Source of the DNA: Prevotella sp. | GTDB taxonomy: Bacteria; Bacteroidota; Bacteroidia; Bacteroidales; Bacteroidaceae | NCBI GenBank assembly: GCA_017474845.1 | Contig: JAFVGS010000050.1 | Coordinates: 1-45,824 of the forward strand | Length of the DNA stretch: 45,824 bases | Direction of reading: 5' to 3' | In this document: positions 1 to 45,824 of the stretch, piece by piece | Layout of the letters: every line of letters begins with the position of its first letter | How positions within the stretch are numbered: position 1 is the first letter of the stretch | Position numbers and translations under genes: made by a program | The notes under the pieces: model-generated | The model's database searches: none | What the model was told of the DNA's origin: nothing | The model's input: only the letters and a program-made list of their open reading frames with translations

Positions 1-1
1 C

Positions 2-454
2 GGCTTCGGAACGTTCAGTCCCTCTGTTGACGGACAGAAGCAGGGCAAGGTGAGTCTGGCAGACGCAGTGGCAGCCGGTCCCGAGGCGATGATCAACGGC
101 ATCAAGATCAACTTCAACCCCGAGAACTCCAAGGGCGAGAAACTCACGAGCCGCGCACTGAAGGACGACTGCATCTTCACCTTCGGCTACCTCGTGGAGA
201 GTGAGGTGCGCACGGTCGGTGGTAAGGAGCGTCGTGTGCAGAAGAAGACTCCGATCAGCTACCTGATGGCTCCCGCAGCCGACGGCAACAGCGGTGGCAG
301 CAATGGTGGTTCTCAGAGCGGCGGCACCCAGAACGGTGGAACCTCTGGCGGCGACAACGGCGGTAACACTGGCGGTGGAACCTCAGGCGGCGACAATGGC
401 GGCGGTGACAACGGCGGCGGTGGCAGCAACGGCGGAGGCAACGACGTGAACTGA
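2..454 (+). CDS. HU-related histone-like DNA-binding protein, 5' end missing
   Basis: The reading frame is open from base 2, so the start lies outside the window; about 150 residues are visible. It begins GFGTFSPSV and continues with an IKINFNP segment and a hydrophobic strand-rich stretch, which matches the Bacteroidota HU-related family (the putative histone-like DNA-binding proteins of about 120-170 residues) rather than classical 90-residue HU. The last 50 residues are almost pure Gly, Asn, Ser, Asp and Thr, a flexible low-complexity tail. The GTG at base 50 is internal and is not the start. A smalltalk gene follows after 20 bases, the usual partner of this family. Function beyond DNA binding is not shown by the sequence. 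Confidence 0.85.
   Translation, partial: GFGTFSPSVDGQKQGKVSLADAVAAGPEAMINGIKINFNPENSKGEKLTSRALKDDCIFTFGYLVESEVRTVGGKERRVQKKTPISYLMAPAADGNSGGSNGGSQSGGTQNGGTSGGDNGGNTGGGTSGGDNGGGDNGGGGSNGGGNDVN
283..451 (+). repeat. Gly/Asn/Ser-rich coding repeat
   Basis: Degenerate repeats of GGC/GGT codons with Asn, Asp, Ser and Thr form the tail of the HU-related protein. A block coding GGTSGGDNGG occurs twice, about 45 bases apart. Such tracts change length easily by slippage. Confidence 0.7.
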
Positions 455-474
455 TGGCTGACGTAGGAGGTTAG

Positions 475-588
475 ATGATGAAGAAGCAGCGGATTATTGA
501 GCTTGCGGTGAAGGTAGTAGTAGCCGCGCTCACCGCCTTCCTGACGGCACTGGGGACTACCAGTTGCATGGGACGCGGACCTTTTTAG
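475..588 (+). CDS. Smalltalk family small protein (37 aa)
   Basis: A 37-residue protein starting MMKKQRIIELAVKVV and ending in TTSCMGRGPF. It has a basic N-terminus, one hydrophobic helix (about residues 7-29) and a Cys at 31 in a TSC context that resembles a lipobox-like end. Size, composition and position directly after an HU-related gene match the Bacteroidota family annotated as smalltalk protein, a product of small-ORF surveys of human microbiomes whose function is unknown. AGGAGG at 464-469 gives an unusually good ribosome binding site for this phylum. Either of two adjacent ATG codons (475 or 478) could be the start. A strong terminator follows at 639. Confidence 0.75.
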   Translation: MMKKQRIIELAVKVVVAALTAFLTALGTTSCMGRGPF

Positions 589-638
589 CCACAGATGACA
601 CAGATGGTCACAGAGGAAGCGATTATCACAGAGACAGC

Positions 639-672
639 AATCCCTCGCCACTCGGCGGGGGATTATTGTTTT
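639..672 (+). terminator. Rho-independent terminator after smalltalk gene
   Basis: An 11-bp stem (639-649 with 654-664, one G-U pair) and a 4-nt ACTC loop are followed by ATTGTTTT. It closes the HU-related/smalltalk unit. The 50 bases before it contain a CACAGATGA-like run with a 9-10 nt period. Confidence 0.85.
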
Positions 673-705
673 CACACCACTTTATTTCTTAAAATATCTT
701 AAACC

Positions 706-738
706 TTTGTCAAAAACATGCAACCTTTTGTACTTTTG
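706..738 (+). promoter_or_regulatory. Bacteroidota promoter for the lipoprotein-sigma operon
   Basis: TTTG at 706-709, a 21-nt spacer and TACTTTTG at 731-738 fit the primary sigma consensus of the phylum (-33 TTTG, -7 TAnnTTTG). The first gene starts 39 bases later. No other clear promoter is seen until 5345, so the six genes downstream are probably one transcript. Confidence 0.7.
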
Positions 739-777
739 CAGTTATAGCTATAGACGAACGATTAAAATGGAATAGTC

Positions 778-1566
778 ATGAAACTGATGAAAAGACTGGC
801 AATGACACTCATAGTGACCACATTTCTGGCAGCCTGCTCGACGGACGGAACTGATGTGGACGGTGGTTACATCGATGAAAACGGGAATTTCATCCCCACG
901 ACAGAGGTATGGACGGTGACTATCGAGCCAGAGTACGTGATCGGCGGCTCCTACTGGGGAGCCTACACGGGAATCAATCCGCAGATGGAAGCCGTCGACA
1001 ACAACGGCAAGACAAGCGGAAGATTCTTCCTCGGCGAGATTGAGGGCTTCAAATTTGAGGAGGGCTACCGCTACGTCCTCTCTGTAGAGGCAACGATGAC
1101 GGACCCGAGAATTGCAGACTGCGGCAAATACACGTTTAAATTAAGAGAGGTGCTGAGCAAGACGTATGTAGGCATCCGCACGGAGGGGCAGCGCGAGGTG
1201 ACGATGGACGTGAGGGTGGTGATGATGTGGCCAAACCTGACGTCGGCGCAGGGTATCCTCTATCTCAGCGGACAGGCCACTGACGGCAGCGAGACGCTCG
1301 ACATGGGGCAGTGCGAGATTTTCAGGGCCGATGCGGATTTGCACAACGCAAACGACTGGCGGAGGAGTTTGAGCTGTCACGTCACCAGAATGAGCCTGAC
1401 CATCACGCCGTCTGAGCGTCCAGTATTCGGCAGCCACTGCTATCGCATCCGCCTGAAGGAGGTGATCAGCCGTCAGAAACTGGAGGACGACAGTGTAGTC
1501 ATCGCGCCTTCGGAAGAAGCCTATCGCCAGAAGTGCGAGGAAGTGCTCTATGGCATCAATCATTAA
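778..1566 (+). CDS. Lipoprotein with DUF4377-like domain
   Basis: 262 residues. The N-terminus is a type II signal peptide with lipobox LAAC (Cys20), followed by an acidic linker, so surface or periplasmic lipoprotein is likely. Residues about 44-130 (VWTVTIEPEYVIGGSYWGAY, INPQ, EIEGFKFEEGYRYVLSVEA, then CGKYTFKLREVLSK) have the layout of DUF4377, a small beta-rich domain seen in Bacteroidales lipoproteins. A related closing motif, CYRIRLKEVISRQ, recurs near residue 220, so the C-terminal half may be a diverged second copy. It is the first gene of the operon that ends with an ECF sigma factor and its membrane partner. The biochemical role is unknown. Confidence 0.7.
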   Translation: MKLMKRLAMTLIVTTFLAACSTDGTDVDGGYIDENGNFIPTTEVWTVTIEPEYVIGGSYWGAYTGINPQMEAVDNNGKTSGRFFLGEIEGFKFEEGYRYVLSVEATMTDPRIADCGKYTFKLREVLSKTYVGIRTEGQREVTMDVRVVMMWPNLTSAQGILYLSGQATDGSETLDMGQCEIFRADADLHNANDWRRSLSCHVTRMSLTITPSERPVFGSHCYRIRLKEVISRQKLEDDSVVIAPSEEAYRQKCEEVLYGINH

Positions 1567-1604
1567 TAAAACTAATGGAATTAATAACATAAAGAATAAG
1601 GAAT

Positions 1605-2018
1605 ATGAAGAAAAATGTGTTTATTTCGTTGTTTGTCATAAGTATGACGACATTGGGTATTTTAGCATGCAGCAGCGATTCTGACCATGTGGGAGCCGAT
1701 GGCATAGAGACAACTGAGCCATTTGCCACAGCAGAGATCGATACACTGTCTTTGGATCTACTACCTGAATGGATTGCTGAAAAAGTGAAACCAGTTGAGG
1801 AACTTGGTGATCTTTATCACATGTTTTCCGTCTATCAATGTATGTGGAAAGGGAATCTTTATTACTTCATTTTTGACCCAGTGAAGTCCTGCATCTATTG
1901 TGATTCGGTGTATTATCCTGACGGCAAGGTGGTTGAATGGGAAGATGAAGAACAAACCCAGGCATTTGGTCGTGAAAGTACTGATTGGATACTTCTTTAT
2001 AGATATGGATATAAATAA
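1605..2018 (+). CDS. Small hypothetical lipoprotein
   Basis: 137 residues with signal peptide and lipobox ILAC (Cys22), then SSDSDH. The mature part contains WKGNLYYFIFDPVKSCIYCDSV and a YYPDGKVVEW stretch. The layout (compact, aromatic-rich, two Cys close together, a D-G-K turn) recalls small Bacteroidales lipoproteins of the DUF6970 kind, but the match is only by eye. It lies 38 bases after the DUF4377-like lipoprotein and 7 bases before the next one, so it is cotranscribed. Base composition is more AT-rich than its neighbours. No function can be assigned. Confidence 0.65.
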   Translation: MKKNVFISLFVISMTTLGILACSSDSDHVGADGIETTEPFATAEIDTLSLDLLPEWIAEKVKPVEELGDLYHMFSVYQCMWKGNLYYFIFDPVKSCIYCDSVYYPDGKVVEWEDEEQTQAFGRESTDWILLYRYGYK

Positions 2019-2025
2019 ATAAGGT

Positions 2026-2811
2026 ATGAAACAGTTTGGATTATTATTTGTAGTTTTGAGTTTAGCATTGGTCACATCGTGCTCGAAGGACGAGGACAAC
2101 ACGGAACCCGTTATCCCTATGGCGAGTCGAGAACTGACAGGCGAGTTCGAGGTTACATGGGACCATGTGGAAGACTCTACAGTTAAAACCATCATGGTAA
2201 ACAACGAATACATCATCATTGATGAACTGCCTACAGAAGGCCTCTTTAAAAGTATTGCGACGGACATACAGGATGCTTGTCTCAATCATCCTGAAATAAA
2301 GGCAAATTTGGCCGATTCCATCGGGAATATCTTCTTCGCTTCATCTTATAAGTATCCCAAAACAGACTTGGAGATTAAGTATCAATTGGATTCCTATCAA
2401 GCCCCTTTCTATACCACATCGATCTATAGCATCAGGAACAATTGGTCAGAAACCAGTTATAACATCAATATCGATTACGAACCTCCTCACATTGGGGAAA
2501 CCATAGTCATCGGCCCTGCTGAACCAAATACCATTTCATTTGGAGTCGAGGCTGACGGCGTGCCCTATCGCATCGATCTGGTCAGTAAGAATCATGAATG
2601 TTCCGCAGAGTTTAACATGAATACAGGGTTGTGGAGATTCCAATACTGGTTTAACACCTACAGATTCATAAATCTACAAACTGGCCAACATTGGGACATG
2701 AAAGTTGTTTGGGAATTTTTACCTCGTAGGACTAAAGAAGACACCATACTTCTGGGGTTCTATGCTACAAAATTAACAGGCTCCGTCGAAGAAAGAGTCA
2801 TCTTCCATTAA
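2026..2811 (+). CDS. Lipoprotein, paralogue of the next gene (DUF4840-like)
   Basis: 261 residues with signal peptide and lipobox VTSC (Cys19) followed by SKDEDN. The body is beta-rich. Near residue 180-210 it has VEADGVPYRIDLVSKN and then FNMNTGLWRFQYW, which aligns with IEDVEYHIVLKGIKE and FNTGLWTVAI in the next protein. The two genes also share the MGLAVITSCSKD/LALVTSCSKD leader, so they look like an old tandem duplication. The layout resembles DUF4840 lipoproteins of Bacteroides, which I cannot confirm. Cotranscription with the sigma factor is likely: the spacing on both sides is 7 and 24 bases. Confidence 0.65.
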   Translation: MKQFGLLFVVLSLALVTSCSKDEDNTEPVIPMASRELTGEFEVTWDHVEDSTVKTIMVNNEYIIIDELPTEGLFKSIATDIQDACLNHPEIKANLADSIGNIFFASSYKYPKTDLEIKYQLDSYQAPFYTTSIYSIRNNWSETSYNINIDYEPPHIGETIVIGPAEPNTISFGVEADGVPYRIDLVSKNHECSAEFNMNTGLWRFQYWFNTYRFINLQTGQHWDMKVVWEFLPRRTKEDTILLGFYATKLTGSVEERVIFH

Positions 2812-2835
2812 AGGATCAGCAATATAAGAATTGTT

Positions 2836-3519
2836 ATGAGACGACTTGAGATTATATTGATAAGTATGGGTCTGGCTGTGATCACGTCTTGTTCGAAAGA
2901 CAGGATTGATGACGAAATTGCCAGATTGGATCCAGCTACAATACAAAACACATCTGACAATCTTGCACTTGAGGGCACGTTCTGGGGCGAGTGGAGGCTG
3001 AGCAAGTATGGAATGACCTGCGAGGGACAGATAGAAGTGACGAAAGACGAAATAGCCTTCGACGTGCCTGCCGACTACCTCTTCCCGAGGTTAGGCATCG
3101 TTACTGAGGAGAGGAAGGCTAAGTATCCCGAGGAGCCGCTCTTTACGTCCGATTCTGCTCCTTCATACTCTAACACCAGACAGGTGATGGTCTGTTCGCT
3201 GCAGGGATACTCAGAAGCTGCCACCTATAGTCAACTAAGCAACAGACAAGGTATAGAAATTACGACGGTTGGTGATCTCTTGTTTGATGTCAAGATCGAA
3301 GACGTGGAGTATCATATTGTGCTGAAGGGTATCAAAGAGAAACCTACTGCAGTATTTGACTTCAATACAGGACTATGGACGGTGGCGATACCTATAGATA
3401 CGGTCACCATCACAAACAAGACAACAGGCACCTCTATCACATCGACATTCATCGATGAAGAGGCACCGGACAAGTCTGCCTGGCTATTCGTATTCAGGGC
3501 TGCAAAAAGAATCAAATAG
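2836..3519 (+). CDS. Lipoprotein, paralogue of the preceding gene
   Basis: 227 residues, lipobox ITSC (Cys19), then SKDRIDDE. The mature part begins with LEGTFWGEWRL, a lipocalin-like strand pattern, and ends with the FDFNTGLWTV motif shared with the preceding lipoprotein, followed by a strand and a short basic tail (RAAKRIK). Its stop lies three bases before the GTG of the sigma factor gene, so translation is probably coupled. Being next to the sigma and anti-sigma pair, it may be part of the stimulus-sensing or effector side of that system; this is inference from position only. Confidence 0.65.
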   Translation: MRRLEIILISMGLAVITSCSKDRIDDEIARLDPATIQNTSDNLALEGTFWGEWRLSKYGMTCEGQIEVTKDEIAFDVPADYLFPRLGIVTEERKAKYPEEPLFTSDSAPSYSNTRQVMVCSLQGYSEAATYSQLSNRQGIEITTVGDLLFDVKIEDVEYHIVLKGIKEKPTAVFDFNTGLWTVAIPIDTVTITNKTTGTSITSTFIDEEAPDKSAWLFVFRAAKRIK

Positions 3520-3522
3520 GTC

Positions 3523-4074
3523 GTGCAGGAGACAGAACGACAGCTGATAGAGGCGATACAGGCTGGAGACAGGGAGGCGTTGCGGCGGCTCTATGAACGA
3601 TACTCCAGATATGCGATGGGTGTGAGCCTGCGGATCGTGCCTGAGCGGGAAGACGCGCTCGACATCGTACAGGACACCTTCGTCAGCATCCTTACCACCA
3701 TCGGCACCTTCGAATATCGCGGCGAGGGCTCGCTGAGGAACTGGGTGGCGAAGATCACCACGAACCGTGCCCTCGACTGGCTGAAGCATCACGACAGACA
3801 GCTGCTCTCTGACCAATTGCCCGATGAAATCGAAGAAGAGGAGGAAGAAACGCCCCTCGAGGAGGTGCCTCCAGACATACTGAGCGGGATGATCGACCGT
3901 CTGCCCCAAACAAGCAGGATCATCGTCAACCTGCACGTCTTCGGACAGATGCCGCACAAAGAGATCGCCCAAAGGCTGGGCATCAACGAAAAGACATCAA
4001 TGTCACAACTCTCACGGGCCAAACGGCTGCTCGCAATGATGATAAAAGAATACTTAAACTCACAAGGGATATGA
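3523..4074 (+). CDS. ECF RNA polymerase sigma factor
   Basis: 183 residues. Region 2 spans about residues 8-86, with DALDIVQDTFVSI (core binding) and GSLRNWVAKITTNRALDWLK (-10 recognition). An acidic linker (EIEEEEEETPLEE) follows, and region 4 occupies about 127-180, with LPQTSRIIVNLHVFGQMPHK and a helix-turn-helix ending SRAKRLL. Length and layout are those of Bacteroidota sigma-70 family ECF factors. The start is GTG, three bases after the upstream stop; no better upstream start is visible. The stop overlaps the next gene by four bases (ATGA), the usual arrangement with an anti-sigma factor. It most likely drives its own regulon in response to an envelope signal. Confidence 0.92.
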   Translation: MQETERQLIEAIQAGDREALRRLYERYSRYAMGVSLRIVPEREDALDIVQDTFVSILTTIGTFEYRGEGSLRNWVAKITTNRALDWLKHHDRQLLSDQLPDEIEEEEEETPLEEVPPDILSGMIDRLPQTSRIIVNLHVFGQMPHKEIAQRLGINEKTSMSQLSRAKRLLAMMIKEYLNSQGI

Positions 4075-5345
4075 AACAGGATAGGCAACAGACAGGCAAA
4101 CACGGTCCTGAAAAGGACTGGGCCCAGCGGCTGCGCGACCATCTGGCTGACTATGAAGCGCCTGTGCCTGATGATCTGTGGGAGAAGATCGAGGCGAGAC
4201 TGCCGAAGGAGGTAGTATGTCCGACGCCGACTCCGAAGAAAAAGGCAAGGACCGTGCCTTTGTGGGCGAGATGGGCTGCGGTAGCGGCGGTGTTTGTGGG
4301 AGGATTGGTGATTTTGTGGAAGGTAGAAGGTGGTATGTGGCGCTCGGCCGAAGGACGCTTGCTACCGGAGGGACGCAAGAATGAGAATAGATATGAGGCG
4401 GATCAGACCACCCCACCTAAAGGCACCCCTCCTAACTTAGGAGGGGAAAGCTGCGCACAGGGTAAGATCACACCCAAAGAGACGATTTCATCGGACGAAA
4501 AGACGGAGAAAGAGTCGGCAGAAAAGCCCATTCAGCCCATTCAGTCCATTTTATCTGAAGAAAAGCCCATTCTACCCATTCAGCCCATTTTATCTGAAGA
4601 AAAGCCCAAAGAGTCTGAGAAGCACCCAGAGGACGTAATTCGCGAGTTGGATCGGAAGATTATGGAATATGAACAGCGGCGAAGCCATAAAGCATCCCTC
4701 AACCTCTACGCCTCTAACGGCTTCGGCAACCAGTCGTTCCGCAACGGTGTGCTGATGAGCCCGGAACTGCTCGCCAATTACGATTACTATACGAATCCCA
4801 GTAGCGTTGGTACGCGTGGCGGCAACAGTCCTGTCTATCTGGCGAACCACGAGGAGCGGCAACAGTTCTACCAGCCCATCTCATTCGGACTGAGCGTGAA
4901 TATCCCCATTTCATCGGGTTTCTCCGCATCGTCGGGTGTCGTCTATACCCGTCTGCGCTCTGACTTCACGAGTATCGCGAACAGTCTCGTCTACGAACGG
5001 CAGCAGACACTCCACTATGTGGGCATCCCGCTGACGGTACAGTATAACGTGTGGCAATGGCGCGGGCTGAATGTCTATGCGACGGCTGGGGGACAAGTGG
5101 ACTTCAATGTGAAGGCGAACGTGACGACGGAGGGTTCGGAGACAACGTTGGAAAAGGACGACTTGCAGTGGTCGGTGAATGCGGCTGTTGGCTTGCAGTA
5201 TAATTTCATCCCGCAATTAGGCATCTATGCCGAGCCAGGCGTGAAGCACTACTTCGACAACGGCAGTCACATCCAGAACTTCTTCAAACACCGCCCCACG
5301 AACTTCAACCTTCAGATTGGACTGAGACTAAACATGGGCAAATAA
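4071..5345 (+). CDS. Dual membrane-spanning anti-sigma-like protein with outer-membrane barrel (Dma-like)
   Basis: 424 residues. Residues 1-62 are soluble and contain APVPDDLWEKIEARLP, a motif common to cytoplasmic N-termini of Bacteroidota anti-sigma proteins, followed by KKKAR (positive inside). Residues 64-84 form one transmembrane helix (VPLWARWAAVAAVFVGGLVI). Residues about 88-205 are a low-complexity, Pro/Glu-rich linker. Residues about 206-424 are alternating strands ending in NFNLQIGLRLNMGK, an outer-membrane beta-barrel of the PF13568 kind. One chain would then cross both membranes, as described for the Dma proteins of Bacteroides thetaiotaomicron that control ECF sigma factors and vesiculation. 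The ATGA overlap with the sigma gene supports this. The linker contains two repeat-derived stretches listed separately. Confidence 0.8.
   Translation: MKQDRQQTGKHGPEKDWAQRLRDHLADYEAPVPDDLWEKIEARLPKEVVCPTPTPKKKARTVPLWARWAAVAAVFVGGLVILWKVEGGMWRSAEGRLLPEGRKNENRYEADQTTPPKGTPPNLGGESCAQGKITPKETISSDEKTEKESAEKPIQPIQSILSEEKPILPIQPILSEEKPKESEKHPEDVIRELDRKIMEYEQRRSHKASLNLYASNGFGNQSFRNGVLMSPELLANYDYYTNPSSVGTRGGNSPVYLANHEERQQFYQPISFGLSVNIPISSGFSASSGVVYTRLRSDFTSIANSLVYERQQTLHYVGIPLTVQYNVWQWRGLNVYATAGGQVDFNVKANVTTEGSETTLEKDDLQWSVNAAVGLQYNFIPQLGIYAEPGVKHYFDNGSHIQNFFKHRPTNFNLQIGLRLNMGK
4426..4446 (+). repeat. Perfect palindrome inside the linker coding region
   Basis: Arms CCCCTCCTAA and TTAGGAGGGG flank one C, a 21-base palindrome lying in frame in the periplasmic linker of the Dma-like protein and coding part of TPPNLGG. 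A related hairpin with a CCCCTCCT core lies at 10473-10492 at a gene end. Confidence 0.85.
4521..4611 (+). repeat. 39-base (13-residue) tandem repeat in the linker
   Basis: Two full units of 39 bases start at 4521 and 4560, and a partial third starts at 4599. They encode EKPIQPIQSILSE, EKPILPIQPILSE and EKPKESE. Inside each unit the sequence CCCATTCAG repeats with a 9-base period. The tract would let the periplasmic linker change length in 13-residue steps. Confidence 0.85.
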
Positions 5346-5426
5346 CAAACCACTAATTACACGAATTTCACTAATTTTGCTGCGCATGAATAATTAGTTT
5401 AATTAGTGTAATTAGTGGTTGTTATT
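5341..5426. terminator. Bidirectional hairpin overlapping both convergent stop codons
   Basis: The 5' arm 5341-5376 pairs with 5392-5426 over about 35 bp, with three mismatches and one bulge. The 5' arm is three 9-base units (CACTAATTA, CACGAATTT, CACTAATTT; 5351-5377). The TAA of the Dma-like gene (5343-5345) and the reverse TAA of the response regulator (5422-5424) both lie inside the arms. It probably ends transcription from both sides. Confidence 0.8.
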
Positions 5427-6120
5427 CTACTAATAATTGTAGGCCGACGCCGCGGACGGTCTTGAGCTGGATGCGGGGTTCGTCGGAGAGGAGCTTGCGG
5501 AGCTTGTTGACGAAGACATCGAGGGAACGGGAGGCGAAATAGTCATCTTCGGTGTTCCAGAAGCGGCTGAGGATCGCCTCACGGCGCACGACGTTGTTCT
5601 TGTTCTCTGCCAGCAGTTGGAGGATCTGCGCCTCGCGCACGGTGATGGTCTGCGAGAGGTTGGTCTCGTCGTTGCGCAGTGTGGCGTGATCAGCGTCGAG
5701 GGTGTACTTGCCGAGCCGATAGTGGCTGGTCTCCTTCTGCGTCTTCGCCCCACCCCGCATCTTCATCAGCGCCTGGATATGGGCGTCGAGCTCTTCGGGC
5801 ACGAAGGGTTTCTTCACGTAGTTGTTGATGCCGAGCCGGTAGCCGGCCTTCACGTCGTTGGGCGAAGTGAGGGCCGAGGTGAAGATGATGATCACGTCGC
5901 CGTCGGTTTCACGGATGCGCTCCACCATCTCAAAGCCGTTCATCACGGGCATGTCGATGTCGGATATAATGACGTCGGGGCGGGTCTCCTGCCAGGCCTG
6001 GAGGCCTTCCTTGCCGTTGGTGGCGGTGGTCACGGAGTAGCCGCCGATGATGTCCTCGAGACCGGTCTTCTCGATATACGCTAACGATGCGTCGTCTTCA
6101 ACCAAGAGTAGTTTGATCAT
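5422..6120 (-). CDS. Response regulator, OmpR family
   Basis: 232 residues. The receiver domain (about 1-120) has the acidic pocket VEDD (residues 7-10), phospho-acceptor Asp54 in IISDIDMPVMNG, the conserved Thr/Ser in FTSA and the conserved Lys in YVKKPF. The winged-helix effector (about 130-232) ends in SLDVFVNKLRKLL and VRGVGLQLL, characteristic of OmpR/PhoB proteins. It overlaps nothing but starts 2 bases after its sensor kinase stop, forming a two-gene operon read right to left. The closest described type in Bacteroidales is RprY; I do not assign that name. Target genes cannot be read from the window. Confidence 0.92.
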   Translation of the reverse strand: MIKLLLVEDDASLAYIEKTGLEDIIGGYSVTTATNGKEGLQAWQETRPDVIISDIDMPVMNGFEMVERIRETDGDVIIIFTSALTSPNDVKAGYRLGINNYVKKPFVPEELDAHIQALMKMRGGAKTQKETSHYRLGKYTLDADHATLRNDETNLSQTITVREAQILQLLAENKNNVVRREAILSRFWNTEDDYFASRSLDVFVNKLRKLLSDEPRIQLKTVRGVGLQLLVE

Positions 6121-6122
6121 AA

Positions 6123-7415
6123 TTATTGTTTGGGAATAAATAACGTGAATTCGGAGTATTTGTCTTTCTCGCTGGTGACGGTGACCTTGCCGCCGTGGGC
6201 CTGCATGACCTGATCGACGTAGTTGAGACCGAGGCCGAAGCCGGAGACACCGCCCTTGCGGTTCTGTTCGTGGACGGCCGCACGGCCGAACTTGTCGAAG
6301 ATGATGCGCTGGTCGTCGCGGGAGATGCCGATGCCGTTGTCGCGCACCTTCAACAGGACGTACCTGTCGCTGTCCTGCGTGGTGATGCTGATCTCGATGT
6401 TTTCCTTCGAGTACTTGATGGCGTTGTCGACGAGATTGGAGATGGCTTCGGCGAGGTATTGTTCATCGGCGAGGACGTGACGGACGAGTAAATCTACGAT
6501 GAAATCGATATTTTTGTCCGTTTTCGCCTTCGCTTTCTCCACGATGTCGGCGATGACGGGCTCGAGGTTGACGTCCTGTTTGTTGAGGATGAGCTTCTTG
6601 TTTTCGAGCTTCGAGATGGTGAGCAGCTTGTTGACGAGGGCCAGCAGGTGCTCCGCCTCGCTCTCGATGATGGCGTAGTACTTCTCCTTGATCTCCGGTT
6701 TGTCGTCGACCTTGCCGCTGTGGAGGAACCGGGCGCCCATGATGATCGACGAGAGGGGCGACTTCATGTCGTGGACCATCGCGTAGGAGAAGTCGTTGCG
6801 GAGGTCGGCCATCATCTTCTGTTCGTCGAGATAGCGCAGCAGCCTCAGGAGGATGGCGCCGAAGAGGATGAGGATGATGGCGCTGGCGAGGAAGAGCGGA
6901 CTGAGCCGGCGGGCGAGCGACGGATAGGGATTGTTGAGGGCGAGCCGGATGCCGCGCGACTGGTCGCGGCGGGTGCTGAACACACGCGTCTTCAACGCTG
7001 TGGATGACAGGCGGTCGTTGTTCTGGCGGAGGATGCGGCCGTCGGCGTCGACTTCCATCACGGTGAAGTCACGGTCGAGGCTCACCACGCTGAGCAGCGA
7101 GTCGACATAGAGCGCGAGGGTGTCGAGCGACACTTCGGAGTGATAGAGATGACTCAATGCGTCGTTCATTCCCTCGACCGACGATTCCAGCGAGAGGTCG
7201 CCACGCAGATGGGGCAGGCTGAGCGTGTCGCCGACGGACACGATCTCCGCCCGCTCGTAACTCTCGTAGAACATGCCCCACGTGAGCTGGTTGCCGGCAC
7301 GCTCGGAGATGTCGCGCACGGCCGAACGGTAGGTCATCCACATGTAGAGTCCCAACAGCAGCATCACCGCTACCATCGCCCCTACGGACACATATTTATA
7401 TTTGTTTTTCTGCAT
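6123..7415 (-). CDS. Sensor histidine kinase
   Basis: About 430 residues. Start chosen at the ATG at 7415 (MQKNKYKYVSVGAM), because the longer frame begins with a TTG that lies inside the -7 promoter element. One transmembrane helix lies at about 10-28, then a periplasmic domain of about 130 residues and a second helix near 175-195. The dimerisation helix carries the phospho-acceptor His in AMVHDMKSPLSSI (about residue 214). The ATPase domain shows the N box (NLVDNAIKYS), G1 (VRDNGIGIS), F box and G2 (GFGLGLNYV). It is paired with the OmpR-type regulator downstream. It resembles RprX-type kinases. The mRNA appears to be nearly leaderless. Confidence 0.92.
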   Translation of the reverse strand: MQKNKYKYVSVGAMVAVMLLLGLYMWMTYRSAVRDISERAGNQLTWGMFYESYERAEIVSVGDTLSLPHLRGDLSLESSVEGMNDALSHLYHSEVSLDTLALYVDSLLSVVSLDRDFTVMEVDADGRILRQNNDRLSSTALKTRVFSTRRDQSRGIRLALNNPYPSLARRLSPLFLASAIILILFGAILLRLLRYLDEQKMMADLRNDFSYAMVHDMKSPLSSIIMGARFLHSGKVDDKPEIKEKYYAIIESEAEHLLALVNKLLTISKLENKKLILNKQDVNLEPVIADIVEKAKAKTDKNIDFIVDLLVRHVLADEQYLAEAISNLVDNAIKYSKENIEISITTQDSDRYVLLKVRDNGIGISRDDQRIIFDKFGRAAVHEQNRKGGVSGFGLGLNYVDQVMQAHGGKVTVTSEKDKYSEFTLFIPKQ

Positions 7416-7424
7416 ATTTGAGGG

Positions 7425-7456
7425 CAAAGTTAAGGCAAATATTTCACTTCTCCAAA
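7425..7456 (-). promoter_or_regulatory. Promoter of the two-component operon
   Basis: Read on the reverse strand: TTTG (7453-7456), 20-nt spacer, TAACTTTG (7425-7432), then 9 nt to the ATG. Both boxes match the phylum consensus at ideal spacing, so the transcript should begin only a few bases before the start codon. Confidence 0.75.
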
Positions 7457-7509
7457 AGAATTAACGTAAAGATAACATTTAAATAACCTTAAATGCATGT
7501 AGTTTTTCA

Positions 7510-7517
7510 TACCTTTG
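7510..7517 (+). promoter_or_regulatory. Putative -7 element upstream of the DUF3836-like gene
   Basis: TACCTTTG fits TAnnTTTG and lies 43 bases before the start codon. No TTTG is found at the expected -33 position, so the promoter may need an activator or be weak. Confidence 0.45.
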
Positions 7518-7560
7518 CAGCGTCTAACAGGCAAAAGTTTAATTTTAAAAGCAAAGAGTT

Positions 7561-8055
7561 ATGGAATCAATTATCACTATCGCAACCGTTTTAACGATGT
7601 ATTTCAACGCCGCTAACGACGTTAACTCTCAGTATTTGTACAACTCAGACCTGGAAGACGGCGTCATCCACAAGATTGAGGTCTATGAGCAAAAGGCCGA
7701 GGGCCAGATGTGCGCCAAGATGGAGTATCGTTACAGCTACGACGAGCAGGGAAGGCTGACCACCCGTGAGGTGATGCGCTGGGACGAGGCCAAGAAGGAC
7801 TGGGTGAACGACTTCCGTCACACCTATAAATATTATAAGAAGGGGTACAACATGGAGACCAGCAAGTGGGATTCTGCCCAGCAGACTTACGACCTGCCGA
7901 TGGAGGTGACGCTCTACCGCGAGGTGGCTCCCAATGTGACATCGGTGAGGACGTTCAAGATGAATGAGGCGAAGAACGACATGTATCTCGTCAACAGCCT
8001 GCTCTGCATGGAGTCATTAGAGCAGATCTGCGACCGTCTGCTGGCTATCTATTAA
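7561..8055 (+). CDS. DUF3836-like secreted protein
   Basis: 164 residues. The N-terminus MESIITIATVLTMYFNAAND is a short hydrophobic segment that could act as a signal. The body has Y-x-Y-D-E-Q-G-R-L repeats of the kind YSYDEQGRLTTREVMRWDEA and KDWVNDFRHTYKYYKKGY, which match the layout of DUF3836 and related beta-hairpin repeats of Bacteroidales (W and Y at regular intervals, D-x-x-G-R turns). The family's function is unknown. It stands alone, with its own -7 box and a terminator behind it. The long reverse frame opposite is a shadow. Confidence 0.65.
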   Translation: MESIITIATVLTMYFNAANDVNSQYLYNSDLEDGVIHKIEVYEQKAEGQMCAKMEYRYSYDEQGRLTTREVMRWDEAKKDWVNDFRHTYKYYKKGYNMETSKWDSAQQTYDLPMEVTLYREVAPNVTSVRTFKMNEAKNDMYLVNSLLCMESLEQICDRLLAIY

Positions 8056-8103
8056 GGCTTTCTTTCTCTCTCTACATATTAAAAACCTTTAAAAGGGTTT
8101 TAG

Positions 8104-8138
8104 AATCCGTAACCGGCGTAGGCTGATTACGGATTTTT
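8104..8138 (+). terminator. Terminator after the DUF3836-like gene
   Basis: Arms AATCCGTAA (8104-8112) and TTACGGATT (8127-8135) enclose a 14-nt loop and lead into TTTTAG. It separates this gene from the next transcription unit. Confidence 0.75.
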
Positions 8139-8141
8139 AGT

Positions 8142-8149
8142 TATCTTTG
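8142..8149 (+). promoter_or_regulatory. Putative -7 element upstream of the DUF3737 gene
   Basis: TATCTTTG lies 25 bases before the start codon and directly after the preceding terminator. No convincing -33 TTTG is present, and the terminator stem occupies that position. Confidence 0.5.
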
Positions 8150-8174
8150 TGGCGATTTTCTCAATACAAATAAC

Positions 8175-9032
8175 ATGGAACTGATTAAAGACAAGACTTT
8201 TGGAGGCGAGCGGCCGCTGTTCGCCACTCACGACCTGAGACTGGAGCGTGTGACGATTACCGACGGAGAGTCGGGCATCAAGCAATGCCGGAATATGGAG
8301 GCATACGACTGCAAGTTCTACGGCAAGTACCCCTGGTGGCACGTCGACGGCGCGAAGATCGACAACTGCTATTTCGCGATGGATTCGCGCTCGGCCATCT
8401 GGTACACGAACGACCTGGTGATGACAAACTCGCGCATCGATGGGCCGAAGTTCTTCCGAGAGATGAAGAACCTGACTCTGGAGAATGTGGAGATTACCGA
8501 TGCCGACGAGACGTTCTGGAAGGTGGACGGCATCCGGATCAAGAACGTGAAGCTGCACGGGGGCACGTATCCGTTTATGTTTTCACAGAATATCTACGTC
8601 GACGGACTGGAAAGCGACTCGAAATACGTGTTCCAATACTGCAAGAACGTGGAGGTGCACAACGCGAAGATCCTGACGAAGGACTCGTTCTGGGAGTGCG
8701 AGAACGTGGAGGTCTACGACTCGGTGCTCGACGGCGAATACTTAGCCTGGCACTCGAAGAACGTGCGGTTAGTGAACTGTCACCTCGCCGGCGAGCAGCT
8801 GCTCTGCTATACGGAGAACCTCGTGTTGGAGAACTGCACCATCGACAAGATGTGCGACCGTATGTTCGAGTATTCGACCGTCGAAGCTGACATCCGCGGA
8901 CATATCGAGAACATCAAAAATCCCACTTCCGGACACATTATCGCCGATTCCATCGGTAGTATTACCATCGACGAGAACGTCCGGCAACCGAACAACTGCG
9001 TGATAGACATAAGAACAAATAAAAAGACATAA
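8175..9032 (+). CDS. DUF3737 right-handed beta-helix protein
   Basis: 285 residues without a signal peptide. Short strands repeat every 20-22 residues (for example KNLTLENVEITDADETFW, KNVEVHNAKILTKDSFWE, ENLVLENCTIDKM), the pattern of a right-handed parallel beta-helix, and the protein matches the DUF3737 family as I know it. These proteins are often adjacent to a MalY/PatB aminotransferase, as here. The molecular role is unknown; enzymes and scaffolds share the fold. The last eight codons (DIRTNKKT) are made from the ACATAAGAACA-type repeat that continues past the stop, so the C-terminus has probably been extended by that repeat. Confidence 0.85.
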   Translation: MELIKDKTFGGERPLFATHDLRLERVTITDGESGIKQCRNMEAYDCKFYGKYPWWHVDGAKIDNCYFAMDSRSAIWYTNDLVMTNSRIDGPKFFREMKNLTLENVEITDADETFWKVDGIRIKNVKLHGGTYPFMFSQNIYVDGLESDSKYVFQYCKNVEVHNAKILTKDSFWECENVEVYDSVLDGEYLAWHSKNVRLVNCHLAGEQLLCYTENLVLENCTIDKMCDRMFEYSTVEADIRGHIENIKNPTSGHIIADSIGSITIDENVRQPNNCVIDIRTNKKT

Positions 9033-9223
9033 TAACAGAATAACATGATTTTTAGACAAAAGAACAGAAAAGAGACATAATAACAGACTAACATATTTTA
9101 GACATAAGGACATAAGAACAAAAGAATTAAAAGCAAATTAAAAACGTACTCATCTAAAAGAAAAATATGTTCTTATGTTCTTCTGTCTAGAAAAAGAAAA
9201 AAACGTTAGTATGTTAGTCTGTC
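9008..9223. repeat. Intergenic block of 7-9 nt period repeats and their inverted copies
   Basis: GACATAATAACAG occurs at 9026 and again at 9074. The run GACATAAGGACATAAGAACA (9101-9120) is matched inverted by TGTTCTTATGTTCTTCTGTC (about 9168-9187) at 18 of 20 positions, and ACAGACTAACATA (9084-9096) by the inverted copy near 9210-9222. The block overlaps the end of the DUF3737 gene and stops 17 bases before the aminotransferase. It may form a large stem. Confidence 0.75.
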
Positions 9224-9239
9224 AAAAAAAAGAGTTAAT

Positions 9240-10487
9240 ATGTATTATTTCGATGAAATCGTAGAAAGACGGGGCACAGGGTGCGTGAAGTGGGATGAGA
9301 GTCCGAGCGACGAGGTCATTCCCCTGTGGGTGGCGGATATGGACTTCAAGGCGGCTCCGGCGATACTGGAGGCCGTGAGGAAGCGGGCTGAGCACGGGGT
9401 GTTCGGCTATACTGTCGTAGAGGAAGACTATTATGTGGCTGTCATCAACTGGTTCCGCCGGCGGCATAACTGGCGGATTCATCGGGAAGAAATCCTCTAT
9501 ACCACAGGCGTCGTGCCGGCGATGTCCGTCGCCATCAAGGCGCTGACGATGCCAGGCGAGAAGGTGCTCATCCTATCACCCGACTACAACTGCTTCTTCT
9601 CCAGCATCCGTAACAACGGCTGCGAAGTGCTGGAAACGGCATTGATTTATAGCAGCGGACTAACACGGACTAACACGGACTATAGAAAGAGTTCTGGAGA
9701 GACTGAAGAAGTCCGAGTCTGTCCGAGTTCTTCCGATGCAAGATTCACTATCGACTGGGGCGACTTCGAGGCGAAGTGCGCGGACGAGAAGACGACGGTG
9801 TTCCTGCTCTGCAACCCGCACAATCCTACGGGACGAGTGTGGACAAAAGAGGAACTGGAACGAATGAATGATATCTGCCTGAAGCACAATGTGAAGGTGG
9901 TGAGCGACGAGATACACTGCGAGCTCATCATGCCCGGATATACATTCCAACCATTTGCTGCCGTCAGCGAGGCGTGCCGGAAGAACAGCGTCATCCTCAA
10001 CTCGCCCTCGAAGTCGTTTAATATCGCCGGTCTGCAAATGGCGAATATCATCTGTTCACAGCCTGAGTGGCGCCACCGTATCGATCGAGCCATCAATATC
10101 AACGAGGTGTGCGACGTGAATCCATTTGGTCCTGTGGCACTCATCGCAGCCTATAACGAAAGCGAGGACTGGATTGACGAACTGAACCAGTATCTTTGGG
10201 GAAATTACACCGTATTGTGCGATTTCATCGGGAAGAACCTGCCTCAGTGGAAGGTCTGTCCTCTTGAAGGAACCTACCTCCCCTGGGTAGATGTCTCGGC
10301 GATGGACATCCCCGTTGAAGAACTCTGCGAACGTCTGCTGCGAGAGGCGAAGGTGTGGATCAACCCAGGTACGATGTACGGCCCAAAATCAGGCAAGGGC
10401 TACGTACGCTTCAACATCGCCACCCAGCGCACCCGACTTATCGAAGCTTTAGAAAGAATCAAGGTATCTTTTTCCCCTCCTGAGTAG
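9240..10487 (+). CDS. MalY/PatB family PLP-dependent C-S lyase or aminotransferase
   Basis: 415 residues, fold type I PLP enzyme. Motifs are WVADMDFKAAPAI near the N-terminus, LLCNPHNPTGRVW (substrate and PLP contacts), VVSDEIHCELI (Asp that holds the pyridine nitrogen) and SPSKSFNIAGLQ, in which Lys258 is the PLP Schiff-base lysine. This is the MalY/PatB group, typically cystathionine beta-lyases acting on C-S bonds. Family members are about 385-395 residues; the excess is explained by about 26 residues between 138 and 165 (LTRTNTDYRKSSGETEE and following) encoded by an inverted repeat. The C-terminus (FSPPE) comes from a further hairpin element. Cytoplasmic; downstream partner of the DUF3737 gene. 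Confidence 0.9.
   Translation: MYYFDEIVERRGTGCVKWDESPSDEVIPLWVADMDFKAAPAILEAVRKRAEHGVFGYTVVEEDYYVAVINWFRRRHNWRIHREEILYTTGVVPAMSVAIKALTMPGEKVLILSPDYNCFFSSIRNNGCEVLETALIYSSGLTRTNTDYRKSSGETEEVRVCPSSSDARFTIDWGDFEAKCADEKTTVFLLCNPHNPTGRVWTKEELERMNDICLKHNVKVVSDEIHCELIMPGYTFQPFAAVSEACRKNSVILNSPSKSFNIAGLQMANIICSQPEWRHRIDRAININEVCDVNPFGPVALIAAYNESEDWIDELNQYLWGNYTVLCDFIGKNLPQWKVCPLEGTYLPWVDVSAMDIPVEELCERLLREAKVWINPGTMYGPKSGKGYVRFNIATQRTRLIEALERIKVSFSPPE
9656..9735 (+). repeat. In-frame inverted repeat inside the aminotransferase gene
   Basis: Arm 9656-9681 (a CGGACTAACA unit with a 10-base period) pairs with 9710-9735 at 20 of 26 positions, with a 28-nt loop. It encodes a hydrophilic insert between two conserved parts of the MalY fold and leaves the frame open. 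Confidence 0.8.
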
Positions 10488-10493
10488 GGGGAG
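10471..10493. terminator. Hairpin between convergent genes
   Basis: CCCCT (10474-10478) pairs with AGGGG (10486-10490), extended by wobble and A-T pairs and flanked by T-rich and A-rich ends, between the aminotransferase and the reverse GH43 gene. The aminotransferase stop (10485-10487) lies inside it. The CCCCTCCT core is shared with the palindrome at 4426. Confidence 0.6.
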
Positions 10494-10504
10494 AAATGAA
10501 TACC

Positions 10505-12541
10505 TTAGTTAATCAGGAAAAACTTCGTCAGGCCGTTGTAGGTGGCCTTGATGGTGGCGCGACCCTCGACGATGGGGCTGATCTCGAATTTCACCGATGG
10601 ATTGCTGGAAGTTGCCGTGAGTTTGGAACCTGCGGCGAGCTTGCCGTACACCTGATAGCGCGTCTGATCCGTGTAGCCGTTGAGATTGGTGAAACGGATG
10701 GGCGTCGTTGGAATCACGAGCTGAGTACCGTCGGCACAGATCTCCACCGTCGGAACGACGGGCGCCTCAAAGGCGGCATCACCCTTCGAGAAGCCGATAC
10801 CGTGCAGGTTGAAGAGCCCCTGCGGACGCTGCTGACCACGAGGACCACCCCAGCGCGGACGCTCAGGAACCTTCACATCAGGACCGTCGGTCACGAGGTA
10901 AATGGCGTGTTTGCCAGTCAGCCCTTCGATGGCGGGCACAGCCTGCTGATACATCATCGCAGCCTTAGGCGCATCGGCGGGAATATCAAAAACAGCGATT
11001 TCATCGCCCTTCCAGGGGTCATCAAGACGTACGTGGATCTTAAAGGCCCCGTGTCCGCCAGAGCTCAGATTGAGGTTCAGCATCGTGTTGTCGCCAGCCT
11101 TCGTTCCCTCGAAAGCCTTCAGTCCCTTCGTGTCCTGAGCAAGACCACCGAAGCCGAAATACTTAAAACCTACGATTCCACCGTTGGTAATGCCCACGAG
11201 ATCCATCGAGTTGTTCCAGACGTCATGATTGTCCTGCATCCACTCGTTGCTGTTCGTGCCGCCCGTCATGAAGCAGGCGAGACCGGCACTATAATAAGAA
11301 TAAGGTGGGAGACCGAAGATCTGGAAACCCTCGGAGGTTACCTCAGCACCTGTATAGGTGTTGCCGTCGGAGGCAGCAGCCGTCCACTCGTTATTGGCAG
11401 CATAGGGGTCGTAGCCGGTGATCTTCACCACACCACCCTTGGCGACGGGTTTCTTGTCCCACGTGATCTTCACGGGAGCCACCATCGGCTGACGGGCGAA
11501 GCCGAAACCACGCGGCGGACGATGATAGAACACATACCACTGACCGTTGATCTCCTGCAGTGAACCGTGCGTGTTGTGGCCTGCGTTGGTGGTGATGAGC
11601 TGTGAACCGTCTTCACCAAGCACCACACCACGGGAGTCTACCAGCACACCACCTGAGCGCCAAGGGCCTAAGGGCGAATCGCCGAAGGCATAGCGCAGGG
11701 CGGAGTTGGTGTTGCCTAATCCGTATTCCTTGCCACTATAGCCAGAGAACACCATCACGTACTTGTTACCCACCTGACGGATGCTCGAGGCCTCGAAGAA
11801 GTTGAAGTCGAGCGGATTCTGTCCCTGATAGAGGGCCTTGTACTCGCTACCTTCCTTATCGAGCAGCCGGCCGTCGGCACTGCTTGCGGGAATGAAGGGA
11901 TCGATGAGTTCGGTTCCCGGACGCTGGGAGTACATCGTGTTCTGGTCGAGCTCACAGGCCGTAGAGTGCTGGAAGCCGTAGAAGACGTAAGCACGGAAAC
12001 CTTTATCGTAGTCGGGATCCTTCTTATTGGTGATTTCCTCGATGAAAACGGAGGGATCGAAGTCGATGAGCGAGCCAGGCACACACTGACGGCCGTCTTC
12101 CGTGAGGTTGATGGGCGTGAAGGGACCATCTGGACGGTCGCTTTTGCAGACCATCGCCACACGACGCCAGCCACGAGAATGGGGATAGAGATAATAGGTC
12201 TTCTTGCCTGTGGCTTTGTCTTTCACCTCCACGAGGTCAGGCGCAAACATCGTGTCCCACTGACCGTCGACATACCAGGTGAAGATGGGGCCTTCGTCGC
12301 GCCACTGGGTGAGATCCTCGACGGGAGCAGACCACATACGGATATCACTACCACAATAGGCGGTATAGTTCGTATCGTGCGAGCCGATGATGTAGGCACG
12401 CAGCTTGCCGGGATTGTCGGGATCCTCGAAGACACGGGGTTCACCGTCGGGCACATGCTCCCACAAAGGCAGATACGGATTCTGGGCACTGACACTCAAC
12501 GCAGCGCACACTAAGAAAGAGAAAACGAATAATCTTTTCAT
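10505..12541 (-). CDS. Glycoside hydrolase family 43 protein with C-terminal CBM6-like region
   Basis: 678 residues from ATG 12541 (MKRLFVFSFLVCAALSVSAQ, a clear signal peptide); a longer frame to 12574 lacks signal logic. The five-bladed propeller of GH43 covers about residues 22-370: PDGEPRVFEDP supplies the candidate base Asp, IDFDPSVFIEE the modulating Asp, and FEASSIRQVGNKYVMVFSG the acid Glu. A CBM6-like beta-sandwich follows (about 400-590), interrupted by an Arg/Pro/Gly-rich loop (PERPRWGGPRGQQRPQ), and a short Ig-like domain ends the protein. It probably trims arabinose, xylose or galactose units from plant polysaccharide outside the cytoplasm; the exact substrate cannot be told. It is divergent from the GH28-GH43 gene. 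Confidence 0.85.
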   Translation of the reverse strand: MKRLFVFSFLVCAALSVSAQNPYLPLWEHVPDGEPRVFEDPDNPGKLRAYIIGSHDTNYTAYCGSDIRMWSAPVEDLTQWRDEGPIFTWYVDGQWDTMFAPDLVEVKDKATGKKTYYLYPHSRGWRRVAMVCKSDRPDGPFTPINLTEDGRQCVPGSLIDFDPSVFIEEITNKKDPDYDKGFRAYVFYGFQHSTACELDQNTMYSQRPGTELIDPFIPASSADGRLLDKEGSEYKALYQGQNPLDFNFFEASSIRQVGNKYVMVFSGYSGKEYGLGNTNSALRYAFGDSPLGPWRSGGVLVDSRGVVLGEDGSQLITTNAGHNTHGSLQEINGQWYVFYHRPPRGFGFARQPMVAPVKITWDKKPVAKGGVVKITGYDPYAANNEWTAAASDGNTYTGAEVTSEGFQIFGLPPYSYYSAGLACFMTGGTNSNEWMQDNHDVWNNSMDLVGITNGGIVGFKYFGFGGLAQDTKGLKAFEGTKAGDNTMLNLNLSSGGHGAFKIHVRLDDPWKGDEIAVFDIPADAPKAAMMYQQAVPAIEGLTGKHAIYLVTDGPDVKVPERPRWGGPRGQQRPQGLFNLHGIGFSKGDAAFEAPVVPTVEICADGTQLVIPTTPIRFTNLNGYTDQTRYQVYGKLAAGSKLTATSSNPSVKFEISPIVEGRATIKATYNGLTKFFLIN

Positions 12542-12575
12542 ACATTTAGTCTTTAGTTGAAATTGAATTGCCACG

Positions 12576-12583
12576 CAAAATTA
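12576..12583 (-). promoter_or_regulatory. -7 element of the GH43 gene
   Basis: Reverse-strand TAATTTTG lies 34 bases before the start codon. No TTTG stands at the -33 position. Confidence 0.5.
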
Positions 12584-12625
12584 AAAAAATTCTGGAACAT
12601 ATAAGGCTATTTGTGGATAAATTCG

Positions 12626-12633
12626 TATCTTTG
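12626..12633 (+). promoter_or_regulatory. -7 element of the GH28-GH43 fusion gene
   Basis: TATCTTTG lies 46 bases before the chosen ATG at 12680. The -33 position lacks TTTG, as at the divergent promoter, which would fit control by an activator. Confidence 0.5.
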
Positions 12634-12679
12634 CAACAACAAAGAAAAAATCTGTTACATCATAAAAGATTGGAATAAC

Positions 12680-15622
12680 ATGAACCTGAAGAAATCCATC
12701 CTTGGCGCCATCGTGCTTTTGGGATCCCTTCCCTTGCAGGCCGCCGACTATAACATCCTTGACTTCGGTGCCAAAGCCGACACCACCGTACTCTCGACCA
12801 CAGCCCTGCAGCGCGCCATCGACTGCTGCTCGGAGGCTGGAGGCGGAAGAGTCGTCATCCCCACAGGTAACTACAAGACCGGCTCTCTCATCCTGAAGTC
12901 GAACGTACATCTTTATATAGAACAGGGAGCGACGCTCTACGGAAGTACTGACATCAGGGATTATCTGCCGATGAAATCGGACTATGTGTCGCTCCGCACC
13001 CAGACTACCACCATCCAACTGATCTATGCCGACAAAGTGCACAACGTGGTCATCGACGGCACAGGCACCATCGACGGACAAGGACGGGCCTTCGTCAAAA
13101 AGACCTGGAACGACGAGGGCATCACCCGTCCGCACCTGATACGTTTCATACAGAGCAGCGACATCACCATCCGGAATATCACCCTTCGCAACAGCGGCTG
13201 CTGGATGCAGCACTATCTGGCCTGCGACCGGCTGCACATCGATGGAATCAAGGTTTTCAACCGCAATAACTACAATAACGACGGTCTCGACCTCGATGGT
13301 TGTCACGATGTCATCGTGAGAGGAATGATGTCTGACAGCGACGACGACGGCATCACGCTGAAGTCCACTTCGCCCCGTCTCTGCGAGAACATCCGCATCT
13401 CAGACTGTGTAGTGAGCAGTCACTGTAATGCTGTGAAACTTGGTACGGAGACCAACGGTGGCTTCCGCAACATCAACATCAGCGGCATCGTGGTGAAGCC
13501 GAGCAGCGACCAGCGGGAGAAGTTCTTCGGACAGTGGATCGGTTCGTCGGCCATCTCGTTAGAGATCGTTGATGGCGGCACGATGGAGAACATCAACGTT
13601 TCCGATTTCACCGTTGAGGACACAGAGTCGCCCATCTTCATCCGTCTGGGCAATCGCGGACGAGGCTATCAACTGAGAGACAAAGGAACTGCGTTGAGCG
13701 GCAAAGGCAATGAAGACACCATTACCGAACTGATTCCCATCGATCATGTGGGCACCATCGACGGCATACGCCTTCATCATATTCAGATCCACCATGCAGG
13801 ACAGACGGGCTGTTCCATCACAGGTCTGCCCGGACATCCTGTGCGCAACGTGTTCCTCTCCGACATCACCTTCCATCACAAGGGCGGCGTGAAGGCCAGC
13901 GAACTGGCGGAAATTGCCGATTCCATCGCCAATGAGAAAGAGAAATCCTATCCTGAAGCCACGATGTGGGGCAACCTGCCTGCCAAGGGTTTCTTCGTGC
14001 GTCACGCCCGTAATGTACAGTTCTCCAACATCGAGATACTCACCGATGAACCCGATGCCCGTCCTGACTTCGTGCAGACAGACACCGAGGGCTGGGGAGA
14101 CCAGGGCGACGGCACCTATCTGAACCCCGTACTCAATGCCGACTTCTCCGATCCCGACGTCATCCGCGCGGACAAGAAGTACTATATGGTGGTCTCAGAC
14201 TTCCATTTCATCGGCATGCAGGTGCTTGAAAGCGACGATATGGTGAACTGGCGCTATATCTGTCAGGTCTATCGCCGCTTCGATGAGCCGGGCTGGGACA
14301 GCAACCAGCACTATGCCGGTGGATCATGGGCACCAACCATCCGCTATCACAACGGACTCTACTACATCTTCTTCTGTACTCCTGAGGAAGGTCTTTATAT
14401 GACTACCGCCAAAGACCCGCGAGGCCCGTGGGCCCCACTCCATCTCGTGCAACGGGTGGAGAAATGGGAAGATCCCTGTCCCTTCTGGGATGAGGACGGT
14501 CAGGCATATTTGGGTCGGAGCCGTCATGGGGCAGGTCCCATCATCGTCCATAAGATGTCTCCCGACGGTAAGACGCTGCTCGACGAGGGTGTGACCGTCT
14601 ATGAGGGTCCCATCGCAGAAGGCACGAAATGGCTCAAGCGCAACGGATGGTACTATCTCATCATCCCAGAGGGAGGCGTAGGCACAGGCTGGCAGACAGT
14701 GCTCCGTTCACGCAACATCTATGGCCCATACCAACGGAAGATTGTGCTTGAACAAGGTTCCACCAAGATTAACGGGCCTCACCAAGGGGCTTTGGTCGAT
14801 GCACCAGACGGCAGTTGGTGGTTCTATCACTTCCAGGAGACGCCCGTTCTGGGACGTGTAGTCCATCTGCAACCCGTCCGCTGGCAGGATGACTGGCCAC
14901 TGATGGGTGTCGATCTCGACGGCAACGGCATCGGCGAACCCGTTAAGCGATGGGGGATGCCTATTATAGAGGAAAGTGGAAAGTGGAAAGAGGAAAGAGA
15001 AAACCAGGCAAGCAATTCAAACGGGAGCCCAAACATTTCCTCCGATTTCATCGATGAATTTTCCCTTGCTCAAGACAAATCTCCTTCCATTTTCCTCTCT
15101 CCTCTTTCATCCAAACTCCATCCCGCCTGGCAATGGAACCACAATCCAGACGACGCTCATTGGAGTCTGACAAAACGGAAAGGCTTCCTTACCATCGACG
15201 CCCAGCCTGCCGATAGTCTGAAGGCCTGCCGGAATATGCTCACGCAGAAAGTTGTGGGCTATCTGAGTAAGAGCACAACAATCGTCGAGGCCAAAGGCGA
15301 CTGCTACGCCGGTCTTTGCTGTACGGGCAAGCTCTTTACGGGCATCGGTCTCTGCAAAAAGGGCGTATTCATCGAACAAAACGGCCAACGCAGACTCATC
15401 AAGTCCGGCTCCTTCCCCCGTCTCTACCTGAAGGTCATCAACGACAACCAACAAAATCGCCACCAATACTTCTACAGCATTGATGGCGAGTCCTACCTTC
15501 CAGCCTGCGATCCCTTCCCCCTACGTGCTGGCTACTGGAAAGGCATCCGCGTCGGCCTCTTCTGTTACGGTCCCGATGGAATGGCGCAATTTGACTCCTT
15601 TAGGCAGTGCGTGCTGAGATAA
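12680..15622 (+). CDS. GH28-GH43 fusion enzyme, pectin degradation
   Basis: 980 residues from ATG 12680 (MNLKKSILGAIVLLGSLPLQAAD, signal peptide). Residues about 25-460 are a GH28 beta-helix (polygalacturonase type) with NNDGLDLDGC near 199, SDDDGITLK near 221 and SSHCNAVKLGTE near 248; these take the places of NTD, DD, GHG and RIK, a variant common in Bacteroidota relatives. After a short linker, residues about 480-760 are GH43: DFSDPDV (base), EDPCPFWDEDG (modulator) and EGPIAEGTKW (acid). The rest (about 815-980) is a concanavalin-like domain of the beta-xylosidase C-terminal type. Both active sites look intact. It probably cuts a galacturonan backbone and trims side chains outside the cell. 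Residues about 765-813 contain a repeat-derived insert. Confidence 0.88.
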   Translation: MNLKKSILGAIVLLGSLPLQAADYNILDFGAKADTTVLSTTALQRAIDCCSEAGGGRVVIPTGNYKTGSLILKSNVHLYIEQGATLYGSTDIRDYLPMKSDYVSLRTQTTTIQLIYADKVHNVVIDGTGTIDGQGRAFVKKTWNDEGITRPHLIRFIQSSDITIRNITLRNSGCWMQHYLACDRLHIDGIKVFNRNNYNNDGLDLDGCHDVIVRGMMSDSDDDGITLKSTSPRLCENIRISDCVVSSHCNAVKLGTETNGGFRNINISGIVVKPSSDQREKFFGQWIGSSAISLEIVDGGTMENINVSDFTVEDTESPIFIRLGNRGRGYQLRDKGTALSGKGNEDTITELIPIDHVGTIDGIRLHHIQIHHAGQTGCSITGLPGHPVRNVFLSDITFHHKGGVKASELAEIADSIANEKEKSYPEATMWGNLPAKGFFVRHARNVQFSNIEILTDEPDARPDFVQTDTEGWGDQGDGTYLNPVLNADFSDPDVIRADKKYYMVVSDFHFIGMQVLESDDMVNWRYICQVYRRFDEPGWDSNQHYAGGSWAPTIRYHNGLYYIFFCTPEEGLYMTTAKDPRGPWAPLHLVQRVEKWEDPCPFWDEDGQAYLGRSRHGAGPIIVHKMSPDGKTLLDEGVTVYEGPIAEGTKWLKRNGWYYLIIPEGGVGTGWQTVLRSRNIYGPYQRKIVLEQGSTKINGPHQGALVDAPDGSWWFYHFQETPVLGRVVHLQPVRWQDDWPLMGVDLDGNGIGEPVKRWGMPIIEESGKWKEERENQASNSNGSPNISSDFIDEFSLAQDKSPSIFLSPLSSKLHPAWQWNHNPDDAHWSLTKRKGFLTIDAQPADSLKACRNMLTQKVVGYLSKSTTIVEAKGDCYAGLCCTGKLFTGIGLCKKGVFIEQNGQRRLIKSGSFPRLYLKVINDNQQNRHQYFYSIDGESYLPACDPFPLRAGYWKGIRVGLFCYGPDGMAQFDSFRQCVLR
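14969..15110 (+). repeat. In-frame heptad run and inverted partner in the fusion gene
   Basis: From about 14974 the unit GGAAAGT/GGAAAGA repeats four times with a period of 7. Some 70 bases later TTTTCCTCTCTCCTCTTTC (15088-15106) is its approximate inverted copy. The segment encodes a hydrophilic stretch (ESGKWKEEREN to SPLSSK) at the junction between GH43 and the C-terminal domain. Confidence 0.7.
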
Positions 15623-15666
15623 AAGGAACACAATCCAAGCTTTTTTACGTCGGCGGCAGCAAATTT

Positions 15667-15699
15667 TTCACTTTTCACTCTTCACTTTTCACTTTTTTT
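15667..15699. repeat. Heptad repeat TTTTCAC upstream of tRNA-Arg
   Basis: Four units of TTTTCAC (one as TCTTCAC) with an exact 7-base period end in a T run just before the -7 box of the tRNA gene. The T run may also end transcription of the fusion gene. Confidence 0.8.
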
Positions 15700-15702
15700 T
15701 CG

Positions 15703-15710
15703 TACCTTTG
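15703..15710 (+). promoter_or_regulatory. -7 element of tRNA-Arg
   Basis: TACCTTTG lies 38 bases before the mature tRNA 5' end, so the precursor has a leader of about 30 nt that contains the arm GTGCCTGC. Confidence 0.6.
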
Positions 15711-15723
15711 CACCCGAAAAGAC

Positions 15724-15849
15724 GTGCCTGCTATTTAAGGACCCACGCGCCCTGATAGTTAAATGGATATAACAAGGCTCTCCTAAAGCTTAGTTCCGAG
15801 TTCGATTCTCGGTCGGGGTACCAGGTTTAAAAGTGGGGGTTGCAGGCAC
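15724..15849 (+). other. Complementary 8-mers flanking tRNA-Arg
   Basis: GTGCCTGC (15724-15731) in the leader is perfectly complementary to GCAGGCAC (15842-15849) in the trailer, 17-18 bases outside each end of the tRNA. In the precursor they could close a stem around the tRNA. Confidence 0.6.
15749..15823 (+). tRNA. tRNA-Arg (anticodon CCU)
   Basis: A cloverleaf was folded by eye: acceptor GCCCTGA with TCGGGGT (two G-U pairs), D stem GTT/AAC, anticodon stem AGGCT/AGCTT with loop CTCCTAA, variable loop AGTT, and T stem CCGAG/CTCGG with loop TTCGATT. The anticodon CCT reads AGG (Arg). Discriminator A and an encoded CCA end the gene at 15823. Confidence 0.95.
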
Positions 15850-15948
15850 AAAAATCTCACAAGATTTGATAGCAATACATAAATATTCGTAAAAATATCA
15901 TAATTAAACGTTAACGAATATTATAACAGGCCTTTTCGTCGAAAATGG

Positions 15949-15979
15949 TTTGTAGGTTTCGGCAAAAGGAGTAACTTTG
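15949..15979 (+). promoter_or_regulatory. Strong promoter of a candidate small RNA
   Basis: TTTG (15949-15952), exactly 19 nt, TAACTTTG (15972-15979): a full match to the phylum consensus. No coding frame follows on this strand before a terminator about 85 bases on, so the product should be a small RNA. Confidence 0.8.
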
Positions 15980-15985
15980 CACACG

Positions 15986-16092
15986 TCAAAAGGTTAATAG
16001 ATTGTTTTAGGTTAATTGGCTAGCAGAGATGCCCGCCAATTACAGAAAAGAAAACGTGAGTAAGGAGCCCACAGCGATGTGCGCTCCTTTTT
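15986..16092 (+). ncRNA. Candidate small RNA, about 107 nt
   Basis: The transcript is bounded by a consensus promoter and a strong terminator. It contains hairpin 1, TAATTGGC (16013-16020) with GCCAATTA (16035-16042) and a 14-nt loop, an A-rich unpaired stretch (16043-16060), and the terminator hairpin. There is no start codon with a meaningful frame. It does not show the conserved loops of 4.5S RNA, nor the size of 6S RNA or tmRNA. Its 3' end lies just before the stop codon of the TPR gene on the other strand, so antisense overlap with that mRNA's 3' end is possible. A trans-acting regulatory role is inference. Confidence 0.6.
16062..16092 (+). terminator. Terminator of the candidate small RNA
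   Basis: AAGGAGC (16062-16068) pairs with GCTCCTT (16083-16089); after one C-C mismatch, CACA/TGTG adds four pairs closed by a GCGA tetraloop of the GNRA type. TTTTT follows. The reverse direction lacks a T run, so it serves the forward strand. Confidence 0.85.
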
Positions 16093-17250
16093 CTATTTCT
16101 GTTTCTGGAGCATTTCGCGGGCAGTGGCCACCATCTCAGAAAGCTGCGGCGTGGGATTCTCCACCTCTGCGGCCTTCTCGATGAACTGCTGATAATAGTC
16201 GCGAGCCTGTTCATCGTCCTTGAGGATGTAGGCGTAGGCATTGGCTATATTATAATAGGTGGCGACGGAAGTGGGGTTATAGGTGAGATGCTCTTTCCAG
16301 GCTTCGACGGCCTCAGGATAGTGCTGAGTCAAGTAATAGCCTTCGCCCTCGGAGAGTGTGATCGCTTTCATGATGGTTGTATCCGGGCGCAAGAGTTCCT
16401 TGGCGAGATTCAGATAGTTCAGCCCCTCAGGATACCGTTTGGTATCGACGCAGACCACACCAAGACGATAGGCACAGCCCGCATGCTGCATGCCACTGAT
16501 GAGGAAGGCGAGTTGGAGATACTTATAGGCTCGCTCAAGGTCCTCTATTTGTGAGTAGCACATGCCAGCGGAGTAGAGCGTATTGAAGGTGGAATCTCCT
16601 TGCTCCATCAGCCGATCGTACATCATGGCAGCCGCCGTAAAGCTGCGATTCATAAACCACGCATCAGCCAGCGCCCTGTTTACCAGGATGTTCGTAGAGT
16701 CTTTCAGCGAGTATTTAATGCCACAGATTACGCCCTTCTCTGGCTGATTGGCTTTGGCATAAGCAAGCGTGAGCCCAGCCACCACCTCGCCATCCATAGG
16801 GAATCGATTCACCAGCTGACCAGCCCAATAGATAAAGGAATCATTGTCACCCTGTTTCTGATAACTATAGGCGAGTTGTCGGAAAGCATCGTGGGAAAGA
16901 CTGTCCTCAGGCATATTCTTCAGCAATTCTGCTGTTTGGCGGTAATTGGCACGTTTGTAATGGCAGTCAGCCAACTTCAGGCGGACATCACGGGGGATCT
17001 TGTCCTCAGGCACGTATTGACTGAACTCGGCATCCATCACGTCGATGCCCTCCATTGAGAATCGCACGCTGTCTTGGGCTTCTGCGATTGCATAAGCCCG
17101 TTGGTAGCACTTCAGCGCCTCGTAAGTATTGTACTGCTGCATGCAACTGTCGCCTGCCTGTACATAGAAACTGAGGGAGTCAAGCCCCTCGCCCCTGACG
17201 GAGAGAGTCGTCAACAGGGCGAGGGTGATCAATGATAATAGACTTTTCAT
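16093..17250 (-). CDS. TPR-repeat protein, exported
   Basis: 385 residues with signal peptide MKSLLSLITLALLTTLSVRG. The remainder is a series of tetratricopeptide-like helix pairs, e.g. YNTYEALKCYQRAYAIAEAQ (about 40-60), TFNTLYSAGMCYSQIEDLERA (about 220-240), YRLGVVCVDTKRYPEGLNYL and YYNIANAYAYILKDDEQARD near the end. TPR domains bind peptides or proteins. The start lies two bases after the stop of the M56/TonB gene, so it is the third gene of the BlaI-type operon and probably works with it in the periplasm. The partner is unknown. Confidence 0.85.
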   Translation of the reverse strand: MKSLLSLITLALLTTLSVRGEGLDSLSFYVQAGDSCMQQYNTYEALKCYQRAYAIAEAQDSVRFSMEGIDVMDAEFSQYVPEDKIPRDVRLKLADCHYKRANYRQTAELLKNMPEDSLSHDAFRQLAYSYQKQGDNDSFIYWAGQLVNRFPMDGEVVAGLTLAYAKANQPEKGVICGIKYSLKDSTNILVNRALADAWFMNRSFTAAAMMYDRLMEQGDSTFNTLYSAGMCYSQIEDLERAYKYLQLAFLISGMQHAGCAYRLGVVCVDTKRYPEGLNYLNLAKELLRPDTTIMKAITLSEGEGYYLTQHYPEAVEAWKEHLTYNPTSVATYYNIANAYAYILKDDEQARDYYQQFIEKAAEVENPTPQLSEMVATAREMLQKQK

Positions 17251-17252
17251 TA

Positions 17253-18854
17253 TTATGACTTCTTAAGAGTGATGATGACCACACCTTCCTTGGCCTTTTC
17301 ACCATACTTCTCGACGGCCTCTGGACCATCCTGCATATAGAAACGTTCGATGGTCTTGGGATTGATTGAATACACCTTCTTACCATCCATGATTTGGCCA
17401 TCAACGATGAAAAGAGGTCGTACAACCCTGGATTTCTCCATCTCGACATCCATTTCGACGATCGACCCGTCCTCTTCGCATATATGGTCTTCCACAGCCT
17501 CTCTACCGCCATCGAAACGGAAACTTAAGGGGACGGTGTACTTGACGCGAACAACCTTGCCATTCTGCTTGCCTGGCTTCCACTTCGGCATAGCGCTGAT
17601 GACACGCAGGGCCTCAGCATCAAGTAAGGGATCGACAGACTTCACGACTTTCGCATTCGAAACACTGCCATCCTTCTCCACAACGAATGTCGCGATGACA
17701 CGTCCCTGAATGCCAGCCTTCTCTGCTTCTTCAGGATACTGGACATTATGGTTCAGGAATTCAAGGAGAGCCTCAGCGCCACCAGGATACTGAGGCATTT
17801 CTTCCACCACGTCGAAGACATCACCATGAACTGGTTCGAATGTACCCTCAGCAGTAGGGGTTTCAGGCATTTCTGCCTTTGTTTCGTCAGTTTCCACTAC
17901 AACAATCGTCTTATTATCCCCCATATTGATAGTCGCATTTTTCTTGCCTTTCTTCGTTATCTGTTTCTGGGGGCCGTCGTAACGGACATCGACCACTTTC
18001 TCGGCATTGACGGCGAGGGCTATGGCGACGATAGGAATGAGTGCCAGCAGTTTCAGAAGACTGCGGCGACTGGATTTTGTATGTAACATCATATTGATTC
18101 GGTTTTTGAGGGTACTGTGACTGATGCCGTTGACAAGGGAGTACCCGCCGATGCCTGCGGCTTTTGTGATTAACAGGTATTGATATTGACGCGCATTGAT
18201 GCCTTGAGAGAGTACCGCCGCATCAGCCTCGTACTCGTGGATCGCCCTGAGGTCAGAGCGCAGCATCCACATGGCGGGGTTGAACCATTGCAGAGCGGTG
18301 AGGGTGTCAACGAGGATCAAGTCCCACGAGTGACGCAGGCTAATATGTCCCCGTTCATGAGCGAGAACCGTAGCATCGTTGGTTTCGTAGTCACTACGAT
18401 TCATGACTATATAATGCATCCAGCTGAAGGGCGACAGGGCTGCGTTACCGGTCACGCAGATGATGGTGCCATCCTCCTGGGGAAGCTGCTCGCTATGCTT
18501 GATAAGACGTATGATTCTGAACAATGACCAGAAGGTGTGACACAGCGTGAGCGCTACACCTATTATAAATAATATAGGCAAGACGATCTGCCACAAGGGC
18601 ATTGCTGGTTGTTCGACTGCTGCTTCAGCCTGCCAGGCACCTACTGCCACGTTTGCAGTCCGTTGTATCGTCACCGTCTCGTGGATGGTAATCACACAGA
18701 GAGGAAGGACGTAGGAGGCAACCGCCGTCAACAGGAGAACCAGGCGGTTCACGTGATGGAACGTCTCACGGGCCAACATCAGGCGGTAGAACAGATAGAA
18801 TACCGCAATGAGCACAGCCACCTTCAGGTCGTATGTCAGAAACTCAGTCATCAT
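17253..18854 (-). CDS. BlaR1-like M56 metallopeptidase with TonB and plug-like C-terminal domains
   Basis: 533 residues. Transmembrane helices lie near 11-25, 36-55, 86-106 and 268-284. The cytosolic protease domain has HERGH (166-170) and HEYEAD (206-211), the zinc site of M56 peptidases such as BlaR1 and MecR1. After the last helix a periplasmic part holds a TonB C-terminal-like domain (about 355-450: YPEEAEKAGIQGRVIATFVV to KWKPGKQNGK). The end (PLFIVDGQIMDGKK to KAKEGVVIITLKK) resembles the start of TonB-dependent receptor plug domains. The penicillin-binding sensor domain of BlaR1 is absent, so the signal is not necessarily a beta-lactam. It starts five bases after the BlaI-type stop; signal-induced cleavage of that repressor is the family model. 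Confidence 0.88.
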   Translation of the reverse strand: MMTEFLTYDLKVAVLIAVFYLFYRLMLARETFHHVNRLVLLLTAVASYVLPLCVITIHETVTIQRTANVAVGAWQAEAAVEQPAMPLWQIVLPILFIIGVALTLCHTFWSLFRIIRLIKHSEQLPQEDGTIICVTGNAALSPFSWMHYIVMNRSDYETNDATVLAHERGHISLRHSWDLILVDTLTALQWFNPAMWMLRSDLRAIHEYEADAAVLSQGINARQYQYLLITKAAGIGGYSLVNGISHSTLKNRINMMLHTKSSRRSLLKLLALIPIVAIALAVNAEKVVDVRYDGPQKQITKKGKKNATINMGDNKTIVVVETDETKAEMPETPTAEGTFEPVHGDVFDVVEEMPQYPGGAEALLEFLNHNVQYPEEAEKAGIQGRVIATFVVEKDGSVSNAKVVKSVDPLLDAEALRVISAMPKWKPGKQNGKVVRVKYTVPLSFRFDGGREAVEDHICEEDGSIVEMDVEMEKSRVVRPLFIVDGQIMDGKKVYSINPKTIERFYMQDGPEAVEKYGEKAKEGVVIITLKKS

Positions 18855-18859
18855 AGGAT

Positions 18860-19222
18860 TTACGATTTACTATTTTCTATCTGGTCTATGAGTTCACGGA
18901 GTTCTTCGACACTGATCTTCTCTTCCTTGACGAAAGAGGAGACGGCCGAGAGGTAGGAGTCGTTGAAGTAGTTCTTGATGACACCAGCGATGGACTTGCG
19001 GCCATACTCAGCCTCTGTGATGAGGGGATAGTACTGGTAAGTGTTACCAAACTGCTTGTGGTCAAGAAAGCCTTCCTTCTCCAGAATACGAACCATCGTG
19101 GAGAGCGTATTGAAGTGCGGGCGGGGTTCGTCGTAGTACTCCAAGAGTTCCTTAACGAACATCGGACCATGCGCCCAATACAAATCCATGATCTCCTTTT
19201 CCTTATTTGTCAGTTTTTTCAT
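18860..19222 (-). CDS. BlaI/MecI/CopY family repressor
   Basis: 120 residues: an N-terminal winged helix (MKKLTNKEKEIMDLYWAHGP, then FNTLSTMVRILEKEGFLDHK) and a C-terminal dimerisation helix pair (YLSAVSSFVKEEKISVEELR). Length and layout are typical of BlaI/MecI. These dimers bind palindromic operators and are inactivated by cleavage in the linker. The gene leads a three-gene operon with the M56/TonB protein and a TPR protein. Three dyads of the form AACTAA-N5-TTAGTT cover its promoter, so autoregulation is likely. The last codons lie in an ATTTACG repeat that continues into the short intergenic gap. No beta-lactamase gene is nearby. Confidence 0.92.
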   Translation of the reverse strand: MKKLTNKEKEIMDLYWAHGPMFVKELLEYYDEPRPHFNTLSTMVRILEKEGFLDHKQFGNTYQYYPLITEAEYGRKSIAGVIKNYFNDSYLSAVSSFVKEEKISVEELRELIDQIENSKS

Positions 19223-19278
19223 TGTCGTTTGCTTTTAGTTCTTACAATCAAATATGCGTCGCTATCAATATCTGAGTG

Positions 19279-19346
19279 CAAAGTAACTAAAAGTTTTCGT
19301 TATATACAACTAAACAGATTAGTTATTAAACTAAATTAATTAGTTT
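19279..19346 (-). promoter_or_regulatory. BlaI-type promoter with three dyad operators
   Basis: The reverse-strand -7 box TTACTTTG (19279-19286) is overlapped by dyad 1, AACTAA-N5-TTCGTT (19285-19301). Dyad 2 is AACTAA-N5-TTAGTT (19308-19324), and dyad 3 has 7-bp arms AAACTAA-N5-TTAGTTT (19328-19346). Centres lie at 19293, 19316 and 19337, i.e. 23 and 21 bp apart, about two helical turns. Dimers bound here would sit on one face of the DNA and block the promoter. Confidence 0.7.
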
Positions 19347-19376
19347 CGTGTGTATTTAACATATTTTCAGTTAGTA

Positions 19377-20342
19377 TTATTTTCGAGCTTCCTTCATACG
19401 TCGTTCTGTGTAGCGAAGGATGAGTTCGGTATTCTGATGCTCCAAATCATTCTTGACAGAAGAGTGAGTATCGTGGCTATGACTTACCTCTTTCTCCAAT
19501 ATCAACAGACTATCGGTGGGGATTCTCTCAAGATCACCTTTGGTGAGCATGCGCTGGTAGACCTGAGGCCAGCGGCTCGAATGGGTATCGGCACCTTCCA
19601 GCGTCACACCAAGCGTAGACTTGTCAACAAAGACATCCATCAGACGCTCATATGCATCCTCTAGGAGCAGGCAACGCATGCCAAAGCCCTCGACATATCT
19701 GGTGACCCAATGAGTGGATTCATCGTCCAAACCATAGCGGGCGTTGAGGTGACTGGTCAGTTCCTCAATGCCTCCTTCATCCGGAACAAACTCGATGATG
19801 CCGTCAGTCCACACGGTGGTATTGAAGTTGGGAATTTTGGAAGGATTATTATAATATGTAGTTGTGAGATGGCCAAACGCCTGACGATCACCACGCAAAC
19901 TCTTCAGATAGTTGACAACTTCGCGCATGCCGTCCCATATCTCTGTAGGCATATTACCGCTGCCGCCGAAACTCTCGTCTGGGTCGGTATACGTAACATG
20001 GAAGTCGGTGGCGGCACCGTCGAGAATCATCATTTCCCACTTGTAGAAGCCCTCAGACTGATAGAGATTAGTAGCATGGATGATGCTGTCGCAATGCAGG
20101 AATACGTCTTCGCCGACTTCAAACGTGAGGCGTTCATAGTAGCAGTCCCCACGGAGGGTCAGCAGTCGCTTACCATCCCGTGTGAGCCGGAGAGAGACCT
20201 CATCCTGATGACTGATCTCCATACCACCTCCCAAGTTATAACTGAAACTCTTCAACTGGCTCTTGGGAGCTTTCTTATTATTAGGCAAAACTGGGGTACC
20301 CATCCAGAGCACAGCCAGCAAAACAAACAAAATGCGTATCAT
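19377..20342 (-). CDS. Exported protein of unknown function
   Basis: About 321 residues from ATG 20342 (MIRILFVLLAVLWMGTPVLP, signal peptide). A longer frame begins with a TTG inside the -7 box and is not credible. The mature part starts with Lys-rich sequence and beta strands (SYNLGGGMEISHQDEVSLRL), then YLKSLRGDRQAFGHLTTTYY, and ends in a charged helix (ELILRYTERRMKEARK). I recognise no family. It stands alone between the BlaI-type operon and a divergent DUF2207-like gene, and its strong promoter predicts a leaderless or nearly leaderless mRNA. Confidence 0.7.
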   Translation of the reverse strand: MIRILFVLLAVLWMGTPVLPNNKKAPKSQLKSFSYNLGGGMEISHQDEVSLRLTRDGKRLLTLRGDCYYERLTFEVGEDVFLHCDSIIHATNLYQSEGFYKWEMMILDGAATDFHVTYTDPDESFGGSGNMPTEIWDGMREVVNYLKSLRGDRQAFGHLTTTYYNNPSKIPNFNTTVWTDGIIEFVPDEGGIEELTSHLNARYGLDDESTHWVTRYVEGFGMRCLLLEDAYERLMDVFVDKSTLGVTLEGADTHSSRWPQVYQRMLTKGDLERIPTDSLLILEKEVSHSHDTHSSVKNDLEHQNTELILRYTERRMKEARK

Positions 20343-20348
20343 CGTGTG

Positions 20349-20380
20349 CAAAATTACATAATATTTGCGGATTAACCAAA
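20349..20380 (-). promoter_or_regulatory. Promoter giving a leaderless transcript
   Basis: Reverse strand: TTTG (20377-20380), 20 nt, TAATTTTG (20349-20356), then only CACACG before the ATG. Transcription starts about 5-7 nt after such a box, i.e. at or next to the start codon. Confidence 0.7.
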
Positions 20381-20397
20381 TTTTTATTGTATCTTTG
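20364..20397 (+). promoter_or_regulatory. Divergent promoter of the DUF2207-like gene
   Basis: TTTG (20364-20367), 22-nt spacer, TATCTTTG (20390-20397), 26 bases before the start codon. Its -33 box lies inside the spacer of the opposing promoter, so the two polymerases should compete. Confidence 0.65.
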
Positions 20398-20423
20398 CAC
20401 CATCATCTACATTATCACTTAAT

Positions 20424-21515
20424 ATGAGAAGACAACGCTACTTACTAACCACCGTGCTTTTGATGGCGACACTGATTCCCACCATAGCACACTCGCTGAT
20501 TTATCTGGATGTCGACGTATGCCTCCATCAGGACGGCACTGCAAGAGTGACGGAGAAACGTACCTGTATGATAGGCGATGATGGTACCGAGGGGTTCATC
20601 ACGATGCTGAATATGGGCAACATAGGCATCTATGACCTCAAGGTAAAGGACGAACAGGGTGTGGAGTTCCTCTGCGAGGAAGGCAACTGGAACACCAACC
20701 GTAACAGACGGGAGAAGACCTGTCGATGCGGCATCCACCAGATCAACGGAGGCGTGGAACTGTGCTGGGGTATCGGAAGCGCAGGAATGCGCACCTATGA
20801 GATCAGTTATACACTCACAAACTTCGTCAAGGCATACACCGACTACGACGGATTCAATCACTCTTTCTATGAGGCAGACAACACGCCCGCCCAGGCCGCC
20901 TCGCTGACGATAAGACTCGAAGGCGACTCCTTACATATACCTACATCACGAGTCTGGGCCTTCGGCTTCACGGGCAGAGTGATGCTGGCTAATGGTAAGA
21001 TGTCGGTAGCGGCCTCCGAGCCGCTGAAGGAAGGTGGCAGTATGATTGTGATGTGTCAGTTTGACAAGGGTATCTTCACGCCTGCCGCCAATGGCGAGGG
21101 AACGTTTGCTGAAGTGCGTCACAAGGCCTTCGAAGGAAGCGACTATCAGGAGGAACTGTATTGTGAGAGGTATGAGGACTCCATCCCCCTATCAGGCACT
21201 CCAACCTCTCTGATGGGTGGTTACGGATTCACTGGTGAGAATAACGCCTCGTTGGGAGAACAAGCATCAGACACTCTGAGTGACCTGATGGACAACAGTT
21301 GGTTTATAGGTTTCATCATTTTCATCGTCTTCATCGTCTACATGATGTTCAAAGGTCACGACTGGGGCGGCGGTTCGTCATCAGGCGGCTACAGCGGAGG
21401 CAGTAGGGGAAGTAGCTCCAGATCGGCGAGTAACAGAAGCAGCGGCTGGGGTGGCAGTTCGTCATCACGTGGAGGCGGAGGTCACAGCGGTGGTGGTGGA
21501 AGCGGATTCAGATGA
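20424..21515 (+). CDS. DUF2207-like membrane protein, short form
   Basis: 363 residues. Signal peptide (MRRQRYLLTTVLLMATLIPTIAHS), then a beta-sandwich of the DUF2207 kind (IYLDVDVCLHQDGTARVTEK, with later YEISYTLTNFVKAYTDYDGF). One transmembrane helix, SWFIGFIIFIVFIVYMMF, lies near 292-309, followed by a tail of Gly and Ser with few Arg (GGGSSSGGYSGGSRG and similar). DUF2207 proteins in this phylum often exceed 550 residues with several helices; this one keeps the sensor-like extracytoplasmic half, one helix and the Gly/Ser tail. Similar tails occur in TPM-domain proteins. The function is unknown. Confidence 0.75.
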   Translation: MRRQRYLLTTVLLMATLIPTIAHSLIYLDVDVCLHQDGTARVTEKRTCMIGDDGTEGFITMLNMGNIGIYDLKVKDEQGVEFLCEEGNWNTNRNRREKTCRCGIHQINGGVELCWGIGSAGMRTYEISYTLTNFVKAYTDYDGFNHSFYEADNTPAQAASLTIRLEGDSLHIPTSRVWAFGFTGRVMLANGKMSVAASEPLKEGGSMIVMCQFDKGIFTPAANGEGTFAEVRHKAFEGSDYQEELYCERYEDSIPLSGTPTSLMGGYGFTGENNASLGEQASDTLSDLMDNSWFIGFIIFIVFIVYMMFKGHDWGGGSSSGGYSGGSRGSSSRSASNRSSGWGGSSSSRGGGGHSGGGGSGFR

Positions 21516-21548
21516 AAAACAGTATTGTCCGCATTTACGGGTGATGTC

Positions 21549-22052
21549 TCAGTAATCGTCTAAAATCTGGCGGAGGCGTTTCATCCTTTCATCCTTTTTG
21601 TTCTTGCGCCACTTCTTGGGAACGAGACGAGCAAGAAGGGGGAGCAGATTGACTGCGCTGGGGTCAGCAGCCGCCAGTTCGGCCTCGGTCTTATTGATCT
21701 TCAGTTGTTTCTTCAAGGCCTCAGGCAACACATCGTGGGGTCCGTGTCCGAAGACGACGACCTCGCGGACGTTCAACAGTTTGGAGATGAGGTAAACCGT
21801 ATCGCGCACTTCCGTGAGATTGATCATCCGAGGTTCATAGTTGACGTGCGAGAACGCCAGCGAGCGACAACTGTCCGACACGCTGAAATAGCCTAAGGAG
21901 TCTGTGGTCGTAGTACCGTCCTTGCTCGTCACATTGGCACCAGCGACGGGGATGAGCGTCTCCACGTCGACCACCACAAGCCTCCGCTGGGCGAAAGTTT
22001 GTGTCGCAACTGCCAGGAAAAGCAGCAAAAGCGTGCGTCGCATCATCTTCAT
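21549..22052 (-). CDS. Exported protein with carboxypeptidase regulatory-like domain
   Basis: About 167 residues from ATG 22052 (MKMMRRTLLLLFLAVATQTFAQ, signal peptide); the frame extends to a TTG inside the promoter, which I reject. Residues about 24-95 are a carboxypeptidase regulatory-like beta-sandwich (VVDVETLIPVAGANVTSKDG, TDSLGYFSV, LAFSHVNYEPRMI), the domain found at the front of SusC proteins and in many small Bacteroidota proteins. The C-terminal part is charged and helical (LKKQLKINKTEAELAA, PKKWRKNKKDERMKRL). No partner gene is adjacent. The promoter predicts a leaderless mRNA. Confidence 0.8.
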   Translation of the reverse strand: MKMMRRTLLLLFLAVATQTFAQRRLVVVDVETLIPVAGANVTSKDGTTTTDSLGYFSVSDSCRSLAFSHVNYEPRMINLTEVRDTVYLISKLLNVREVVVFGHGPHDVLPEALKKQLKINKTEAELAAADPSAVNLLPLLARLVPKKWRKNKKDERMKRLRQILDDY

Positions 22053-22058
22053 CGGCTG

Positions 22059-22090
22059 CAAAATTAGGCATAAGCCCCCGTCCTTCCAAA
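22059..22090 (-). promoter_or_regulatory. Promoter giving a leaderless transcript
   Basis: Reverse strand: TTTG (22087-22090), 20 nt, TAATTTTG (22059-22066), then CAGCCG and the ATG. The geometry (20 and 6 nt) is identical to that at 20349-20380. Confidence 0.7.
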
Positions 22091-22148
22091 TGTTTTCAGA
22101 CTATTTAGTGATTATTCAGACAAAATTTTAAAAAAATTACCCCAAATA

Positions 22149-22162
22149 CGTAAACGTTTACG
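22149..22162. promoter_or_regulatory. Palindromic operator upstream of the pectinesterase gene
   Basis: CGTAAACGTTTACG is a perfect 14-bp palindrome of the LacI/cre kind (central CG). Its centre lies 50.5 bp before the first base of the -7 box at 22206. A near copy lies before kduD at 35585-35598. Confidence 0.65.
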
Positions 22163-22205
22163 GAGAAAACATCCCAAAAGTGATGGCCAATTCATGAAAA
22201 AGTGC

Positions 22206-22213
22206 TATCTTTG
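22206..22213 (+). promoter_or_regulatory. -7 element of the pectinesterase gene
   Basis: TATCTTTG lies 53 bases before the ATG. The -33 position lacks TTTG, which fits dependence on an activator at the upstream palindrome. Confidence 0.55.
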
Positions 22214-22266
22214 CCGAAGATTCACCTATTTATATTTATATTAACAATTAACAAACCAAAATCATT

Positions 22267-25200
22267 ATGACCAAACAAATGAAACGACTGGGCACATTGT
22301 GCCTCCTGCTGATGCTTGCGATAGTAAGCCGGGCAGACGGTTTCAAGGACTTCAGCGTCATCGTCAACAATCAGAACGGAACCCTGTTGACGGCGGAGGA
22401 GCAAGTCCAAGGAACAGCGATTGATTTTGAAGTGGGCGTCGTCGATGGTGTCACCACCCGAGAGATTCCCGCAGACGGCACTGCCGCTGGCCACGTCAGT
22501 GGTAAGTTCCACAGCGAACATGGCTGTACAAACCTGCAAGTGCAGGCCTACGAAGCCTCGAACGTAAAGATCACGGTCGGACAGTGCACCTACAGCCCTG
22601 CCACCATCACCGTGACCGATGCCGCAGGCAATGTGGTTGCCACGAAGACTCCCAACGGCCCCGGCTGCTGGAAGAACGACAAGAACAACGTCGACGTGCT
22701 CTACTACACCGGCAAGGCTACGACCCTGACCATCACGGGTATGGACTACTGTCCTTTCGTGGCCGTCAGCGCACTGACTGAGGACGAGATCGCAGCCCTC
22801 AACGCAGAGTACACCCTCTCCTACTTCGACTACGACGGTACGACGCTCATCGGCACCCAGCTGGTCAAGGGCCAGGAGCCCATTGGTGAGTTTGCCTATG
22901 GTGCCGAAGACTGCAGTGAGCTTATGGGCGGTGCCTTCCGCGGATGGTTCAACAAGCCCGAAGGCGGCAGAAAGTACAAGGTGGAAGACATCGTGGAGGG
23001 CGATATGTCTCTCTATGCCGTATCCACAGCTATCGAGTTTGCCATCCCAGGCACTTCTTTCTCCTACAATTTAGCAGACCCCAACTTCGACCCTGCCGAC
23101 CATGAGTGTATCGACATCATCGGCGACAAGGCCTACTATCACGATGCCTCTCACGGATGGGCATTCTACAACGGCGAGAAGATCAACCTGACAGTCGCTG
23201 GCGATGCTACCATCACGATTGTCAACTGCCAGTATGGTAACGGCACGAACATCGCTGTCGTTGACGCCAATACGGGTGAGACCATCGGTTCGCTGCCTGC
23301 CAAGTCGGATGCCGACGGCGGTGTGGCTTCCTTCGAGTATGAAGGCGGACCTACGACTCTCTCATTAGTGATGGAGTCTGGCGGTGAGATGTACATCCAC
23401 AGCGTAGCCATCGCCAACAAGAACAATGGCGGCGGTGAACACGAATTAGTGACACTCGACAATGAGCCCGTCAGCGCATTCTTCGACTTCGGTCTGGGCA
23501 TCGACGGCCAGAAGGCTGACTTCGGCGAGGCTAACGACTACTTCGTCACCAGCAAGGTGACCTACGGCAGCAACCTCTCCATCTTCGGAGCCCGTCAGGA
23601 TCAGACCCAGTTCATGCCAGCGACCCAGCAGAACGAGCCCGAAGGCGCTGTCACGGCAGCCGACGAGAGCAACGCCATCCGCTTCATCATCCAGCCGAAC
23701 TACGGCCTCACCTTCACCCCGAAGAAGGTCTCCCTGAAGACTACCCGCTTCGGTACGGACAACGGTCTGCTCGACTTCGCCTGGGAGAATCCCGACAAGA
23801 GCACCGTCATACTGGCCCAGGCCGTGAAGCCTGAGCGCAACGACAATGTCAGCGAACTGTCATACGACATCGAGGGTGCCACACCCGGTGAGGGCAAGTG
23901 CGCACTGCTCATCAACCTCTATCATCTGCAGAGCGGTAAGCAGATCGGCTTCGGCGACATCCTCATCGAGGGTACGCTCAGCGGCACAGAGAAGGAAGTG
24001 CCCATCCTCGCCACTGTGACCATCAACGGTGAAGAGTTCAAGGCCGAGAAGATCTTCGACGATGCCTACGAGGCCACGATGGAGCTCTCGAAGAAGGTGC
24101 CCATGATCAGCGAATCCAACCCCATCTCGGCCACAGCCAAGAAGGGTGAGGTAGGTACCATCGGCTACGTGGGCGACGAGACCCAGTGCGTCGTGACCAT
24201 CCCGATGACTCAGGGTGAGACCTCACTCGACTATGTCCTGACCTTCGTACAGAAGCCCGACTACAAGCTGACTTACATCGATACCGACAAGCAGACGGTG
24301 CTCGGTGAGTTCACCCGTGAGAAGGACGAAGTGATCGGCGAGTTCGACGTTGACTACAACAACGCTACTGCTCCTGACGGCACAAAGGTGCGCGGTTGGT
24401 TCAAGAAGACCGCCGGCGGCGAGAAGTGGACCGCTGAAGATGTCGTCACCAGCGACATCACCCTCTATGCCGTCGCTACGGAAATCGAGACACCCAGCAC
24501 TTACAAGAAGTACGTCTTTGACCTCACCGACAAACTCTTCGATCCCGCTGACCACGAAGCCTTCAATCCCTCTGGCAGCTTCTACTGGCACGACGCACAG
24601 CACGGCTGGGCCTTCAAGGGCGACGCTGAGAACAAAATCGACCTGCTCGTAGGTCCGAAAGCCATCATATCGCTGACCCTCTGCCGTTACGGTAATGCCG
24701 GCGATATCATCATCACCGACGCCAACGGCCAGCAGATCGGTACGCTGCCTGGTAAGAACAATGAGGATGTGGATGCTGAAATCGTTGCCTTCAACTACGA
24801 GGGCGAGGGCGGCACCATCACCCTGAACCTCAGCAGCGAGGGTGAGATGTATCTCCACGGCGTGAAGATCGTCAACACCAGCGAGACCAACTACGAGAGC
24901 CAGGGCCAGTGGTACTTCGTGAAGCCCGGCAGCGCAGAGAGCCTCCTCGAGGTGCTCGACATCGTCAACGGCGCCAATGCCGACAAGGACGCTGAGCGCT
25001 CATTCATCTTCGTGCCCGACGGCACCTACGACCTCGGCGAGACCGTGAAGACCGCCATCAGCGGACATAACATCTCCATCATCGGACAGTCAACGGAGAA
25101 CACCATCATCGTGACGGCTCCCGACAAGAGCATCGAGGGTCTCGGCAGCGCCGATATGTTCAACGTCAGCGGTACAAACCTCTATCTGCAGGATCTCACG

Positions 25201-26718
25201 CTTCAGAACGCCCTCGACTACTATGGCGCCCTCGACAACAAGCAGGTGGGCGGACGTGCTGCCGTCATCAACGATGCCGGTAACCGCACCATCGGTAAGA
25301 ACATCCGCATGCTCTCTTGCCAGGATACCTACTACAGTTCGAACGATAACATGCAGTCGTACTATGAGGACTGCGACATCCACGGTACCGTCGACTTCAT
25401 CTGCGGTGGTGGCGATGTGCGCTTCCAGAACACTACCCTCTCGCTGGAGCCCCGTCAGCTCGACCTCAAGGGCAGCCGCACCGTCGTCGCTCCTCGCGGA
25501 ACGGTGAAGTTCGGCTATGTCTTCGACAATTGTAACGTCGTAGACCTCGCACAGGGCAATGGCACCTGGAACTTCGGACGTACCTGGAACAACCAGCCCA
25601 TCACTGTCTATCTGAACACTACGCTCGACGACAATGCCGCCGCAACGCTCATCTCTTCGCGCTGGATCGAGAAGGGTATGAACAATACCGATCCCGTGCT
25701 CTTCGGCGAGTACAACACGCTGGATGCTGCAGGCAACAATATCACGCCCGCATCGAATATCATCCACTCTCACGGTGGCGACTTTGAGACCATTATCAAC
25801 GCTGAGCAGGCCGCTGGCTTCACCTACGAGATGATGTTCTCCGAGAACCTCGAGAAGCAGTGGAATCCCGCTATGCTGACCCGTCAGCTGGAGGCTCCCG
25901 CCAATGCCAAGTTTGAGAATGGCGTCGTCAGCTGGACACCTGCCAACAACGGTGCCATCGCCTACGCCATCTTCCTCAACGACGTGTTTGTAGGCATCAC
26001 CGAGGGTTCGAGCTTCGACCTCAGTGGCATCGACTTCATCCCCGGCATCGAGTGCATCACCATCCGCTCTGCCAACGCAATGGGTGGCTTCGGTCCTGCA
26101 GCTGTTGTGAGCACCGGTACTGCCGAACCAGCAGAGGTCACCCTGTCGGAGACCGGCTATGCCACCTTCTACGACTCAAAGACCAACTATGCCCTGCCCG
26201 CAGGCCTGAAGGCATACGTCGTCAGTGCTGCTACTACAGACGCTCTGACCTATAAGGAGGTACCTATGGTTCCCGCAGGCACAGCCGTCATGCTGAAGTC
26301 TGACAATAAGAGAAGCGGCAGATTCATTCTCCAGCCAACAGGCGTAGGAGGCATATTTATCGGTGAGAACCTGCTCCAGGGCAGTGACGAGACCACGACC
26401 ACCACAGCCTCTGGCGACTGCCTGTTCTACAAGCTCGCCTTCGGTCATTCCGGCTCTGCCAACGCCAATGTCTTCGGCTGGTACTGGGGTGCCGACAACG
26501 GCGCAGCATTCCAGATCGAGGGTCATCGCGCCTGGCTCGCCATCCCGAAAGCAAAGGCCTCTGTCCGTGGCTACAGCTTAGAGGGTGACGCAACTGCCAT
26601 CAACAAAGTGGCTGCCGACAGTCAGAAGGGCGAGTACTACAACCTGAAGGGCCAGCGCGTCGCCGCTCCCACTAAGGGTCTGTACATTATTAATAATAAG
26701 AAGGTCGTGATTAAGTGA
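22267..26718 (+). CDS. Large multidomain pectin methylesterase (CE8)
   Basis: 1483 residues, exported (MKRLGTLCLLLMLAIVSRAD after a short MTKQ). The catalytic domain is at about 890-1175: NISIIGQSTENT, CQDTYYSSND (QDT motif with the Asp acid), GTVDFICGGGD (GTVDFIFG-type, second Asp) and FGRTWNN (in place of LGRPW, with the catalytic Arg). It removes methyl esters from homogalacturonan. Upstream two modules are duplicated: a YFDYDG/YIDTDK repeat block at about 181 and 667, and a jelly-roll-like FDPADHE module at about 272 and 757. An Fn3-like domain (about 1205-1290) and a C-terminal segment ending YYNLKGQRVAAPTKGLYIIN, NKKVVIK follow; this ending is typical of Prevotella secreted proteins and resembles type IX sorting tails. 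Confidence 0.9.
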   Translation: MTKQMKRLGTLCLLLMLAIVSRADGFKDFSVIVNNQNGTLLTAEEQVQGTAIDFEVGVVDGVTTREIPADGTAAGHVSGKFHSEHGCTNLQVQAYEASNVKITVGQCTYSPATITVTDAAGNVVATKTPNGPGCWKNDKNNVDVLYYTGKATTLTITGMDYCPFVAVSALTEDEIAALNAEYTLSYFDYDGTTLIGTQLVKGQEPIGEFAYGAEDCSELMGGAFRGWFNKPEGGRKYKVEDIVEGDMSLYAVSTAIEFAIPGTSFSYNLADPNFDPADHECIDIIGDKAYYHDASHGWAFYNGEKINLTVAGDATITIVNCQYGNGTNIAVVDANTGETIGSLPAKSDADGGVASFEYEGGPTTLSLVMESGGEMYIHSVAIANKNNGGGEHELVTLDNEPVSAFFDFGLGIDGQKADFGEANDYFVTSKVTYGSNLSIFGARQDQTQFMPATQQNEPEGAVTAADESNAIRFIIQPNYGLTFTPKKVSLKTTRFGTDNGLLDFAWENPDKSTVILAQAVKPERNDNVSELSYDIEGATPGEGKCALLINLYHLQSGKQIGFGDILIEGTLSGTEKEVPILATVTINGEEFKAEKIFDDAYEATMELSKKVPMISESNPISATAKKGEVGTIGYVGDETQCVVTIPMTQGETSLDYVLTFVQKPDYKLTYIDTDKQTVLGEFTREKDEVIGEFDVDYNNATAPDGTKVRGWFKKTAGGEKWTAEDVVTSDITLYAVATEIETPSTYKKYVFDLTDKLFDPADHEAFNPSGSFYWHDAQHGWAFKGDAENKIDLLVGPKAIISLTLCRYGNAGDIIITDANGQQIGTLPGKNNEDVDAEIVAFNYEGEGGTITLNLSSEGEMYLHGVKIVNTSETNYESQGQWYFVKPGSAESLLEVLDIVNGANADKDAERSFIFVPDGTYDLGETVKTAISGHNISIIGQSTENTIIVTAPDKSIEGLGSADMFNVSGTNLYLQDLTLQNALDYYGALDNKQVGGRAAVINDAGNRTIGKNIRMLSCQDTYYSSNDNMQSYYEDCDIHGTVDFICGGGDVRFQNTTLSLEPRQLDLKGSRTVVAPRGTVKFGYVFDNCNVVDLAQGNGTWNFGRTWNNQPITVYLNTTLDDNAAATLISSRWIEKGMNNTDPVLFGEYNTLDAAGNNITPASNIIHSHGGDFETIINAEQAAGFTYEMMFSENLEKQWNPAMLTRQLEAPANAKFENGVVSWTPANNGAIAYAIFLNDVFVGITEGSSFDLSGIDFIPGIECITIRSANAMGGFGPAAVVSTGTAEPAEVTLSETGYATFYDSKTNYALPAGLKAYVVSAATTDALTYKEVPMVPAGTAVMLKSDNKRSGRFILQPTGVGGIFIGENLLQGSDETTTTTASGDCLFYKLAFGHSGSANANVFGWYWGADNGAAFQIEGHRAWLAIPKAKASVRGYSLEGDATAINKVAADSQKGEYYNLKGQRVAAPTKGLYIINNKKVVIK

Positions 26719-26744
26719 GAATAAAACAATTAAAAACATAAGTT

Positions 26745-26909
26745 ATGAATAGAATCAAGTTTCTGATCGCCTCTGTCTTTGCCACTATGGCACTGACAGC
26801 CTGCACAGGAGTCGAGGATACCCCAGTTATCCCCCAGAATCCCATCACAGACAATGTGGACGATCCTCAGGAGGAGGTCACCGATCAGCCCGCCGCTGAT
26901 CGCGGATAA
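26745..26909 (+). CDS. Small lipoprotein (54 aa) downstream of the pectinesterase
   Basis: 54 residues: MNRIKFLIASVFATMALTAC gives a lipobox LTAC (Cys20), followed by 34 residues rich in Asp, Glu, Pro and Val (TGVEDTPVIPQNPITDNVDD). The gene lies 26 bases after the pectinesterase stop and before a strong terminator, so it is the second gene of that operon. The acidic, Pro-rich mature part has no visible fold. Small acidic lipoproteins like this could be surface-exposed (an acidic stretch after the Cys is the surface-export signal of the phylum), but the role is unknown. Confidence 0.7.
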   Translation: MNRIKFLIASVFATMALTACTGVEDTPVIPQNPITDNVDDPQEEVTDQPAADRG

Positions 26910-26932
26910 CCCTCCATCATCAATCCCTTCCG

Positions 26933-26971
26933 TCAGCCCGTGCCCACAACGCACGGGCTGATTTCTTTTTC
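26933..26971 (+). terminator. Terminator of the pectinesterase operon
   Basis: TCAGCCCGTGC (26933-26943) pairs perfectly with GCACGGGCTGA (26951-26961) over 11 bp, with a 7-nt loop, followed by TTTCTTTTT. Confidence 0.92.
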
Positions 26972-27018
26972 TGGCGTATCATCGTACCTGTCGTTACAAA
27001 GATATCAATTTTATATTT

Positions 27019-27097
27019 ATGCGCCATGAACTTATATTCGCCGCCCGTAAACATATGTTCATGCACCGTGAACTTATGTTCAGCGTCCGTGAACATA
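27019..27097. repeat. 21-bp tandem array with internal dyads
   Basis: Units start at 27019, 27040, 27061 and 27082 (the last incomplete). Each has a variable 6-7 base part and then a form of CGTGAACTTATGTTC, which holds the dyad GAAC-N4-GTTC. The period of 21 bp is two helical turns. The array lies between two terminators, with no gene around it, in the 340-base gap before secDF. Confidence 0.75.
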
Positions 27098-27141
27098 ACT
27101 ATTTACGCTGCAATTGCAAAAACAGAATCCCTTTGACAATT

Positions 27142-27163
27142 ATTTTCCCGGTGCCGGGAAAAT
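27142..27163. repeat. Near-perfect REP-like palindrome
   Basis: Arms ATTTTCCCGG and CCGGGAAAAT (10 bp each) enclose TG. It stands alone in the gap, 45 bases after the 21-bp array, and lacks a T run on either side long enough for a normal terminator. Confidence 0.7.
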
Positions 27164-27192
27164 GACAGGACTTGAGACAGGTACTATAAAGA

Positions 27193-27217
27193 AAGCACCG
27201 CCTATGGGGCAGTGCTT
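27193..27217 (-). terminator. Hairpin after secDF
   Basis: AAGCACCGCC (27193-27202) pairs with GGCAGTGCTT (27208-27217), 10 bp with one G-U, 5-nt loop. The reverse strand then reads TCTTTATA and the forward strand CCTTTATT, so it may work in both directions. Confidence 0.6.
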
Positions 27218-27248
27218 CCTTTATTATTATTAAGGTGTAAACCTCGGA

Positions 27249-30200
27249 TTACTTCTTGGCAGGAACAGCTTCCTCTTCCTTGATGGTGCGGCCCAGTGTC
27301 AGGTAAGCCACAGGAGCAGCGATGAAGATAGAAGACAGCGTACCGAAGATGACACCCAGGATCATAGCGAACGAGAACGAACGGATGGAGTCGCCGCCGA
27401 GGATGAAGATGGCGAGCAACACGATCAGCGTCGTCACAGAGGTGTTTATGGTACGGGCGAGCGTCTGGTTCAGCGAGTCGTTGAACAGCTGCTGACGGTC
27501 GCGCTTGCCATAGAGGCCGATGTTCTCACGGATACGGTCGAAGACCACCACCTTATCGTTGATGGAGTAACCGATCACCGTCAGGATAGCACCGATGAAG
27601 GTCTGGTCGATCTCGAGCGACATCGGAACCCATCCCCACAGCACACTGTACCAGCCAATCACGATAAGGGCATCGAGGGCGAGGGCAACGGTAGAGCCTA
27701 CAGAGAAGGCGACGTTGCGGAAGCGCAGCAGGATGTAGAGGAAGATGGCGATAAGGGCGATGATGACTGAGATGATAGCACCGTAAGTGATATCCTTAGC
27801 CACCGACGGACCCACCTTGGCAGAGCTGATGATGGAACCGCCCTCGCGGACATCAGGATTCTTGAAGTGCTCCACATTCTCCTGGCTCACGAGGCCGGCC
27901 TTCTTCAGCGTGTTGAAGAGGATGGTCTCAGCCTGGTCGTCGACCTCAGGATTGTTAGACTCGATATCCCAGTTGGTAGAGATACGGACGGTCTTACCAT
28001 CGGTACCCAGAGCGATGACGCTAGTGTTAGCCTCCTTCTGGGCATTCTCACCCATCGTGTTGATGAAGGCACCGGCCAAAGCCTGACGGACAGTCTCAAC
28101 GGGAGTCTCCTTATCGAGAGTCACCACGTAGTTACGACCACCGGTGAAGTCGATGCTCTGGCTCAGGCCGCGAACGGCGAACGAGATGCAGAAGATAACG
28201 GCTGCAGCACCCCAGATGATGAACGACTTCCTATAGTTACCCATGAAGTTGTAGTGCACGTTCTGCATCAGGTTCTTCGAGTAGCCAGTGACGAAGGTCA
28301 GCTTGGTCCACTTGTCCTTGTTCAGCATGTGGTCGTAAACGACACGTGTCATATAGACGGCGGTGAAGAACGATACACAGATACCGATGATCCAAGTGGT
28401 AGCAAAGCCCTTCACAGGACCTGTACCGAAGTAGAGCAGGATGACACCTGTGATCAAAGACGTCAGGTTCGAGTCGAAGATGGCTGAGAAGGCGTTTGAA
28501 TAACCCTTATTGAGGGCTTCCTTCACTGAGAGACCCTTGCGGAGCTCCTCCTTGATACGCTCATAGATCAGCACGTTGGCATCCACAGCCGTACCCAGCG
28601 TCAGCACGATACCGGCGATACCAGGCATCGTCAATGCAGCCTGGAACGAAGTCAGGATACCGAGGGTGAAGAACAGGTTGAAGAGCAGGGCGATATCGGA
28701 GAGGATACCGGGGATCCAGCCATAAAGCATGATCATGTAGATCATCAGCAGCACGAAGGCCACGACGAAGGAGATGACACCCTGCTTAATAGACTGGGCA
28801 CCGAGTGACGGACCTACGACTTCCTCCTGTACGATACGGGTCGGAGCCGGCATCTTACCAGAGTTCAGCGTGTTGGCAAGGTCCTTAGTGTCCTCGATAG
28901 TGAAGTTACCTGTAATCTGAGAGTTACCACCATCGATCTGAGTCAGGATACGGGGAGCAGAGTAGACGGCGTCGTCGAGCACGATGGCCACAGCCTTACC
29001 GATGTTCTGCTTCGTGATTTGGCTCCAACGACGGGCACCGTCAGAGTTCATCTGCATAGACACACAGGGATGCCCCATCTGGTCGAAGTCGTCCTTACCA
29101 TTAGTGATGACATCACCCTCTAATGGGGCACGGCCCGAAGGCTCGGTAATCTTCAGGGCATAGAGCTCGAAGATGTCACCCCTTGTATTCTGACCACCGA
29201 AGTCCTCGGCCTTGGCACCCCAGCGGAGTTTCAGCTCAGCAGGGAAGATCTGACGGGCGAGATCGGAGAAGATGATCTTGTTGATCTCAGCGGTATCGCG
29301 GGCATTGGCATAACCGACGACGGCGAGGGTGTTACCCTGTGTAGGCTGGAAAATCGAGAACAGCGGGTTCTGCTTCTTTGCCAGCTCCTTTGCCTGAGCA
29401 TCGACACCCTTGTCCTTTTTGGCCAGCTTGGCAGCCAGGTCATTGGCAGCAGCCTTCACAGTATCAGCGGCAGCCTCGGCCTCAGTAGCGGTGGTGTCTT
29501 CCTCGACGACCTCACCGCCCTGGATAGCGTAGCGCTGGTTCAGCTGAGCCAGCAACGGAGTGACCTCCTGAGAGTTATAGGTCTCCCAGAACTCAAGGTT
29601 AGCACTTCCCTGGAGGAGCTTACGCACACGCTCCGGCTCCTTGATACCAGGCATCTCGACCATGATACGTCCGCTCTGGCCCTCGAGCTTCTGGATGTTG
29701 GGCTGGACGACACCGAACTTATCGATACGGTTACGAACCACGTTGAATGAGTTGTCAACAGCCGAGGCGACCTCCGTACGGAGTGCAGCCTCCACCTCAG
29801 AGTCCGTGCTCTGGGTGCTCACCTTACCCTTCATCTGCTGAGTAGCGAAGATAGCAGCGAGGGGACGACCATTGCCTTCTTGTTTCCAATACTTAATAAA
29901 CAGGGAGATGAAGTCGTTCTGACTGGTTTCCTCTTCCTTCTTGGCCAGTTCCATAGCCTTCTTGTAGGCAGCGTCCTGCTTGTGGTCAGCGAGCACATCG
30001 ACGACATCGGGCACAGACACCTCGAGGATTACGTTCATACCGCCTTTCAGGTCAAGACCCAGGCCAATCTCCATCTCACGGCACTGCTTCAGCGAATAGA
30101 TGCCCATATACACCTTCTCGTTGTTGATTGAGTCGAGGTACTCCGCACCAGCTTCCTCACCCATGGCGGCAGCCTTACTCTCGTAGTGGCGTGTCACGAA

Positions 30201-30275
30201 TGAGAAGGAGAGGTAGAAGCAGCACACGAGCATCAGAAGCACTGCGATTACTTTTACAATTCCTTTGTTTTGCAT
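27249..30275 (-). CDS. secDF: Protein translocase subunit SecDF (fused)
   Basis: 1008 residues, the length usual for fused SecDF in Bacteroidales. N-terminal helix (GIVKVIAVLLMLVCCFYLSF), the first motif LGLDLKGGMNVILEV, the P1 base domain with VVRNRIDKFGVVQPNIQ, and after a Glu/Ala/Lys-rich insert the second half of the periplasmic head. Five helices follow in the SecD part, with GTAVDANVLIYERIKEEL. The SecF part starts near 690 with SIDFTGGRNYVV and ends with GYSINDKVVVFDRIRENIG and TSVTTLIVLLAIFILGG. It pulls secreted proteins through SecYEG at the periplasmic side, using the proton gradient. It stands alone, with a -7 box at 30334. Confidence 0.97.
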   Translation of the reverse strand: MQNKGIVKVIAVLLMLVCCFYLSFSFVTRHYESKAAAMGEEAGAEYLDSINNEKVYMGIYSLKQCREMEIGLGLDLKGGMNVILEVSVPDVVDVLADHKQDAAYKKAMELAKKEEETSQNDFISLFIKYWKQEGNGRPLAAIFATQQMKGKVSTQSTDSEVEAALRTEVASAVDNSFNVVRNRIDKFGVVQPNIQKLEGQSGRIMVEMPGIKEPERVRKLLQGSANLEFWETYNSQEVTPLLAQLNQRYAIQGGEVVEEDTTATEAEAAADTVKAAANDLAAKLAKKDKGVDAQAKELAKKQNPLFSIFQPTQGNTLAVVGYANARDTAEINKIIFSDLARQIFPAELKLRWGAKAEDFGGQNTRGDIFELYALKITEPSGRAPLEGDVITNGKDDFDQMGHPCVSMQMNSDGARRWSQITKQNIGKAVAIVLDDAVYSAPRILTQIDGGNSQITGNFTIEDTKDLANTLNSGKMPAPTRIVQEEVVGPSLGAQSIKQGVISFVVAFVLLMIYMIMLYGWIPGILSDIALLFNLFFTLGILTSFQAALTMPGIAGIVLTLGTAVDANVLIYERIKEELRKGLSVKEALNKGYSNAFSAIFDSNLTSLITGVILLYFGTGPVKGFATTWIIGICVSFFTAVYMTRVVYDHMLNKDKWTKLTFVTGYSKNLMQNVHYNFMGNYRKSFIIWGAAAVIFCISFAVRGLSQSIDFTGGRNYVVTLDKETPVETVRQALAGAFINTMGENAQKEANTSVIALGTDGKTVRISTNWDIESNNPEVDDQAETILFNTLKKAGLVSQENVEHFKNPDVREGGSIISSAKVGPSVAKDITYGAIISVIIALIAIFLYILLRFRNVAFSVGSTVALALDALIVIGWYSVLWGWVPMSLEIDQTFIGAILTVIGYSINDKVVVFDRIRENIGLYGKRDRQQLFNDSLNQTLARTINTSVTTLIVLLAIFILGGDSIRSFSFAMILGVIFGTLSSIFIAAPVAYLTLGRTIKEEEAVPAKK

Positions 30276-30333
30276 TTTGATTTTTAATGTTATTTATTAT
30301 ATATATATTCTGTTCGCGTACAATTTTAGCGTG

Positions 30334-30341
30334 CAAATATA
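30334..30341 (-). promoter_or_regulatory. -7 element of secDF
   Basis: Reverse-strand TATATTTG lies about 58 bases before the ATG; the leader contains a TA-rich stretch (30290-30310). No exact -33 TTTG is present. Confidence 0.5.
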
Positions 30342-30390
30342 GACATTTTTTCAGATATGGAAAAAATTATTGGCGTTTTTCGTTCATTTT

Positions 30391-31491
30391 TTAAGGTTTA
30401 TGCACTAATTTTAGCCAACAAAAGATAGGATAATGGTCGCTGGCGTCAATTTTGTCATCTATCTGGCAGTTATAAGGCATGAAATGATCGGAGCACAAAA
30501 TGTGGTCGATACGGAAATAAAAACCTTTCCGATTATATGACAAACCGAGTCCTCTTCCTGTCTCCGCAAAACAGTCCGTCAAGCCCTTGGAGATGACGCG
30601 ACGGGAGTAGGAAATGGGATTATCGTTGAAGTCGCCACAGACAATCATCGGATACTGGCGATGCTGTTCGATATACCAGTGTACGGCCTCAGCCCCCTCG
30701 GCCCGTATCACATTCGACTGCCCGAGTTTCGACAAGATCAGCTTCGACTCCTCCTTGAGGGTATCCCGTCGCATCTTTCCCTTGATCATCTCCTCATAGT
30801 GGGAACGGTCTTCGGAAGAGAGATGGGTAGTCTCCAGATGGTTGTTGATAACCAGCACGGTGTCTTTGCCGACTTGCAGATACCACGCTACAGAACCGTT
30901 TGCTCTTGACTCATAAGGAATACGCTCGCGCCGGATGATGGGATAACGGGAGTGGATGCCCATACCGTTCATGTGGGTGGCCTCTGTGATGAAGAAAATG
31001 GTGTCGTTGTAGGGATAGAACTTCTGATAGCGATGGAAGACATAGCGTCGCCAGGTGTCCACATCCTCCTGCAGACAGACGATGTCGGCATCCTGACGGG
31101 CGAGACAATCGTAGATAACGTCGAATCCCTCATTATCCTTATATTTATCAACGCCAGTATAGGAGCAGACATTGTACGAAAGGACCTTGATGGCATCTTC
31201 GGGCACATCCTGAGCCGAGTGTATCGGCAAATAAAGGGCTATGGGAGGGTAGGCCAACAGATAGCCCACGACCGGGATCCACACCTTCCGCCATTTGAAC
31301 GTGAGCCAGAAGAAGATGAACAGCAGATTCACCATCAGGAATATGGGGAAAGTCATACCCAGATTTGACAGCAACGGATACGAAGCAGGGCTGATACGGT
31401 CAGAATAGCCAGCAGCCAGCATCAGCAGCACTGTTGCAACATTCGCTCCGGCGAAGATATTAATGGTGAGGGTTTTCAGTTGCTTGATCAT
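30391..31491 (-). CDS. Membrane-anchored endonuclease/exonuclease/phosphatase-fold protein
   Basis: 366 residues. Three N-terminal transmembrane helices (about 10-30, 40-62, 68-88) are followed by the catalytic fold: LSYNVCSY (Asn), CLQEDVD (metal-binding Glu), VINNHLETTH (His), CGDFNDNPISYS (Asp/Asn pair), and FRIDHILCS with ASDHYPI (Asp-His). All key positions of the family are present. Members cut phosphodiester bonds in nucleic acids, lipids or nucleotides; the membrane anchor points to the periplasm or a lipid substrate, but this is unproven. It overlaps the rhomboid stop by four bases (ATGA), so the two are translated together. Confidence 0.88.
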   Translation of the reverse strand: MIKQLKTLTINIFAGANVATVLLMLAAGYSDRISPASYPLLSNLGMTFPIFLMVNLLFIFFWLTFKWRKVWIPVVGYLLAYPPIALYLPIHSAQDVPEDAIKVLSYNVCSYTGVDKYKDNEGFDVIYDCLARQDADIVCLQEDVDTWRRYVFHRYQKFYPYNDTIFFITEATHMNGMGIHSRYPIIRRERIPYESRANGSVAWYLQVGKDTVLVINNHLETTHLSSEDRSHYEEMIKGKMRRDTLKEESKLILSKLGQSNVIRAEGAEAVHWYIEQHRQYPMIVCGDFNDNPISYSRRVISKGLTDCFAETGRGLGLSYNRKGFYFRIDHILCSDHFMPYNCQIDDKIDASDHYPIFCWLKLVHKP

Positions 31492-32429
31492 CGCTCGTTG
31501 CTCGCATCGAAGAGTCGTTTCTTCTCCTCTTTCGTCAGACTATCGTAGCCACTCTTACGGATCTTGTCGAGAATAGCGTCTATCTCTTCCTGGTTCTTAC
31601 GCTTCCGGGCATTATACTCCTCATCGGTCTCTCTTGCCCCACCCTGCTCAGCATGCATGTGTGGCGGCTGATGCTGGTGGGTATTCTGCTGCCGCTGGTC
31701 GAAATTGCGCTTCAGGTTCTCAAAGAACTGCTGACCGCGACTACGGTCGTAGCTCCCGTTGGGATGCTTATTCCAGTAGCGGATCATCAAGTAGCCGAAG
31801 AGCATACCGCCTAAATGGGCCGTATGGGCTACACCATCGCCAGAAGAGCCGAGGGCAGAGAAGAACTCAATGGCCACATAACCCAGCACGAACCACTTCG
31901 CCTTGATGGGGAAGGGGAACGGGATGATGAACAGCCGTTCGTTGGGGAAGGTCATACCAAAGGCGAGGATGACGGCATAGACGGCACCCGAGGCACCAAT
32001 GGTGGTCCAGGCATTAAGGGCGGAGGAATACTGGTTCCCATACTCCAGCACCATCCCCAATGTAGTCTCCGGAACCTGCTCTGCGACAGTCATATAGAAC
32101 GAGCCGAACTGTGCCAATTCCTGCAGCAGTCCTGCGCCGATGCCGCATGTAATGTAATAAAAAAGGAATTTCTTCGGTCCCCATACATTTTCTATGACAC
32201 AACCGAACATCCATAGTCCGAACATATTTGACAGGATGTGCATGAACGAGGCGTGCAAGAACAGATAGGTCACCAGCTGATAATAGTGGAAGTGGCTGGC
32301 CATGAAGAAATGCAGTCCACCAATGTCTGCCAAGTCGATTCCACGCATCTGGAAAACCAGTGTGGCAAGGAAGGCAATCAGGTTGATGATCAACAGATTC
32401 TTCGTAACGGGCGGTATGCGGAACATCAT
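31488..32429 (-). CDS. Rhomboid family intramembrane serine protease
   Basis: 313 residues. Six transmembrane helices lie within residues 1-210. HASFMHILSNMFGLWMFG holds the oxyanion-side His and Asn, TTIGASGAVYAVILAFG holds the catalytic Ser (GASG), and GVAHTAHLGGMLFGY holds the catalytic His. The C-terminal about 100 residues are cytoplasmic and charged (QQNTHQHQPPHMHAEQGG, a His-rich stretch, then a helical DILDKIRKSGYDSLTKEEKK end) as in other Bacteroidales rhomboids. It cleaves membrane proteins within the bilayer. The leader is about 60 nt and contains an ATTTACG repeat; a TAATTTTG box lies at 32492-32499. Confidence 0.93.
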   Translation of the reverse strand: MMFRIPPVTKNLLIINLIAFLATLVFQMRGIDLADIGGLHFFMASHFHYYQLVTYLFLHASFMHILSNMFGLWMFGCVIENVWGPKKFLFYYITCGIGAGLLQELAQFGSFYMTVAEQVPETTLGMVLEYGNQYSSALNAWTTIGASGAVYAVILAFGMTFPNERLFIIPFPFPIKAKWFVLGYVAIEFFSALGSSGDGVAHTAHLGGMLFGYLMIRYWNKHPNGSYDRSRGQQFFENLKRNFDQRQQNTHQHQPPHMHAEQGGARETDEEYNARKRKNQEEIDAILDKIRKSGYDSLTKEEKKRLFDASNER

Positions 32430-32432
32430 GCT

Positions 32433-32468
32433 ATTTACGATTTTATCAATTTACGATTTACGATTTTT
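32433..32468. repeat. ATTTACG run in the rhomboid leader
   Basis: ATTTACG units recur with a period of 7-8 bases, lying between the promoter box and the rhomboid ATG. The same unit occurs at the end of the BlaI-type gene near 18860. Confidence 0.7.
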
Positions 32469-32491
32469 GCCTTACGGCAGTATTTCGGCTG

Positions 32492-32499
32492 CAAAATTA
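32492..32499 (-). promoter_or_regulatory. -7 element of the rhomboid operon
   Basis: Reverse-strand TAATTTTG lies about 62 bases before the ATG of the rhomboid gene. Confidence 0.55.
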
Positions 32500-32604
32500 C
32501 GAAAAATATCTTGTTTTAGCCCTAAAAATGGGTGGAATACTACTTTTTTTCATTAAAAAAGCAATTTTTTCTCTTTTTTTGTTGTTTCTTTGAATAGTTT
32601 ACAC

Positions 32605-32612
32605 TATATTTG
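32605..32612 (+). promoter_or_regulatory. -7 element of the HU gene
   Basis: TATATTTG lies 63 bases before the ATG. A T-rich tract (32540-32590) precedes it; no exact TTTG is correctly spaced. Confidence 0.55.
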
Positions 32613-32675
32613 CGAACAAATTCAGTAAAATATTAGTTTTATTACTATTAATAATTCATTTTAAAATTAAAAATT

Positions 32676-32945
32676 ATGAACAAAACAGAATTGGTAGAGA
32701 AGATTGCAGCAGCAGCTGGTCTCTCAAAGGTTGACTCAAAGAAGGCTCTGGAAGCCACAATCGCAGCTATTAAGGACGCTCTCGTAGCAGGTGATAAGGT
32801 TGCTCTCGTTGGTTTTGGTACATTCAGCGTTAGCGAGCGCCCCGCTCGTGAGGGTATCAACCCCGCTACAAAGGAGAAGATTTCGATTGCTGCCAAGAAG
32901 GTGGCTAAGTTCAAGGCTGGTGCAGAGCTTGCTGATGCTATCTAA
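32676..32945 (+). CDS. hup: HU family DNA-binding protein
   Basis: 89 residues, the standard HU length. It starts MNKTELVEKIAAAAGLSK, has the dimer helices (KKALEATIAAIKDAL), GFGTFSVSERPAREGINPAT (arm with the intercalating Pro region) and ends KVAKFKAGAELADAI. It bends and compacts DNA as a dimer. This is the general HU, unlike the GXG-rich paralogue at the left edge. It is monocistronic, with its own -7 box and a strong terminator; codon use is of the highly expressed type. Confidence 0.96.
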   Translation: MNKTELVEKIAAAAGLSKVDSKKALEATIAAIKDALVAGDKVALVGFGTFSVSERPAREGINPATKEKISIAAKKVAKFKAGAELADAI

Positions 32946-32959
32946 TCCGAAATTGTAAA

Positions 32960-33005
32960 ATAAAAATACGTGGAGGCCTCAATTGAAGCCTCCACGTTAT
33001 TTTTC
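32960..33005. terminator. Bidirectional terminator between HU and GH43 genes
   Basis: ACGTGGAGGC (32968-32977) pairs with GCCTCCACGT (32988-32997), 10 bp, 10-nt loop. A-rich before and TATTTTT after, so it works for HU and also for the reverse GH43 gene. Confidence 0.9.
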
Positions 33006-33017
33006 AGTTCTCACTTT

Positions 33018-34667
33018 TCAATTCTCACTTATCCTGATCCAATCGGCATCTACCCAGCCGCGATCGCATTTGGGATCACTCTCGGCAGCGACAAAGCCGA
33101 ACTTGGCACCAATCCATTTACCCTCCTTCATCTGGAACGTATTGCCACAGTCGAAGAATTTCTTACCATTCTGACTCCAAGCAAAGCGTACCTTTGAATC
33201 CTTGACAGACAGCCTCAAGTAGATATCCTCGTGGATACCCGGCTTGTAGTCAATCTGATCCACAGCCGTCGGTTTCAATGTGGCAATGACAGTTTCCGTC
33301 TGAGCATTGCCTTTGTCGGCACCCTTGCAGGTCATTTGCACCAGTTCAAACGTCTGCCCCACCCTGCGGACGACGAGGGCACTATAGTCGAGACCCATCA
33401 TGACTAGACCGCCAAACTGGCCGTCGGCCTTTGAGGTCATACGCAGTTTTGTCGTCACGGTAAAAGCGTCGGCAGGTGTTTTCTGCAGCAGCAGATTGGG
33501 CACCTCCCAGAAGTTTTTCCAATCCTTGGAGAGCTTATAGGTGTAGATACGGAATGTGCCAAAGGCAGTAGGGACACCATATTTCTCATCATAGTTCGCA
33601 TGCCACTGCCACTGTTTCCCCATGACAGGCGCATCAAACTCATCGCTCTCCATAGGATTCACGATCGGAGAATTATCCATTGAACATTTCGGCTTTCGGA
33701 ATGTCTTCACCGGCTCACCGTTCTTACCCATCATGGGCCATCCCGACGACCAGTCTACGGGGTTCAAATGCACCACTCGACCATAAGCCTCCTTATCCTG
33801 GAAATGCAGGAACCAATCCTCACCATATTTCGTATGTACCCATCCACCCTGATGAGGGCCGTTAATGTCGGTCTTACCCTGGGCGAGCACGATCTTATGT
33901 TCGTAAGGGCCGTAGGGCGATTTGGATCGCATAGCGAGCTGGAAGCCAGTAGGCACACCACCGGCAGGACACATAATCCAATACCAGCCGTCACGCTTGT
34001 AGAACTTCGGCCCTTCACAAGTACGATTTTCCGTACCATTACCGTCGAAAACAATCACAGGCTGTCCGACGGCTTTCGTACCATCAGCCGACAACTCGCG
34101 CACCGTCAGCACAGAGGCGAACTTACTGCGCGAGTTTGCCCAGCCATTCACTAAATAGCAGCGCCCGTCGTCGTCCCACAGAGGGCAAGTGTCGATATAC
34201 CCCTGTCCTTTGATCACACACACAGGCGCCTCCCACTTGCCGGCAGGATCCTGCGTCTTCACCATATATACACCAAAGTCAGGATCGCCCCAATAGATAT
34301 AGTACCAACCGTCATGATAGCGGATGGAGGGAGCCCATACACCTTGACCGTGCCGGGGCGTACTGAAATACTTCAGCAGTTCCTCACCGCCCTCATAGAG
34401 ATTTCCCAAAGCGTGGTTGATGATCTCCCAGTTCACCAGGTCCTTCGAATGCAGGATGGGCAGGCCTGGCACACACTGGAACGATGAAGCTGTCAAATAA
34501 TAATCCTCCCCGCTGGCACCCACGCAGACGTCAGGGTCAGAGTAGTCGGCATTGATGACAGGATTCGTATAGGTACCGTCACCATTATCCGGCGACCACA
34601 CCTCAGATACAAACTGGGCATGAGCCATCACAGGGATGACCCATGCCAGAACCCATATTTTTTTCAC
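33018..34667 (-). CDS. Glycoside hydrolase family 43 (beta-xylosidase/arabinofuranosidase type)
   Basis: 549 residues with signal peptide (MKKIWVLAWVIPVMAHAQ). The propeller covers about 30-320: NADYSDPDV (base), DTCPLWDDDGRCYLV (modulator) and CEGPKFYKRDGWYWI (acid); INGPHQGGWV and YGRVVHLNPVDW are typical. The second half (about 340-549) is the concanavalin-like beta-xylosidase C-terminal domain ending GWVDADWIRI. It is the same architecture as the GH43 half of the fusion at 12680. The start is GTG at 34667, which lies in a GAAAAGGTG repeat; the only in-frame ATG nearby would cut off the signal peptide. It follows the kduD-like gene by 26 bases in one operon. Confidence 0.9.
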   Translation of the reverse strand: MKKIWVLAWVIPVMAHAQFVSEVWSPDNGDGTYTNPVINADYSDPDVCVGASGEDYYLTASSFQCVPGLPILHSKDLVNWEIINHALGNLYEGGEELLKYFSTPRHGQGVWAPSIRYHDGWYYIYWGDPDFGVYMVKTQDPAGKWEAPVCVIKGQGYIDTCPLWDDDGRCYLVNGWANSRSKFASVLTVRELSADGTKAVGQPVIVFDGNGTENRTCEGPKFYKRDGWYWIMCPAGGVPTGFQLAMRSKSPYGPYEHKIVLAQGKTDINGPHQGGWVHTKYGEDWFLHFQDKEAYGRVVHLNPVDWSSGWPMMGKNGEPVKTFRKPKCSMDNSPIVNPMESDEFDAPVMGKQWQWHANYDEKYGVPTAFGTFRIYTYKLSKDWKNFWEVPNLLLQKTPADAFTVTTKLRMTSKADGQFGGLVMMGLDYSALVVRRVGQTFELVQMTCKGADKGNAQTETVIATLKPTAVDQIDYKPGIHEDIYLRLSVKDSKVRFAWSQNGKKFFDCGNTFQMKEGKWIGAKFGFVAAESDPKCDRGWVDADWIRISEN

Positions 34668-34695
34668 CTTTTCACTTTTTCATCTTTTCACCTTT
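34658..34695. repeat. TTTTCAC-type run that supplies the GH43 start codon
   Basis: Units of CTTTTCAC, TTTTTCAT and CTTTTCAC with an 8-base period fill the gap between the kduD-like stop and the GH43 start. Read on the reverse strand, GGTGAAAA units give a purine-rich site and the GTG start. Confidence 0.75.
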
Positions 34696-35497
34696 ACTTC
34701 GGCTGCTTGCCGATGTAGGCCAGGATACCACCATCCACATAGAGCACATGGCCGTTCACGGCGTCAGAGGCATGAGAAGCGAGGAACACGGCGGGACCAC
34801 CCAGCTCAGAGGGATCGAGCCAACGGCCAGCAGGTGTCTTGGCGCAGATAAAACTATCGAACGGATGGCGGCTGCCGTCTGGCTGACGCTCACGGAGCGG
34901 AGCCGTCTGCGGCGTAGCGATGTAGCCCGGGCCGATACCGTTACACTGGATGTTGTATTCGCCATACTCAGAGCAGATGTTACGGGTCAACATCTTCAGG
35001 CCGCCCTTGGCAGCAGCGTAGGCACTGACCGTCTCACGGCCCAGCTCAGACATCATCGAGCAGATGTTGATGATCTTACCCTCCCTGCGCTCCATCATCT
35101 CGGGGATGACGGCCGACGAGCAGATGAACGGCCCCACGAGGTCGATGTCAATCACCTGCTGGAACTCTGCCCGCTTCATCTCGTGCATCGGAATGCGCTT
35201 GATGATACCTGCATTGTTCACGAGGATGTCAATCTGCCCCACTTCCTGGTGGATCTTCTCCACGAGAGCCTTCACGGCGTTCTCGTCCGTCACGTCGCAC
35301 ACGTAGCCCTTCACGTTCTCAATGCCGGCCTCCTTATAGTTAGCCAGACCGCGAGCAAGGAACTCTTCGTTGATGTCGTTAAAAATAATCGTCTTGATGC
35401 CGGCAGCTACGAAAGCCTTGGCGATGTTGAAACCGATACCGTAAGATGCGCCGGTAATCCAAGCGTTCTTACCTTCCAATGAAAATAGATTTGCCAT
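34694..35497 (-). CDS. kduD: SDR-family gluconate 5-dehydrogenase / KduD-like enzyme
   Basis: 267 residues, short-chain dehydrogenase fold. TGASYGIGFNIAKAF is the Rossmann glycine motif, NNAGI the stabilising motif, NICSMMSELG holds the catalytic Ser, and SAYAAAKGG the Tyr-x-x-x-Lys pair. GIGPGYIATPQTAPLRERQ and the HPFD segment are typical of Bacteroidales enzymes named gluconate 5-dehydrogenase, close to KduD (2-dehydro-3-deoxy-D-gluconate 5-dehydrogenase). In pectin catabolism KduD reduces the product of KduI to 2-keto-3-deoxygluconate with NAD(P)H in the cytoplasm. The GH43 gene downstream and a palindrome shared with the pectinesterase promoter support that role. The symbol is tentative. 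Confidence 0.85.
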   Translation of the reverse strand: MANLFSLEGKNAWITGASYGIGFNIAKAFVAAGIKTIIFNDINEEFLARGLANYKEAGIENVKGYVCDVTDENAVKALVEKIHQEVGQIDILVNNAGIIKRIPMHEMKRAEFQQVIDIDLVGPFICSSAVIPEMMERREGKIINICSMMSELGRETVSAYAAAKGGLKMLTRNICSEYGEYNIQCNGIGPGYIATPQTAPLRERQPDGSRHPFDSFICAKTPAGRWLDPSELGGPAVFLASHASDAVNGHVLYVDGGILAYIGKQPK

Positions 35498-35500
35498 AAT

Positions 35501-35531
35501 TGATTTAAAATTTATAATTTATAATTTTGAT
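35501..35531. repeat. ATTTATA heptad run in the kduD leader
   Basis: ATTTAAA, ATTTATA, ATTTATA and ATTTT follow with a period of 7 bases between the -7 box and the start codon of the kduD-like gene. Confidence 0.7.
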
Positions 35532-35532
35532 G

Positions 35533-35564
35533 CAAAGTTATAAAATATAATCGAATCATGCAAG
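35533..35564 (-). promoter_or_regulatory. Promoter of the kduD-GH43 operon
   Basis: Reverse strand: CTTG (35561-35564, one base off TTTG), 20-nt spacer, TAACTTTG (35533-35540). The weak -33 box and the palindrome further upstream suggest positive control. Confidence 0.6.
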
Positions 35565-35584
35565 CACTACCCCCGAAAAAAGAC

Positions 35585-35598
35585 TGTAAAGGTTTACG
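35585..35598. promoter_or_regulatory. Palindromic operator upstream of kduD
   Basis: TGTAAAGGTTTACG matches the pectinesterase operator CGTAAACGTTTACG at 12 of 14 positions. Its centre lies 51.5 bp upstream of the first base of the -7 box, against 50.5 bp at the other promoter. Confidence 0.6.
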
Positions 35599-35639
35599 TA
35601 AAATGAGGTTCAAATATAATAATTGTAATGTTCGCGCGC

Positions 35640-35672
35640 ACATAAAAACTCTATGCCGGGCTGGGCATAGAG
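35640..35672 (-). terminator. Terminator of tRNA-Gln
   Basis: CTCTATGCC (35649-35657) pairs with GGCATAGAG (35664-35672), 9 bp and a 6-nt loop. On the reverse strand TTTTTATG follows. It lies 24 bases after the tRNA 3' end. Confidence 0.88.
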
Positions 35673-35695
35673 CATTTATAACAGTTCCTTTAGTG

Positions 35696-35766
35696 TTGGA
35701 CGACTCGGATTCGAACCGGGAATGACAGAACCAAAACCTGTAGTGTTACCATTACACCATCGTCCA
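35696..35766 (-). tRNA. tRNA-Gln (anticodon UUG)
   Basis: Folded by eye on the reverse strand: acceptor TGGACGA/TCGTCCA, D arm with TAATGGTA, anticodon stem ACAGG/TCTGT with loop TTTTGGT (anticodon TTG), and T arm CCCGG-TTCGAAT-CCGAG. Discriminator A; CCA is not encoded. The second pair of the T stem is a C-A mismatch. Confidence 0.93.
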
Positions 35767-35777
35767 GTTTGCGGGTG

Positions 35778-35816
35778 CAAAGTTAGTGAAAATTTGGCAA
35801 ACCGCCAAATTTTCAC
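35778..35816 (-). promoter_or_regulatory. tRNA-Gln promoter built into a perfect hairpin
   Basis: Reverse strand: TTTG (35806-35809), 20 nt, TAACTTTG (35778-35785). The -33 box and the entire spacer coincide with a hairpin of 13-bp perfect arms GTGAAAATTTGGC and GCCAAATTTTCAC (35786-35798, 35804-35816) with loop AAACC. The start point would lie about 5 bases before the tRNA. The same hairpin is the only 3' structure behind tyrS. Confidence 0.75.
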
Positions 35817-35825
35817 CAATCTTTC

Positions 35826-37121
35826 TTATTTTACGATGAGCAAGTAGTAGTTCTTCTTGCCTTTCTGGGCCAGAAGATACTTGCCGTCAATGAGGTCATC
35901 ACTGGTGATCTCACGATTCTGGTCGGTGAGTTTCTCCTTGTTCAGCGAGACACCACCGCCCTGCACCATCTTGCGCATTTCACCCTTCGAGGGGAAGACG
36001 GGAGCCACCGTCGTCAGCAGCTCGATGGCGGGTTGCCCGAGCTGGTCGCGGGAGATCTCGTGCTTCTCCACGCCATCGAAGACATCTAGGAAGGTCTGCT
36101 CGTCGAGCTTTTCCAGCGCCTCCTTCGTCGACTTTCCGAAGAGGATACCAGATGCTTCGATAGCCATATCAAGGTCTTCCTGCGAATGTACCATCACCGT
36201 CACCTCCTCGGCGAGACGCTTCTGGAGGACACGACGGCCTGGATCCTGCTTGTGCTCCTCAATAAGGGAATCGATAGTTTCCTTCTCGAGTGAAGTGAAG
36301 ATCTTAATGTAACGCTCGGCATCGTCATCGCTCACGTTCAGCCAGAACTGGTAGAAACGGTATGGCGTCGTACGGTTACGATCCAGCCAGATGTTGCCGC
36401 TCTCTGTCTTACCGAACTTCTTGCCGTCGGACTTGGTGATGAGCGGACAAGTGAGGGCGAAGGTCTCCACCTCGTTGCCCAGCGTACGGCGGATGAGTTC
36501 CGTACCTGTGGTCATGTTACCCCACTGGTCGTTGCCACCCAGCTGCAGCTTCACGCCATAGTGCTGATAGAGATACAGGAAGTCGTAGCCCTGCAGCAGC
36601 TGATAGGTGAACTCGGTGAAAGAGAGTCCGTCGCGGGCCGTACCGTTCAGACGCTGCTGCACCGACTCTTTCGCCATCATATAGTTGACGGTGATGTGCT
36701 TACCCACCTCACGGGCAAAATCGAGGAAAGTAAAGTCTTTCATCCAGTCATAGTTGTTGACCATGATGGCTGCATTAGGCTCCTTCGACTCGAAGTCGAG
36801 GAACTTGGCCACCTGCTTCTTGATGCACTCCTGATTGTGGCGCAGGGTCTCGTCGTTGAGGAGATTGCGCTCCTGAGACTTGCCGGAGGGGTCGCCGATC
36901 ATACCTGTGGCACCACCCACGAGGATGACGGGACGATGGCCACAACGCTGCAGATGACGGAGCATCATGATGCCGCAGAGGTGTCCGATATGCAGAGAGT
37001 CTGCCGTGGGATCTGTACCCAAGTAGGCGGTCACCATCTCCTTCTGGAGCAGTTCCTCGGTGCCGGGCATCATCTGTGCCAGCATACCGCGCCATTTCAG
37101 TTCTTCAATAAAGTTCTTCAT
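35826..37121 (-). CDS. tyrS: Tyrosyl-tRNA synthetase
   Basis: 431 residues. Class I motifs: [10 protein letters not shown] (HIGH) near residue 42 and KFGKTESGN (the KFGKT form of KMSKS) near 232. [30 protein letters not shown] carries the tyrosine-binding Tyr, Asp and Gln residues. The C-terminal S4-like domain ends with [13 protein letters not shown]. It charges tRNA-Tyr. It is the last gene of the metK-DUF4271-hemD-rnpA-yidD series, 48 bases after yidD; the tRNA-Gln gene follows with its own promoter. Confidence 0.97.
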
Positions 37122-37169
37122 ACCTTATTATATATATAATGTATCCAATTTTGTAATTTTATAATTCTC

Positions 37170-37400
37170 CTACGGGACGGGATCGTAGCCGCTTCCTCCC
37201 CAGGGGTTGCATCTCAGGATGCGCCAGACGGCCAGCCAGAGACCCTTGATGGGACCGTGTTTCATGATGGCCTGCTTGGCATATTCGCTACAGGTGGGCG
37301 TGAATCGGCAGGAGGGTCCCAGCAGCGGGGATATACATATCTGGTAGAACCTGATGGGCTGAACCAGCAGCCAAGACAATATGTGAGACAGCCAGTTCAC
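37170..37400 (-). CDS. yidD: Membrane protein insertion efficiency factor YidD
   Basis: 76 residues, the family's usual size. An N-terminal amphipathic helix ([18 protein letters not shown]), then the signature [20 protein letters not shown] and [24 protein letters not shown], with three conserved Cys. YidD assists YidC-mediated insertion at the inner membrane. It overlaps the end of rnpA by four bases, the order found in most bacteria. Confidence 0.97.
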
Positions 37401-37431
37401 CTTTTCACCCTTTCATTTTTCACCTTTTCAA
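37396..37431. repeat. TTTTCAC-type run coding the RnpA C-terminus
   Basis: Units of CTTTTCAC, CCTTTCAT, TTTTCAC and CTTTTCA with a 7-8 base period cover the end of rnpA and the start of yidD. On the reverse strand they encode the basic tail [10 protein letters not shown]. Confidence 0.75.
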
Positions 37432-37825
37432 GGATCTTGATGACTCGGGACTCCACTTCGTTGGTGGGGTAATGGCGGTCGGAGAGCCAGACGAATCCCA
37501 TGAGCATCTCCTGATTGTCAGCCAACCTCTCCCACAGCAGCTGCTTATGCCGGCGGTAAGCCTCGCGGATCTGACGTTTCACACGGTTTCTGTCGACAGC
37601 ATGCTTGAAGCGCTTCTTGGGAACACTGATCAGAATCTGGACTGGTGCGTGGCCTTCGCGGCGCCCTATCACCTGATAGACGGCCCTGAGGGGAAAAGCG
37701 GAGACAGACTGGCTGCTACCATTCCCGCCTTGCGAGCGACCAGAGGCCGAGCGGTCAAAGAGCGCCTCGATCAGCAGATTGCTTGTCATGCGCTCCCGTT
37801 TCCTGAAGGTAGGAGCCGCTGCCAT
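37397..37825 (-). CDS. rnpA: Ribonuclease P protein component
   Basis: 142 residues. The conserved core is [25 protein letters not shown] (RNR motif that contacts pre-tRNA and RNase P RNA); the N-terminal [17 protein letters not shown] and [11 protein letters not shown] are also typical. It supports RNase P RNA in trimming tRNA leaders. A Gly/Ser/Gln-rich loop ([15 protein letters not shown], about residues 27-41) is longer than in most members. The C-terminal ten residues derive from a repeat. It lies 4 bases after hemD and overlaps yidD. Confidence 0.95.
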
Positions 37826-37829
37826 CGTG

Positions 37830-38579
37830 CTAACCTTGTTTCTCCAAGAGATAATGCAGGAGGGCTCCCGTCATCGAGGGATATTTCTCCGACGGTGCCT
37901 CGATGTCGAGACGAAGGCCCGCATCCTTGGCTGCCTTAGCGGTGGCAGGACCGAAGGTGGCAATAGCAATCTCACCCTGCTTGAAGCCGGGGAAGTTCTT
38001 CGTCAGCGACTCAATACCCGAAGGGCTGAAGAAGATCAGCATATCATAGTCGAAGGTCTTAACCTCCTCGGGAGTGAAGTCGTTGCTGACGGTCTTATAC
38101 ATCACACACTCCCTATGGTTGAGTTTCTTCGACTCCAGCAGATTCGAAACACTGTCGTTGTGGACATCGCTCATCGGCACGAGATATTTCTCATTCTTAT
38201 GCTTCACCATCGCAGGGATGAGGTCGTCCACACGGCCAGACTCGCCGAAGAACACCTTGCGCTTGCGGTACTGCACATACTTCTGAATATACAGGGCGAT
38301 GGTCTCTGTCACGCAGAAATACTTCATGTCTTCCGGGATGTTCACACGCAACTCCTTGGCCATATTAAAGAAATGGTCAATAGCATGACGCGAAGTAAAC
38401 ACGACGGCCGTATAGTCAAGGATGCTGACTTTCTGGGCACGGAACTCCTTCGCACTGATGGCCTCCACCTTGATAAACGGACGGAACACCAACTCAACCT
38501 CAAATCTGCTCGCTATATCAAAGTACGGCGACTTCTCACTGGCAGGTCTTGGCTGTGAGACTAAAATTTTCTTTATCAT
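37830..38579 (-). CDS. hemD: Uroporphyrinogen-III synthase
   Basis: 249 residues. The family is poorly conserved, but the bilobed layout is visible: VSQPRPASEKSPYFDIASR at the start, VVFTSRHAIDHFF, FFGESGRVDDLIPAM in the second lobe, ECVMYKTVSND, and DMLIFFSPSGIESL with ATFGPATAKAAKDAGL at the end. It closes hydroxymethylbilane to uroporphyrinogen III in haem or sirohaem synthesis. In Bacteroidales it regularly lies between a DUF4271 gene and rnpA, as here. Confidence 0.92.
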   Translation of the reverse strand: MIKKILVSQPRPASEKSPYFDIASRFEVELVFRPFIKVEAISAKEFRAQKVSILDYTAVVFTSRHAIDHFFNMAKELRVNIPEDMKYFCVTETIALYIQKYVQYRKRKVFFGESGRVDDLIPAMVKHKNEKYLVPMSDVHNDSVSNLLESKKLNHRECVMYKTVSNDFTPEEVKTFDYDMLIFFSPSGIESLTKNFPGFKQGEIAIATFGPATAKAAKDAGLRLDIEAPSEKYPSMTGALLHYLLEKQG

Positions 38580-38586
38580 CTCTGTC

Positions 38587-39600
38587 TTAAAAAATTACTC
38601 TCAAATGATTCACGATGACCGCCAATCCACCCCAAAGTGAAAGCAACGGTACCATTTCAAGGGCGCAAAAGTACAAAATTATTTGCACATAAAACGCTTT
38701 TTGGGCGAAAAAGATGACATAAGTTTTATAAAATGTTAGAAATTTAAAGAAAAACACCACTAAAAAGGTGTAAACAGCGGCAGCTTGTATTGGGAATTGG
38801 AAATAAGCGAGCAAAAGCAGGACGGGGAACAGCAGTATCCCTTCCATAGACAGAAGGAAGATGAACGCTGTAAGAAATTTTTTATTCCCCGAGGTATCAA
38901 ACATGATGGTGTTCACCATGGTGTAGAGGAGAAACTTCAGCAGGAAATAGCCTGCCATGATGAGGAATATCACGCCCAGCAGGAGATGTTCGGTGGAGAA
39001 GACGAACGTGTCATCGACCGTCGTGAGCACATAGAGATAGTAAAGCAGGGAGCAGGTGAGGCAGGTGATGACAGAGAAGACGATCTGGATATTGATCTCG
39101 TCGCCCGTCTCCTGCACGGAGTGCTCACCTTTCTGCACATAGAAGAAATCCTTGATCTGCCGCCCGATGAAGCCTGAGATTCTGGAGAAGGAGAATGTCA
39201 TCACCAGGAAACAAAGAATGAGCAGCCCGGAAATCAGGCTGTCGTTGCTCATCGTCTCAGGCACAGGGTCGCCGGCCACGCCATAGCGCCCGCCGTCCAG
39301 CTCAGGGTGATAGAGCGAGTCGTTGGAGAAGAAGTTCTCGCGATAGTACGTCGGCAGCTGCACATCTTTCAGGTCTCGGGGTATCCCCTCGCCAGGCAGA
39401 TGGAGGGTGTCAGGGCGTTCGCTGTAATGGATCTCGTCTGGCGCGAACCACGCCTGAATGGCGGAGTCCTGCTGAGCAGGCGTCGCATCCTTAGGCAATA
39501 ACCGCAGCACCTGGTAAGGTGTCTGCGGCTTTGCGGGAGTATGTGGCACTAAGTCGAGTGCTGCGATACTGGGTGGTTCTACGTAGATCGAGTCTTGCAT
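38587..39600 (-). CDS. DUF4271 membrane protein
   Basis: 337 residues. The N-terminal 125 residues are soluble and Pro/Asp-rich without a signal peptide. About six to seven transmembrane helices follow (LISGLLILCFLVMTFSF, VFSVITCLTCSLLYYLYVL, LLLGVIFLIMAGYFLLKFL, FLTAFIFLLSMEGILLFPVL and others). The conserved FFKFLTFYKTYVIF and FLYFCALE-type end match DUF4271. The function is unknown; the steady linkage with hemD suggests a tie to haem metabolism, which is inference. The start overlaps the metK stop by one base (TGATG). Confidence 0.88.
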   Translation of the reverse strand: MQDSIYVEPPSIAALDLVPHTPAKPQTPYQVLRLLPKDATPAQQDSAIQAWFAPDEIHYSERPDTLHLPGEGIPRDLKDVQLPTYYRENFFSNDSLYHPELDGGRYGVAGDPVPETMSNDSLISGLLILCFLVMTFSFSRISGFIGRQIKDFFYVQKGEHSVQETGDEINIQIVFSVITCLTCSLLYYLYVLTTVDDTFVFSTEHLLLGVIFLIMAGYFLLKFLLYTMVNTIMFDTSGNKKFLTAFIFLLSMEGILLFPVLLLLAYFQFPIQAAAVYTFLVVFFFKFLTFYKTYVIFFAQKAFYVQIILYFCALEMVPLLSLWGGLAVIVNHLRVIF

Positions 39601-40856
39601 CAGATTCCAAACTCCTTGCGGATATCGTCCACACGGTCAAGTTTCTCCCACGTGAACAGTTCCACATCGATGGTCTTCGTCTCGTGGTAATGGCTGGTGA
39701 ATGTCTTCTTGATCATTTCACACTTCCGCCCCATGTGTCCGTAGGCAGCCGTCTCGCTGTACATGGGCTGGCGCAGCTTCAGCGTGCGCTCGATGGCCTT
39801 CGGACGGAGGTCGAAGAGTTTTTCAATCTTCTTGGCAATCTCACCGTCGCTCATATTGACCTTGCTGCGGCCATAGGTGTTCACGTAGATGTTCATGGGC
39901 TTGGCGATACCGATGGCATAGCTCACCTGAACCAACATCTCATCGGCTACACCTGCCGCCACCATGTTCTTCGCGATATGACGGGCGGCATAGGCTGCCG
40001 AGCGGTCCACCTTCGAGGAGTCCTTTCCAGAGAAGGCACCGCCGCCGTGAGCGCCCTTGCCACCATAGGTATCCACGATGATCTTACGGCCCGTGAGACC
40101 TGTATCACCGTGAGGACCACCGATGACGAACTTGCCCGTGGGGTTCACATAGTACTTGATATCCAGTCCAAACAAATCAAGCACCTTCTGCGAATGGATC
40201 TGCTGCTTCACACGGGGGATGAGGATATTGATGACGTCGTCCTTGATGCGGGCCAGCATCTTCTCGTCCTCGTCAAACTCGTCGTGCTGCGTAGAGACGA
40301 CGATGGTGTCGATACGCTCTGGGATGCCGGCATCGCTGTACTGGATGGTCACCTGACTCTTGGCATCCGGACGCAGGTAGGTCATCTCCTTACCCTCCTT
40401 GCGGATGTCGGCCAAGGTGCGCATGATGAGGTGTGCCAAGTCGAGCGAGACGGGCATGAAGTTCTCCGTCTCGTTGGTGGCATAGCCGAACATCATACCC
40501 TGGTCGCCGGCTCCCTGCTCTTCCTCATTGCCGTTGTCGACACCACGGTTGATGTCGGCACTCTGCTCGTGGATGGCACTGAGAATACCGCAGGAGTTGC
40601 CGTCGAACTGGTACTCCGCCTTCGTATAGCCAATGCGCTTGATAGTGTTGCGGGCGATGGTCTGCAAGTCGATATACACCTCGCTGCGCACCTCACCCAT
40701 GATCACTACCTGTCCTGTGGTGACAAACGACTCGATGGCGCAGCGGGCCTTGTCGTCGTAAGCCAGGAACTGGTCTAATATCGCATCAGAGATCTGATCC
40801 GCCACTTTGTCGGGATGGCCCTCAGAGACTGATTCTGATGAAAACAAATAACTCAT
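39600..40856 (-). CDS. metK: S-adenosylmethionine synthetase
   Basis: 418 residues. [20 protein letters not shown] at the start, [21 protein letters not shown] (the ATP-binding hexapeptide region), [20 protein letters not shown] and [19 protein letters not shown] are all intact. It makes SAM from methionine and ATP in the cytoplasm. A region of about 20 residues near 230 is longer than in E. coli MetK, as usual in this phylum. It heads the operon with DUF4271, hemD, rnpA, yidD and tyrS. Its leader contains a CTAAATT heptad run. Confidence 0.98.
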
Positions 40857-40858
40857 TC

Positions 40859-40890
40859 TCTCTAAATTCTAAATTTCCAATTCTTAATTA
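40859..40890. repeat. CTAAATT heptad run before metK
   Basis: CTAAATT, CTAAATT, TCCAATT and CTTAATT follow with a period of 7 bases. The run begins three bases before the metK ATG and ends in the stop codon of the M16 peptidase gene. Confidence 0.7.
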
Positions 40891-43707
40891 CTCTGCGGGC
40901 AGCATGATAACCTCTGCACGGTTGCCGGCCTTCAGGATCTCAGCTGCGATGGCACTGATGCTCTCAGGTGTCTGAGCGTTCACCAATTTCTCGTAGTCAG
41001 TGTGGAAGTCGATGCCCCACTTGCGCCACAGATTGATCACACTCAGCCAGTAGTTATTCTGCTTCAACTGGTCACCGTGGCTCTTCAACATATACTCCTT
41101 CACTTTCTGGAGTTTGTCGGCATCACAGGTCTTGGTCAGAGCATCCACCTCGTCACGCAGGATCATGATGGCGGTGTCGGCCTTCTCAGGCTTCATGGGA
41201 CAGATGGCGAGAATCTGGGCTGTTGTCTCGAAGTCATTGCGATCGATGCCAGACAACGACTGCACAGTATAAGCGGCGCTGGCTTCCTCACGGATCTTCT
41301 TCAGATATTCCATATCAAGGATCTGGGAAATCATATCAATCTTGACATCATTCTCTGCTGTCAGAGGGATGTCCTTCGTATACCACTCCATCACAGCATA
41401 AGCCTTCGGTGTCTCACCCTTATGCTTGAAGTTATTGATGACAACACCTTTGAATTCGGTTGCCACATTCGGACTCTTTACCACTTCCTTCTGTGCCGGC
41501 AGAGATGCGAGATAGGTCTCAATCAGCGGACGGATGGCCTCTTCGTCGTAGTTGCCGATAATGGTGAAGGTGAAGGCAGCTGCGTTGGCCGTCTGCTCCT
41601 TAGCCATCTCGAGGATGCGGTCGTAGTCCACCAGTGCCAGGTTTTCCGCCGTCATCGCCTTGTTGCGCGGATTATTGCAGGTCAGCGTAGCCGTCAGCGA
41701 GTCCTGAAGCACAGCCTCGGGCTGCAGCAGGCGGTTCTTCAGATTAATCTCAGCGGTCTGCATCAGGTTGTCGTAGGACTTCTGGTCCTTGGCGATGTTG
41801 CTGAAGTAGAGGTATGCCAGCTGCAGCATGGTCTCCACATCCTTCGGCGTAGAGCTGCCGTTGACATATACTCGGTTGGGATTCATCGAGAGCGATGCAC
41901 TGGCAATCTTGCCAGCGAGGGCTTTCTCCAACTCGGTGTGCGAGAAGTTTCCGAGACCGCTGGCCTCAATCACGTCGTTGAACATCTTGATGTTGGCGAA
42001 GTCCTTCTCTCCATAGAGTGCCGAGCCTCCAAAGCCCTCACCACGCAGCAGCACCTGGTCCTTCTTCAGGTCAGTCTGCTTCAGCACAACGGTGGCTCCG
42101 TTCGAGAGCTTCAGTTCCGTATAACCGAAGGTATCATTCTTCGTCTCGCTGACGATGGCACCCTTCTGAGGTGTCTCCGTCATCAGGGGTTCGTCCTTTA
42201 CATTATCCACATAAGCCTCGATCTGTGCGCTGCGGGCATTGGCAACAGCAGCCTTCAGACCCTCCTCTGTGGGATATGTGGCACCCTCCTTCTCAGTATT
42301 AATACTATACACCACAAAGTTACTGTCATTAGGCAGGATGTATTCCTTAATCAAGGCATTGACGGCTTCCACGGGAATCATCGGCACATACTGCTTCATC
42401 GTGGCATAGGTATAATCGATGCTGGGGAGAGGCTCGTTGTTCAGGAAATTCTGTACACACTGGTTGACGAACTGGCTGTTGTAGCGCTTGTCCTTGTTCG
42501 AGTACTGCTTGTCGAGCTGACTGGTATAGTTCTGCTTGAAACGGTTATACTCTGTGGGGGTGAATCCGAACTCCGCAGCACGACGGGCCTCGGTGAGGGC
42601 AGTCGTGACGGCAGCCTCTGTCTGTCCGTCCTTCGGATTCACGTCGAGCTCAAAGGCATCCATCGTGCGCGAGAAGATATACTTGCCATAGGAGGCTGAC
42701 GAGCTCACGAACGGGCTCTCGGGCTTCTCGGCATATTCCTTCAGACGATCGTTGAGCATGGTGATGGCCGCATCTTTCAGATAGTCGGCAAGCATATAGG
42801 CCATCGTCCCCTTCAAAGAGTCGGGGAAGGTCTCGTGCTTCATCATCATCCACACTTCATTGGTGCGCTGCTCCTTGTCCTTGTCGATCACGTAGATGGC
42901 TTCCGCGTTGTCAGGCACAGGCTCCTTCGTTACCAAGGCACGGTTCTCAGGCAGCTCGATGGGCGAGAACATATCCTTGATCTTCTGTTCAATCTTGTCT
43001 ACATCCACATCACCTACTACGATGATACCCTGATTGTCGGGACGATACCACTTCTCATAGTACGACTGCAGGAAGGGGCGCTCGAAGTTGTCGATGATCT
43101 CCATCAGTCCGATAGGCATACGGTGACCATACTTCGAACCCGGATAGAGTTTGGGCAGGTCGCGCTCCAGCATACGCATGATGGCACTGGTGCGCAGGCG
43201 CCATTCCTCGTGGATCACGCCACGCTCCTTCTCTATCTCCTCCTGCTCCAGCAGCAGACCGTCAGCCCAGTCGTAGAGGATGAGCAGACACGAGTCGATG
43301 ATTCCCTCGCGCGTTGTAGGTACATTACTTATATTATAAACCGTCTCATCGATGCTGGTATAGGCATTCAGGTCACCACCGAACTGTATACCCACGCTCT
43401 CACACCAGCGCAGCAGCTCGTTGCCCTTGAAGTGCTTCGAGCCGTTGAAGGCCATGTGCTCCAGGAAGTGGGCCAGTCCGCGCTGGGTATCATCCTCCTG
43501 AATGGAGCCCACACGCTGGGCGATGTAGAACTCGGCTCGGTTCTCGGGCCAGTTGTTGTGACGGATGTAATAAGTCAATCCGTTGTCGAGTTTGCCGATG
43601 CGCACATCGGGATCTACGGGAATCGATGGCATCTCCATCTGAGCCATCATTGTCACTGTGCCGATCATGACCAGCAGCAGACTAAGGAATAGTTTTTTCA
43701 TCTTCAT
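40888..43707 (-). CDS. M16 family zinc metallopeptidase, exported
   Basis: 939 residues with signal peptide (MKMKKLFLSLLLVMIGTVTMMAQ). The inverted zinc motif HFLEH is at residues 80-84, and the third ligand lies in EQEEIEKERGVIHEEW near 160. Two pairs of M16 half-domains follow; the second half lacks HxxEH, as in pitrilysin-type enzymes where only the N-terminal half is catalytic. Size and layout match insulinase-family proteases found in the periplasm or outer envelope of Bacteroidales. They degrade peptides within a closed chamber. It precedes metK by 31 bases, so readthrough is possible, and has its own -7 box at 43734. Confidence 0.95.
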   Translation of the reverse strand: MKMKKLFLSLLLVMIGTVTMMAQMEMPSIPVDPDVRIGKLDNGLTYYIRHNNWPENRAEFYIAQRVGSIQEDDTQRGLAHFLEHMAFNGSKHFKGNELLRWCESVGIQFGGDLNAYTSIDETVYNISNVPTTREGIIDSCLLILYDWADGLLLEQEEIEKERGVIHEEWRLRTSAIMRMLERDLPKLYPGSKYGHRMPIGLMEIIDNFERPFLQSYYEKWYRPDNQGIIVVGDVDVDKIEQKIKDMFSPIELPENRALVTKEPVPDNAEAIYVIDKDKEQRTNEVWMMMKHETFPDSLKGTMAYMLADYLKDAAITMLNDRLKEYAEKPESPFVSSSASYGKYIFSRTMDAFELDVNPKDGQTEAAVTTALTEARRAAEFGFTPTEYNRFKQNYTSQLDKQYSNKDKRYNSQFVNQCVQNFLNNEPLPSIDYTYATMKQYVPMIPVEAVNALIKEYILPNDSNFVVYSINTEKEGATYPTEEGLKAAVANARSAQIEAYVDNVKDEPLMTETPQKGAIVSETKNDTFGYTELKLSNGATVVLKQTDLKKDQVLLRGEGFGGSALYGEKDFANIKMFNDVIEASGLGNFSHTELEKALAGKIASASLSMNPNRVYVNGSSTPKDVETMLQLAYLYFSNIAKDQKSYDNLMQTAEINLKNRLLQPEAVLQDSLTATLTCNNPRNKAMTAENLALVDYDRILEMAKEQTANAAAFTFTIIGNYDEEAIRPLIETYLASLPAQKEVVKSPNVATEFKGVVINNFKHKGETPKAYAVMEWYTKDIPLTAENDVKIDMISQILDMEYLKKIREEASAAYTVQSLSGIDRNDFETTAQILAICPMKPEKADTAIMILRDEVDALTKTCDADKLQKVKEYMLKSHGDQLKQNNYWLSVINLWRKWGIDFHTDYEKLVNAQTPESISAIAAEILKAGNRAEVIMLPAE

Positions 43708-43733
43708 AAGTTTGGTTGTTATAAATTTGGGTG

Positions 43734-43741
43734 CAAAATTA
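43734..43741 (-). promoter_or_regulatory. -7 element of the M16 gene
   Basis: Reverse-strand TAATTTTG lies 26 bases before the ATG. There is no TTTG at the -33 position. Confidence 0.55.
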
Positions 43742-43799
43742 CTGCTTTTTTTCTGATTAGACGCAGAAGTCTTCTAAAAACTACGTTTTTTTATTTTTT

Positions 43800-43902
43800 G
43801 TTTATAGTTTATGGTTTATTGTTTATAGATGATAACCTTGCAAGCCATTCGTTCTGCCTATAGAAGTAATCATCTATAAACCATAAACTTTAAACTATAA
43901 AC
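43800..43902 (-). terminator. Large hairpin of GTTTATA heptads after xerD
   Basis: Arm 43800-43832 is four heptads (GTTTATA, GTTTATG, GTTTATT, GTTTATA) plus GATGA. Its inverted copy at 43870-43902 matches at 30 of 33 positions, with a 37-nt loop. The element begins four bases after the stop of the recombinase gene and probably ends its transcript. Confidence 0.8.
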
Positions 43903-43906
43903 CAGA

Positions 43907-44815
43907 TCATTTCCTCATGTTTCTCGGATGATGCTCAAGGATCTCCCTGCGTAGCGTCGAGGTGTCGATGTGGGTATAGATCTCCGTGGTGCCGATGCTC
44001 TCGTGGCCCAATAGCGCCTGAATCACCCGAAGGTCGGCACCTCCTTCGAGCAGGGCTGTGGCAAACGAATGGCGCAGAGTGTGGGGCGAGATGGTCTTCT
44101 GGATGCCAGCCGCCTCCGCCTGACGCTTAATCATGATAAGGATCATCACCCGCGTCAGATGAGCCCCACGACGGTTCAGAAACACGTAGTCCTCTTCGCC
44201 AGGCTTGATGTCCATGTGCTGACGGTCGTCAAACCAGAACCCAAGTTCCTGTATGGCCTTCTTTGAGATGGGTATTAGGCGCTCCTTCGATCCCTTGCCC
44301 ATCACACGGATAAACTGCTCGTCGAGATAGAGGTTAGACAGCTTCAGGTTCGTCAGCTCACTCACACGCAGACCGCAAGAAAATAGCACCTCGATGATTG
44401 CCCGATTGCGATGTCCCTCCCATTTCGAGAGGTCGATGCTCGCTTCTAGACGGTCCACCTCAGCCGTCGTCAGCACCTCAGGCAGATGCTGGCCTATCTG
44501 CGGCGACTCCAACAGCTCCGTGGGGTCATCGTCGCGATAGCCGTCGAGCTGCAGAAAACGGAAGAAGCTCCTCACGCCGCTCAGGATCCGGCATTGGCTC
44601 CGAGGATGGATCCCAATGTCGTGCAGTCGGGCAGAGAAATGTTCCAGGTCTTCCAACTGCACCTCACGAGGGTCTTTCCCCTCCCCTTCCAGATAGTCGA
44701 GCAGCTTCCGCAGGTCATGCTGATAGGCGTCGAGCGTATTGCCCGACATGTTGCGCTGCAGCTTCAGATACCGCACGTAGCGCCTCACCATCTCCTTGTT
44801 TCCTGCTTCTGCCAT
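43907..44815 (-). CDS. xerD: Tyrosine recombinase XerC/XerD type
   Basis: 302 residues, the standard length. The N-terminal core-binding domain (about 1-105) has LKLQRNMSGNTLDAYQHDL. The catalytic residues are present: Arg in LFSCGLRVSELTNL, Lys in RVMGKGSKERLIPI, His and Arg in HTLRHSFATALLEGG, His in LLGHESIGTTEIY, and the nucleophile Tyr in IYTHI. It resolves chromosome dimers at dif with a partner recombinase. The full catalytic set, single-copy context and absence of phage or integron genes argue for the housekeeping enzyme. The D rather than C assignment is from likeness only. Confidence 0.9.
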   Translation of the reverse strand: MAEAGNKEMVRRYVRYLKLQRNMSGNTLDAYQHDLRKLLDYLEGEGKDPREVQLEDLEHFSARLHDIGIHPRSQCRILSGVRSFFRFLQLDGYRDDDPTELLESPQIGQHLPEVLTTAEVDRLEASIDLSKWEGHRNRAIIEVLFSCGLRVSELTNLKLSNLYLDEQFIRVMGKGSKERLIPISKKAIQELGFWFDDRQHMDIKPGEEDYVFLNRRGAHLTRVMILIMIKRQAEAAGIQKTISPHTLRHSFATALLEGGADLRVIQALLGHESIGTTEIYTHIDTSTLRREILEHHPRNMRK

Positions 44816-44852
44816 CGGCGACTCAAATCATAAAGTATCGTAATAGTGCGTG

Positions 44853-44860
44853 CAAAATTA
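44853..44860 (-). promoter_or_regulatory. -7 element of the recombinase gene
   Basis: Reverse-strand TAATTTTG, 37 bases before the ATG. Confidence 0.5.
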
Positions 44861-44882
44861 CGAAATAATGATGATTTTTAAG

Positions 44883-44890
44883 TACCTTTG
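44883..44890 (+). promoter_or_regulatory. -7 element of the zinc-ribbon gene
   Basis: TACCTTTG, 30 bases before the ATG at 44921. A two-codon open frame (ATG AAT TAA, 44905-44913) lies in the leader. Confidence 0.5.
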
Positions 44891-44920
44891 CCGTAGATTT
44901 TAATATGAATTAAGTCGCAA

Positions 44921-45214
44921 ATGGCCTGGAAACTGAAATACCGCTGCAAGTCTTGCGGCTACGAAGCTGATGTGTACGAAGGTCGAGGGCTCTTTCGTCA
45001 GGAGATTTCGGCCGTGTCGTGCCAAGACTGCAAGTCCATACAGAACATTGTCGTTGGCGGCATCATCGCCGACGTGGCCCCCTCATACCGAAGCGAGGTT
45101 GGCCGTCTGTGCCTCAACTGCGGCAGCGACCGTATCAGGCTCTGGGATAAGCGCACCTGTCCCAAATGCCAGGAACGAATGGAACCCACGGGCGACAAGG
45201 AGTTCTGGACGTAA
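44921..45214 (+). CDS. Small double zinc-ribbon protein
   Basis: 97 residues with four Cys-x-x-Cys pairs: CKSC (9-12), CQDC (35-38), CLNC and CPKC in the second half. They would form two zinc ribbons or rubredoxin-like knuckles, separated by IVVGGIIADVAPSYRSEVGR. There is no signal peptide or membrane segment. Similar short proteins occur in many Bacteroidales genomes and are annotated only as hypothetical or zinc-ribbon proteins; nucleic-acid or protein binding is likely but unproven. It is divergent from the recombinase gene. No Shine-Dalgarno site is visible. Confidence 0.75.
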   Translation: MAWKLKYRCKSCGYEADVYEGRGLFRQEISAVSCQDCKSIQNIVVGGIIADVAPSYRSEVGRLCLNCGSDRIRLWDKRTCPKCQERMEPTGDKEFWT

Positions 45215-45308
45215 GTAACGCAACAAGTGTGTATTAGGTTACACCCTTTTACGGAATTACAACGGAAATCTGTACGGAATAAGACATGCTTTACCAAACC
45301 CTATATTA

Positions 45309-45385
45309 CTCCACAAGATGTGGAGCAAATTACTCAACAGGCTGTTGAGCAAAAGGGGAAAACAATTATTCCCCAACTTGGGGAG
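45309..45385. repeat. Three consecutive palindromes with a common GAGCAAA tail
   Basis: CTCCACA-AGA-TGTGGAG (45309-45325), CTCAACAG-G-CTGTTGAG (45333-45349) and TCCCCAA-C-TTGGGGA (45370-45384) have different arms but each leads into GAGCAAA. Between the last two, GGGGAA (45355-45360) can pair with TTCCCC (45369-45374), excluding the third hairpin. Confidence 0.8.
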
Positions 45386-45569
45386 CAAATACGAAATGAT
45401 ATATTCTCAAAAGGTTGGGGCCAAACTAAGTGCAAGATGACTCGGTTATATCCGCAAGTCTGGTAATAGGACGCAGTCCAACACGCACCTTTTGAAAGGA
45501 TTTGACATTCGAAAGTTTGAAAGTGAAAGCGTAAAGACAGGTTAAAGCAAACTGAGGGTTTAGGCTAAG

Positions 45570-45621
45570 TAAAGTCCGAGTTTACTAACTGTAAAGTCCG
45601 AGTTTAGACTAACTAAAGTCC
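45570..45621. repeat. 22-bp array of TAAAGTCCGAGTTTA
   Basis: Units start at 45570, 45592 and 45614 (the last diverges after TAAAGTCC). Each full unit is bounded by TAAA and TTTA, so it is partly symmetric. The gap between units contains CTAAC. No gene covers it. Confidence 0.75.
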
Positions 45622-45824
45622 AAGAGGCTGAAAAGTGTGACAAAACGGGGTATTGAAGGCGATTTTGACTATAGCGAAATTTGCTTACATGTTTAAAGAA
45701 TTTCGTTTTGCATGTATCATTTTGCAAATACGACACGAAGGTGAAATTTTCATGCCATTCAAACAATGGACATCGACAAGCTATAATAGTAATACTTATA
45801 TTATATATTATATATATTATAATA

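Follow-up and report, generated by a model that had tools for sequence, protein, structure and literature searches.

Tandem 7- to 9-base arrays of a Prevotella genome as probable arms of small, dispersed palindromic elements

Among the features of the window, by which we mean the whole stretch of 45,824 nucleotides of Prevotella sp. DNA analysed here, are short-period tandem runs that lie past gene ends, at junctions of genes, upstream of a tRNA gene and, in frame, within a GH43 gene (Table 1).

Table 1. Tandem arrays, inverted partners and core motifs in the window
Position	Feature	Strand	Context
5351..5377	Period-9 array, left arm (CACTAATTA/CACGAATTT)		5 bp past the stop of gene 4071-5345
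5391..5417	Inverted right arm (TAATTAGTG)		Between convergent genes
9004..9126	Period-8/10 arrays of GACATAAG type		At and past the end of gene 8175-9032; 9000-9050 alone weak
9156..9233	Inverted partner, TTCTTATG type		Ahead of gene 9240
14971..15003	Period-7 array GGAAAGT/GGAAAGA	+	In frame; in the protein of 12680-15622, separates the GH43 from the GH43_C2 domain
15080..15108	C-rich inverted partner of 14971-15003	+	Also in frame; gene sequence separates the two
15652..15664	Core-like motif GGCGGCAGCAAAT		Inner end of GTGAAAA-word array
15665..15696	Period-7 array TTTTCAC (GTGAAAA on the opposite strand)		Upstream of tRNA-Arg (15749-15823)
18857..18880	Short period-7 array ATTTACG		Where two minus-strand genes meet
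32433..32466	ATTTACG array, period 7/8		Between divergent genes; changed in G136
33001..33030	Period-14 (2 x 7) array TTTTCAG/TTCTCAC		In G136, successive units change at the same bases
34661..34695	Period-8 array, coding strand GGTGAAAA	-	Junction of minus-strand genes
35503..35527	Period-7 ATTTATA array		Surrounding sequence absent from G136
37396..37430	Period-8 GGTGAAAA-type array	-	Overlaps the end of the ribonuclease P protein gene (37397-37825) as well as the next gene's start
40861..40875	TCTAAAT, two copies, weak alone		G136 junction has an ATTTACG-type run (by eye)
43800..43826	Heptamer arm (GTTTATA x4) on the left of a complete palindromic element
43827..43875	Element core		Reverse complement holds GATGATTACTTCTATAGGCAGA; resembles cores of the G018 copies
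43876..43902	Right arm, inverted copy TATAAAC

A first-pass annotation of this DNA had listed most of these runs, and in the main they proved real. When each of 16 boxes, drawn after the finding had been seen, was compared with 1000 same-letter shuffles, the run score of 14 boxes was matched by at most four shuffles, whereas 9000-9050 (43/1000) and 40855-40885 (12/1000) were weak. The statement that an inverted copy often accompanies the run holds at four places on its list (5351/5391, 9101/9166, 14971/15080 and 43800/43876), but for most arrays no partner was detected. Against mononucleotide shuffles, predicted folds reach z -6.2 for 5351-5417 (-21.5 kcal/mol), z -7.2 for 9005-9233, z -4.1 for 14971-15108 and z -8.6 for 43800-43902 (-36.7 kcal/mol); the last of these elements is missing from the related genome G136, where another run stands instead. 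Known RNA families in the window amounted, at gathering scores, to two tRNAs and nothing else. An intrinsic-terminator scan of 5000-20000 and 32000-45000 listed no terminator coinciding with any window array, and the arrays were therefore rejected as intrinsic terminators (a stem followed by a T run).

At genome scale, over 1.04 Mb and 662 intergenic pieces from this Prevotella genome (G000; G136, G018 and similar handles denote the other genomes compared), intergenic self-match runs at periods 7, 8 and 9 numbered 58, 62 and 28, against 0.5, 0 and 0 in shuffles, and periods 2-6 together gave five runs against 3.1. An earlier, smaller scan (428 kb, 259 intergenic pieces) showed far more runs than either dinucleotide shuffles or sequence from an order-3 Markov model. 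Equal density in shuffled intergenic sequence, which the annotation had named as the outcome that would count against it, occurred in neither scan, and the results support a class of elements that share an architecture, vary in sequence and are enriched in the spaces between genes; as had also been proposed, microsatellites of 1-6 bases do not account for it. Within coding sequence, where 40 period-7 arrays were found in G000 and 51 in G136, two dinucleotide shuffles gave 0-1 period-7 runs and two codon-order shuffles none. Chance composition is thus ruled out by the intergenic shuffles and the Markov model and, in genes, by both types of coding control. Array length is roughly constant, with medians of 25-32 bp, corresponding to about four heptamers, three to four octamers or three nonamers. 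Samples of five distant Bacteroidota, mostly contigs already carrying a GGAGT match, gave 15 intergenic runs at period 7; periods 8 and 9 had two apiece, and periods 2-6 had none. The novelty that the annotation had implied for heptamer arrays as such did not survive, since arrays of this kind have been published for Xanthomonas, Nostoc, Beggiatoaceae and some Bacteroidetes (PMC4692102, PMC4679880).

Approximately one-third of the period-7 arrays are arms of palindromic elements (33 pairs among 221 arrays), laid out over about 80-110 bp as four G-words, a core and four C-words. A partner score of at least 14 was obtained for 33 of 181 arrays, both members of a pair being counted, compared with 1.4% for the flanks of other arrays. 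Orientation of neighbouring period-7 pairs (n = 39) was strongly one-sided: 34 were G..C, two GG, two CC and one CG, and 33 of 38 remained G..C after one duplicate contig had been dropped. The two arms of a pair resemble each other more than they resemble the arms of other pairs, with match scores, the duplicate contig left out, of 14.5 vs. 9.7 in G000 (n = 15; reached by 3/5000 permutations) and 16.8 vs. 9.7 in G136 (n = 18; 0/5000). The 34 G..C pairs, the matched arms and the predicted folds together give the elements their palindromic character. Among arrays with a G-C difference of at least 3, a GA[AT]TA[CGT] motif abuts the 3' end of the G-array in 27 of the 86 in coding sequence and 17 of the 78 between genes, whereas the 5' side has it in 0-2 and 1-2, respectively; by eye, the inner motif ATTTGCTGCCGCC adjoins arms made of GTGAAAA words. 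The cores are short and variable, and one rigid core shared by every copy was rejected, with the core pattern, at two mismatches or fewer, present in just 6 of 60 genomes at one or two copies each. Hybrid elements with unlike arms also occur. Period-9 pairs are mostly reversed (eight CG, two GC), and arrays of periods 8 and 9 might, by analogy with the period-7 element, belong with it.

The repeat words form a limited vocabulary and recur between places, at odds with the view that each run has its own unit: one cluster takes in 27 of the 62 intergenic octamer arrays, and the intergenic period-7 words fall into 11 clusters where 24 were expected. The commonest words in coding sequence differ from species to species. 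The GTGAAAAG pattern has matches in 17 of 60 genomes of the genus, with at least 20 overlapping matches in G000, G004, G013, G018 and G032, and word families are therefore patchy. In the phylum, the GGAGTNN heptamer pattern matched 22 of 198 genomes and its backwards control, also a heptamer pattern, matched 30, which demonstrates that heptamer arrays are common and not that the GGAGTNN word is.

Placement relative to genes was less uniform than the constant location, at either a stop or a start codon, that had been proposed. The array at 14971 lies inside the GH43 gene, 40 period-7 runs of G000 lie in coding sequence, and of the two codon types stops alone are enriched. In gaps between tandem genes, 57 of 94 arrays were stop-adjacent (permutation mean 37.6, maximum 52 in 2000) and 43 of 68 in the second set (26.4 and 37). 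Start adjacency fell below the permutation mean (28/94 vs. 36.6; 19/68 vs. 25.6), gene starts being uncertain because the calls came from a home-made caller, and the reading as start-codon elements was not supported. Stop-adjacent arrays carry their G-rich strand in the sense orientation in 44 vs. 10 and 35 vs. 6 cases. Array density in divergent vs. tandem gaps was 0.65 vs. 2.14 per kb in G136 and 1.23 vs. 1.45 per kb in G000.

Like copies stand at different sites. In G018, GTTTACA-armed elements with related cores lie on four contigs, and homology of 114-126 bp surrounds elements in C55/C23, C5/C5, t100/t100 and t184/t184, extending 3-25 bp beyond the element. Four of five such pairs are informative, the fifth being an identical 880-bp stretch, and in three of these four the copies share a contig, at distances of 0.46-3.5 kb. 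In an MMPL-family gene of G136, a 19-residue in-frame insert is absent from all 18 aligned orthologs; the other two inserts of the gene sit in loops too variable to judge. The left array of the GH43 linker in the window was present, by eye, in four of eight aligned sequences. At some orthologous sites related species carry different words, and both arms are replaced in the GH43 and SpoU-methylase genes, the two arms of the latter not matching each other in G136; these comparisons draw on the 27 of 293 G000 arrays that could be placed in G136 sequence, with word change judged by eye. Elements that keep their place and spell their repeats differently in relatives suggest that a copying process rewrites them.

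As for a mobilising agent, no gene of this kind was linked to the arrays. G000:C24 holds a RAYT-type (Y1-type) gene, flanked by TGTAACAGAGGGACGGTTCTTTTGTTACA-type repeats that differ from the heptamer elements, and L109 and L107 contain no period-7 run. G000 and relatives also have other, weaker Y1 matches. Heptamer arrays as the REP of a RAYT were rejected on the sole gene examined in depth, that of G000:C24, and the earlier judgement that REP families do not explain the runs was borne out: a conventional REP-like repeat accompanies a RAYT-type gene in the genome, but its sequence is another. Of the hallmarks of MITEs, neither a target-site duplication, with no clean junction at the sites compared between species, nor a parent transposon was found.

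Taken as sequence patterns, these observations make it probable that a good part of the runs represent paired or solitary arms belonging to small, dispersed, coding-tolerant palindromic elements. Such an element would fold into a hairpin on single-stranded DNA and be dispersed by some factor; its arms may be rewritten by slippage of 7-9-base units together with hairpin-templated copying between arms, and it would persist past stop codons and in protein linkers, both of which would tolerate inserts. A bolder extension seems doubtful to us, namely that the elements form an undescribed superfamily of coding-tolerant palindromes, present in Bacteroidota and perhaps also underlying the cyanobacterial and Xanthomonas heptamers. 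On this view both arms would repeatedly be rewritten together as new tandem heptamers, and the enzyme or replication process responsible would set the strand (G strand into the core) and the arm length (about 30 nt), amounting at the extreme to template-driven repeat-writing.

Arrays might instead be born in place by replication slippage of 7-11-base units, with no dispersal. Loops of units of this size are too large for mismatch repair, and periods 2-6 lack an excess. Unit numbers also differ between species, by one 8-base unit at C35 19695 and one 9-base unit at C17 20455, with a 69-bp gain at C17 34079, and some arrays in G136 are long, reaching 19.5 units. Slippage by itself is nevertheless an unlikely account, being opposed by the recurrence of words (the octamer cluster and the 11 period-7 clusters), the narrow length distribution, the one-sided inner motif, the match between inverted arms and the like copies at different sites. 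Stop adjacency, the sense-strand bias, the folds at the four window loci and the match of arms within elements would also suit functional RNA hairpins at 3' ends, acting in transcript ending or stability, in which selection retains pairing past stops and words drift under compensation. We consider this improbable, as most arrays are without a detected partner, many lie in coding sequence, none in the window was listed in the terminator scan of 5000-20000 and 32000-45000, and a structure need not be built of tandem heptamers in order to pair.

Two explanations proposed for published repeats fare worse. A role near start codons as binding sites for a post-transcriptional regulator, as suggested for the TAACTGA repeats, would fit the arrays near starts at some operon junctions and the A-rich GGTGAAAA words; the deficit at starts, uncertain as these are, and the differing words of orthologs at some sites make this very improbable. 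G-quadruplex elements, as proposed for the GGGNATC repeats, would share the Xanthomonas and Nostoc pattern of about four units, stop-proximal and on the coding strand (PMC4692102), but four GG or CC tracts are missing from 66 of 99 period-7 arrays in G000 and 52 of 90 in G136, and the median copy number is equal with or without tracts (4.4 vs. 4.4 and 4.6 vs. 4.5). The quadruplex was rejected as a general cause since arrays lacking G tracts keep to the four-unit rule, and we give this explanation hardly any credence. The recurrence of the stop-side, coding-strand, four-unit pattern in words without G tracts means that a quadruplex need not be the cause.

Several known systems resemble the Prevotella elements in part. 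STRR heptanucleotide repeats of heterocystous cyanobacteria are degenerate tandem heptamers, intergenic, with several words per genome; by description, the tandem degenerate heptamers enriched between genes are found here too, in a different phylum. The GGGNATC repeats of Xanthomonas and Nostoc share, as described, the heptamers, the four-unit preference and the stop-proximal position on the coding strand (Rehm et al., 2015; PMC4692102), whereas most Prevotella words lack four G tracts and Prevotella shows a C-rich second arm and a core. According to the same source, GGGNATC repeats are under-represented in coding sequence, where Prevotella copies are common, and scarce between divergent genes, as in G136 and not clearly in G000. 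TAACTGA repeats of marine Beggiatoaceae, cyanobacteria and five Bacteroidetes are likewise intergenic heptamer direct repeats, sometimes of mixed heptamers; the account of the BOGUAY genome has one word, mostly just upstream of starts (MacGregor, 2015; PMC4679880), in contrast to the many stop-side words of Prevotella. REP/RAYT systems and MITEs comprise short dispersed palindromes, some within genes, including intragenic enterobacterial repeat units, and their descriptions in the passages cited do not mention tandem-heptamer arms (PMC10969869, PMC2759123). The origin of bacterial heptamer repeats is presented as not agreed (PMC4692102).

The best reading is that the Prevotella elements behave like Rickettsia palindromic elements (RPE), to which they are likened by description, with arms like STRR or GGGNATC repeats. 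RPE are likewise small, dispersed and palindromic, in frame in unrelated protein genes and elsewhere, and are reported as about 150 bp long, each with a conserved peptide, in another phylum (PMC10969869, PMC2635572). Like-sequence copies at different sites, in-frame inserts absent from orthologs and palindromic structure were all found here; unlike those of RPE, the Prevotella arms consist of 7-base units in tandem, and at some shared sites relatives have different words. Among the matches listed in the open-access literature, none described heptamer-armed or in-frame palindromic elements for Prevotella. Part of the heptamer repeats here seem to be arms of palindromic elements, and the in-frame elements, together with word change between species, would record fast local rewriting of DNA and supply new protein loops. 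A period-7 array encodes the same cyclic heptapeptide in all frames of a strand, because 7 divided by 3 leaves a remainder of 1.

Arrays, i.e., runs of tandem 7-9-base units (words), were detected as ungapped self-matches (match +1, mismatch -2, score >= 11) in 1.04 Mb, or about half, of G000, the Prevotella genome holding the window as contig C19 (2.15 Mb, 93 contigs, 58.9% complete), in 356 kb of its relative G136 (88-90% identical to window 32400-37900), and in smaller pieces of another relative, G018, and other genomes. All genomes compared are drafts, one per species, and genes were called with a purpose-built hexamer-based caller, whose stops are firm and starts uncertain. All four named matches of one window protein come from rumen Prevotella(ceae) MAGs.

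In 662 intergenic pieces of G000 (151 kb), 58, 62, 28, 10, and 9 runs were found at periods 7, 8, 9, 10, and 11, against 0.5, 0, 0, 0.2, and 0.5 expected from dinucleotide shuffles; periods 2-6 combined gave 5 runs against 3.1. A similar excess was seen in the first G000 sample against dinucleotide shuffles and an order-3 Markov model, and G136 gave 36, 26, and 12 intergenic runs at periods 7, 8, and 9. Extra peaks at periods 14, 16, and 21-22 are taken as multiples of the base periods. The runs reported in the first-pass annotation are therefore real at periods 7-9 in G000; 14 of 16 boxes drawn on the places that it listed were matched by at most 4 of 1000 shuffles, and two are weak.

That annotation placed the runs constantly at stop or start codons; in tandem-gene gaps, only stops are enriched. 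Counting arrays within 10 bp of a codon (overlap up to 20 bp accepted; 2000 permutations), 57/94 in G000 adjoin the stop of the gene upstream (permutation mean 37.6, maximum 52), as do 43/68 in G136 (26.4 and 37). Start codons, the positions of which are uncertain, showed no enrichment (28/94 vs. a mean of 36.6 in G000; 19/68 vs. 25.6 in G136). Arrays at stops mostly have the G-rich word on the sense rather than the antisense strand (44 vs. 10 in G000, 35 vs. 6 in G136), with the opposite lean farther from the stop (16 vs. 21 and 8 vs. 17). Arrays also occur in coding sequence: G000 has 40 of period 7 (in 908 kb) and G136 has 51 (in 310 kb), against 0 or 1 run in controls (two dinucleotide and two codon-order shuffles per gene set); octamer arrays number 6 and 2, respectively.

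Some period-7 arrays are arms of palindromic elements of about 80-110 bp. Among neighboring period-7 arrays 15-130 bp apart, excluding arrays of equal G and C, the order G-rich word, spacer, C-rich word was found in 34/39 pairs. With a duplicated contig dropped, it was found in 33/38, and an arm's own partner was matched better than the partners of others, a result reached in 3/5000 (n=15) and 0/5000 (n=18) permutations. At a score cut of 9, 221 period-7 arrays gave 33/39 pairs in this order, so that about one third of arrays sit in a detected pair; the inverted copy previously described as frequent was not detected for the remainder. Cores are short and variable. A motif, GA[AT]TA[CGT], recurs at the inner flank of G arms, in 27/86 coding and 17/78 intergenic arrays; the outer flank has it in 0-2 and 1-2, respectively. 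In many cases, judged by eye, ATTTGCTGCCGCC comes after GTGAAAA words. Octamer pairs are oriented as heptamer pairs (10 G..C, 0 C..G) and nonamer pairs oppositely (8 C..G, 2 G..C); by analogy, both classes may be tied to the heptamer element.

The words are not private to each locus, as had been proposed. Consensus units of the 58 intergenic period-7 arrays of G000 form 11 clusters, compared with 24 expected from letter-shuffled units, and one cluster, AAAAAGGT, accounts for 27/62 intergenic octamer arrays; in coding sequence, the top period-7 clusters are GGAAAGA in G000 (12/40) and GGAGTCA in G136 (27/51). Median unit number falls from 4.4-4.6 at period 7 to mostly 3-4 in octamers and about 3 in nonamers, and median array length therefore stays at 25-32 bp. 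Copy number is nearly equal whether or not an array has four GG or CC tracts, and outliers in G136 reach 19.5 units. In one such long array (C302), gain or loss of a single unit would put the gene out of frame, making phase variation possible.

Sites, sequence stretches, and arms of arrays, elements, and other repeats
Genome	Location	Feature	Details
G000	window 4520-4608	39-bp tandem repeat in outer-membrane protein gene 4071-5345	2.3 copies; AGCCCATTC-type 9-mers
G000	window 9656-9682	CGGACTAACA in aminotransferase gene 9240-10487	perfect 10-bp repeat, x2.7
G000	window 12680-15622	gene with array and inverted partner	between GH43 and GH43_C2 domains
G000	window 27012-27097	42-bp tandem repeat between genes	2.0 copies, 79% matches
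G000	window 43800-43902	element, arms GTTTATA x4	core close to that of GTTTACA-armed G018 copies
G000	C24 (L109) 1465-2241	RAYT-like Y1 transposase gene, 258 aa	TGTAACAGAGGGACGGTTCTTTTGTTACA-type repeats on both flanks
	near L015 5239-5299	TGTAACAGAGGGACGGTTCTTTTGTTACA-type repeat	inverted pair
	L015 2161-2204	hairpin CACCCCTAGCCCCTCCTGACTCAGGAGGGG inside called gene	many G136 matches at ~91-98%
G136	C100 (L171) 31288-31393, 34366-34471	two element copies	
G136	C302 (L186) 15003-15137	GGAGTCA array inside predicted gene	~19 units
G000, G018, G136	C89 126702	operon junction	units TTTCACC, TATAAAC, TTTGAAC, respectively; in G136, core motif GATTACTTC comes next
G000	SpoU-methylase gene	arms GTTTACA-type with TGTAAAC	matched
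G018	SpoU-methylase gene	arms GAGGAGT with ACTCCTC	matched
G136	SpoU-methylase gene	arms GGAGTCA with ATTATCC	unmatched

Words are replaced between species at the same site, as at the operon junction on contig C89. The SpoU-methylase gene carries arrays in two stretches in G000, G018, and G136, the second of which lies between the substrate-binding domain and the methylase domain, with matched arms in 2/3 species. In the GH43 linker, G000 has GGAAAGW-type and G136 has GGTGAGA-type words in both arms, despite flanks 93-95% identical. Of 293 G000 arrays, 27 were located in the G136 sequence compared, and by eye, as for word changes and some presences generally, these comprise about eight word changes, a few unit-number changes, and otherwise alike, altered, or lost arrays.

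Copies also occur at different sites. GTTTACA-armed elements with related cores lie on four G018 contigs, and paired like elements (two kinds of them hybrids whose arms are unlike) have 114-126 bp in common around the element, the shared stretch stopping 3-25 bp beyond it; one pair (C55/C23) spans two separate contigs, while C5/C5, t100/t100, and t184/t184 each lie on one contig, 0.46-3.5 kb apart. The C27/C28 pair, identical over 880 bp, is uninformative on dispersal. An MMPL-family gene of G136 contains three in-frame inserts of element type; the first (19 residues) is missing in 18/18 aligned orthologs, and the others lie in loops too variable for a presence/absence call. By eye, the left array of the GH43 gene is present in G000, L235 (G136), L237, and L240 and absent in L236, L238, L239, and L241, with a C-rich run apparently kept on the right side only in L236 (G018); the linker stretch is open in frame in all eight sequences. 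In both C100 copies, the core appears to provide a gene with its start codon (AATT-ATGATTACC...) and first codons.

We think that the arrays belong, in good part, to palindromic elements dispersed through the genome and tolerated where they follow a stop codon or fall in a protein linker. The element would form a hairpin on single-stranded DNA; its arms would be renewed through slippage of 7-9-base units and kept matched by arm-to-arm copying across the hairpin, which may work even where gene sequence separates the arms (SpoU and GH43 genes). A heptamer array encodes the same cyclic heptapeptide in any frame of one strand (GGAGTCA gives SQESGVR), so gene insertion should be less costly if the word lacks a stop.

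In arm make-up, the Prevotella elements resemble STRR and GGGNATC heptamers. GGGNATC repeats are reported to show a stop-side, coding-strand, four-unit pattern and scarcity between divergent genes (PMC4692102); the former recurs here with words lacking G tracts, and the latter is seen in G136 but not clearly in G000. In behavior, the elements are similar to Rickettsia palindromic elements (PMC10969869). Across the phylum, a GGAGTNN heptamer pattern was found in 22/198 genomes, but its backwards control matched 30; all that this shows is that heptamer arrays are common. Five distant Bacteroidota samples gave 15, 2, and 2 intergenic runs at periods 7, 8, and 9 and none at 2-6, a density that is unrepresentative because four samples came from contigs with a pattern match. 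In 80-kb Prevotella samples, intergenic runs of periods 7-9 numbered 20 in G004 (0 at period 7), 3 in G016, 6 in G045, 11 in G059, and 0 in low-GC G024. The RAYT-like gene of G000 and its TGTAACAGAGGGACGGTTCTTTTGTTACA-type repeats form a REP-like system of their own, distinct from the heptamer elements.
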